Source: Nitrospiria bacterium (GTDB lineage Bacteria > Nitrospirota > Nitrospiria > DASWJH01). From it: DNA of 36,605 nucleotides. Below are positions 1 to 36,605 of the stretch, one piece after another. The notes beneath the pieces were generated by a model, which was not told the DNA's origin, searched no databases, and saw only the letters and a list, made by a program, of their open reading frames with translations. Numbering within the stretch: position 1 is the stretch's first letter; the number at the start of each line of letters is the position of its first letter. The DNA is taken from positions 1 to 36,605 of the forward strand of contig DASWJH010000091.1 in assembly GCA_036397255.1 (NCBI GenBank). Reading direction: 5' to 3'. Position numbers and translations under genes: made by a program.

Positions 1-310
1 CTTTGTACCTACCCCTGAACAGCGGACCATCCCGATGATGTCTCCTATTATAACGTTGGGTATACAACCCATCCAAGTGACGCATGATTCGCGATAGATT
101 GGCTTGGGGGGTTTGAAGAAGAACGTGGTAATGATTTCCCAGCAAACAATAGGCAAACACTTCAATGCCCCACATCTGATGGCATTCACCCAGAAGGTTT
201 AAAAACAATTCTCGGTCTACCCGATCAGTGAAAATTTTCTGATAGGCCAGACCCCGGTTCATGACGTGGTAATAGGCATCGGGATATTCGATTCGAAGTG
301 GACGGGACAT
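1..310 (-). CDS. REP-associated tyrosine transposase (RAYT, Y1/IS200-like), 3' part cut by the window edge
   Basis: The visible N-terminal 103 residues begin MSRPLRIEYPDAYYHVMNRG, the hallmark start of REP-associated Y1 transposases. The family is known to act on single-stranded hairpins of REP-type repeats by HUH chemistry. The HUH metal site is visible as NHYHVLL at about residues 58-64. The catalytic tyrosine would lie in the part beyond base 1, so integrity cannot be judged. The ATG is at 308-310. Just upstream (334-399) is a tandem 27-base motif that recurs with a RAYT remnant near 23.2 kb, so the motif probably belongs to the element. The call is firm for the family; activity is unknown. 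Confidence 0.9.
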   Translation of the reverse strand, partial: MSRPLRIEYPDAYYHVMNRGLAYQKIFTDRVDRELFLNLLGECHQMWGIEVFAYCLLGNHYHVLLQTPQANLSRIMRHLDGLYTQRYNRRHHRDGPLFRGRYK

Positions 311-333
311 GAGCAGAGCCTACCATAATCCCC

Positions 334-399
334 AAACATGACTCAAGACGAGATTTGACCCCTTTTCTTTTCAAACATGACTCAAGACGAGATTTGACC
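334..399. repeat. Tandem 27-base motif upstream of the RAYT gene
   Basis: Two near-perfect units start at 334 and 373 (period 39 bases), each containing ACTCAAGACGAGATTTGACC, and each is followed by a CTTTTCTTTTC run. A third, diverged unit is at 23264-23290 beside a RAYT fragment. This suggests a terminal or recognition sequence of the RAYT element. A long pyrimidine tract (about 400-436) follows. Confidence 0.75.
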
Positions 400-750
400 T
401 CTTTTCTTTTCCTTTTCTTTTCTTTTTTCTTTTTTGGGTCTTTAGTTGCAAGTTTTAGGGAGCACAAGAAGAACGGGTGGGGGTCGGACCAAGCTAACAT
501 ATTGATATGAAAAATTAAATCCAAAAAATAGAGGCGCCATCGGGGCTTAGACCCCTTTTTTACCCCCAAAAAGATGTGTCTATGCGGAATATGGGCCATT
601 ATTTATTTCTTTAATAAATAGGGTCTTCGTGTAATCGAGTGGGTAAAAATTGTTAAAAAGTGTTTAAGGTCCATACAGGGCAAGGGTCAAGTCAAAGTCA
701 TTCTTTGGTTGAAGCCTTTGAAGTATTAGAGGTTCCTGCAAAATCCAGTT
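400..750. other. Intergenic region without a supported gene
   Basis: I see a long pyrimidine tract at about 400-436 and then A+T-rich sequence. Minus-strand open frames here have low-complexity Lys/Arg-rich translations produced by the pyrimidine tract, and nothing resembles a protein family. No convincing promoter or terminator was found. Confidence 0.5.
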
Positions 751-833
751 CGTCATTCCCGAATGGTTTTATCGGAAATCCAGGATTCAAAAAATCAACA
801 TCTTCTGGATTCCCGCTTTCGCGGGAATGACGG
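751..833 (+). repeat. REP-like palindromic intergenic repeat, copy 1
   Basis: The unit starts CGTCATTCCCGAATGG and ends with the hairpin CCCGCTTTCGCGGGAATGACG. The outer ends CGTCATTCCCG and CGGGAATGACG are mutually complementary, so the whole unit can fold on itself. A reverse-complement copy is at 16577-16685. A second G+C-rich hairpin (CCCGCC/GGCGGG) follows at 872-888. Such repeats are typical partners of RAYT enzymes like the one at the left edge; that link is an inference. Confidence 0.8.
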
Positions 834-952
834 GAAGGGTCTGGATTTTCGCTTTCCCCTGCCTGCAAGTGCCCGCCGGACAGGCGGGTAATGACAAAAT
901 TTACCCACTCACTTCCACGATGAGCCATAAAATGAAGGGAGAAGAATAAACC

Positions 953-1375
953 ATGCAGTTTGATCCGGCGGTTGAAGCCCGACAGGTTTTTGCGCAGGTT
1001 CAGGTCTCCAGCGAGCTGGGGGAGGACCTTGCAGCGGCGGTGGCCGCGGAGGACCGGTTTTCCAACAGTGCAGGGAAGGAGGCTTCAGATGCCTATCATG
1101 AACTGGTGGGGATCGGTTTACGTCATCCCGAGGCTTTTGCTTTTGGGGAGTTCCTTGTTTATATTACCTGGTGTCATCTGATGGATGAGACACACCCGGA
1201 GCATTTCAAACGTGGCTTAGCCCTGTGTAAAGAACTGCTCAAGCAGAATTTTGGGGGGGATTCCGGGCGTCTAAAAAGGCTTCGAGCAATGGAGCAGTCG
1301 TTTCGGGCGGGTTTGGGAACGGAATCGGGGGATTTAATGGATTTTGATGCAGACACCCCAAAAGGGGGAGATTAG
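953..1375 (+). CDS. Hypothetical protein, 140 aa
   Basis: I do not recognise a family. The protein is soluble, acidic at its C-terminus (ending DFDADTPKGGD) and predicted mainly helical, with no signal peptide or membrane segment. The central part contains DAYHELVGIGLRHPEAFAFG and a Cys/His-containing stretch, YITWCHLMDETHPEHF. The ATG follows a GGGAGAAG ribosome-binding sequence at about 937-944. It starts just after the REP repeat and hairpin and is followed 85 bases later by the cyclotransferase-like gene on the same strand. A frame on the other strand is a shadow. Confidence 0.65.
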   Translation: MQFDPAVEARQVFAQVQVSSELGEDLAAAVAAEDRFSNSAGKEASDAYHELVGIGLRHPEAFAFGEFLVYITWCHLMDETHPEHFKRGLALCKELLKQNFGGDSGRLKRLRAMEQSFRAGLGTESGDLMDFDADTPKGGD

Positions 1376-1460
1376 AACTCTTAGGAGGCGGTAGGGAGTA
1401 AAGGGATAGGGAAGAGAGGTTGGGGCAAAAAAAACCCATATTCCCTTCTTTGAAATTAAA

Positions 1461-1910
1461 ATGGTTTACTTTGCCTACGGTTCAAATATGAATCAACACC
1501 AAATGAAAGATAGGTGTCCTTCAGCCAATCCCATAGCCAAAGTGAAACTGAAGGGGTTTCAGTTCCTTTATGACGGGTTTTCCAAAGCTCGTAAGGGTCC
1601 GGTTGCTAATGTTATTCAGTCCCCGGGTTCAACTGTCTGGGGTGGGCTCTATGAAATCGATCCGGCCTGTTTAAAAAGCTTAGACCGCTTTGAAGGATAT
1701 CCAAAGAGGTACACCCGGAAAACGGTGGAGGTTCACGATCATTTGGGCCGGACCTCCAGGGCTTGGATGTATTTCCGAACGGGAGAACGACCCGGACATC
1801 CCTCGAATGATTACCAGAGGGTGGTTATACAAGGAGCTCAAGATTGGAATTTACCGGAAGTTTATATTAAAACTCACCTGGAAAAGGGAGAGGGTCACTT
1901 AATTAGGTAA
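1461..1910 (+). CDS. Gamma-glutamylcyclotransferase-like (AIG2/GGCT fold) protein, 149 aa
   Basis: The N-terminus MVYFAYGSNM carries the YGSN signature (residues 6-9) that binds substrate in the GGCT/AIG2 superfamily. The candidate catalytic glutamate is Glu78 in LKSLDRFEGYP. Length and order (YGSN near residue 6, then GLYEI at 62-66, then DRFEGYP) are normal for the family. Members cyclise gamma-glutamyl amines to 5-oxoproline or act on related isopeptide adducts; the substrate here cannot be read from sequence. No strong ribosome-binding site is visible before the ATG (upstream is TTTGAAATTAAA). It is probably cytosolic. Confidence 0.88.
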   Translation: MVYFAYGSNMNQHQMKDRCPSANPIAKVKLKGFQFLYDGFSKARKGPVANVIQSPGSTVWGGLYEIDPACLKSLDRFEGYPKRYTRKTVEVHDHLGRTSRAWMYFRTGERPGHPSNDYQRVVIQGAQDWNLPEVYIKTHLEKGEGHLIR

Positions 1911-1968
1911 TGCCCATAAAAAATTAAATATCACTATCATTCATTTCCTCCACTGACCCTTATCCTTT

Positions 1969-4092
1969 ATGCCTCAAAGAAATATTCTGCAAAAAGGTAA
2001 AAATTGTTGGCGAATTGCCCGAGCCAGCCGTTCCTCGGTTCTCATTGATGGGGCGTCTTATTTTTCAACATTAAAAACCGTTCTTGAAAAGGCCAGGCAC
2101 TCCATTTTTATTTTGGCCTGGGATATTGATAGCCAATTGCGATTGACACGGGGCGAGAAGGGAGAAACCCAGGATAAACCTTTCGTCCAATTTTTAAATG
2201 ATCTTGTAACGCGGAAAAAAGAGTTACAGGTCTATATCCTGGCCTGGGATTTTGCAATTCTTTTTGCCCTTGAGAGGGAATGGCTTCCTATTTATAAACT
2301 GGATTGGAAAACCCATCAACGGATCGATTTCCAATTGGACGGGAAACAACCCATCGGAGGATCCCACCATCAAAAAGTGGTGGTTGTTGATGATTCGATT
2401 GCATTTGCGGGGGGAATCGACTTGTGCAAGGCTCGATGGGATACCCCTGAACATCGGCTGGATGACCCCAGGCGTGTAGAATCAGATGGAAAACAGTCCC
2501 CTCCCTTTCACGATGTCCAAATGATGGTGGAGGGTGATGCGGCCCGAGTTTTGGGAGATTTGGCTCGAAACCGATGGGCCCGGGCCACAGAAAGAAAAAT
2601 ATCCTTTTTGGAATATCCACAGGAAAATCTTTGGCCCGAGGGGATAAAGGCAGATTTTGAAGATGTTGATGTGGGTATTTCTTTAACCCAGCCCGCCTTT
2701 GGAGAAATTCAGGAAACCCGTCAGGTGGAGTCCTTATACCGTGATGCTATTCTAACTGCGCATCATTATATTTACATTGAAAACCAGTATTTTACCTCTA
2801 ATGCAATTGGCGAGGCACTGATCCAAAAGCTTGAAGAGAAAAATGGACCGGAAGTATTGTTGGTCCTCCCAAAAAAAACCATCGGTTGGCTGGAGCAGAA
2901 TACGATGGATGTTTTAAGGTATCGATTGCTTAAAAGGGTTCGGACCGCGGATCGTTATGGAAAGCTTCGAGTTTTTTATCCGGCCCTGCCAGGAAAGGGG
3001 AATGAATTTCTTAATGTTCATGCAAAGGTTCTTATTGTGGATGACCTTTTTATTCGTGTAGGCTCTTCTAATTTAAGTAACCACTCCATGGGGTTAGACA
3101 CCGAGTGTGATCTGGCCATTGAGGGTGTTGAAAGTAAAAGATTGCAAACGGGAATCATCGGGGTTAGGAACCGGTTATTGGGGGGACACCTGGGGGTTGA
3201 TCCGGAAAAGGTGAGGCAGGTTTTTGAAACAAAGGGGTCATTGATTTCGACCATTGAATCCCTTCAGGGGAATTCAAGAACCTTTCATCATTTGAACGAA
3301 CAGGTCCCCGATACCATTGACAGAGAAATTCCCGACTCCGCTGTCATTGATCCCGAGCGCCCCATTGAGCCGGAGGGCTTAGTAAATTTTTTTATTCCTA
3401 AGGAGCAAATTAAACCAGCCTCCCGTTTAGGCCTTCGTTTTGCTTTCCTTCTGTCTTTTATCCTTGCCTTGGGGGCCGCCTGGATTTGGACGCCCTTAGG
3501 AAATTTGATAAATGGGGAGCAGATTGCCCAATGGTTGGAGATGGTCCATCAAACCCGTTTTGTTTATATAGTTGTTCCAGGCCTATTTATGCTCGCTAGC
3601 GTAATTGGAATCCCCATCACGTTTCTAATGGTTGGAACCCTTCTGGTCTTTGGAACCTTTGAGGGGTTTTTATACAGCTGGGTGGGTTGTTTAATCGGTT
3701 CTGCCGTCAGTTATCAGGTTGGGCATTTTATGGGCAGGGATTTATTTCGAAAATTTGGTGGAAAAAAAATAAACCAACTAAGCCAATGGTTTGCCCGCCG
3801 AGGCATTATTGCTGTGGCTACGGTTCGGATTGTTCCGGTTGCCCCTTTTACGGTTATTAATATGGTGGCGGGAGCCTCTCATATCCGTTTTTCCGATTAT
3901 ATGTTGGGAACCCTCATCGGGTTGACCCCGGGACTAATGGCCCTTGCCATTGGTGTAGACCGGATTATTTATGCGGTTCGGAACCCAAGTCCCATGACGT
4001 TTGCGATTTTGGGAATGGTGATTGTGGTTATAGGGTTTGCCGCATGGGGTGTCCGTTCCTGGGCGTTGAAAAAAAGGGAAGAGAAGGTGTAG
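1969..4092 (+). CDS. Phospholipase D-like protein fused to a VTT (DedA/SNARE-associated) membrane domain, 707 aa
   Basis: Two HxKxxxxD motifs of the phospholipase D superfamily are complete: His134/Lys136/Asp141 in SHHQKVVVVDD and His351/Lys353/Asp358 in VHAKVLIVDD, each followed by the usual GG/GSSNLS element. From about residue 485 the protein becomes hydrophobic: one membrane helix (about 485-505), then a VTT domain (about 535-690) with helices and re-entrant stretches such as RIVPVAPFTVINMVAGAS. The PLD plus VTT fusion is a recurrent bacterial architecture, thought to be a membrane phosphatidyltransferase or phospholipase with a lipid-transport-like domain. The N-terminal half would be cytosolic. 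Substrate is unknown. Confidence 0.92.
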   Translation: MPQRNILQKGKNCWRIARASRSSVLIDGASYFSTLKTVLEKARHSIFILAWDIDSQLRLTRGEKGETQDKPFVQFLNDLVTRKKELQVYILAWDFAILFALEREWLPIYKLDWKTHQRIDFQLDGKQPIGGSHHQKVVVVDDSIAFAGGIDLCKARWDTPEHRLDDPRRVESDGKQSPPFHDVQMMVEGDAARVLGDLARNRWARATERKISFLEYPQENLWPEGIKADFEDVDVGISLTQPAFGEIQETRQVESLYRDAILTAHHYIYIENQYFTSNAIGEALIQKLEEKNGPEVLLVLPKKTIGWLEQNTMDVLRYRLLKRVRTADRYGKLRVFYPALPGKGNEFLNVHAKVLIVDDLFIRVGSSNLSNHSMGLDTECDLAIEGVESKRLQTGIIGVRNRLLGGHLGVDPEKVRQVFETKGSLISTIESLQGNSRTFHHLNEQVPDTIDREIPDSAVIDPERPIEPEGLVNFFIPKEQIKPASRLGLRFAFLLSFILALGAAWIWTPLGNLINGEQIAQWLEMVHQTRFVYIVVPGLFMLASVIGIPITFLMVGTLLVFGTFEGFLYSWVGCLIGSAVSYQVGHFMGRDLFRKFGGKKINQLSQWFARRGIIAVATVRIVPVAPFTVINMVAGASHIRFSDYMLGTLIGLTPGLMALAIGVDRIIYAVRNPSPMTFAILGMVIVVIGFAAWGVRSWALKKREEKV

Positions 4093-4268
4093 GGAGACCC
4101 AGTTGGGGGAAATCACCCTCCAAAGTTCCCTCGGTATTTGAAATCTTTTCAATGTAAAAGGGATTTATTTACAGACGCTTCCAAAGGATTTTTCTTTCAA
4201 AAAAAACCTTATTTTTAACGTCCTTTCTTCCCCCTTCAACAGGGAAAAACCTTTGTTCTTTGGTTCCA

Positions 4269-4296
4269 GTGACAAAAACCAAAAAAATGATATACT
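4269..4296 (+). promoter_or_regulatory. Candidate sigma-70 promoter for the GGDEF-EAL gene
   Basis: GTGACA (4269-4274) is followed after 16 bases by TATACT (4291-4296). Transcription would start near 4303, leaving a very short leader before the ATG at 4319, where no ribosome-binding sequence is evident. Confidence 0.45.
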
Positions 4297-4318
4297 TTTT
4301 TGTATTCTAACCTATTGA

Positions 4319-6283
4319 ATGATTTTGAGTTTTCCTTTGAAATTCAACTCTCCGAATAAAGATAAGCGTGGTACCATTATTTGGCTGCGATGGCTCCTCA
4401 TCATTGCACTATCCTATCTGATGTTATTTCATTCTGGGCGACTCGTCCTTTCCTGGGAAATCAGCAGCATTACCCTCCTGTATTTTATTTCTAATGTCAT
4501 GTTAATGTTCATTCCCCTTCGTTTTTTCGAAAAAAAAATGTTCGATATGATTCTGGTAATTGGGGATTCCCTCATTATTACCGGGGCAATGTTTATCGCG
4601 GGATTTTCATCAACAAATTTGGTTCTGTTCTACTTCTTGATTATCCTTTTGACAACCCTGGGGAAAGGGGGAAACTCGGTGGTGATCAATGGGTTAATCA
4701 TGGTGGGCGTTTATCTGGTCCTGCTCCTTCAGACCGAACCCGGAAATATTATTGAGAAGAGTGGTTTATTGCTCCAGATTCCTTTCCTGATCCTTTGTAC
4801 GGTTTTTTACGCAGTTCTGGCCGATCGGGAGTCCAAAAAGAGAAACCAAATTCTGGATAGGGTCAAGGCTGATGAAGCCATGCAAACGGTTCTCCGTTCA
4901 GAGATTGAATCGAAAGAGATTGCGCTTAATAAAGCAGAAGAACTGTCACAGGCCATGAGGCATCAGGCCATGCATGATAGCCTAACCGCCCTTCCGAATC
5001 GCTCCTTAATTATTGATCGTTTAAAAAAAGCGATTCCTTTGGCTATGCGGGAGAACAAACGCCTGGCCTTAATCATGATGGATCTTGATCGATTTAAGGA
5101 GGTTAACGATACCCTCGGCCACCATGTAGGTGATCTTGTTTTGCAGCATTTGGCTACACGGCTGAATGAAGTCTTGCGTGGTGCGGACACTATTGCCCGC
5201 CTGGGCGGAGATGAGTTTGGTGTATTGCTATATCCAGTAAGGGATCACTCCGCAGCAAGCATGGTCGCACATCGGATTCTCAACGTGGGGGAAAAAGCGA
5301 TTGTTATCGGTGAGCACAGGTTGACGGTGGGAGCAAGCTTGGGTGTTGTGGTTTTTCCAGAAGACGGCAAAGATGTTGAAACCCTAATGCGCCTTGCGGA
5401 TGTGGCCATGTACCGGGCCAAGCGTACCAAAAGCGGTTTTGCCTTTTACGACCCGGATCAGGATCAGAGAAGTCTGGACCGTCTTAAACTCATGGGAGAA
5501 CTTCGAAAAGCGATTGAAAGTGAACAACTGATGCTGTACTATCAGCCCAAGGTAGATTTTTCCACAAATCGAATCCGGGGGGTAGAGGCGCTGGTCCGTT
5601 GGCCCCACGGTCGAGAAGAAACCAAGTTTCCCGATATTTTTATTCCTTTGGCCGAACAAACCGGATTGATCAAACCTTTAACATCATGGGTAATCAACGC
5701 GGCCCTCCGGCAATTTAAGCTTTGGCAACAAGAGGGTTTTGAATTAAACATGGCGGTTAACATTTCCGCGTCGAGTTTACACGATCCTCAGTTCCCGGAG
5801 TGGATCGATGAAAAACTAAAAGCCTACAATGTTAAAGCCGAAAGTCTGGAGTTAGAGATTACCGAGAGCGCCATTATGCTCAATCCCTCTCGGGCAGTGG
5901 AAATTGTCAAAAAACTCAATGGAATGGGGGTAAGTATTTCCATCGATGATTTCGGAACCGGTTATTCCTCACTGGCCTACCTTAAGGAATTATCCGTTAC
6001 AAGCATTAAAATCGACAAATCCTTTATTACCAACATCCTGACCAACCCAAGCGATTCGGTGATCGTCCGTTCTACCATAGATTTAGGTCACAACCTTGGT
6101 TTGAAAGTGGTGGCTGAAGGAATTGAATCTCAGGATATTTGGGATCAGTTAGCCGCCTTGGGTTGTGATATGGGCCAGGGGTTTTTGGTATGCTACCCCT
6201 TACCCGCGGAGAAAATCATGTTTTGGTTGAAGGAGTCCCCGTTTGCCCTTGGTGCCGGGAATAAGGTGATTAAAAAAGTGTAA
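4319..6283 (+). CDS. Membrane-anchored diguanylate cyclase/phosphodiesterase (GGDEF-EAL), 654 aa
   Basis: The first about 170 residues hold five to six hydrophobic helices (MASE-like sensor, family not identified), then a short coiled coil (about 185-215), a GGDEF domain and an EAL domain. The active-site loop is intact (LGGDEFGVLL, GGDEF at 296-300). EAL residues are also intact: Glu423 in VEALVRW, EITES, DDFGTGYSS (Asp543-Asp544), KIDKSF and VAEGIES. So both synthesis and breakdown of cyclic di-GMP are possible on sequence grounds; the dominant activity is unknown. The gene stands alone. A tRNA-derived repeat starts just after its stop codon. Confidence 0.94.
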   Translation: MILSFPLKFNSPNKDKRGTIIWLRWLLIIALSYLMLFHSGRLVLSWEISSITLLYFISNVMLMFIPLRFFEKKMFDMILVIGDSLIITGAMFIAGFSSTNLVLFYFLIILLTTLGKGGNSVVINGLIMVGVYLVLLLQTEPGNIIEKSGLLLQIPFLILCTVFYAVLADRESKKRNQILDRVKADEAMQTVLRSEIESKEIALNKAEELSQAMRHQAMHDSLTALPNRSLIIDRLKKAIPLAMRENKRLALIMMDLDRFKEVNDTLGHHVGDLVLQHLATRLNEVLRGADTIARLGGDEFGVLLYPVRDHSAASMVAHRILNVGEKAIVIGEHRLTVGASLGVVVFPEDGKDVETLMRLADVAMYRAKRTKSGFAFYDPDQDQRSLDRLKLMGELRKAIESEQLMLYYQPKVDFSTNRIRGVEALVRWPHGREETKFPDIFIPLAEQTGLIKPLTSWVINAALRQFKLWQQEGFELNMAVNISASSLHDPQFPEWIDEKLKAYNVKAESLELEITESAIMLNPSRAVEIVKKLNGMGVSISIDDFGTGYSSLAYLKELSVTSIKIDKSFITNILTNPSDSVIVRSTIDLGHNLGLKVVAEGIESQDIWDQLAALGCDMGQGFLVCYPLPAEKIMFWLKESPFALGAGNKVIKKV

Positions 6284-6284
6284 T

Positions 6285-6410
6285 AATACCATCCATTGAT
6301 AAGTCCGAGGGCAGGCCATTAGTTCAGTTGTAGACCCCTTGCTTCACACTCCCTAACTATCCATCAATTCGAAGCAACCAAATAAAACCCATCAAAATTA
6401 GAAAAAAGGG
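6285..6410 (+). repeat. tRNA-Val 5'-half repeat, copy D (most diverged)
   Basis: The tRNA-like part is about 6313-6349 (GGCCATTAGTTCAG ... CTTGCTTCACAC), ending directly after the anticodon-loop sequence TTCACAC, as in the other three copies. The upstream TAATAATA...CATTGATAA block and about 60 bases of the shared tail (to about 6410) can be aligned by eye with the copies at 19.9, 23.0 and 28.8 kb. Substitutions in the D-arm region and the missing 3' half mean it cannot be a working tRNA. Confidence 0.65.
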
Positions 6411-6495
6411 TTTCTGTTTAGGGTTGGGTTATTAATTTTGCAAAAATGAAAATTCTCGTTATTATTAAGTAATAGACACCAAAGAGGAGAAGGAA

Positions 6496-6675
6496 ATGCC
6501 TGAACCGAAAGAAAGTTATGCCCGATGCATTTCAAATCCCAATTTTATTAATCGCTTCTATGAAATTTTTATGGCCAGTCACCCCGATATTAAATCCCTA
6601 TTCAAAAACACGGACTGGGATAAACAAATGGAGCTTCTTAAAAAAGGGGTTTCCATGATGATATTATTTGGATAG
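6496..6675 (+). pseudogene. Globin-like gene truncated by the IS256-family insertion (59 codons remain)
   Basis: A strong ribosome-binding sequence (AGAGGAGAAGGAA) precedes ATG 6496. The remaining peptide (MPEPKESYARCISNPNFINR, then FYEIFMASHPDIKSLFKNTD) resembles the first helices of bacterial single-domain globins, with the FYxxFxxxxPxIKxLFxNTD pattern. The reading frame is intact until codon 59, and the stop codon (6673-6675) overlaps the start of the insertion element. The rest of the globin, including the expected proximal histidine, is not found after the element, so the gene is dead. The family call rests on remembered pattern only. Confidence 0.55.
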
Positions 6676-8008
6676 TGTAAAGTATTATGTGTGAAATTGA
6701 GGGTTGAAAAAATGGCGTTTTCCAACCAAGATAAAGTGTTCAAACCCAATCAAGGAGGAAAACGCCATGATGGAACTCAGTATCAACGTACCACAAATTC
6801 GAGAGTTTTTAAATCAAATTGTTGAGGCACCTGCAAAGATATTCGAGCTGTTACGTGTGGATGTCAGAGAATCGATGAGCCGTTTTTAAATGAGCTCATG
6901 GAATCGGAGATTACTTTCTTTTTAGGCCGTAGCCGCTATGAGCGGACAGGGAAACGGGGCAGACCCAACCATCGAAATGGTTATTATGCAAGAGGGTTTA
7001 CCCTCAAAGGCATCGGCGGAGTTTGTGTATCGAATCCGCGGGATCGGCTGGGGAAATACAGGACCCAGGTGCTGCCGCGCTATCAGCGCTATGAATCCCA
7101 GATCAAGGAGGATGTATCGCTTTTATTTTTAACCGGGGTGTCGACCCGGTCGCTACAGTTAATTTCTAAGCGGCTATTGGGAAGGAACATCTCTCACACG
7201 GAAATGAGCTTGGCGAATAAGGAATTAACCCAAGCGGTGGATGCCTGGCGAACCCGCGATTTATCTGATCTTTCGATCAAGTACCTGTATGTGGATGGGG
7301 TACTGTTTGAGATGCGTTTATCGGGTGGAATTGAGAAGGTGGCGGTATTGGTGGCCATTGGGGTGGATGCCCAAGGGGTCAAGCATGTGGTGGGGATGCA
7401 GGCTGGGGATAAGGAATCTGCGAGCAATTGGCGGGAGATGTTTCGGGATTTAAAGAGCCGGGGGTTAAAGGGTGAGGCAGTTCAACTTGGGGTTATGGAT
7501 GGATTGCCGGGGTTGGAGAAAGTGTTTGAGGAAGAGTTTCCCAAAGCGGATGTACAGCGTTGTCAGGTGCACGTGGCCCGAAACGTTTTAGCCAAGGTTC
7601 CATCCCGACACAAGCAGGAGGTGGCTGATGATCTTCGAAGCATCTTCTATGCCTCCAGCTACCCTAAGGCCCAATCCCAATGGGAGGTCTTCCAGAAAAC
7701 CTGGAAAGATGAGCTTCCCTCTGCAACCCAATGCCTTTCTCAATCGCTCCAGAAGTGTTTGACCTTTTACAAATTTCCCCAGGAGGAATGGATATCGATT
7801 CGAACCACCAATGTGATTGAGCGATTAAACAAAGAGTTTAAACGAAGAACCAAGCCCATGGAGATCGTGGCGGGAGAAAGTTCCTGCTACAGACTTCTGG
7901 CTTTTATAGCATTAAAGATGGAGTTGGCTTGGAGGAAAACGCCTGTAGGAAAGGTCACCCAACGATTACCCTGGTTCACTAATTTCACACAAAATGATTG
8001 ACAGTACC
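6671..8008 (+). mobile_element. IS256-family insertion sequence, about 1.34 kb
   Basis: The ends form imperfect inverted repeats of about 25-28 bases. The left end (from about 6671, with AGTGTAAAG...TGTGTGAAATT) matches the reverse complement of the right end (AATTTCACACAAAATGATTG to about 8008). Over a 25-base core (6674-6698 and 7981-8005) I count 20 matches. Length and the single transposase are typical for IS256. The flanks (6662-6670 and 8009-8017) show no clear 8-9-base target duplication, and the downstream flank is not the missing globin part, so one side has probably been rearranged. Confidence 0.85.
6767..8001 (+). pseudogene. IS256-family (mutator-type) transposase interrupted by a -1 frameshift
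   Basis: The first frame starts at ATG 6767 after AAGGAGG and runs to TAA 6887-6889 (MMELSINVPQIREFLNQIVE ... RESMSRF). The homologous sequence continues in the -1 frame (LNELMESEITFFLGR) and ends at 8001. Joining at the TTTTT run (6883-6887) restores one continuous protein. In the long downstream frame (from 6898) the DDE residues are visible: Asp133 (YVDG), Asp201 (VMDG) and Glu308 (TTNVIERLNKEFKRR), plus the family CxxH (RCQVH). Either one T was lost from a six-T run, or ribosomes slip there. IS256 transposases are normally single frames, so decay is the simpler reading. Confidence 0.88.
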
Positions 8009-8140
8009 GGTATTTTTAATGCTTTTTATTTCAGCAGGTGTTAATGATGAAAAATCTATTTTCTTAGATTTGGGAATGTTTTCTAAAATAAAAAATCCAT
8101 TTGGTGAAACTTCTAGGGCCTGGGTTAATCGAAAAATAAG

Positions 8141-8368
8141 GATATTGAACTTGCCCGAATGAAACCGCAAAGCCTGCCGCAATCTCCAAGGGTTGTTATG
8201 GAGTCAGGGAAGGGGAATATAAATCAGTGAAAATCCACTCGGTTCGAAGGCCCCCACCAACTCATTTTCCTCGACGAAGCTTTTCTGGGGGGTCTTCCAA
8301 CTCACAGACCTTGCCTAAAAAAGGAAAGAGGTTCAGGATTTCCTTGAAGCACAAGAGATCCCCAACCA
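8141..8368 (+). pseudogene. Decayed tyrosine-recombinase (integrase) tail fragments
   Basis: Two pieces match the C-terminal tail of the integrase fragment at 26666-26935. Bases 8141-8164 read DIELARMK (there DLELARMK). Bases 8301-8368 read LTDLA-stop-KRKEVQDFLEAQEIPNH (there LTDLAQKRKEVQELLEIKESPNQ), with a CAA-to-TAA change. About 136 unrelated bases separate them. A stop lies upstream of the first piece, and no catalytic part remains. They mark an old integrative element at this spot. Confidence 0.6.
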
Positions 8369-8376
8369 TATAAAAG

Positions 8377-8499
8377 TTAAAAATCGCGTTCGAATTCCTC
8401 AAAGACAACACCAACCAAACCTTGTAAGCCAAGATACTGAAAAAAAATGATTGCATTGTGAAACCCTCTCTCAAGTTCCTTACTATCTTGTCCAGTCAT
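8377..8499 (-). CDS. Small hypothetical protein, 40 aa (possibly truncated)
   Basis: ATG 8499 is preceded by a strong AAGGAGGGG sequence with an 11-base spacer, 8 bases after the stop of the upstream small gene, so the two look co-transcribed. The product starts MTGQDSKELERGFHNAIIFF and ends FEEFERDF. I recognise no family. The 3' end approaches the integrase-tail remnant on the other strand (8301-8368), so the gene may have been cut short by rearrangement. Confidence 0.4.
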   Translation of the reverse strand: MTGQDSKELERGFHNAIIFFQYLGLQGLVGVVFEEFERDF

Positions 8500-8507
8500 T
8501 GACCTAA

Positions 8508-8687
8508 TTACCCCTCCTTCAGAACATTCCTTGCCACTTTTACCATCTCGTCAATTTTATTTAAAAGGTCGCCTATGTTGGGGAGAAACACTGGAGAATC
8601 AGGGTCAAGTTCTTCAATCTCACCGCCGAAGGACTGAATCAGTCCTCCAATACTCTTTAGATTTTGTTTGCTGACCTCGGTTAGCAT
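8508..8687 (-). CDS. Small hypothetical protein, 59 aa
   Basis: The frame reads MLTEVSKQNLKSIGGLIQSF ... NVLKEG. It is amphipathic, probably helical, with an acidic middle (GEIEELDPDSP). No family is recognised. The ribosome-binding sequence is weak (AAAGGA about 16 bases upstream). Support comes from protein-like composition and the tight coupling to the following 40-codon frame, whose ribosome-binding site overlaps the end of this gene. Confidence 0.4.
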   Translation of the reverse strand: MLTEVSKQNLKSIGGLIQSFGGEIEELDPDSPVFLPNIGDLLNKIDEMVKVARNVLKEG

Positions 8688-8917
8688 GTTAATTTTTTAT
8701 TTTTCCTTTCTACATTCTGAGTTCATATTAGAAAACCATTTTTTTATCATCCCAATTGAAAGACGAAACACTAATTATAACATAAATCTCTTAAGGTTTT
8801 AAAGATTAAATAAATGAATTTTAATTAGGTAAAAAATTGACCTATTTCAAATCAGAAATTAAGCAAGGTCCAACCTTTCATTGATAAAAATCCTTATATT
8901 ATTTGGAATTCTGATTT

Positions 8918-9253
8918 ATGGTTGCTCCTACTTCCCTTGGAAATATCCATATGCAAACTTTGAGAGAAGAATTGGAGTGTGAACCTTACGACCCGACCTG
9001 GTTGGTGGAACTTGCCAAAAAGCAATTACGAGATGAACCCTGGATTGCTGAAGCTCTCAAAAAGTGTACCTGGTGTTTTAAATCCAAAAACCATATTTAT
9101 TTTATTAATCCAGAGAACCCCAACGAACCCGGTTCGGCCTTCCAGCACGAAAAGTGTATTTCTTTAATCTCCCCAACAGAAGGATGGCTACTTCTTGATA
9201 TTCTCGAAGGGAATCATGTGGGCGCAGTTGAGTTTGCAGAAAAGAAAAAGTAA
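8918..9253 (+). CDS. Hypothetical protein, about 100-111 aa
   Basis: No family is recognised. The product is small and soluble, with a CTWC pair (residues 50-53) and a later Cys (CISLIS), and it contains NHIYFINPENPNEPGSAFQH and GWLLLDILEGNHVG. The first ATG (8918) has no ribosome-binding site, whereas the in-frame ATG at 8951 (MQTLREELECEPYDP) has TTGGA at a usable distance, so the shorter form is likely. It is followed 17 bases later by the LuxR-type gene, suggesting one transcript. Confidence 0.6.
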   Translation: MVAPTSLGNIHMQTLREELECEPYDPTWLVELAKKQLRDEPWIAEALKKCTWCFKSKNHIYFINPENPNEPGSAFQHEKCISLISPTEGWLLLDILEGNHVGAVEFAEKKK

Positions 9254-9270
9254 ATTGTGAATAATAAATA

Positions 9271-9501
9271 ATGAAAAATCTCATTAGAAATGAAAGCAAA
9301 AACATCCTTACCAAAAGAGAGCAAGAAGTTTTAAAGCTCCTCGCTGAAAGTAACACGGTGAAGGAGGTTGCCACTATCCTGGGTGTAAGCTACACAACCG
9401 TGGATGCTCACAAAACTAAAGTAATGCGAAAGATCGGGGTGAATAACCGGGTTGGCCTTGTATTTTATGCTATCCGAAAGGGGATCATAAAATTGATTTA
9501 G
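9271..9501 (+). CDS. Stand-alone LuxR/GerE-type helix-turn-helix protein, 76 aa
   Basis: The whole protein is one GerE DNA-binding domain: LTKREQEVLKLLAESNTVKE, then VATILGVSYTTVDAHKTKVM and RKIGVNNRVGLVFYAIRKG. There is no receiver or ligand domain, so activity is not obviously signal-gated. It probably acts as a small transcription regulator, perhaps for the neighbouring small gene. The ATG at 9271 is close to the previous stop; no clear ribosome-binding site is seen. Confidence 0.9.
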   Translation: MKNLIRNESKNILTKREQEVLKLLAESNTVKEVATILGVSYTTVDAHKTKVMRKIGVNNRVGLVFYAIRKGIIKLI

Positions 9502-9860
9502 ACTTTGGACCACAGGAAATTATAAATATAAAAACTCTAATCTATTCCCTGCCTCACTCCCATCCTGGCAATAAAAAGCCTTTTATAAATCCTTCCCGGT
9601 CAAGTTTGATACATAGGTTTTGGGATGCCTGACCCACTGGGAAGGTAAGCCTTGATTCTTCCTTCTGGCCCAATAGCTAAAATAATTTTCCCTCAACAGT
9701 TCAGAGGTGTAAAAAATTAGACTTGACCTAACATATAATGCCTGAAAAACCCTTCTCTTTTGTGAATCTAAAAATGGTTAACCTTAGATTTCTGTGGAAT
9801 TATTGATTAAGGGTAAGAATTCATGAATATAAGGGTAAATGTGGATAACCATTGGGTCAA
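9502..9860. other. Intergenic region without a supported gene
   Basis: I find no protein-like frame on either strand. A TATAAT at 9734-9739 has no matching -35 sequence at a 16-18-base distance. The region separates the plus-strand regulator from the long minus-strand block. Confidence 0.5.
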
Positions 9861-9885
9861 GGGACGTCCAAAAAAACGACGTCCC
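9861..9885 (-). terminator. Hairpin downstream of the small exported-protein gene
   Basis: GGGACGTC (9861-9868) and GACGTCCC (9878-9885) form a perfect 8-bp stem with an A-rich loop, 30 bases after the stop codon at 9916. There is no T-run after it on the minus strand, so terminator function is uncertain. Confidence 0.45.
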
Positions 9886-9915
9886 TCTCGAAGGTTTCAA
9901 AGAGTTAAATTTAAT

Positions 9916-10281
9916 TCAGCGATTGGGACCTCCGCCAGACCCTTTACCCCCTCCTGGGCCCATTCCTGTGCCTGGTTTCATTTTTCCCATGCCGCCCTCA
10001 GGTGGCATCTCCGGCAAGGTTAAACCGCGTTCTTTTGCCCGTTCTTTCATGTGAATGTGGTGTTCTAGGCGGATATTCTCCCGTTCCTCAACGGTTTTCG
10101 CGGCGCGGATTTTTTCCCGGAATTCCACCCGTTCTTTAGGGGTCATCAGCTCACTCCCGTAAATTTTCTCTTGTTCCTGGATTTGTTTTTCCGTTTTCTT
10201 CTGCTCTTCTGAAAACCCTAACCCGGCGGAAAATATCAACCCGCCTGTTAAGACCGACATAATCAGTTTTCGTTTCAGCAT
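9916..10281 (-). CDS. Small exported protein with Gly/Met-rich C-terminus, 121 aa
   Basis: The start at 10281 is chosen because GAGGAGA lies just upstream and because the product then begins with a signal peptide (MLKRKLIMSVLTGGLIFSAG, cleavage likely near GLGFS-E). The mature part is charged and helical: YGSELMTPKERVEFREKIRA, then KTVEERENIRLEHHIHMKER and AKERGLTLPEMP. It ends in a GMGKMKPGTGMGPGGGKG low-complexity tail. Similar periplasmic proteins are common in proteobacteria but have no known function. The His/Met content and the efflux operon directly upstream on the same strand hint at a metal link, which is speculative. Confidence 0.8.
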   Translation of the reverse strand: MLKRKLIMSVLTGGLIFSAGLGFSEEQKKTEKQIQEQEKIYGSELMTPKERVEFREKIRAAKTVEERENIRLEHHIHMKERAKERGLTLPEMPPEGGMGKMKPGTGMGPGGGKGSGGGPNR

Positions 10282-10374
10282 GTTCTCCTCTCTTTCTTCG
10301 TACATTGGTTTCATAGGAGGTTCATCCATCTTTCCTTGCAAAAATAATAAAGGCAAAGAATGTGCAACCTCATT

Positions 10375-10400
10375 GTCTTATATCAAAAACATTATAAGAC
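10375..10400. repeat. Inverted repeat between the efflux operon and the small exported-protein gene
   Basis: GTCTTATA (10375-10382) and TATAAGAC (10393-10400) are perfect 8-base arms around 10 bases. It could be an operator of the gene starting at 10281 or a weak terminator of the upstream operon. The stem is A+T-rich and has no T-tail. Confidence 0.4.
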
Positions 10401-10551
10401 CTTGTATCCTCATGAATAACCATTCAATTTGGAAGATAATTCCTATTAAAATTTATTAAGAAACTGATGCTTTTTGCCTCTTATTGACTAGGCTAAGATG
10501 TCCTGTTCGTCATGAAACATTTCTTATCACACCTCTGTCTTTCAAAATGGA

Positions 10552-12225
10552 TTAGCGGGTTATATCCGATCTCCAGTCTATATTGGGAAAGGAGTAATTT
10601 CCAGGGAAGCCTTTAGGATCCAGCGAGATTCCTCGGCGTTCTAGTAAACTGCCCTCGGCTAGGAACAGTCTAACCAGTGCAATTCGGTAACTGATAATCG
10701 CTTCCGCTTCTGCAATTTGGCTGGCGAGTAAGTCCCGTTGGGCCTGGGCGACCAGCAGGGCCGTACTGGATCCCACGTTGAAACGCTCTTTTTCGGCGTT
10801 CAATGTTTCTTCCTGAAGGATGCGGGTTGCCCTGCTCGCCGATATCTGCTGGCGGGCTCGCTCCAATTCATTGATGGCAAGCTTCACATCGAGCTGGACC
10901 AATTGCCGGAGGTTGGCCACCGCTTCGGCGGCCTGACGCCTGGACGCCCGGGCCGCCAGGTCTCTCCCTTCAGCCGCCCGGTTTCTAATGAACTGGCTGA
11001 ATCGTATTCCAGCGGCGACGTCGTAGGTATTTCCGTCCAGCTCACGGAATGAATCTGAGAAGGTATCGGCAAAACCCGTTTTTCCCAACGTCATGAACAG
11101 TTCCAACCGCGGCAACAGGCCGTTGCGGGTCACGATCGTTACCAGACGGTTCTGGTTCAGCCGGACGACGGCCTCCCTCAAGTCCGGACGGAATCGTTCA
11201 GCGAGCTGAAGGCGGTCCGCCAAATCCGTGACCGGTTCCGGGTCGGTACCGGGTTGGCTGATCGGATTGATCCTGAGGTCCACGGGGCCGGTCAGGTCGG
11301 AGCTGATGTGCCGTAGAAGTCTCAGGCGGTTTTCCTCCAGTAGGCTTCGTGCGTCGATGAGGTCCTGCCCCCGCCTGGAGACCTCGGCGCGGGCGGCTGC
11401 CGCCTCCACCGCCGGAAGCGTTCCGACCTCGATGTGTAGCTCCACTTCATCCCGTTGCTGCCGTGCGACGGCCAGCGATTGTTCAAAGATCTCGATTTCC
11501 TGGTTGGCGAGCAGGTAGTTCCAATAGGCAATTTCCGTATTCCCCAAAAGGGTCTCGGTGAAACCCCTCAGCTCGTAAAGACTGGCGAGGGTCTCGAGGT
11601 CTGCCTGGCGTATACTGACCAGATTGACCGCCGGCCCGAATCCCTGTAACAGGGATTGGGTGAGGCTGAGGCCGACCCTGGCGGATTCCTGCTCGGGCGT
11701 GCGGTCGGAGAGACTGCGGCGATGGTCGATGGTGGCCTCAAGGGTTGTTCCGGTGGGTAGTTTCTGACGAAGTCCGGCAGAGGAAACGGTATCGCTTCCT
11801 TCCACATTGAACTGGGTTCCGGTGGATCGGGCCGTTTCGCTCGACCTTTCCTCAACATACTCCAGCCCCACAAATACCTCCGGGTCGTATTCTCCCCGTT
11901 CGATCTGCTCGAAAGTTCCGGCAATGACGGGATTGATCTGTTGCACGTGCAGGTCACGGTTGTTCTGTATGGCCAGCATGACTGCCTGTTCGATGGATAG
12001 GTCCACCGGTCCGTTCTCTGAAACGGTAAATAAAGGCTCCGCGTTGTTCATCCGGGGCTGGGGTATTTCCGTTATACTGACATCATAATCAGCCTCCATA
12101 GGGGGGGTTGGAAGCAAGCTTATGTGGGTGTCCTTTTCCCCCAGCAGGGCACAACCCACGGTCAGTAAAACGGGAAGAACCGGCAACACGCAAGTTACTA
12201 ATTTGCTCCGGCCATAAAACTTCAT
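10552..12225 (-). CDS. TolC-like outer-membrane efflux channel, 557 aa
   Basis: The start at 12225 ([20 protein letters not shown]) is preferred because its ATG overlaps the TGA of the pump gene (ATGA), as between the other genes of the operon; upstream in-frame codons lie inside that gene. The signal peptide ends at [13 protein letters not shown], a possible lipoprotein cysteine. Two OEP repeats follow, with typical stretches [49 protein letters not shown] and [21 protein letters not shown]. It would form the trimeric outer-membrane duct of the tripartite pump encoded directly upstream. Length is normal. Confidence 0.92.
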
Positions 12226-15200
12226 TTGTGTTGAGCCCTTGGTTCGGGATGGAATAATGAATAAACGGCGGGAATGAGGACCAGCGTAATCAGCGTCGAC
12301 CCTGTGAGTCCTCCGATGACCGCGCGTGCCAGGGGGGCCTGGGCGTCTGCGCCTTCCCCGATGCCCAGGGCCAGGGGCAGTAAGGCAAGGATGGTGGTCA
12401 GCGTCGTCATCAGAATCGGGCGAAGCCGGCGCCGTCCCGCTTCGGCGACCGCTTCCCGCGTGCCCATTCCCCGCTGACACAGTTGGCCGGCCTGATCCAC
12501 CAGGAGAATGGCGTTGTTGACCACGATACCGCCCAGCATGATGCAGCCGATGTACGACTGGACGTTGAGGGTCGTATTCGTCAGGAACAGAATCAGCAGG
12601 ACGCCGATTGCCGCCAGGGGAACGGATGCCATGACGATCAAGGGATTGCGCAGGGATTCGTACTGACAGGCCAGGACCATGTACACCAGCACCAGCGCCA
12701 GCATCAGCGACGTGATCAGTTCCGAGAACGATTTTTGCTGTTCTTCGAAATTTCCGGCAACCCTCAGATCATATCCCACGGGACGCGGAATTTGATTCAA
12801 CCGGTCTTGGACGTCCGCGGCCACGGAGCCCATGTCCCGTCCCGCGATATTGGCGGTGACGGTTACCACCCGCTGCTGATTTTTACGGTCGATCAGGATC
12901 GGCCCGCGGGTTGTTTCGGTGGTCACGATGCTGCGGAGCGTTACCTGTTCTCCGGACGGTGTGGTCAGGGCCAGGTCAAGAACCTCGTCCAGGGATTTTT
13001 TTTCCGCATCTTTGAGCTGCACCAGGATGCGGTAAGAGTTTCCCTGGGACCTGTACTCCCCGACTTTCGAGCCGGCAATCGCGGTTTCTAAGACTTCCGT
13101 GACGTCCCGCACGCTCAGGCCCACATCCGCCACCTTGTCCCGGTCCACGCGGATTTCTTGCTGGGGAATGCCGGACTCCCGGCTGATATCGATGTCGGTG
13201 ATTCCCGGCACATCGGAGACGGACCCGGCCGTCTGCCGGGCCAGGACGTCCAGCGTGTCGAGGTCGAATCCGCGAATCTCGATGGCCAGTCCTTCGTCGC
13301 CGCCCAGAAGGCGCTCCAACAGAAATTGTCCCTGGGGGGCGCGGGTGCGAACTTCCATTCCGGGAATATTGCCGGAGAGACGGCGCCGCAGGTCCTCGGC
13401 GATTTCCACGTTGGACCGTTCCCTTTGGACCACGGGTTCAAGGGAGAGGCGGATTTCGCCCTGTGCCCCCGAATCGGGCCGCCATCCCGACGCCCCCACG
13501 CTGACCACGGAGGCCATCGCTTCCGGTACATTGGCCCGGATAATTTCTTCCATGAGGCGTGTCTGCTCGTCCACCAGTTCAAGCCGTGTGCCGATTTCCA
13601 TCTCGCCCGTCACCCGGACCTCCCCCTCATCGGTGGGGGGAAGAAATTCCGTCCCGATCATGGGCAGCAGAAGCAGGCTTGCACCCAGGAGCCCCGCGGC
13701 GCCTGCAACCGTCAGCATCCGGTGACGAAGCACCTTCTGCAAGAGATCGCGGTAATTGTTTTCAAGGCTCCTGAAAAAGGCCTGCGCGGCGGCGGCCCAT
13801 CGGTCTATCCAGTGCGCCGATTTCTCATCGGCCTTCTCCTGTGATTTCAGGAATCGGGAGGCCAGCATCGGCACCAGACTCAAGGCCACCAGCAGAGAGC
13901 AGATCAGTGAAAAAATGATCACGTAGGCGAGTTCCTGAAAAAGGAGACCGGATACGCCTTGAATGAAGATCAGGGGGAGAAAGATCACCAGTGTCGTAAT
14001 GGTGCTGGCGATGATGGCCGGTCCGACTTCACGGGTTCCTTCCACGGCGGCGGTTTCCGGCCGTTCGCGGTCCTCATCACGTTTCCGGAAGATGTTTTCC
14101 AAAACCACGATGGAACTGTCCACCATCATGCCGACGCCCAGCGCCAGACCCCCCAGTGTCATCAGATTCAGTGTGAAGCCACCCAGATAAATCAGGGAAA
14201 AGGTTGCGATCACGGATATGGGGATCGCCAGGGCGATGACCACTGTGCTTCGAAGGCTTCGCATGAAGAAAAGCAGGACCAGGACGGCCAGCCCGCCGCC
14301 GTACAGAACCGATTGGGTGACATTGGCGATGGACCGCTCGATAAAATTGCCCTGGTTGATGACCGGAAAGATCTTAATCTGCGGAAGGGCTTCATTGGTC
14401 GCGTCGATTTCGGCGAGCACGCGCCGGGAAACTTCGACGGTATTGGCGTCGGCCTGCTTTCGAATCGCCACCCGGAGGCCGCGTTCCCCGTTGACACGGA
14501 CGATTCGCGTCAGCTTTTCATAGGTGTCGTGGACCTCGGCGATTTGGCCGAGGGTCACGACCGCGCCGTTGCGCTGGACGACGACCGTGTTCCGGATTTG
14601 GTCGAGATTCGCAAACTCGGCCGCCGCCCGGAGCGTGACCTCATACCTGCCCTGTTCGATCCGTCCGGCGGGAAGATCCAGATTGGCGTCTTCGATCGCC
14701 GCGAGGACACGGTCGAGGGGCAAATTCAACGCCTTGACCCGTTCGGGGTCCAGCTCGATCCGGACCTCTCTGTCATAGCCTCCCCAGAGGTCGACCTGGG
14801 CGACCCCAGGAATGTGGGCGAAGCGGTAGCGGATCTGGTCTTCGATCAACTGGGTGAGTTCGACAGGATCCAATTTGCTGGAGATGCCCAGCAGAACCAC
14901 CGGAAAGCTGGCGACATCGAATTTACTGACCCGCGGCCGTACGATGTCATCCGGCAACTCGCTGATCTCATCCTCCAGTTGGGCCTGAACGTCAAGTGCG
15001 GCCGTGTCGATGTCGGTCCCCCAGACGAACCGGACGCGCACCGTGCTGTTCCCTTCGGAGGAGAGGGAGGTCATTTCTTCCACGCCGGGCACGGTTCCGA
15101 TGATCTCTTCGATGATCTGGGTGACCAAACGCTCCATGACTTCCGGGCTGGCCCCTTCATACTGTGTACGGACGGTGAGCGTGGGAAGCTCGATACTGGG

Positions 15201-15311
15201 GAGCATGTCGATCTTCAGACGGCTTAAAGAAAACACGCCGATGACCACAACCATCAGTGTCACCATGGTGACGAAAATCGGACGCTTTACACTGAAACTC
15301 GGTAATCTCAT
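12222..15311 (-). CDS. RND efflux transporter, inner-membrane permease (AcrB/HAE-like), 1029 aa
   Basis: The N-terminus [20 protein letters not shown], two large periplasmic loops and about 12 membrane helices give the standard AcrB-family plan at full length. TM4 reads [18 protein letters not shown]: Asp398 matches the first proton-relay aspartate of AcrB, but the second is Ser399. That is the pattern of the SwrC/MdtB-like branch rather than classical AcrB. No CusA-type methionine set is obvious, so organic compounds are more likely than copper, but the substrate is unknown. The start overlaps the adaptor stop (15308-15311), and the stop overlaps the channel start. Confidence 0.95.
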
Positions 15312-16519
15312 TCGCTGCCTGGTCCTTTGCCGGAGGGATTGTTCCGGTTCAGTTCCGCGGCAATGCTCACCGGGGAACCGTCATCCACCAGTTGCTGTCC
15401 CAGCGTGACGACCTTTCCGGACAGTCCCTCGCCCTCTACCTGCACCCGCTCTCCTTCCCGGATCCCGACGTTCACTTCACGCCATACAACGGTTTGGTCG
15501 TTTTCATGAACGACAAATACCCCGGTCCGGTTACCCCGTGTGGTCAGGGCCTTTTCCGGGACGATCGTGGCTTCGGCGATCCGACCCAGGATGATCGTCG
15601 CACGGATGAACATGCCGGGCTTGAGCCGGTCTCGTTGATTCTGAATCGTCATTTCCACTCTTGCCTGCCGGGTATTTTGTTGAAAGACCGGTGCGATCCG
15701 GTTGATCCGGCCCTCGAACCGCTCCCCCGGAAAGGCGTCGGTGGTCAACGAGGCGGGTTGACCTTGCCCCAAACGGACATAGTCTTTTTCCGTGACGAAG
15801 ATTACCCCGGTGATGGGGTTCAACTCGACAATGGAGAGGAGGGGTGCGTTGGCGGATACGGTTCCGCCTTCATCCACATGGCGTTCGGCCACAACCCGGT
15901 GATCGTCCCCGCCCGACCAGTCTGCGTTAATCTTGGTATACCCCAGCCGGATGTTGGCCGTTTCCAGGGATGCCTGTGCTCTGACCACCTGGGCTTCAGC
16001 GACTTCCAGTTGAGACTGCTTTGCGAGGTGGTTATTTTGGGCGGCATCGAATTGTGATTCGGAGGCCACGCCCCGTTTGAAAAGGGTTTCGACACGTTTT
16101 GAATCCCGGATCGCGATTTCCAGTGCGCTCTTTGCCTCGGCGAGATTGGCCCGGGCCACCGCCAGATCGGCTTTTGCCTGGGCCACGGCCTGCACATACT
16201 CATCATCATCAAGCTCCGCCACGACCTGGCCCCGCCTGACGGTATCGCCCAAATCAGCCGCAAGGCGCGCGATCCGCCCGCTGATCTTGGGAGCGACAAC
16301 GAATTTCGCGGGGGCCTCCAGCGTTCCGCTGAAGGTCCGGCGCAGCTCGATGGGCCCCCGCCGGATTTCCGCCACTTCGACCGGTGCGGGCGGTGAACCT
16401 ACGCCCTTTTCTCCCGACCCTCCCTGTTCCTGGGTGCGACTGACGACCACCCAGATGAGTCCGATGACGGCGAGGATCAAGACTCCAACCAATGATAGGG
16501 TACGTTTGTTTAAATTCAT
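15308..16519 (-). CDS. RND efflux periplasmic adaptor (MFP/HlyD family), 403 aa
   Basis: One N-terminal membrane anchor ([19 protein letters not shown], about 9-27) is followed by a lipoyl half-motif ([20 protein letters not shown]), a helical hairpin of about 95-190 residues ([20 protein letters not shown]), the second lipoyl half and beta-barrel ([19 protein letters not shown]). It bridges the permease and the outer-membrane channel. It lies downstream of the Spy-like gene across a gap holding a REP repeat, so it may have its own promoter or be a read-through gene of the sigma-factor operon. Confidence 0.94.
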
Positions 16520-16576
16520 AAACGATGATTGCTTTTCCAGCAGGGTGTTGAAAAAGGTTGTATTTTTTCAATAGGT

Positions 16577-16685
16577 CGTCATTCCCGCGAAACTTTTCCC
16601 CGTATGCTTAAATCGGGGAGCGGGAATCCAGAAATTGTTGATTTTAAAGAGCCTGGATTCCCGATAAAACCATTCGGGAATGACG
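16577..16685 (-). repeat. REP-like palindromic repeat, copy 2, with a nested hairpin
   Basis: This is the reverse complement of the unit at 751-833 (shared CGTCATTCCCGCGAA, AGCGGGAATCCAGAA, GTTGATTTT, CCATTCGGGAATGACG). Its short hairpin loop is enlarged by about 26 bases, which themselves carry CCCCG/CGGGG arms. It sits in the only sizeable gap of the sigma-to-channel gene row and may modulate transcript stability or read-through there. Confidence 0.8.
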
Positions 16686-16726
16686 GATTCGGGTATTTCA
16701 ACATCCTGCCGGAGTTATTTCTCTTT

Positions 16727-17101
16727 TCAGCGGTCTTTATCGAATCGTTTTTTCCTGCGGGCTTCCCATTCGGACTGTATCGCATCGAACGCTTTTTGCT
16801 GGTCGGGGTTCAAAAGGCTCCGGATATCTTCCCGGACGGCCCGCCGGATCTCTTCGAACCGGGGGCGGATTTCCGCGCGAAGAGCGGAAATCTTTTGCCG
16901 CTTCTCTTCTAAAATTTCTCCGATCTGCCGTTTCTGCTCATCGGTGAGCTCGAGCCGTTTGCTGAATTCTTCCAGCATCCGGCTGTAACGGTCTTTGCCG
17001 TCACCGGTCTCTCGATATTCCAGGTACCATGTCGCAACGGCGGCTCCCGCTATAAAACCCACCAGAATCGGAATAATAAACTTTCCCCATTTAATTTTCA
17101 T
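16727..17101 (-). CDS. Spy/CpxP-like periplasmic LTxxQ protein (heavy-metal-resistance type), 124 aa
   Basis: The start MKIKWGKFIIPILVGFIAGA at 17101 overlaps the anti-sigma stop (ATGA, 17098-17101). A single N-terminal membrane segment or uncleaved signal (about 8-25) is followed by a long charged helix. LELTDEQKRQIGEILEEKRQ carries the LTxxQ motif and LLNPDQQKAFDAIQ a second, degenerate one. Known relatives are periplasmic chaperones or metal sensors (Spy, CpxP, CnrX-like). No clear Cys/His metal site is seen. Its position after the sigma/anti-sigma pair suggests either a sensor or a stress-protective product of that regulon. Confidence 0.82.
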   Translation of the reverse strand: MKIKWGKFIIPILVGFIAGAAVATWYLEYRETGDGKDRYSRMLEEFSKRLELTDEQKRQIGEILEEKRQKISALRAEIRPRFEEIRRAVREDIRSLLNPDQQKAFDAIQSEWEARRKKRFDKDR

Positions 17102-17577
17102 TGCTCCTCCAAAGCCATTGTCAGCAAGTCCTGGGCCCTTGGGCCTTCCTCCTGGAAGATCCATTGAGAGCCGGAGGTGTCCCGCCCGTTTGTCAAAAGC
17201 AGTGCCTCGATGGAGACCTGGGGAGGTTGGAGAATAACCGAGCTCCAGGTAAAAATGCCGACAATGAAACCCATGCCCATGGCGGGAACCAGCCAGCGGA
17301 GCAGGGAAGGGTGTTTTTTCCCGGCGGGTCGCTCCAAGGTCTCAATGCGCTTCATCACCTTCCGGACGAAATGGGATGACATATGGACCTGGGGCGCTTT
17401 AAAAAATGCCCGGGCGATCCGTTCCCAATCGGCGTACTCTTTCCGGCAGGCCGGACAGGATCTCAGGTGGTCCGCCGCTTCCTGAGCCTCCGTTCCTGAA
17501 AGTTCTCCGTCATACAGCATTAAAAGCTGTTCTTTGAGCCGATCGTGATCCATGTCTTCTGCTTGGTTAGACGTCAT
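17098..17577 (-). CDS. Zinc-finger anti-sigma factor, 159 aa
   Basis: The cytosolic N-terminus has the ZAS motif His37-x3-Cys41-x2-Cys44 (DHLRSCPACRKEY), preceded by LLMLYDGELSGTEAQEA. One membrane helix (about 90-113, LLRWLVPAMGMGFIVGIFTW) anchors it, leaving a short periplasmic C-terminus. Such proteins hold the partner ECF sigma factor at the membrane until an envelope signal releases it. The start overlaps the sigma gene by 11 bases; an in-frame ATG at 17553 (MDHDRLKE) is an alternative. Confidence 0.9.
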   Translation of the reverse strand: MTSNQAEDMDHDRLKEQLLMLYDGELSGTEAQEAADHLRSCPACRKEYADWERIARAFFKAPQVHMSSHFVRKVMKRIETLERPAGKKHPSLLRWLVPAMGMGFIVGIFTWSSVILQPPQVSIEALLLTNGRDTSGSQWIFQEEGPRAQDLLTMALEEQ

Positions 17578-18145
17578 CGTTGCCTAAAAAGTGTCGCATT
17601 TTTTCCTTGAAATTTTCCCGGGCCCGCCGCAGTTGCGCCCGGACGCTCTCCACGGAACAGCCCAGGACCCCGGCGATTTCCCGATAATCGAGCCCCTGAA
17701 CTTCCCGCAGGACCAGAACCGTCTTGTATTTCAAAGGCATATGAGACAACACGCGCTCGATCAAATCGGACGCTTCGAGTCTTTGGTGGGGGTTGGAGGG
17801 CTCTGAGAGGAGTTGGTTGAGCTTGTCGCCTTCACGCTGTGCCAGTTCCTCCCAGGATTCGATGTCCCGCCGGGACCGGGCCCTCATGAGGTCCGTGCAA
17901 TGGTTGACGGTGATCCGATGGAGCCAGGTGGAGAAGGCGGCTTCACCGCGAAATTGGTGGAGGGAGCGGTAGGCCTTGAGAAAGATCTCCTGCGCCGCAT
18001 CCTCGCCGTCCGCGGAATTGGAAAGAAGGAAGGTGCAAAGCCGGACCATCTTTATATGGTGCTTCCGTACAAGCGCTTCATAAGCCTCCGGCTGACCGGA
18101 TAAAATTTTCTGGATGATTTCACGTTCTTCGATAGATCCCCCCAA
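17567..18145 (-). CDS. ECF-type RNA polymerase sigma factor (sigma-E/RpoE-like), 192 aa
   Basis: Region 2 (EALVRKHHIKMVRLCTFLLS, DAAQEIFLKAYRSLHQFRGE, FSTWLHRITVNHCTDLMRAR) and region 4 (LPLKYKTVLVLRE-like LKYKTVLVLREVQGLDYREI, then GCSVESVRAQLRRARENF) are complete. The likely start is TTG at 18143-18145, giving the usual family N-terminus (EEREIIQKILSGQPEAYEAL); no ATG is present nearby. A 7-bp hairpin lies 4 bases upstream. With the anti-sigma gene it forms a classical two-gene switch, probably controlling this operon and the pump. I could not identify the target promoter. Confidence 0.93.
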   Translation of the reverse strand: MGGSIEEREIIQKILSGQPEAYEALVRKHHIKMVRLCTFLLSNSADGEDAAQEIFLKAYRSLHQFRGEAAFSTWLHRITVNHCTDLMRARSRRDIESWEELAQREGDKLNQLLSEPSNPHQRLEASDLIERVLSHMPLKYKTVLVLREVQGLDYREIAGVLGCSVESVRAQLRRARENFKEKMRHFLGNDDV

Positions 18146-18149
18146 AAAT

Positions 18150-18166
18150 ATTGCCGTTGCGGCAAT
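18150..18166 (-). promoter_or_regulatory. Hairpin abutting the sigma-factor start codon
   Basis: ATTGCCG and CGGCAAT are perfect complementary arms around a 3-base loop, ending only 4 bases before the TTG start. In the mRNA it would occupy the place of the ribosome-binding site. As DNA it could be an operator. A TAAAAT box is visible slightly upstream (about 18171-18176, minus strand), but no good -35 partner. Confidence 0.45.
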
Positions 18167-18337
18167 GTGTATTTTACACCAGGGGGATCATTGAATGGAA
18201 ATATAGATGGCCAAGGAAAGGGGTAACTATCCCGCCGACGCAACCTCCCCGGAGGTTCGACGGAGCGTTCGACCGAGCCCACGGCCAAGCCTCGCCGGGG
18301 GACTTTTAAAATCTAAGGCCGGAGTTTTGAATTGGAT

Positions 18338-19804
18338 TTATTTCTGGAACGCTTCTTTGAGCAGTTGGCTTTGTCTGGAAAAGGCTTTTCGGGCATCTTT
18401 GTGTTCTTTCATGAGAGCGATTTCTTGGGTTAAAAGGCGGGCCAGATGCATGGTGTGGGCTTCGCGATTTCGGAGTTGGCATTTATAAAGGGGATGGTCC
18501 TGGTTCACATAGATCACGCTTCCCTCCGTAAAACATTCCGGGCCGTCCTCCCCGAAACGGTCCAGACAACAACTGATTCCCGTTTGTCCCAGCTTCAAGC
18601 GCTGGATGATGGCATTGGGGGTCAACGGAACGGCTTTGGGCTTTTTGGTCCTGGGCTTACGGGGTTTTGAGACGGGTTCTTCCTTTTCTCCAAGCGTTTC
18701 GACCTTTGAAGTTTTCTTTTCAGCCACCAATCCCGCCCCTCCGATCCCCTGACCTTCTCCTGCAACGGGAACCATTCCGGGAGGGGCCAGATCCGGATAG
18801 CGGGATAAAGCAGCTTGAACGCGATGGAGGGCTTCCCGCAGTGCCCGACGAACGGTTCGGGTCTCACGTTCTTTGACCTGCCGAGAAAGAACCTGTCGAA
18901 CTTCCCTCATTATTTTCTTCATGATTTCCAAAAAGGTCCGGTATTCTTGGGAGTCTATGACAAAGCCGCTTCGGTCGCTTGTAACGGGAAGAAAATCGGC
19001 GTTGACCTGGCCGCGGATTCTTGCCGTTTCACGACCCCATTCTTCCATTCCAAAGAGTTCTCTCCGGATGGTCACCTGTTTGACCTTGCATTCTATGCCC
19101 AAAGGTTCTGTGGTCGAAGCGCCTGAAGCGGGAAGTATAAAGATTTCCCCATGAACGGGTCCGAAGGAGGTGCCCTCTAAAAAAGGAATGCGTTGACCGG
19201 AATACACGCGGGGTTGGATTATCTTTCCGTTCAGGAAGACTGAGAATTCTTCCGCTTTTAAGGGGACGGCTTCAATCAGTCTTCGTTCCACATCTCCCGG
19301 ATCGAATGTTCGATTCAGTTGGGTGAGGACGACGGTTGTTCCATTGCCCCGATTCGGATCAGGGGAATGTGTGATGAGAGGGAGGTCCCAGGAATCTCCT
19401 TGAAGCTCCCATCGGTTTTTATCGAAGGTGACCTCCGCCGCAAAGTTCCCCTGTTGGGTAAAAACCGAGAATGATCCGCAGGCGGAAAGGCTGGCAAATT
19501 TGCCGATCCCGAATTGGCCGATTCGGTCCCGATTCAAGCGTTTGGACCGGGGATGGGCTTTCTTTTCTCCCGAGCCGATATTGAAGTACTGCATCAGTCC
19601 GTCCAGATCCATTCCCGTTCCGTTATCGGAAACCTCGATCCGGTCTTCGGTCAAAGTGATCTTGGCTTCGGTGGCATCCGCATCGTAGGCGTTGTTGACC
19701 AGTTCGCGGATCAATTCGATGCTTTCGGAATAAAGTTTTTCCCCGATGGTAATGATGTGGCTTTTATCAACGGTAACGGGAATGGTGTTTCTTTGGGTTT
19801 CCAT
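18338..19804 (-). CDS. GHKL (HSP90/MutL-like) ATPase of unknown role, 488 aa
   Basis: The Bergerat ATP-binding fold is clear: N-box ELVNNAYDADAT (residues 34-45), G1 DNGTGM (60-65) and G2 GQFGIGKFASL (96-106), followed by a transducer-like domain to about 330. A Lys/Pro-rich linker (KPRKPRTKKPKAVPLTPN) joins it to a separate C-terminal helical domain containing GSVIYVNQDHPLYKCQLRN. It is not a histidine kinase, as no H-box is present. Related single genes occur in defence and housekeeping settings, so function is open. GGGAG precedes the ATG. It is followed by about 190 bases before the sigma gene, so a shared transcript is possible but not required. Confidence 0.85.
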   Translation of the reverse strand: METQRNTIPVTVDKSHIITIGEKLYSESIELIRELVNNAYDADATEAKITLTEDRIEVSDNGTGMDLDGLMQYFNIGSGEKKAHPRSKRLNRDRIGQFGIGKFASLSACGSFSVFTQQGNFAAEVTFDKNRWELQGDSWDLPLITHSPDPNRGNGTTVVLTQLNRTFDPGDVERRLIEAVPLKAEEFSVFLNGKIIQPRVYSGQRIPFLEGTSFGPVHGEIFILPASGASTTEPLGIECKVKQVTIRRELFGMEEWGRETARIRGQVNADFLPVTSDRSGFVIDSQEYRTFLEIMKKIMREVRQVLSRQVKERETRTVRRALREALHRVQAALSRYPDLAPPGMVPVAGEGQGIGGAGLVAEKKTSKVETLGEKEEPVSKPRKPRTKKPKAVPLTPNAIIQRLKLGQTGISCCLDRFGEDGPECFTEGSVIYVNQDHPLYKCQLRNREAHTMHLARLLTQEIALMKEHKDARKAFSRQSQLLKEAFQK

Positions 19805-19895
19805 TGGTTTTTACGCTCCCGAACAAAACCAGGATAACCTTTTCTATTCAAAAAAATCAATGGGGGGCCATTAGGCATCTGACAGAGGGGATCTT

Positions 19896-20114
19896 ACCCG
19901 TAATAATATAACCCACCGAAATTCCTAGAGGTGGACGATTAGCTCAGTGGTAGAGCGCTTGCTTCACACTCCTAAATAACCTGCCGACGAGGACCCGTCA
20001 GAACTCAAAATACCTATGTCCAACAAAGGGATAAGTTGAGAACGGATTTTGGTTGGAATCGGTCTGAATGTGGCCGTTTGTGGCGGGATCGAGCACGAAA
20101 TGAGGACATAAATT
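19896..20114 (+). repeat. tRNA-Val 5'-half repeat, copy B
   Basis: The upstream block GTAATAATATAACCCACCGA is followed by GGACGATTAGCTCAGTGG at 19933 and the piece ends at TTCACAC (19969). The shared tail follows: AACTCAAAATACC, GTCCAACAAAGGGATAAG, TGGAATCGGTCTGAATG and the pair GAGCACGAAAT/GAGGACATAAATT (20091-20114). The 3' half of the tRNA (stem complement, T-arm, acceptor) is absent. It faces the same way as the other three copies. Confidence 0.8.
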
Positions 20115-20245
20115 ATTTTACGGTTTTGGATTTCTTACCGCTTCTGCTTACAAATTTTATGTATTAAGGGAGTTAAAAATTAAGGATTAAGTTGAAAAGG
20201 AAAGGGCAATACTAAAACTCACAATAAACGTTATTTTTAGGTGGA

Positions 20246-22813
20246 TTATGGTTTAATTAAAGGTCCATGCAGCTCTTGGGGTTTACCAAATATATAACCC
20301 TGAATTAAATAGACTCCCATATCTTTCATTACCTGCAGTTCTTTTTCTGTTTCAATACCCTCGGCAATAATTCCATCTGTCGAGGTTTTTCGCAATGCGT
20401 GGACCAAATCCTGCAAAACCAATCTGAACCTCTCTGAAGATACTGCCTGCAGAATAGTGGACCTGTCCAATTTGACGTGATCAGGAATTAAGCGAGCAAT
20501 AAATGGCAGAGAAACAAAGCCTGCCCCAAAATCATCAATGGCGAATTTAAAACCTTTGCTTCTCCACTTGGCGGCAATCTCAAGGTGTTCTTCCACATTC
20601 TGCAAGGCTTCCTCTTCCGAGATTTCCAGGACCACATCCATACCAGGGGGCTTTGGCGGTACTTCAATGCTCTTAAGCACGTTAAAATCCACGTTGATAA
20701 ACAAATTCTCTACACGGAATTCATGGCCCGCTTTAAGCTGTTTGTGAAAACAGAGACACTTCAATTCATGAAGCTTCCCGATGGCGTGGTATTTCTTAAA
20801 GAGCGCCAAAATACTGTGCTTGCCTTGAGGGTCACGGCTCAAGGCCTCAAAACCTACAAACTGTTTTAACCGTACATCCATAATGGGTTGAAATACCACC
20901 TTGATGGCCTGATCATCCAGTCGGTACTCCTCCTCTCCGATGTGAATCTTTTCTCCGCCTTTTTTGGCAATATACAGAGCTCGGTCCGCTAACCCAATCA
21001 ATTCCTCCTCCGTTGCGCCATGCTCAGGGTACACGGATACCCCTAAGCTGATATCTAGGCCTGTACAACCCGTAATGCTGAGCTGCTGTATACTTCTACG
21101 GATACGATTTATCACGACAAGCAACCCATCACGGTCAGTGTCTGGCAAAATAACCACAAATTCATCTCCACCCCAGCGAAAAACTAAGTCCGAACCTCGA
21201 ACACAATCCAACAGAATTTTGGAGACTTTTATTAAAACATTATCTCCCGCTTGATGTCCTAGGTTATCATTAATAGATTTAAAACCATCCAAATCACAGA
21301 TCAGGAAATTTATGATTTGTCTGTTTCGGTCTGCAAGAGCGATTTCTTCTTTGATTCGAGTTTTGAAATATCGGCGATTATAAAGTCCGGTAAGGGAATC
21401 CCGAATGGCTTGATCGGCTAAGGCCTCTTCGGCTCTTTTGCGCTCGGTAATGTCACGCACAATAGCAACAAATCGGGGTTCTTCCCCATGGGGGGAAATG
21501 TGTTGTAGGATGATTTCCACTGGAATGTCCGTCCCATTCTTATGCCTATGGATGGTTTGAAAGGTCAGAGAGGTTTTAGAACCGTTCAACAAAGGGGCGA
21601 CGTGTTTCCTGAATTGGGTTTCATCAAATTCTGGTTTGATATCCAATGGGGTCATATTCATCAATTCTTTTTCGCTATACCCAACCTGATCCATGGCCCC
21701 CTGGTTCACGTAGGAGAACTTGAAGGTTTGGGGGTTGAAAATGAAGACACAGTCCAGGGTCCTGTCCAAGGTGGTCTTAAACTGGTTCAAGATCAATTCC
21801 GCTTTTTTGCGCTTGGTAATATCCCATAAGACTACGGTAAAGATTTTTTCTCCATCCAAATCAAGTTTTGATATGGAGGCCTCCGCAGCAAATTCTTCCC
21901 CGTTTTTCCTCCTTCCAGCTATTTGACGCCGTTCTCCCATCCGTCGGGAAGTATCACTGGAACGATTAAATTGATCTACATGGTTATGGTGAGCTTGACG
22001 AAGCGATTCCGGGATAAGGATATCTATTTTTTGACCAAGAACCTCACTTTCACGATATTCAAATATTCCCTCCGCCCCTTTATTGAAGATGATGATCCGC
22101 TGGTCCTTGTCAATGGAGATAATGGCTTCATCGGCAATGTCGATAATCCCGGCAAAACGAGCTTCACTTTTTTTCAATTTGTTATTTTTGTCTTCCATTG
22201 TATTTCGGTTATTTCGAACCAAGACGACCATCCCGGTAAAGAGAGCGCCAAGAAGAATAATGGCACCCCAGTTGAACCGGGTAAGCCACAAACGGTCTTT
22301 CATGATGTAAAGATTCAAAGATTCTTGGAGTGCCTTTCCAAACTTATCAATACTGTGAATTACCCCATCATGGGCTTTCTCGGTTTCAGCTTGCATTAGG
22401 GGGTCTTGCTGGGCTTCCCAGTAGGTAACAAATAGGGCTTGAAGGAGACGTATATGGTGATCCAAAGAAGTCAGGAGACTTCCGTTTTTCTTGTCTTTTA
22501 GGATCGTTAGAGCCCCTTCCAAATCAGTTTCATTATCATATAATAGAAAGTGGTTTAATGCGAGTGCCTGGTCGATATGAGTCTGGATCTCTCGTTTTTT
22601 ATCTATTGTGGTCCCTTTAATTAAAGATTCCTCAAATTGAATATGTGCATGGGCTATATGTCTCATCAGGCTATCGGTCACCTGAATCAACGGCAAATGC
22701 CGTTTGGTAGATTTAGAAAAGACAGACATTGATAGGGAAACCAATATTATCGCAATGATGCTAATGGCGAACAGGGTTAGTTCAAGGGATTTGAATCTAT
22801 TGATCTTCTTCAT
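20246..22813 (-). CDS. Sensor protein with two PAS domains, GGDEF and EAL, 855 aa
   Basis: A periplasmic helical sensor is bounded by two membrane helices (about 10-32 and 180-202), as in four-helix-bundle or MCP-like sensor domains. Two PAS domains follow (about 215-340 and 345-465, each with the PAC-type end DITKRKKAE/DITERKRAE), then GGDEF (RWGGDEFVVI, GGDEF at 548-552) and EAL (FEALSRDP, Glu656; FINVDF; LEISEEEA; IDDFGAGF; VKLDRS; AEGIETE). Both active sites look intact, although the EAL domain is shorter and more diverged than in the gene at 4319. It is the only gene between tRNA-repeat copies B and C. The ATG at 22813 gives MKKINRFKSLELTLFAISII. Confidence 0.93.
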   Translation of the reverse strand: MKKINRFKSLELTLFAISIIAIILVSLSMSVFSKSTKRHLPLIQVTDSLMRHIAHAHIQFEESLIKGTTIDKKREIQTHIDQALALNHFLLYDNETDLEGALTILKDKKNGSLLTSLDHHIRLLQALFVTYWEAQQDPLMQAETEKAHDGVIHSIDKFGKALQESLNLYIMKDRLWLTRFNWGAIILLGALFTGMVVLVRNNRNTMEDKNNKLKKSEARFAGIIDIADEAIISIDKDQRIIIFNKGAEGIFEYRESEVLGQKIDILIPESLRQAHHNHVDQFNRSSDTSRRMGERRQIAGRRKNGEEFAAEASISKLDLDGEKIFTVVLWDITKRKKAELILNQFKTTLDRTLDCVFIFNPQTFKFSYVNQGAMDQVGYSEKELMNMTPLDIKPEFDETQFRKHVAPLLNGSKTSLTFQTIHRHKNGTDIPVEIILQHISPHGEEPRFVAIVRDITERKRAEEALADQAIRDSLTGLYNRRYFKTRIKEEIALADRNRQIINFLICDLDGFKSINDNLGHQAGDNVLIKVSKILLDCVRGSDLVFRWGGDEFVVILPDTDRDGLLVVINRIRRSIQQLSITGCTGLDISLGVSVYPEHGATEEELIGLADRALYIAKKGGEKIHIGEEEYRLDDQAIKVVFQPIMDVRLKQFVGFEALSRDPQGKHSILALFKKYHAIGKLHELKCLCFHKQLKAGHEFRVENLFINVDFNVLKSIEVPPKPPGMDVVLEISEEEALQNVEEHLEIAAKWRSKGFKFAIDDFGAGFVSLPFIARLIPDHVKLDRSTILQAVSSERFRLVLQDLVHALRKTSTDGIIAEGIETEKELQVMKDMGVYLIQGYIFGKPQELHGPLIKP

Positions 22814-22989
22814 ATTTTATGCAGTGTTTTAAAGATGAACTAATTAACAGATGGAGTTTGAAGTCACACCTATACATTGTAAATGTATAATAATTCTAGG
22901 GAATGTCAAATAAACGCGGGCGCCGATTTAAGGAAATATTATTCGTAATAATAGGTTCTACCCTTGATAAAACGATGAATTGATCAATG

Positions 22990-23165
22990 GACAATCTGCA
23001 TACAAACCCTTAATAGACCTATTATGTGGGCGATCAGCTCAGTGATAAAACGCTTGCTTCATACTCTATATTTACCTTCCAACGAGAACCAACCAAAACT
23101 CAAAATATCCATATCCAACAAAGGGATAAGGTTAGAACTCATTTTGACTGGAATCGGAAATCCGG
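22990..23165 (+). repeat. tRNA-Val 5'-half repeat, copy C (tail cut by RAYT-derived sequence)
   Basis: CATACAAACCCTTAATAG leads into GGGCGATCAGCTCAGTGA at 23028, and the tRNA part ends at TTCATAC (23064). The tail aligns with copies A and B (AACTCAAAATATCC, TCCAACAAAGGGATAAG, CTGGAATCGG) and then stops abruptly at about 23159, where sequence related to the RAYT element begins. D-arm changes (GTGATAAAA) show decay. A second partial upstream block (GTAATAATAGGTTCTACCC) is at about 22946. Confidence 0.75.
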
Positions 23166-23290
23166 GGACACGATCCCTAATTCCCCGATCGGTAGTTATG
23201 TTTCGAATGATGTAATGGTGCCACCGAATTCCACGAAATGCCGATGTATTTAAGAAATTCTCCAAAGATGAGCCAAGACGAGATTTGACC
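23166..23290 (-). mobile_element. Decayed RAYT-element fragment
   Basis: The motif at 23264-23290 repeats the 27-base unit found upstream of the RAYT gene at the left edge. Reading the minus strand from it, about 45 bases later a stretch (around 23206-23233) matches the RAYT 5' coding end; with one frameshift it reads EFGG-HHYIIRN (compare IEYPDAYYHVMNRG). The fragment ends in GGGGACACGATCCC, a sequence often seen near such elements (from memory). It joins repeat copy C to the truncated HD gene, so both were cut here. Confidence 0.55.
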
Positions 23291-23300
23291 CGTTTCCCTA

Positions 23301-24170
23301 ATGATCCGCGATATTTGTGCTCTGATTCAAAAAAGAGTTGTCCCATCCAATCGACTCTCAATTTGTGGTTATAATATTCAGAGTTTTCTACACGATATAC
23401 TTTCAGGTGATATTGATGCTGATCGTATGGATTATTTGCTTAGGGATTCTCATATGTGTGGGGTGAATTATGGCCTTTATGACCCAAATAGAATTCTAAA
23501 GAGCATGTGTGCATACGGCCGAAATGACACAATGGAATTACATGTAGGACTTCGTTTTAGCGCTCTTGGGGCAGTCGAAGATTTATTAATATCCCGTTAT
23601 CAAATGCATGGGCAGATTTATGGACATAAAACTAATCGGGCTTGTAATGCTATGCTTGACCTCATTCGTAAACAACTTAGGAAGGCAAAATGGAAATGGT
23701 ATTCCTCTTGTAAAACAATGGAGCAACTTTTATCAGCCTTTTCTGATCTTGACGATTTCTCGTTTAACCGGAAGTTAAGAGAGAAATCAATAGACAACGG
23801 CGCAGGAAAGGTAAAAGAAATAGCAGAAGAACTTTTTGTTAAACGGAAATTAGTGAAGAAAGTTTATGAAGAGAGGGTTGATCTTTCAAAAAATAAACAC
23901 AAAAGAGAGCATTGGGAAAAACAAAAAAGAAGCTTTGAGAGGAAAAAAATATTGTTTGTCCCAGATGAATTCAAGAATAAGGGTCCATCGGTAAAACAAA
24001 AAAATTATTATTTAAAAGTTCTAAAAAAAACAAAAGATGGATTTTATAAAGTACATGAACTAAAAGAATGTTCAACAGTGGTTCAATACCTACCAGAGGA
24101 AGAGGTTGTTTTTAGAATATATTCAAAGGGTGTGGATTTTGAAAGAGCAAAGAAAATAATGCCAGATTAA
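23301..24170 (+). pseudogene. HD-superfamily phosphohydrolase (SAMHD1/YwfO-like), N-terminally truncated
   Basis: The 289 residues begin in mid-domain (MIRDICALIQKRVVP) and contain the family block SGDIDADRMDYLLRDSHMCG, then VNYGLYDPNRIL and SRYQMHGQIYGHKTNRA. Relatives normally have about 130-150 residues before this, with the H...HD metal-binding residues. Those are missing, because the sequence immediately upstream is the RAYT-derived motif with a stop in frame (23286-23288). The ATG at 23301 has no ribosome-binding site. A catalytic product is therefore unlikely. Lys-rich, A+T-rich codon use matches the adjacent restriction-modification island. Confidence 0.8.
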
Positions 24171-24416
24171 AGTATTTTAGAATAAAATCAAACCAAAGAG
24201 TTTACAGGATTTCCTTTAAACTTCCCGCGCCTATATTGAATTGATAATTAAATATTATTAAATATCAACTCTTTTAATTCCTTAGGAAACCATTTCCTTA
24301 AAAACCTCATTTTGTTGTCTACCTTTCTCCATAGGGTCCCTCCGTTATTTAAATCTTTACCCTCGATTAGAAATTGATTTTAGACCGTTGTGATTTTTTT
24401 AAAGAAAAAGTCCGCT
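24171..24416. other. A+T-rich spacer before the controller gene
   Basis: I find no protein-like frame. The spacer separates the HD fragment from the restriction-modification genes and ends at the controller-box sequence. Confidence 0.5.
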
Positions 24417-24441
24417 ACTTATAGTCTGTAGACACTTTGTC
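24417..24441 (+). promoter_or_regulatory. C-box operator overlapping the controller/endonuclease promoter
   Basis: ACTTATAGTCTGTAGAC followed by ACTTTGTC has the layout of known C-protein boxes: two imperfect dyads with a central AGTC-TGTA-GAC core. A plausible promoter, TAGACA (24429-24434) with an 18-base spacer to AATAAT (24453-24458), overlaps the right half. That would fit activation from the left dyad and repression from the right one. The leader to ATG 24474 is short and has no ribosome-binding site, as often seen for C genes. Confidence 0.75.
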
Positions 24442-24473
24442 ATCATTTTGCCAATAATCCCACCTTATAAATT

Positions 24474-24686
24474 ATGAGCAACATTAAAAAACAATTTGGT
24501 GTGATAGTTCGGAAACTACGGAATAAAAAGGGTCTCTCACAAGAGGCCTTTGCGGATCTCTGTGGGCTCCATAGAACATATATAGGGGCTGTGGAAAGAG
24601 GGGAGAGAAATGTCTCCCTTGAAAATATAGAAAAAATTGCAAAAGCCCTCCGTGTGAGTATTTCGTTTATGTTCAGCCAAAAATGA
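24474..24686 (+). CDS. Restriction-modification controller protein (C protein, XRE-type HTH), 70 aa
   Basis: The whole protein is a lambda-repressor-like HTH: IVRKLRNKKGLSQEAFADLC, then GLHRTYIGAVERGERNVSLE and NIEKIAKALRV. Size and context are those of C proteins, which delay endonuclease expression until methylation is established. Its TGA overlaps the ATG of the endonuclease gene (ATGA, 24683-24686), so the two are translationally coupled. The upstream C-box is its expected target, giving a self-limiting loop. Confidence 0.93.
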   Translation: MSNIKKQFGVIVRKLRNKKGLSQEAFADLCGLHRTYIGAVERGERNVSLENIEKIAKALRVSISFMFSQK

Positions 24687-25294
24687 AAATAATTAAGACG
24701 GAATATCTTATAAAAGCTGGATCATTTCCTAAATCCCAAGCATGGGAGACTATATATAGGGAAATTCAAAAAGCAATCAAAGCAATAACGTGGCCTAGGG
24801 GAAGTAAGAGTTTCACTATTTATCCTGAAAGCGGTAAAAAGCGGGGTAAAGGTAATGGAGTGAAACCGTTAAAGGATGCTTTTTGCTTTAGCCTAAGTAA
24901 AAAAGGATGGAATCTTGAAACCCGTTTGCCAATTGGGGTGAGAAAATACCCTGGACCCATTGATGCAACAAAACAGTTAGGTGAAAACCAGTTTTTTGCT
25001 GTGGAGTGGGAAACGGGAAATATTTCCTCCAGTCATCGGGCTTTGAACAAAATGGCGCTCGGAATTAAAAATGGGATGTTAAAGGGAGGAACTTTGGTTT
25101 TGCCAACAAGGGGGCTTTATAAATACTTGACAGATAGGGTTGGAAACATTGATGAGATAGAACCGTATTTTGAATTATGGAGTTCGATGCCTTTTAAGGA
25201 TGGTATTTTGGCCGTAATTTCAGTTGAACATGATGCTACTAGTTTAGAGGTTCCACGAATAAAAAAGGGAACTGATGGCAGGGCTCTTATTTGA
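24683..25294 (+). CDS. BamHI-like type II restriction endonuclease, 203 aa
   Basis: Several blocks match BamHI as I remember it: ITWPRGSKSFTI, GPID, EWETGNISSSHRALNKMALG, LTDRVGN and EIEPYFEL, in the same order and spacing and at similar length (BamHI is 213 aa). The catalytic set is present: Asp94 (GPID), Glu108 and Glu110 (VEWETG), with Glu79 matching the BamHI Glu77 position. Cleavage at GGATCC or a close relative is therefore predicted, but recognition-helix residues cannot be judged by eye. The C-terminus ends shortly after KKGTDGRALI, lacking the BamHI C-terminal tail. It overlaps the methyltransferase gene tail to tail by 8 bases. Confidence 0.9.
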   Translation: MKIIKTEYLIKAGSFPKSQAWETIYREIQKAIKAITWPRGSKSFTIYPESGKKRGKGNGVKPLKDAFCFSLSKKGWNLETRLPIGVRKYPGPIDATKQLGENQFFAVEWETGNISSSHRALNKMALGIKNGMLKGGTLVLPTRGLYKYLTDRVGNIDEIEPYFELWSSMPFKDGILAVISVEHDATSLEVPRIKKGTDGRALI

Positions 25295-26540
25295 AAATTT
25301 GGTCCAAAAAGTTTATTTGGTTTGGGACTCTTTTCGGTTCATCCTCTGTGAGGCGATATTTATAGGTTGAATGCCCTGAACGTTTTCGTAATTTCAAGGC
25401 CTCTTCAGTAAACAACCGATTAAGATTCTTTCTTATTTTTTCTAAATGTTCCTGTTGTTCCCTTATTTTTTTGAATCTTTCTATAATTGGTTTACAACTC
25501 TCAATTTCGGATCCAATCCATCTTCTCCCCTTCATCTCGGCTACGATATATGTTGTTCCCGAGCCCCCAAACGGGTCCATAACCAGATCTCCCTCCTCTG
25601 TGGCAATATCTAAGACTCTATCCAACAGCTTAATTGATAATTCATTTGCCCCTCTGGTTTTAAATTTCGCGTGACGAACTGGAGGAATATCATTCCAAAC
25701 ATCTGTCAGGTTGACACCTTTTGGGTTCATTTTGTCCTTGTATCCCCCATAGTCTTTTATTTCTCCCCCGCAGTGCCTACAGGTCTCCATTGGTAATCGA
25801 GAAGGATGAAAGGTTTTTGGTAAGCGTCCCTTAATGAAGTAAAGCAGACTGTAATGTGAGGGATAGAGCCTTTTTGGCACCGGTAGACTAAATTTAATAT
25901 CAACAGTTATCCAATGTCGGAAAGTCAGGAATTTATCCAGATAAGAGGAAATATGGATGTTCCACTTAGGGAGGTTATAAACAAACAGGGAACCATTAGG
26001 TTTCAGTATCCTGCAACATTCTTCTAACCATCCATAGCACCAGCCTAGATAGTCGTATTTCTCTAATTGATCGTTAACCTTACTCCCATAATTTTTTCCT
26101 AAATTAAAAGGTGGATCCGCAAAAATACAGTCAACGGAGTTTTCCGGGAGGCTGCTCAATAAACTAAGACAATCTGTATTATAAAGCTCACCTAGAGAGG
26201 TTTGAAAAATAGGGGTTAATTTTTTAGGAGGAGAAGAGGGGGGTTTTCTTTTATAAATCTCCACTTCTTCTTTTAATACAAAAGGGGCGATGGCAGGGTT
26301 CTCATGAAGCATATTCTGGATTTCTTTTGGAATCTTCCCGGCCAGAATTGAAAGCTCGGTTTGATTGATTGAGAAAATTTTTGATATTTTTTTTATGAAT
26401 TTTTCAGATGGCTTCCCTTTCGAGTGTTCAAGTTGGCTTATATAAGATTTATCCACCCCCAATTTCTTTGCGAGTTGAAGTATGCTAAACCCCTTTGTTT
26501 TCCTAAGCGATTTAAGTTTCCCCCCAAAATTCATTCTCAT
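25287..26540 (-). CDS. Restriction-modification DNA methyltransferase with N-terminal XRE HTH, 417 aa
   Basis: Residues 1-65 form an XRE-type HTH (KLKSLRKTKGFSILQLAKKL, then GVDKSYISQLEHSKGKPSEK). The catalytic part has motif IV DPPF (142-145) before motif I MDPFGGSGTT (321-330), the beta-class order of amino-methyltransferases. A CRHC pair (254-257) lies in the insert between them, the likely target-recognition region. It should protect the site cut by the adjacent endonuclease. M.BamHI makes N4-methylcytosine, but DPPF alone does not decide between N4-cytosine and N6-adenine here. The HTH may allow self-repression. Upstream palindromes at 26573-26603 are candidate operators. Confidence 0.92.
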   Translation of the reverse strand: MRMNFGGKLKSLRKTKGFSILQLAKKLGVDKSYISQLEHSKGKPSEKFIKKISKIFSINQTELSILAGKIPKEIQNMLHENPAIAPFVLKEEVEIYKRKPPSSPPKKLTPIFQTSLGELYNTDCLSLLSSLPENSVDCIFADPPFNLGKNYGSKVNDQLEKYDYLGWCYGWLEECCRILKPNGSLFVYNLPKWNIHISSYLDKFLTFRHWITVDIKFSLPVPKRLYPSHYSLLYFIKGRLPKTFHPSRLPMETCRHCGGEIKDYGGYKDKMNPKGVNLTDVWNDIPPVRHAKFKTRGANELSIKLLDRVLDIATEEGDLVMDPFGGSGTTYIVAEMKGRRWIGSEIESCKPIIERFKKIREQQEHLEKIRKNLNRLFTEEALKLRKRSGHSTYKYRLTEDEPKRVPNQINFLDQIFK

Positions 26541-26572
26541 CCCCCCACAATTAAGAAGATTTATAACGCAAA

Positions 26573-26603
26573 AACTTTATAAAAGTTGAGTGAATTAGTC
26601 AAC
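26573..26603. promoter_or_regulatory. Two palindromes upstream of the methyltransferase gene
   Basis: AACTTT-ATA-AAAGTT (26573-26587) is a perfect dyad and GTTGA-N9-TCAAC (26585-26603) overlaps it. They lie 33-63 bases upstream of the methyltransferase ATG, where an HTH-bearing methyltransferase would be expected to bind its own promoter. Confidence 0.45.
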
Positions 26604-26665
26604 TATTTTCTGGTTTGCATTCAAAATTTTGAACCAATAAAGATTTGCCCTAATTTGGCGATTGT

Positions 26666-26935
26666 GTGAAAAAGGGTCTCAAAGACGACGGGTTTCATGA
26701 CTTTAGGCGAAGTGCAGTTAGAAATATGGTACAGGCGGGAATCCCGGAGATAGTAGCAATGAAAATATCCGGGCATAGGACGCGCTCAGTCTTTGACCGC
26801 TATGCGATTGTGAGTTCTAGAGATCTGGAACTAGCAAGAATGAAACTTACAGACCTTGCCCAAAAAAGGAAAGAAGTTCAAGAGCTCCTCGAAATAAAAG
26901 AGAGTCCCAATCAAATACTCATTCGGAAAACATAA
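26666..26935 (+). pseudogene. Tyrosine recombinase (integrase) C-terminal fragment, 89 aa
   Basis: The frame holds the second half of an integrase catalytic domain: His11-Asp-Phe-Arg14 (HDFRRSAVRNMVQAG), His37 (SGHRTRSVFDRYAI) and the nucleophile Tyr46. The first catalytic arginine and the whole DNA-binding part are missing; the apparent GTG start is only the edge of the open frame. It directly follows the methyltransferase promoter region, so the 5' part was probably replaced when the island was assembled. Its tail resembles the remnants at 8141-8368. Confidence 0.85.
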
Positions 26936-27043
26936 CAACAGGATATAAGGGACAAGCAGAGTTTCCCTTAGCAAACATTTTTGCAAAGGCCCCCTTCTCT
27001 AACCGATTCCAAGTGTTCACTTTTTAACGAGTCTGAGAATTAA

Positions 27044-27130
27044 AAATTATCGGATGAAATAAAGTATAACGATATCAGCAAACGTTTTGACAATCCTGAA
27101 GAATATTTCAATCGCTTTGTAATACCCTGA
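27044..27130 (+). pseudogene. Possible C-terminal remnant of an unknown gene
   Basis: A short frame between two stops reads SDEIKYNDISKRFDNPEEYF and ends NRFVIP. It is protein-like but has no start codon or family. It may be the leftover end of a gene. The remainder of 26936-27131 holds nothing I can support. Confidence 0.25.
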
Positions 27131-27131
27131 G

Positions 27132-28103
27132 TTATAGCCACCTTAAAGGAATCTCTGATCTTTTAATATTTACCACGACATCTGGATTCAAAGATGAAAT
27201 AATCATCTTAAGCGATTGTTGGTTTAAATCACTACTTATTGTAGGGCCAATTACTAATTCAACAATTGGGAATGGAATACCATATACGTCATCGACTGAT
27301 GCCTTAATAGCATTTTCAAAGCTCACTGTATAATATGGGATTACGTTACCCTTGTAACTTCTGAAAAATGGAAGGTCGGTACTCTGGCCTCTGTCAAAAA
27401 GTAGATCCACTGAACTAAAGTATACTAATCTCCATTCACGTTCTTGATGGAAATCTGGATGTTTAAAGCAAAATAAATATTCACCAACAGTTAAGGAGAA
27501 GGCCTGACAATATTCTGGCAAGAGAGTTGAGGTCACATCCTCTAACCCTTTTCCCGTTGTGGATGTAGACAAAGAGTTCAGAAAGGCCCCAATCGTTTCA
27601 TCTACTAATCTGGTTTGATCTGAGACATCATAGATTACTTTACGAAGAACGCATCTTCTCTCGATGAACCGAATTGTATGAAGGAAATCTATACCAATGG
27701 CATAGCCGCCACCTTCTCCCCGGTATCCTCTCCATTGGCTTAACAAATTTCCATCCTCGCAAAAACATGTAGCGAAGACAGAAAATCTATTAGAAAAAGG
27801 ATCAAAAGTCTGTACAATTCTTTTAATAAACTCTCTCTGAATTTCATTTAGGTTGGAGTCATTGGACCTCGACTTTAGTCGGGTTTCTATTAATGATCTG
27901 GAGTATTGTAATTCAGATGAGTCATTCATATACCTGAGATCGGTCATCCATATACTCTTACTTGATAAAATTCCAATTAACCCATCTGCTGATGTGTAAT
28001 GGAATAATACATTTGGAAATTCTTTATGATAAACACTCCATTTAGATAGTATTTCCTCTTTCAGTTGCGAAATAATGCTTTTTTCTGAATCTGAAATGTT
28101 CAT
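27132..28103 (-). CDS. DUF2971-family protein, 323 aa
   Basis: Near the N-terminus the family signature is visible (LFHYTSADGLIGILSSKSIW, then MTDLRYMNDSSELQYS, about residues 33-68), with later conserved-looking blocks SVFATCFCEDGNLLSQWRGY and HQEREWRLVYFS. The family has no established biochemical function to my knowledge; it is often found in variable genome regions. The HYTS and REWR patterns are conserved enough to suggest an enzyme. It is soluble, with no signal peptide. The ATG has GGA at a usable distance and lies 13 bases after the upstream gene, so the two form an operon. A+T-rich, like the neighbouring restriction-modification genes. Confidence 0.82.
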   Translation of the reverse strand: MNISDSEKSIISQLKEEILSKWSVYHKEFPNVLFHYTSADGLIGILSSKSIWMTDLRYMNDSSELQYSRSLIETRLKSRSNDSNLNEIQREFIKRIVQTFDPFSNRFSVFATCFCEDGNLLSQWRGYRGEGGGYAIGIDFLHTIRFIERRCVLRKVIYDVSDQTRLVDETIGAFLNSLSTSTTGKGLEDVTSTLLPEYCQAFSLTVGEYLFCFKHPDFHQEREWRLVYFSSVDLLFDRGQSTDLPFFRSYKGNVIPYYTVSFENAIKASVDDVYGIPFPIVELVIGPTISSDLNQQSLKMIISSLNPDVVVNIKRSEIPLRWL

Positions 28104-28116
28104 ACTAAATCCAGGT

Positions 28117-28674
28117 TTAGTTCTTAATCGAAATCCCCGATTTAAAATTTTCTATCTCAACGCCAAGAAGATAAATACCTCCTCTATTTTCCACTGCAAT
28201 GGCACTGGCTTGGTTTCCTTTATTCGTTGTCAGTTTCAAGAATGCTATATTGGGAGGTTTGTTATCATTAGCTGTGCCAAACTTACTCCTATCGGGGTGT
28301 AATATAATAGGATAATCATCGTCAGTAAAAAGAAGTGCTGATATCTCTATTTCCAAATCACTGTCTTTGATTCTTTTTTTAATTTCACACACAACCCGAC
28401 CAGTCTTTTTTTCTACTATCGACGTTCGTTTAAAGCCACTGAGTATTGTGTAGTTATTTTTATCTTTTAAGTTAATTGAATTATTCTTTATTTGTGCAAT
28501 AGGGCTCTTATTCGGCCCCAATAATTTAAAGGTTGCTGCAAGCTCGCCAGTTTCAGGATTTTTCGCAAGTGAGATCAAAGGAATCCCTTTGTATTCTATT
28601 GGATTCGTAACATTGCGATAGTATATTCCGCCGATTTTTGCACTATAAGAATTAGCTGGTTCCCACAGGGTCAT
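28117..28674 (-). CDS. Hypothetical protein, 185 aa, first gene of the DUF2971 operon
   Basis: No family is recognised. The sequence alternates short hydrophobic and polar stretches (GGIYYRNVTNPIEYKGIPLI, SINLKDKNNYTILSGFKRTS, GRVVCEIKKRIKDSDLEIEI), which suggests a beta-rich fold such as a beta-sandwich or short beta-helix. There is no signal peptide, membrane helix or catalytic motif. AAAGGA lies about 10 bases before the ATG. It is followed by the DUF2971 gene after 13 bases. A partner or inhibitor of the DUF2971 protein is possible but is only an inference from position. Confidence 0.7.
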   Translation of the reverse strand: MTLWEPANSYSAKIGGIYYRNVTNPIEYKGIPLISLAKNPETGELAATFKLLGPNKSPIAQIKNNSINLKDKNNYTILSGFKRTSIVEKKTGRVVCEIKKRIKDSDLEIEISALLFTDDDYPIILHPDRSKFGTANDNKPPNIAFLKLTTNKGNQASAIAVENRGGIYLLGVEIENFKSGISIKN

Positions 28675-28758
28675 AAATTATCAGTCCTTTTGAGGTTGAA
28701 AATTTTTATTGGAAATACTTCTTTTAATTTTCCAAGGACTATACCATTATTCAGAAAT

Positions 28759-29014
28759 GAGCACAATTCTGAGCACAGTTGACGGGGCGGGACCAATCTG
28801 TAATAATACAACCCCTTGATAATCTTATTAAGTGGGCGATTAGCTCAGTGGTAGAGCGCTTGCTTCACACTCCTTACTTACCTACCAACTCTAACCCATA
28901 AAAACTCAAATAACCTATATCCAACAAAGGTATAAGTTAAGAACATTTTTTGGCTGGAATTGGCTTGAACGTGGTCGTTTGGGGTGGGCTCGAGCACAAA
29001 TTGAGCACAAAATT
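28759..29014 (+). repeat. tRNA-Val 5'-half repeat, copy A (best preserved), with flanking GAGCAC pairs
   Basis: GTAATAATACAACCCCTTGA leads to GGGCGATTAGCTCAGTGG at 28834, and the tRNA part ends at TTCACAC (28870), i.e. position 38 of a tRNA-Val(CAC). The expected 3' strand of the anticodon stem is absent; TCCTTACTTACC follows instead. The tail shares TATCCAACAAAGGTATAAG and GCTGGAATTGGCTTGAACG with copies B and C. Paired repeats GAGCACAATT/GAGCACAGTT (28759-28780) and GAGCACAAATT/GAGCACAAAATT (28992-29014) stand on either side. Confidence 0.85.
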
Positions 29015-29119
29015 TTTTTTACCGCCTTTAATATCTGTGACTTTCACCTGGAAGAGGTCCTTAATGTATGTTCCCCCCCATTTACAAGCTCCTTTTCGGA
29101 ATTTTTTAATTACTCCTTA

Positions 29120-29142
29120 CCATGGGATCTATAATCCCATGG
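29120..29142. repeat. Perfect 9-bp inverted repeat
   Basis: CCATGGGAT (29120-29128) and ATCCCATGG (29134-29142) flank a CTATA loop in the non-coding stretch 29031-29413. A terminator or operator role cannot be decided; no T-run follows directly. I see no gene in this stretch. Confidence 0.5.
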
Positions 29143-29413
29143 GTGTCACATCCTTTCACTTTTTCTCCTAAATTTTTCAAATAGTTACTTAACCCCCCCC
29201 AGAATAAGATCTTTCCTTTGTGCCGGTTTTGTGTTTAGAGCATCTTAACTTCAATTTTGTGTTTTCTCGCAGACCAACAGTCAACTTTTTAGCTGTTTCT
29301 AAGTATTTTCCTGAAAATCAGGCAAAAACTTAACTACTTTAATAAGTGTACACATTTTAATGGCCAAGTTTTTAACCAGTTTGAATTTTTTTCTTTTTAT
29401 TTAAGAAAAATTA

Positions 29414-29442
29414 TTGACAGTGGATTTTATTTCTGATATTTA
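29414..29442 (+). promoter_or_regulatory. Strong candidate sigma-70 promoter of the large YD-repeat gene
   Basis: TTGACA (29414-29419) is followed after exactly 17 bases by TATTTA (29437-29442). Part of it, CAGTGGATTTTATTTCTGAT (29418-29437), is repeated with few changes at 29443-29463. The ATG is at 29503 behind AAAAGGAAAAAA. Confidence 0.6.
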
Positions 29443-29502
29443 CAGCGGGATTTTATTTTTGATGAAATTATTCATATTCTAAATCAAAAGGAAAAAATAG
29501 CC

Positions 29503-32500
29503 ATGGATTGGCGAAGATTCCCCCCATCTTCTATTATCCACACTTCCTTTACCTTTCTTTTCGGTTTCGCTTTTTTTCTGTTCTCCTTTTCTTCCCTTCA
29601 TGCCTCAGCCCCTGTGTTCCTTTCCGTGGGTGTAGAACCCGAAGCGGTTTCCATCAATACCCAAACCAACCAGGCCGTTGCGGTTCATAAAGGATCCAAC
29701 GACTTAAAAGTTATTGACCTTTCCACCAATACCGTTACTTCTACTATTTCCTTCTCCTCCCGTCCTATTGATGTGGCGGTGAATTCCCAAAACAATGTGG
29801 CCGTGGTGGTGCTGGAAAAGATCGACAGCATCAAAATTATCGATTTAACCACCGGCCTGGAGTTGGCCACGGTGGTGGTAGGAAAAGACCCTCAAGAAGT
29901 GGCCATTGATCCAGGAAATCAAATCGCTGTGGTGACCAATCAAAAAGATGACACGGTCAGTTTTGTGGACCTGCTGGCCTATTCGGTTCTACAGACCGTT
30001 TCCGTGGGAGAAAAACCCTTAGGAATTGATATCAACCTATCAGCACAGATCGCGGTGGTGGCCAATGAAAAATCCGATACACTTTCCCTAATCGATCTTC
30101 CCAGCCGTACGGTGACTCACACGATAGCGGTTTCTGAGAAGCCCCGCCGTGTGGCCATCAATACACAGACCGGTCAGGCGGTTATTACCCATGAAAAACT
30201 CAATCAGATCAGCATCGTTGATCCTTCCACTCAAACCGTATTAAACACACTTTCCGTTGGGAAATCCCCAGATGGGGTAGCTGTCAATCCCACTACCAAT
30301 CAAGCACTGGTCTCCAACGAAAAGGCCGATAGTCTAACGTTAGTGGATCTGGCAGCAGCAACAATTGTAGGAAGCATTGCCGTTGAGCGAAACCCGAGGG
30401 GTGTGGCCATTCATCCGGGAATCAACCTTGCGGTCTCTGCCAACAAAAAAAGCGATACGGTTTCGATCATTGATTTATACACCGTTACCTTGACCAATCC
30501 CGCGCCGGTGGGAAAAGACCCTCAAGGGGTGGGGGTCAATATCAATAAAGATATTGCGGTGGTGGCCAATAAGAAAAATGACACGGTCTCCATACTGGAT
30601 CTTCCCCAAGGCACCCTTTCAGCCACCATCTCCGTGGGAAGAGATCCCCAGGGAGTGGCGATCAATCCCCAGACCGACCAGGCCTTGGTGACAAATAAGA
30701 AAGACAACTCCCTCACGTTAATCGATCTCATGAGCCTTCAGGCCACGGGAACCTTGAATGTTGGAAAAGACCCCAATGGGGTAGCCATTAACCCAGCCAC
30801 CAACCGAGCGGTGGTTGCCAATAAAAAGGACAACACCGTATCCATAGTAGATCTCTCAATACCCTCGGTTTTAAGCACTATCCCAGTAGGAAAGGACCCC
30901 ACCGGAGTTGGCATAGATGCCAATAGCAATCAGGCCTTAATCACATTAGAAAAAGATGATACGGTGATGGTTTTGGATCTGGCATCCGAAACCGTCATTA
31001 ACACAATACCCGTTGGAGAAAAGCCTCAGGGAATCGCCATCGACACAGGGCTTAATCTATCGGTCATTACCAATAAAAAAAGCAATACCTTATCGGTTAT
31101 CGATCTAGCCACCAAAACACTGATTCAAACAGTAAATGTAGGAAAAGATCCCATTGGCGTGGCGGTTCATCCTCTAACCCAAGAAGCGTTCGTGGCCAAT
31201 CACGGAGATGACACCGTATCGGTTGTGGATTTGACCACTTATACGGTCACTGAGACCATAGCGGTGGGAAACAGGCCACGGGATATCGCCATTCATCCCG
31301 CCCTCAATCTTGCGGTGGTGACCAATGAGGGAAGCGATGATGTCACCATCTTAATTCTTGGGGCGCCTCCTGTTCCCACCATCACCAGCTTTTCTCCTAC
31401 AAGCGGTCTTGAAGGGGCTGAGGTCATCATTACTGGAGATAACTTTGATCCCAACCAATCAAACAACACGGTTAAGTTTAATGGGGTTGAGGCAGTAGTT
31501 TCCGCCGCTACCGTTACCAGCATCACCACCAACGTTCCCACAGGGGCCACCACAGGGCCGATCACTGTGACCACTTCCGGAGGGACGGGAACCAGCGCCA
31601 CGGATTTCACAGTCATCACCGGACCGGTTATTACAAGTTTCTCACCCACAACAGGGCCCTTCGGAACCCCTGTAACCATCACAGGCCAAAATTTCGATGC
31701 GATTGCCTCAAATAACCAGGTGGATTTCAACGGCACCCCGGCCATTATTACATCTGCAACCGAAACTCAAATCACCACCACGGTTCCTATGGATGCCACC
31801 ACAGGCCCAATTAACATCACCTCTCCTCAAGGAACCGGCTCAAGCACCAATCCTTTTACCGTTACCCTGAGCAAAGATTTTTCCATCACAGCCAATCCTG
31901 CCATTGCATCGGTGATTCCCGGAAGCTCCGTATCCTATTGGATCACATTGAATCCCATTGATGATTTTACACAGCTTGGTCAATTAAATGTCCTGGGCCT
32001 TCCAACGGGAGCAACGGCCAATTTTACTCCTGCTTTGATCGGCCCCAACGGCAACTCCTTTTTGCAGATCACAACGGATGGGACAACTCCCGCAGGGCAA
32101 ACTTCCCTGACCGTTCAAGCCGCCGCAACCATTGACGGAAACGATGTTACCCGAACAGTCAATGTCACGCTGGATGTTCAAGCCCCGGGACAAACGGCCC
32201 TTACCGGCCAGGTATTGGATGAACACGGCGGGCCGTTGAAAGATGTGACCATTACCTTAGGTGGGGCTACATTGACGCCTTTGGGGACAACGGATGAAGC
32301 CGGAAATTTCTTTGTCACAGGAGTGCCTACCGGGACTCAGACGATTCTCATTGACGGATCAACGGCCAATCAGCCGGGGATAGAATACTCAACCATTCCC
32401 GTAACCGTTAATGTCCAGGCAGGTATTGTCAATTCCTTGGGATTCACCCCGTATTTACCTGAGCATCCTACAGTAGAGTTGATTCCCATTACCCCCAGTC

Positions 32501-35500
32501 AAGATACAGTCTTAACCAACCCGGATATTCCGGGATTCGAGATGACTATTCCTGCTGGAGTAAATATTATCGGCTGGGACGGGCAAGCCAATACCGAAGT
32601 GGGTGTGATCGAAGTGCCCATTGATCGCTCTCCGCTTCCCCCAGGTCCTTCCAATCTTACCTCCAATGTTGTTTACCTTTTTTCTTTTGGAAAGTTTGGC
32701 GGAGGTGTCCCAACAGGTAATGTTCCCGTTACTACCCCAAATGTGGTGGGTGGACTTCCCGGGGATTCGGTGGATCTTTATTATTTCGATGAATCGCCGG
32801 ACGGAACACGGCCTAATGATTGGTTGCAGTATGGCACGGGGACTGTTTCATCCGATGGGACCCTCATCATTCCCGATATCAATCCTTCCACAGGGCTACC
32901 CTATGGAATGCCGCGTTTTTGCTGTGGAGGCCAAAGACCGGTTCTTCCGGCTCAAGTCCAAGCAGGTGGAGGAGAAAGTAATGGTCAGGTTGACTCCGGG
33001 AAAGAAGACGGTGAGCCTGTCAATGTAGCCACAGGTTTTTACAGCTATACAAAGACGGATATGGTGCTGCCTGGAATTATTCCTTTAGTTGTGGACCGGA
33101 CCTATCGAGCTAACCTGAATAACTCGGGTCCCTTTGGAATAGGAACTAGTTGGTCCTATGATACCTTTTTACAACCGCCACCAAATGGTTCCCCGGATGC
33201 ATTGATTTTATTCTCTCCAGGAAACCGCCAGGATTTATTCTCAAAGCAACCCAATGGGACTTTTATCAATACCACCACGCCGGCACTGAGAGGGACCATT
33301 GTTACCCTAAACGGGGGTAACCGTATACTGACCTTTAAAGATAATAAAGTGTGGACTTTTGACACCAATGGGAGGCTGATTTCACAGCAGGACAGAAACG
33401 GAAATACCGTTACCTTAACACGGGATGGGCAGGGCAGAGTCACGGAGCTTACTGAACCAACGGGAAGAATGTTGACAATGAACTACACGGGGGCCAACCT
33501 TCGAATCGATAGCATCCGGGATCCTCTGCTCAGGCTAGTGCAATATAATTATGACGGTCTGAACCGTTTGATTGAGGTCATTGACCCCAAAGGAGGGAGC
33601 ACGCAATATACATACGATGCTTCTAATCGTGTGTTAACCATTACCGATGCCAGAAACATCACCTTCCTGACTAATGAGTATGACAGTTCCGGGTGGGTGA
33701 TTAAACAGACACTGGCCGATGGGGGGATTTTTACATTTGATTACACCACAACCGGGGATTTTATAACCTCCACCAAAGTGACTGATCCGCTTGGTAATGA
33801 GACGACCTATCGTTTTAACCGCTCCCGGTACCTTATCAGCCAATCCGATGCCCTGGGCCAGACGACCCTGTTTAAACGAGACCCCGCAACGAACCTTCTT
33901 TTAAGTACCACCGATCCCTTGGGAAGAAAGACGACGTTTACCTATGATACCGCAGGAAATGTCACATCCATCACAGATCCTGAACAGAACGTTACCCAAT
34001 TTACCTATGAAACCACATTCCACCGGCTGACTTCTACTACCGATGCCTTAAACCAAACCACAACATTTGAGTATGACACCAACGGAAATCTGACCAAGAC
34101 AATAGATCCTTTACTGAACGAAACCACGATTACCTACAACACCGCTGGCCAGCCGGTAACGGTAATTGATCCATTATTAAACACCATGCAATTTGAATAT
34201 GACACGAACGGCAACCTGATCGCCACTGAAGACCCCCTTGGGAACAGGACAACAAGAGTTTATGATTCGGTCTCCAGATTGATTGTTCTGACCGATTTTT
34301 TGGGAAGAAAAACGAAACTCGATTATGATGCCCTCAATCAGGTTAGCCGAATTACAGATGCATTAAATGGGGTTACCGATTTTACCTATGATGAAAATGG
34401 AAATCTCCTTAGCGTTAAGGATGCAAACAACCATACTATAATTTATACCTATGATGTTCAGGATCGTTTGGAAACTCGTACCGATCCCCTAGGTCGCCAA
34501 GCATTTTATACCTATGACTTCAACGGAAATTTAAAAACCTTTACCGATCGCAAATTGCAGGTTAATAATTTTACCTATGATCCATTAGATCGAAGAATTT
34601 TTTCTCAATATGATGATGGGAGCACGACTGCTTTTAATTATGACACAGTAGGTAGATTAACCGTTGCGGAGGATTCAACTTCGGGAAGAATGGAATTTGT
34701 TTATAATACACTTGACCGATTGATCCAGGAACTCACTTCCCAGGGAACAGTGGAATATCAATACGACACAATTGGCAGACGGACTAGTATGACCGTCAAT
34801 GGCCAGACTCCGGTGACATACGGATATGATTCCAATTCCCGTCTGACTCAAGTAACTCAAGGAACAAAAATCGTAGGGCTTGGCTATGATTCAGTGGGAA
34901 GAAGAACAAGTCTTTCTTATCCCAATGGGGTTAATACCACCTACACATACGATTTCGCTTCTCGATTAACAAATATTCTTCATCAAGGTCCGAGTTCCAT
35001 TATTGAAGACCTTTCCTATAGCTATGATGCTGCGGGAAATCGAATCTCCTTTAATAGGACAAATGGAACAGCTACTCTACTTCCAGACGCTGTTCAAGCT
35101 GCCTACGATGCCGCAAATGAGCAAATTCAGTTTGACAGTACGACACCCAACCTTACCTATGACTCCAATGGGAACCTGACTTCTCAAACCCATATCGGTG
35201 GAACCACGACATATACCTGGGATTCAAGGAATAGGTTAGTTGCTATCAGCGGGCCGGGGTTATCGGGAAGTTTTGTTTATGATCCTCTGGGAAGAAGAGT
35301 AAGGAAAAGCATTAATGGGATGACAACTGATTTTCAGTATGATGGAGATGATGTTATTTCGGAAATTGGTAATTATTCTTTAGGTGCAACCTATTTGCGG
35401 AGCATGGATATTGATGACCCATTTATTCGAATGTCAGAAGTCAATGAATATTATCACAATGATGGGCTTGGTTCTGTGGTTGCTCTCACGGATCAGGTAG

Positions 35501-36150
35501 GTTCTGTTCAAGATTCTTATATCTTTGATCCATTTGGTTTTTCAACCAATATTGGCAGCAGCAGTAATAGTTTTCAGTATACTGGGCGGGAAAATGACAC
35601 AACAAATTTGCATTATTATAGGGCACGGTATTACTCACCAACGTTCCAACGTTTTTTGTCCGAGGATCTTCTATGGTTATTTGGCCAGCACGATAATTTT
35701 TACGCGTATGTGGGAAATAATCCCGTAAATCTGATTGATCCCATGGGTTTACAATTTAGGTTGCCGGATTTCTTTTCTGGAACTTTTAGTTTTACAATTC
35801 CCACTCGATGGACAGGTGAATGGGTTAGTTGGAGCTTTACGGCAACAGTCGACAGATACGGAAGAATCTATGTAAGTCCTTGGGGCCCTGGGGTTGGACG
35901 TGCTCCGGAGGACATTTCCGGTGCAGTCACAGCAAACTGGATATTTCAAAAATGTAAGCCAACTCCGGAACAATTGTCCAATTTCCTAACGGCCCATGGA
36001 ATTACAGGGGCATTAGGTAACGGAGGTGGGGGAAATATTATTATTTCACCGGGAAATGGTTCGGCTTGGGGAGTTGGTTTGTTGACAAAACAGGGAGGGG
36101 CGAATTACAGTTATACCTATCTGTGGAAAGACACAGAGGTAAGTTGGTAG
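29503..36150 (+). CDS. Giant exported Rhs/YD-repeat protein with 14 propeller repeats and IPT/TIG domains, 2215 aa
   Basis: A signal peptide or anchor (about 15-34, TFLFGFAFFLFSFSSLHASA) is followed by 14 tandem repeats of about 42 residues (about 35-620; pattern DPxGVAINPxTNxAVVANKK, then DDTVSIVDL...VGK), as in YVTN/YncE beta-propellers. Then come two IPT/TIG Ig-like domains (about 623-790, each opening ITSFSPT), another Ig-like region, a carboxypeptidase-regulatory-like domain (about 905-985, LTGQVLDEHGGPLKD), a DUF6531-like Rhs entry (about 1170, GEPVNVATGFYSYTKTDMVL), many YD repeats, and the Rhs core end (RARYYSPTFQRFLSEDLL ... NLIDPMGL, to about 2083). A unique C-terminus of about 132 residues remains. 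Rhs shells usually enclose a C-terminal toxin or effector. Here the tail, Gly/Ser/Trp-rich with a single Cys, matches no toxin I know by motif. Confidence 0.92.
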   Translation: MDWRRFPPSSIIHTSFTFLFGFAFFLFSFSSLHASAPVFLSVGVEPEAVSINTQTNQAVAVHKGSNDLKVIDLSTNTVTSTISFSSRPIDVAVNSQNNVAVVVLEKIDSIKIIDLTTGLELATVVVGKDPQEVAIDPGNQIAVVTNQKDDTVSFVDLLAYSVLQTVSVGEKPLGIDINLSAQIAVVANEKSDTLSLIDLPSRTVTHTIAVSEKPRRVAINTQTGQAVITHEKLNQISIVDPSTQTVLNTLSVGKSPDGVAVNPTTNQALVSNEKADSLTLVDLAAATIVGSIAVERNPRGVAIHPGINLAVSANKKSDTVSIIDLYTVTLTNPAPVGKDPQGVGVNINKDIAVVANKKNDTVSILDLPQGTLSATISVGRDPQGVAINPQTDQALVTNKKDNSLTLIDLMSLQATGTLNVGKDPNGVAINPATNRAVVANKKDNTVSIVDLSIPSVLSTIPVGKDPTGVGIDANSNQALITLEKDDTVMVLDLASETVINTIPVGEKPQGIAIDTGLNLSVITNKKSNTLSVIDLATKTLIQTVNVGKDPIGVAVHPLTQEAFVANHGDDTVSVVDLTTYTVTETIAVGNRPRDIAIHPALNLAVVTNEGSDDVTILILGAPPVPTITSFSPTSGLEGAEVIITGDNFDPNQSNNTVKFNGVEAVVSAATVTSITTNVPTGATTGPITVTTSGGTGTSATDFTVITGPVITSFSPTTGPFGTPVTITGQNFDAIASNNQVDFNGTPAIITSATETQITTTVPMDATTGPINITSPQGTGSSTNPFTVTLSKDFSITANPAIASVIPGSSVSYWITLNPIDDFTQLGQLNVLGLPTGATANFTPALIGPNGNSFLQITTDGTTPAGQTSLTVQAAATIDGNDVTRTVNVTLDVQAPGQTALTGQVLDEHGGPLKDVTITLGGATLTPLGTTDEAGNFFVTGVPTGTQTILIDGSTANQPGIEYSTIPVTVNVQAGIVNSLGFTPYLPEHPTVELIPITPSQDTVLTNPDIPGFEMTIPAGVNIIGWDGQANTEVGVIEVPIDRSPLPPGPSNLTSNVVYLFSFGKFGGGVPTGNVPVTTPNVVGGLPGDSVDLYYFDESPDGTRPNDWLQYGTGTVSSDGTLIIPDINPSTGLPYGMPRFCCGGQRPVLPAQVQAGGGESNGQVDSGKEDGEPVNVATGFYSYTKTDMVLPGIIPLVVDRTYRANLNNSGPFGIGTSWSYDTFLQPPPNGSPDALILFSPGNRQDLFSKQPNGTFINTTTPALRGTIVTLNGGNRILTFKDNKVWTFDTNGRLISQQDRNGNTVTLTRDGQGRVTELTEPTGRMLTMNYTGANLRIDSIRDPLLRLVQYNYDGLNRLIEVIDPKGGSTQYTYDASNRVLTITDARNITFLTNEYDSSGWVIKQTLADGGIFTFDYTTTGDFITSTKVTDPLGNETTYRFNRSRYLISQSDALGQTTLFKRDPATNLLLSTTDPLGRKTTFTYDTAGNVTSITDPEQNVTQFTYETTFHRLTSTTDALNQTTTFEYDTNGNLTKTIDPLLNETTITYNTAGQPVTVIDPLLNTMQFEYDTNGNLIATEDPLGNRTTRVYDSVSRLIVLTDFLGRKTKLDYDALNQVSRITDALNGVTDFTYDENGNLLSVKDANNHTIIYTYDVQDRLETRTDPLGRQAFYTYDFNGNLKTFTDRKLQVNNFTYDPLDRRIFSQYDDGSTTAFNYDTVGRLTVAEDSTSGRMEFVYNTLDRLIQELTSQGTVEYQYDTIGRRTSMTVNGQTPVTYGYDSNSRLTQVTQGTKIVGLGYDSVGRRTSLSYPNGVNTTYTYDFASRLTNILHQGPSSIIEDLSYSYDAAGNRISFNRTNGTATLLPDAVQAAYDAANEQIQFDSTTPNLTYDSNGNLTSQTHIGGTTTYTWDSRNRLVAISGPGLSGSFVYDPLGRRVRKSINGMTTDFQYDGDDVISEIGNYSLGATYLRSMDIDDPFIRMSEVNEYYHNDGLGSVVALTDQVGSVQDSYIFDPFGFSTNIGSSSNSFQYTGRENDTTNLHYYRARYYSPTFQRFLSEDLLWLFGQHDNFYAYVGNNPVNLIDPMGLQFRLPDFFSGTFSFTIPTRWTGEWVSWSFTATVDRYGRIYVSPWGPGVGRAPEDISGAVTANWIFQKCKPTPEQLSNFLTAHGITGALGNGGGGNIIISPGNGSAWGVGLLTKQGGANYSYTYLWKDTEVSW

Positions 36151-36161
36151 GAGGGTAAGCC

Positions 36162-36371
36162 ATTCAAGAATTTTCAGGGTTAATTTTTGCAATTGTATTG
36201 ATAATTATGGGGACTACAAGCCTATTTTTCCCTGATGAAATTTCTTCCAGGGTGGATAGAATTACTGGAAAAAAGAAAAGTCTCGCTAAAAGACGAGGGA
36301 GTAAAAGGGTTGGTGGCACAATTGGTATTTTAATGGGGCTTTTCCTGCTTTGGGCTTATTTTTGGGGGTAA
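36162..36371 (+). CDS. Tiny two-helix membrane protein directly after the Rhs gene, 54-69 aa
   Basis: The frame has two hydrophobic segments (GLIFAIVLIIMGTTSLFF and GGTIGILMGLFLLWAYFWG) around a basic loop (RITGKKKSLAKRRGSKR), so it is a hairpin membrane protein. A strong AGGAGGG (36149-36155) overlaps the Rhs stop codon. The only codon at the right distance is ATT at 36162, giving 69 residues. The first ATG (36207) gives 54 residues but would cut into the first helix. Its position suggests an immunity or accessory protein for the Rhs C-terminus; that is inference. No family is recognised. Confidence 0.55.
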   Translation: MQEFSGLIFAIVLIIMGTTSLFFPDEISSRVDRITGKKKSLAKRRGSKRVGGTIGILMGLFLLWAYFWG

Positions 36372-36483
36372 AGGGTTTGTTGTCTGTTTTTCTTAAAAAA
36401 TTAACGTGAAGTGTAATAAATTAGGGATCAAGGAATTAGAAACAGATAAAAAGAATAAAATGGTACTAAATAGAGTCTGTATT

Positions 36484-36605
36484 TTAATGCGCATTTAGAT
36501 TGAACTTGGACAGAGGGAACCGCCATGGTGCGCAGATGTCCGCCTGTTTTCGCATCTTCGAGTACGCTTCATCAACATTCGTTGACTTTTCCCCGTTTTC
36601 ATGGG
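36484..36605 (-). CDS. Possible 3' end of a minus-strand gene running off the window
   Basis: An open frame from the right edge reads HENGEKSTNVDEAYSKMRKQ, then ADICAPWRFPLSKFNLNAH, and stops at 36484-36486. The composition is protein-like, but no family or start is visible, and other frames of the same piece are also open. The call is weak. Between 36372 and 36483 I see no gene. Confidence 0.25.
   Translation of the reverse strand, partial: HENGEKSTNVDEAYSKMRKQADICAPWRFPLSKFNLNAH

Follow-up and report, generated by a model that had tools for sequence, protein, structure and literature searches.

Probable attachment-site scars of stacked integrative islands at a tRNA-Val(CAC) gene in a Nitrospiria genome

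Of the 3919 islands tabulated in Islander, 3760 are associated with a 3′ fragment of the target tRNA gene and 159 with a 5′ fragment; the anticodon region is a frequent place of crossover in this collection, and tandem islands are listed 125 times with two or more members and 4 times with three or more (PMC4383910). Recombination with the 5′ part of a tRNA gene is described as much rarer (PMC6563490, PMC8371274), the cases cited being that of Zhao and Williams (2002, J Bacteriol 184:859), as referred to in PMC6563490, and the pTN3-like integrases, in PMC8371274. The DNA analyzed here (36,605 nt, hereafter called the window) belongs to contig C91 of a 3.35-Mb draft Nitrospiria genome in 122 contigs. 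A sequence-only reading had proposed that it carries scars of repeated integration by elements bearing a tRNA promoter plus 5′ half, and had called such carriage unusual. It was right to do so, yet there is precedent in the 5′-fragment islands of Islander, and because Islander tabulates them we rejected the label “categorically new” for this locus.

Truncated tRNA-Val(CAC) copies and the intact gene

The four same-strand 5′ halves of tRNA-Val(CAC) claimed by the sequence-only reading were borne out by their exact coordinates, all on the + strand (Table 1), and by a profile of the repeated block. In a search of the window, this profile, whose training sequences included the four copies themselves, matched all four with E values of 4e-23 to 2e-18, the best remaining match having an E value of 4. 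Compared with the intact 37-nt 5′ half, copy 4 carries no mismatch, copy 2 carries one, copy 3 five, and copy 1 about six, the half of copy 1 being also 1 nt shorter. Alignment of the breakpoints showed that each of the four copies ends with the final base of the 7-nt anticodon loop. The proposed break after TTCACAC thus stands as to position, but the loop of copy 3 reads TTCATAC. The proposed shared upstream block was also found in the copies, except that in copy 3 extra DNA splits the GTAATAATA block from the half. As had been claimed, none of the four copies has a 3′ half, and ARAGORN reported no tRNA gene in the window. Profile searches of the window, of contig C106, and of most of contig C15 of a distant class relative (G005) yielded no extra hidden copies.

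Table 1. Coordinates of the features discussed (positions in the window)
Feature	Position	Strand	Remarks
Copy 1, upstream block and truncated 5′ half	6279..6349 (half 6314-6349)	+	most decayed; arm sites absent
Module 1	6350..19969		IS256-type transposase (6898-8001), RND efflux operon, ECF sigma factor, HATPase protein
Integrase C-terminal region, more decayed remnant	8129..8381	+	module 1; same region as the module 3 remnant
Copy 2, upstream block and truncated 5′ half	19900..19969 (half 19933-19969)	+	
Module 2	19970..23064		one PAS-GGDEF-EAL gene
P′-arm tail of copy 2	19970..20108	+	paired sites GAGCACGAAATGAGGACA at 20091-20108, 121 nt past loop
Copy 3, upstream sequence and truncated 5′ half	22985..23064 (half 23028-23064)	+	loop TTCATAC
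Module 3	23065..28870		BamHI-type restriction-modification pair, DUF2971 protein, integrase remnant
Tail of copy 3	23065..23157	+	paired arm sites lost
Tyrosine integrase remnant, C-terminal catalytic end	26654..26935	+	93-aa frame, module 3
P-arm pair GAGCACAATTCTGAGCACA	28759..28777	+	upstream of copy 4
Promoter-like TTGACG-17-AATAAT	28779..28807	+	directly after P arm; consensus match
Copy 4, truncated 5′ half	28834..28870	+	identical to intact tRNA-Val(CAC) 5′ half
P′-arm tail of copy 4	28871..29009	+	paired sites GAGCACAAATTGAGCACA at 28992-29009, 121 nt past loop
Module 4 (start)	28871..36605		Rhs protein (29503-36150); continues to contig end

The genome search located the one intact tRNA-Val(CAC) gene outside the window, at C106:6015-6089 on the minus strand, and genome-wide the block occurs only there and in the four window copies. 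The genome thus holds an intact tRNA gene together with matching fragments broken at a known integrase sub-site, the anticodon loop, as expected for tRNA-gene islands. The alternative named in the sequence-only reading was a tRNA-derived dispersed repeat, made up of promoter, 5′ half, and tail and spread by a process unrelated to integration at a tRNA gene. Several units of promoter and half tRNA with a common tail would be in keeping with it, but the confinement of the block to the four copies and the intact gene strongly argues against it: instead of being scattered over unrelated loci in both orientations, all copies lie within one 22-kb stretch of a single contig, on one strand. Moreover, the truncated-copy pattern was found in none of the others among 197 class genomes (the nearest comparison genomes being of the same class), and the tail is homologous to the arms of integrase islands at another tRNA, at an identical distance from the loop (see below). 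We therefore regard a dispersed repeat as very unlikely. A join between C91 and C106 was sought through shared contig ends, and nothing was found; likewise, comparison of the proteins flanking tRNA-Val in relatives did not reveal a conserved flank. Unlinked contigs and the lack of an empty site or conserved flank in relatives count against a stack of islands.

Arm sites around tRNA-Val and at tRNA-Arg islands

The tail that follows the half is clearly common to copies 2, 3, and 4. The tail sequence said to be shared in three copies, CCAACAAAGGGATAAG, indeed occurs three times with at most two mismatches versus 0.07 occurrences expected by chance. For copy 1, 10, 51, and 138 of 500 shuffles reached the score of the comparison with the tails of copies 3, 4, and 2, respectively, and the profile built from those three tails missed it. 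The claim of a common tail in all four copies consequently holds strongly for three of them, and the tail of copy 1 would resemble the others at best marginally. Partial copies clustered on the same strand could also result if the tRNA-Val region had been duplicated locally, without an integrase, and had then decayed. However, all four copies stop at the same base at the end of the anticodon loop, three of them continue into a common non-tRNA tail that is absent at the intact gene, and the DNA between copies is unrelated from one module to the next, making such a duplication extremely improbable.

Paired GAGCACA sites were found in the tails, exactly 121 nt past the loop at copies 2 and 4, and one further pair, the P arm, lies upstream of copy 4 and of the intact tRNA-Val. 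The distance from P arm to loop at tRNA-Val is 85 to 86 nt, computed as 81 to 82 nt to TTGC plus 4. At copy 4 (upstream sequence GAGCACAATTCTGAGCACAGTTGACGGG), a −35-like TTGACG begins one base after the second GAGCACA, with AATAAT 17 nt further. A consensus scan gave no promoter-like match upstream of the intact gene (GAGCACAATCTGAGCACAGTTGACGGG), so that a promoter there rests on likeness to copy 4. A P arm located beyond the promoter region of the intact tRNA is what would be expected if the element carried the promoter plus the 5′ half. In addition, copy 1 has no arm sites, whereas those of copy 4 and of the intact gene are preserved; successive entry of new elements at the intact gene, to the right, would lead to such a loss on the left and preservation on the right.

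To place these arms among relatives, we used copy 4 with its flanking sequence as query against 98 genomes, of which 97 were class relatives and one was the present genome. The tail of copy 4 was detected without the tRNA half at five places in four other genomes (E values of 2e-10 to 8e-5). In three of the five (L064, L065, and L067), it follows a reversed, truncated tRNA 3′ half broken at the anticodon loop, which we read as tRNA-Arg(CCT) from its loop sequence, and the distance from loop to P′ arm is again 121 nt. The P arm lies 83 to 85 nt from the loop at the Arg sites; in two genomes (G105 and G085), this distance is 85 nt, and the arm separates the C terminus of a tyrosine integrase from an intact tRNA-Arg(CCT). 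The interval between P arm and loop contains the tRNA 3′ half at Arg, versus the promoter region and 5′ half at Val. The homologous P′ arm and the matching arm-to-loop spacings place the window sites in the same att family as the tRNA-Arg(CCT) islands and agree with the proposal that the shared tail is an element arm. They also indicate that the att architecture at Val is that at Arg turned round relative to the tRNA, and the reversal of the arms relative to tRNA-Arg implies that the Arg islands carry the 3′ half.

Among 270 class genomes, a P arm before a 5′ half was found in three cases, every one at tRNA-Val(CAC): copy 4, the intact gene of the same genome, and one in G005. In 5 of 147 genomes, the P arm instead precedes a reversed 3′ half, four times at tRNA-Arg(CCT) and once at tRNA-Arg(TCG), the latter in one class relative (L135). 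In G005, the arm again lies upstream of tRNA-Val; a profile search of most of contig C15 found no truncated copy, and a candidate integrase upstream of the arm was rejected as an ABC transporter gene. A pattern scan of a collection of 84,980 genomes returned two records. In a Verrucomicrobia metagenome-assembled genome (MAG), UBA6082, an intact tRNA-Phe has a paired GAGCACA site immediately upstream, next to the start of a 450-aa integrase (PF00589), and a second contig carries a truncated tRNA-Phe 5′ half that ends just past the anticodon loop and is followed by paired sites. Since its arm spacings differ, we take it to represent a distinct lineage that shares the 5′-half habit. In the other record, a Nitrospinota MAG (L111), tRNA-Arg(TCG) is preceded by a P arm at the usual spacing, but the search for a left scar gave none, a second match considered for this role being an intact tRNA-Arg(TCT). 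Viral contigs gave no 5′-type matches, and three 3′-type matches on them were rejected since they do not look like tRNA-Arg att sites.

Integrase remnants and module contents

The window contains remnants of a tyrosine integrase in two of its four modules and an intact integrase in none. The frame in module 3 scores 25.2 bits against Pfam Phage_integrase, just under the curated cut-off of 27.1, and its aligned part shares 45 to 73% identity with integrases of class relatives, most of which adjoin tRNA genes. The remaining Phage_integrase matches of the genome are on other contigs, where no paired arms were found in the stretches read. Compared with the tandem islands of Islander, each module has its own tRNA fragment but not its own integrase. 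The modules also differ in content and in G+C, which ranges from 37 to 52%. To the left of copy 1, a GGDEF-EAL gene occupies positions 4319-6283. On C106, the intact tRNA is flanked by an AbiGi-like gene, two IS200-like transposases, and matches to a restriction enzyme and a methyltransferase.

These contents bear on another possibility, namely, that the copies are att-site scars but that the array did not grow by successive insertion at the intact tRNA gene, integrase-less cargo having entered or been exchanged at truncated copies or a multipart island having entered at once. The lack of an intact integrase in any module, the small size of module 2 (3.1 kb, one gene), and the decay of copy 3, which exceeds that of copy 2, would fit such a history. 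On the other hand, the arm sites are lost on the left and intact on the right as sequential use of the intact gene predicts, and the remnants suggest that some modules once had an integrase of their own. We thus consider a nonsuccessive origin unlikely, although clearly less so than either a dispersed repeat or a local duplication.

Proposed insertion at the anticodon loop and comparison with known islands

Given the observed copies and their break point, the arms with their spacing, the intact tRNA with its upstream P arm, and the integrase remnants, the four copies very probably represent attachment-site scars left by integrative islands stacked at tRNA-Val(CAC). The proposal of anticodon-loop islands carrying promoter plus 5′ half is supported by the arms, the Arg islands, the integrase remnants, and the parallels in G005 and UBA6082. 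In such islands, attP would consist of the P arm, the tRNA promoter and 5′ half, the loop, and the P′ arm, in this order, and the integrase would cross over within the 7-nt anticodon loop. Insertion would split the resident gene. On the left, its 5′ half would remain as a truncated copy, now continuing into the P′ arm of the element; on the right, a working tRNA would be re-formed from the promoter and 5′ half of the element and the resident 3′ half. Since the next element would enter the restored gene, truncated 5′ halves would pile up from left to right in one orientation. Copy 1 is accordingly read as the original host 5′ half. C106 would lie to the right of C91, the islands would have entered in left-to-right order, tRNA-Val would be driven by an element-borne promoter, and the insertions were presumably catalyzed by an integrase since lost or by one acting in trans. 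The missing intact integrase and the unrecognizable tail of copy 1 count against the stack, as does the greater decay of copy 3 relative to copy 2, which shows that decay does not strictly follow position.

The Val and Arg sites also raise the possibility, which we put forward tentatively from sequence comparison, that one integrase/att family uses anticodon loops both ways, picking up the 3′ half at some sites and the promoter plus 5′ half at others, with attP spacings that match. Orientation could be switched at loops that are nearly palindromic, such as TTCGAA of tRNA-Arg(TCG); this tRNA was seen both with a 3′-type site (L135) and with a 5′-type arm (L111). Because the P arm directly adjoins the −35-like box in the 5′ type, integrase binding could affect transcription of tRNA-Val. 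If the stack is read correctly, a tRNA gene has been rebuilt repeatedly, each incoming element supplying a new promoter and 5′ half, and the scars preserve the insertions in order. With this matched pair (equal arm geometry, opposite orientations, different tRNAs), the choice of orientation by an integrase acting on a quasi-palindromic anticodon stem-loop becomes directly testable.

Among the closest known systems are the tRNA-Arg(CCT) islands of class relatives (G051, G085, G105, and G123, with left scars in G049, G071, and G088). They share with the window the paired GAGCACA arms at 83 to 86 nt and 121 nt from the loop, and the integrases of G085 and G105 are related to the window remnant; however, they carry the 3′ half, in the opposite orientation relative to the tRNA, whereas the window carries the 5′ half. 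The tRNA-Phe element of UBA6082 (L112/L117) resembles the window in its truncated 5′ half followed by paired sites and in the P-type pair upstream of the intact tRNA, where its integrase also lies. It differs in its spacings (70 and 145 nt, measured in the same way), in integrase orientation, and in having a full-length integrase, and its two ends are on different contigs. In the pTN3-like archaeal elements (PMC8371274), the attachment site is a tRNA 5′ half, as at the window, and transcription of the rebuilt tRNA starts from a promoter on the element side, as proposed here, but their integrases are suicidal, the gene being split on integration, and nothing comparable was seen at the window. 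Finally, the 5′-fragment islands of Islander resemble the window in that the element brings along the 5′ part of the tRNA and a 5′ fragment stays behind; the window has at least four in a row, with no intact integrase and on unjoined contigs, compared to the few Islander tandems of three or more. The window is a rare variant of a known insertion habit, with at least four stacked 5′-type islands whose att geometry matches that of 3′-type islands.

Cargo of the modules and putative defence genes beside the intact tRNA

The DNA following the fourth truncated tRNA-Val(CAC) copy (module 4) encodes a 2215-aa Rhs-repeat protein, with a beta-propeller region of 42-residue repeats (126-nt period) at its N-terminal end. 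In module 3, a BamHI-type restriction enzyme adjoins a methyltransferase with an HTH domain, and the two genes run towards each other with an overlap of a few bases. On the separate contig C106, the side of the intact tRNA-Val that belongs to the element has type II methyltransferase and restriction enzyme matches, which together with an AbiGi-like gene suggest a defence-rich island.

Features and their coordinates
Location	Positions	Feature
Module 4	29503-36150	Rhs-repeat protein
Module 3	24683-26540	Restriction-modification pair
C106	10062-11879	Type II methyltransferase and restriction enzyme matches
C106	6445-7194	AbiGi-like gene
Left contig end	333-410	CAAA-ATGA-CAAGACGAGATTTGACC, in tandem
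Module 3, close to copy 3	23263-23301	CAAA-ATGA-CAAGACGAGATTTGACC, single
Left flank / module 1	751-817 / 16619-16685	Inverted repeat (67-nt, 88% complementary)
G035, C65	23711-24043	Integrase match
G031, C14	888-1228	Integrase match
G059, C4	38054-38370	Integrase match

tRNA-Val(CAC) in other genomes and the arm sequence

In three genomes of the same class, integrase matches lie about 200 nt or less from tRNA-Val(CAC) matches, and this tRNA may therefore also host islands carrying the 3′ half (3′-type). At the 3′-type site of a class relative at tRNA-Arg(TCG), the P arm (paired GAGCACA sites) is likewise followed by TTGACGGG, in a setting that requires no tRNA promoter. The −35 box of 5′-type elements, which carry the promoter and tRNA 5′ half, may be co-opted arm sequence.

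Follow-up and report, generated by a model that had tools for sequence, protein, structure and literature searches.

A DUF2971 gene and the gene for a 185-aa protein directly upstream of it form a real, rare and mobile two-gene unit, which, as far as present evidence goes, does not amount to a system of a categorically new kind. The pair lies in the window, by which we mean the complete stretch of 36,605 nt analysed here, contig C91 of a 3.35-Mb Nitrospiria genome. It is best regarded as a horizontally moving cassette, and an abortive-infection-type anti-phage module is the most likely role, a reading which we hold with about even confidence. The main new points are the specific partner of DUF2971, a tRNA-Val array which carries the pair, and a profile link between DUF2971 and AbiGi. 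Furthermore, the pair is a minimal version, made up of two genes of which one is a dedicated partner, and is well suited to toxicity and phage-challenge tests. Its layout is as follows.

28117-28674, reverse strand: gene for the 185-aa beta-rich partner, start codon ATG, first gene of the pair
28104-28116, reverse strand: intergenic gap of 13 bases separating the 185-aa gene from the DUF2971 gene
27132-28103, reverse strand: DUF2971 gene, 323 aa, start codon ATG, second gene of the pair

Both reading frames were found in the tight same-strand arrangement with a 13-base gap that an earlier note on this DNA had described, and the A+T-rich composition reported there corresponds to a local GC content of about 36%. 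In pairwise comparisons of three homologous pairs, 63-71% of the codons differed at the third position and 20-33% at the second. In every comparison and for both genes, the divergence at third positions is thus roughly two- to threefold that at second positions, which indicates that both are under purifying selection and kept as proteins. An RNA antitoxin in this region was also considered and rejected, as an Rfam scan of positions 22500-29500 gave no match. The number of promoter-like sites (7) equalled the chance expectation (7.0), and that of terminator-like sites (3) was slightly higher than expected (1.3).

Close homologues of the 185-aa protein were sought in 396 genomes of the phylum and 270 genomes of the class and were detected in G029 (47% identity) and G161 (49%). 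Together with the window, close copies of the gene are present in three of the 270 class genomes, which belong to three different families. All three copies are located directly upstream of a DUF2971 gene, the product of which is 61% (G029) or 56% (G161) identical to that of the window. The junctions between the two genes measure +13 bases in the window, +9 in G029 and -14 in G161, where the start of the DUF2971 gene lies within the end of the 185-aa gene. The three paired DUF2971 proteins constitute one clade with a support of 100/100, far from the other members sampled; path lengths in the tree from the window protein are 0.57 and 0.69 within the clade and 2.87 to the next nearest member. 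The suggestion of a two-gene unit is thereby borne out for this clade.

A general co-occurrence of the two families was rejected, as only one DUF2971 clade is paired. No copy of the partner was detected by its profile next to 40-odd other DUF2971 genes (flanks of about 1 to 5 kb), nor did DUF2971 or AbiGi profiles give a match next to some 17 distant relatives of the N-terminal domain of the partner. DUF2971 normally occurs without the partner, and the N-terminal domain of the partner has distant relatives without DUF2971. When contigs across GTDB were scanned with the alignment of the 185-aa protein, the G029 locus and no further case was returned, which marks the partner as rare. The pairing, rare as well, is confined to one DUF2971 clade, within which it is strict, and the co-occurrence rests on three genomes. 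Viral contigs and phage records contained no relative of the 185-aa protein, and a pattern search of the viral contigs gave no DUF2971 of the window's subtype; one satellite-phage DUF2971 was found among the viral and phage records searched.

The partner itself matched nothing in Pfam, NCBIfam, PHROGs or PADLOC. Structure predictions of both proteins were made from three-sequence alignments; for the 185-aa protein the AlphaFold model reached a mean pLDDT of 62 on this shallow alignment and shows only beta structure in residues 10-125, while the part that follows is unreliable. The earlier description as beta-rich therefore agrees with a prediction of moderate confidence for the N-terminal two thirds. 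The first 100 residues have distant relatives with 21-30% identity, and in the paired partner this N-terminal beta domain is extended by a C-terminal block. In this block, ILHPDRSKFGxANDNxxPNI, nearly every position is identical among the three pairs, which makes it a natural candidate for the contact with DUF2971.

The distant relatives of the N-terminal domain include a protein of about 141 aa whose gene is conserved beside clpB in the sampled Nitrospira-type genomes, with a ComM-like ATPase gene also nearby in several of them, and a 165-aa protein in a further genome (G306). Relatives of 173 aa are encoded on small plasmids of Klebsiella and Leclercia together with inovirus-type Gp2, recombinase and HTH genes. 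No DUF2971 gene was found near the relatives in Nitrospira, in G306 or on the Klebsiella and Leclercia plasmids.

The pair is accessory, mobile cargo, as can be seen from its surroundings in the window.

6313-6349, forward strand: J1, most diverged tRNA-Val half-site, 74% over 97 bp, end points approximate
19933-19969, forward strand: J2, tRNA-Val half-site with 1 mismatch
23028-23064, forward strand: J3, diverged tRNA-Val half-site, 79% over 158 bp with J4, left junction of the segment that holds the pair
24474-24686, forward strand: control protein of a BamHI-type restriction-modification system (PADLOC Control_protein, 1.4e-28)
24683-25294, forward strand: BamHI-type endonuclease (PF02923, 9.3e-61; PADLOC REase_II, 4.7e-68)
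25287-26540, reverse strand: methyltransferase of the restriction-modification system (PADLOC MTase_II, 8e-135)
26666-26935, forward strand: C-terminal fragment of a tyrosine integrase (phrog_1, 2.4e-9; PF00589, 1.9e-5, below its cut-off)
28834-28870, forward strand: J4, displaced 5' half of tRNA-Val(CAC), identical to the intact gene on contig C106, right junction of the segment that holds the pair

The intact tRNA-Val(CAC) gene of the same genome is located on contig C106 (6015-6089), and the J4 copy is a perfect match of 37 bases which is cut after the anticodon. When the right-hand junction (28800-29022) was searched against the genome, it was found in exactly five places, namely itself, the intact tRNA locus and three others in the window (19900-20121, 23000-23157 and 6279-6373). 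The sequence that follows the tRNA half is common to the copies in the window and differs from the 3' half of the tRNA. Displaced tRNA fragments are known to mark the ends of integrated islands (PMC4383910), and the window may thus be read as a row of elements which entered one tRNA-Val site successively. The segment between J3 and J4 (about 23028-28834) holds the pair, the BamHI-type system and the integrase fragment. The position beside a restriction-modification system and an integrase fragment, as given in the earlier note, was recovered in full: a BamHI-family endonuclease, its cognate N6/N4 methylase and the control protein are all present between 24474 and 26540, next to the C-terminal part of an integrase. 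The methyltransferase bears an N-terminal HTH domain.

At the intact tRNA-Val locus on C106 an AbiGi homologue is encoded (C106:6445-7194; PF10899, 23.5 bits, cut-off 22.4). Reading away from the tRNA, its place corresponds to the one which the DUF2971 pair takes at the junction in the window, and two more genes without known function follow it on C106.

The other two loci show a comparable picture. In G029 the pair lies with a small GIY-YIG gene between lpd and lipA, and no recognised defence gene stands beside it. Five relatives from that family, and likewise the genome of the window, have lpd and lipA next to each other, either separated by about 10 nt or overlapping slightly, which identifies the segment in G029 as an insertion; in a sixth relative (G007), lpd is not followed by lipA. 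The pair of G161 is followed directly by the defence candidate PDC-S02 (5.2e-58), and YafQ is encoded nearby. Known or candidate anti-virus genes are thus found beside the pair in two of the three cases. The accessory function proposed at the outset is in accordance with a pair that is framed by tRNA-Val half-sites in the window and inserted between lpd and lipA in G029.

The 323-aa protein belongs to PF11185, DUF2971 (6.9e-9; 37.4 bits against a cut-off of 22), and matched phrog_1762 with 4.5e-22. Members of this widespread family were found in 41 of the 396 Nitrospirota genomes and in more than 130 plasmid records by our searches. One PDC-S31 model of PADLOC gave a weak match to residues 64-159 of the window protein (9.2e-5, no cut-off shown), and other DUF2971 members matched PDC-S31 models with values down to 2.8e-15. 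The abbreviation PDC stands for 'phage defence candidate' (PMC11514479) and, judged by the label 'S', PDC-S31 would be a single-gene candidate, whereas DUF2971 is accompanied here by a dedicated upstream partner. The earlier statement that neither protein has an established function consequently needs a qualification for DUF2971, for which PDC-S31 is a prior defence annotation, and stands for the 185-aa protein, which matches no family.

Among 25 divergent DUF2971 proteins, the invariant or nearly invariant positions are Y36, N60-D61, E64, L121-S122, W124-R125, Y127, G133, Y158, K214, E221, E223, R225, G286-P287 and a terminal S-x-x-P-x-R. The corresponding Y, NDP, W..Y, G, Y, K, E.E.R and G are retained in a canonical set of the family, for which hhalign gave a match of 98.7% to the divergent set. 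All residues that are invariant in the family (Y, ND, W..Y, G, V.Y, K, E.E.R) are present in the window protein. The conservation of the HYTS, YMND and REWR blocks, noticed earlier in the single sequence, is hence a property of the family, since key residues of the blocks are invariant or nearly so in the 25 divergent members and their equivalents mostly recur in the canonical half. Such a set of invariant residues suggests an enzyme. The structure model of DUF2971 (pLDDT 44.5) is unusable for fold assignment, fold searches of the PDB with the models of both proteins gave nothing significant, and no PDB match was found for DUF2971. In the PDB sequence search, TAL-effector matches of some 40 residues each, none of which contained a stretch that was significant by itself, were taken as chance, as were matches to DUF1359 and RIFIN.

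DUF2971 is likely to be kin to AbiGi, the product of the first gene of the lactococcal abortive-infection system AbiG, as judged from profile comparisons. In Pfam scans of single DUF2971 members, a weak AbiGi match was obtained for 4 of 25 (best 0.011). A profile of six aligned AbiGi homologues from Nitrospirota scored 43.4 against DUF2971 in hhalign (probability 78%), compared with a maximum of 15.6 for column shuffles (n=30) and with 10-16 for most other real profile pairs. The canonical set scored 38.8 against AbiGi, with a shuffle maximum of 21.0, and an AbiGi profile matched a Legionella DUF2971 at 4.4e-4. At a low threshold the DUF2971-AbiGi alignment is collinear across the whole domain and comprises five blocks: H-x-T; [CS]F-C/T-E; Y-G with G-F; V-x-Y; and E-x-REWR.

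Like the pair of the window, AbiG is a two-gene cassette. There are also differences: AbiGi and DUF2971 are separate Pfam families, the window protein has no match to PF10899 at E<=1 so that the relation exists at the profile-profile level, and AbiGi is named first in AbiG, whereas DUF2971 is the second gene of the pair. A second gene of the AbiGii type was not recognised, the neighbours in the window being the 185-aa orphan and the integrase fragment, and the Nitrospirota AbiGi query retrieved no plasmid-borne AbiGi homologue. No statement of the kinship was found in the open library searched, in which a single paper names DUF2971. If the link is true, the large 'unknown' family DUF2971 turns into testable abortive-infection parts. 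The mechanism of AbiG was described in the 1990s and would gain a wide set of relatives. Lactococcal AbiGi and AbiGii are each non-toxic alone in E. coli (PMC3985639), and Pfam labels AbiGi a putative 'antitoxin', so that kinship to AbiGi does not in itself make DUF2971 a toxin.

The neighbours of other DUF2971 genes are also suggestive of defence. The gene stands behind QatC and QatD in Agrobacterium fabrum, with VapBC nearby; in Agrobacterium sp. T29 there is an overlap with the gene for a KAP NTPase that matches QatA and PifA, close to VapBC and an integrase. On plasmids of E. coli and Serratia the next gene after DUF2971 encodes an abortive-infection protein, which in E. coli is of the AbiJ-NTD5/Abi_C type. 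An overlap with an NTase_sub_bind gene, behind which a Polbeta/HsdS reading frame lies, was seen in one genome (G074), and the record of a Streptococcus satellite phage ends with a DUF2971 gene. Named defence neighbours were present in 4 and an integrase or recombinase in 6 of 16 plasmid or satellite loci, a small sample drawn from the best matches in which plasmids are accessory DNA anyway. The loci read do not look like housekeeping operons, a setting which the earlier note had named as evidence against its proposal. DUF2971 seems to act as a module that is joined to varied neighbours, namely Qat or KAP NTPases, AbiJ-NTD5/Abi_C, nucleotidyltransferase genes and, in the clade described here, the lineage-specific beta protein.

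The guess of phage defence made from the window alone has thus gained from PDC-S31 and from the AbiGi profile link. For an abortive-infection-type module, we infer the following course of events. The beta protein would be made first, bind DUF2971 and hold it inactive. Infection by a phage would release or trigger DUF2971, which would then probably attack a nucleotide or nucleic acid target and stop the phage, perhaps along with the cell. DUF2971 would be the effector enzyme, with a putative site built from the blocks [H/K]-Y-T, N-D-x-x-E, W-R-x-Y-x-G, V-x-Y and E-x-E-W-R. Alternatively, the 185-aa protein may sense the phage. As most DUF2971 proteins occur without the partner, the family in general needs no such protein. 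The confidence in this role is kept at an even level because the evidence from context is suggestive and AbiGi alone is non-toxic.

This last point leads to a reading with the roles exchanged, in which DUF2971 is a regulator or antitoxin-like component, as AbiGi is thought to be, and the active part is the 185-aa protein or a gene elsewhere. It draws on the profile kinship to Pfam's putative antitoxin and on the lack of toxicity of either AbiG protein alone, and we consider it improbable in view of the enzyme-like invariant polar and aromatic residues of DUF2971 and its frequent occurrence without the 185-aa partner. That same occurrence bears on a classical toxin-antitoxin or addiction module, which would stabilise the mobile element and have no phage role of its own: a TA toxin that usually lacks a recognisable dedicated antitoxin gene would be unusual. 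An addiction module would otherwise fit the small partner in first position, the tight or overlapping junction, the mobile setting defined by the tRNA junctions and the TA genes near other DUF2971 genes (VapBC) and near the G161 pair (YafQ), and it is given a similarly low probability. An ordinary accessory metabolic or stress gene pair, hitch-hiking on mobile DNA, is brought to mind by the position of the G029 pair among lipoate and pyruvate dehydrogenase genes and by the relative of the partner's N-terminal domain conserved beside clpB in Nitrospira. The absence of the G029 insertion from relatives and the repeated association of DUF2971 with defence genes make such a hitch-hiker quite improbable.

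A different question concerns the chemistry. An ADP-ribosyltransferase activity of DUF2971, of the DarT or the H-Y-E type, would be compatible with the defence module preferred here. The first motif, H-x-[TS], reads HYTS in the window protein and resembles that of DarT (hhalign 28.3, shuffle maximum 17.9); Tox-ART-HYD1 matched 5 of 25 members weakly (best 0.024), over its own first 20 positions in the cases where these are given, and DUF2971 has an invariant E-x-E. These weak matches to Tox-ART-HYD1 and DarT are confined to the first motif. On the other hand, the hhalign probability for DarT is 9.5%, the alignment in its later part places the E-x-E off the glutamate of DarT, the canonical half of the family mostly has K or R instead of H, and there is no PDB match. 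With support confined to the first motif and with unaligned glutamates, an assignment as DarT or ADP-ribosyltransferase was not accepted, and this chemistry is regarded as doubtful.

DarTG consists of the DNA ADP-ribosyltransferase DarT and the macrodomain antitoxin DarG. The pair shares with it the first motif (HxT..L..I..xxL) and, as a working analogy, the layout of an enzyme with a partner. It differs from DarTG in that the window has no PF14487 match and no macrodomain partner, the 185-aa protein having no Pfam match of any kind, and in that the region of the catalytic glutamate does not align. A further system, CmdTAC, comprises an mRNA ADP-ribosyltransferase with an antitoxin and a SecB-like chaperone (PMC11618068). 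Here the likeness is conceptual only, in that an enzyme is restrained by partner proteins until phage infection; the pair has two genes and no SecB-like match, and no sequence relation was found. The most far-reaching proposal would be that DUF2971 and AbiGi belong to one large, unrecognised superfamily of abortive-infection effector enzymes, possibly ADP-ribosyltransferase-like and combined with different sensors or inhibitors, with the 185-aa protein as a new class of partner and the pair as a new anti-phage system. We judge this joint claim to be rather unlikely.

Other parts of the window carry genes that deserve mention. Beside J2, an HSP90-like ATPase (HATPase_c_3) is encoded at 18338-19804 on the reverse strand, with PADLOC matches to a type II restriction enzyme and TmtA; it is a possible defence gene of the neighbouring segment. 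Just outside J4, the forward-strand gene at 29503-36150 encodes a protein of 2215 aa with a YNCE-like beta-propeller, TIG domains and RHS repeats, which looks like an RHS-type exported protein. Finally, positions 10500-19500 have a GC content of 50-60% and contain RND efflux and sigma-factor-type genes, whereas the flanks have 36-48% GC, and this contrast probably reflects a different origin of the block.
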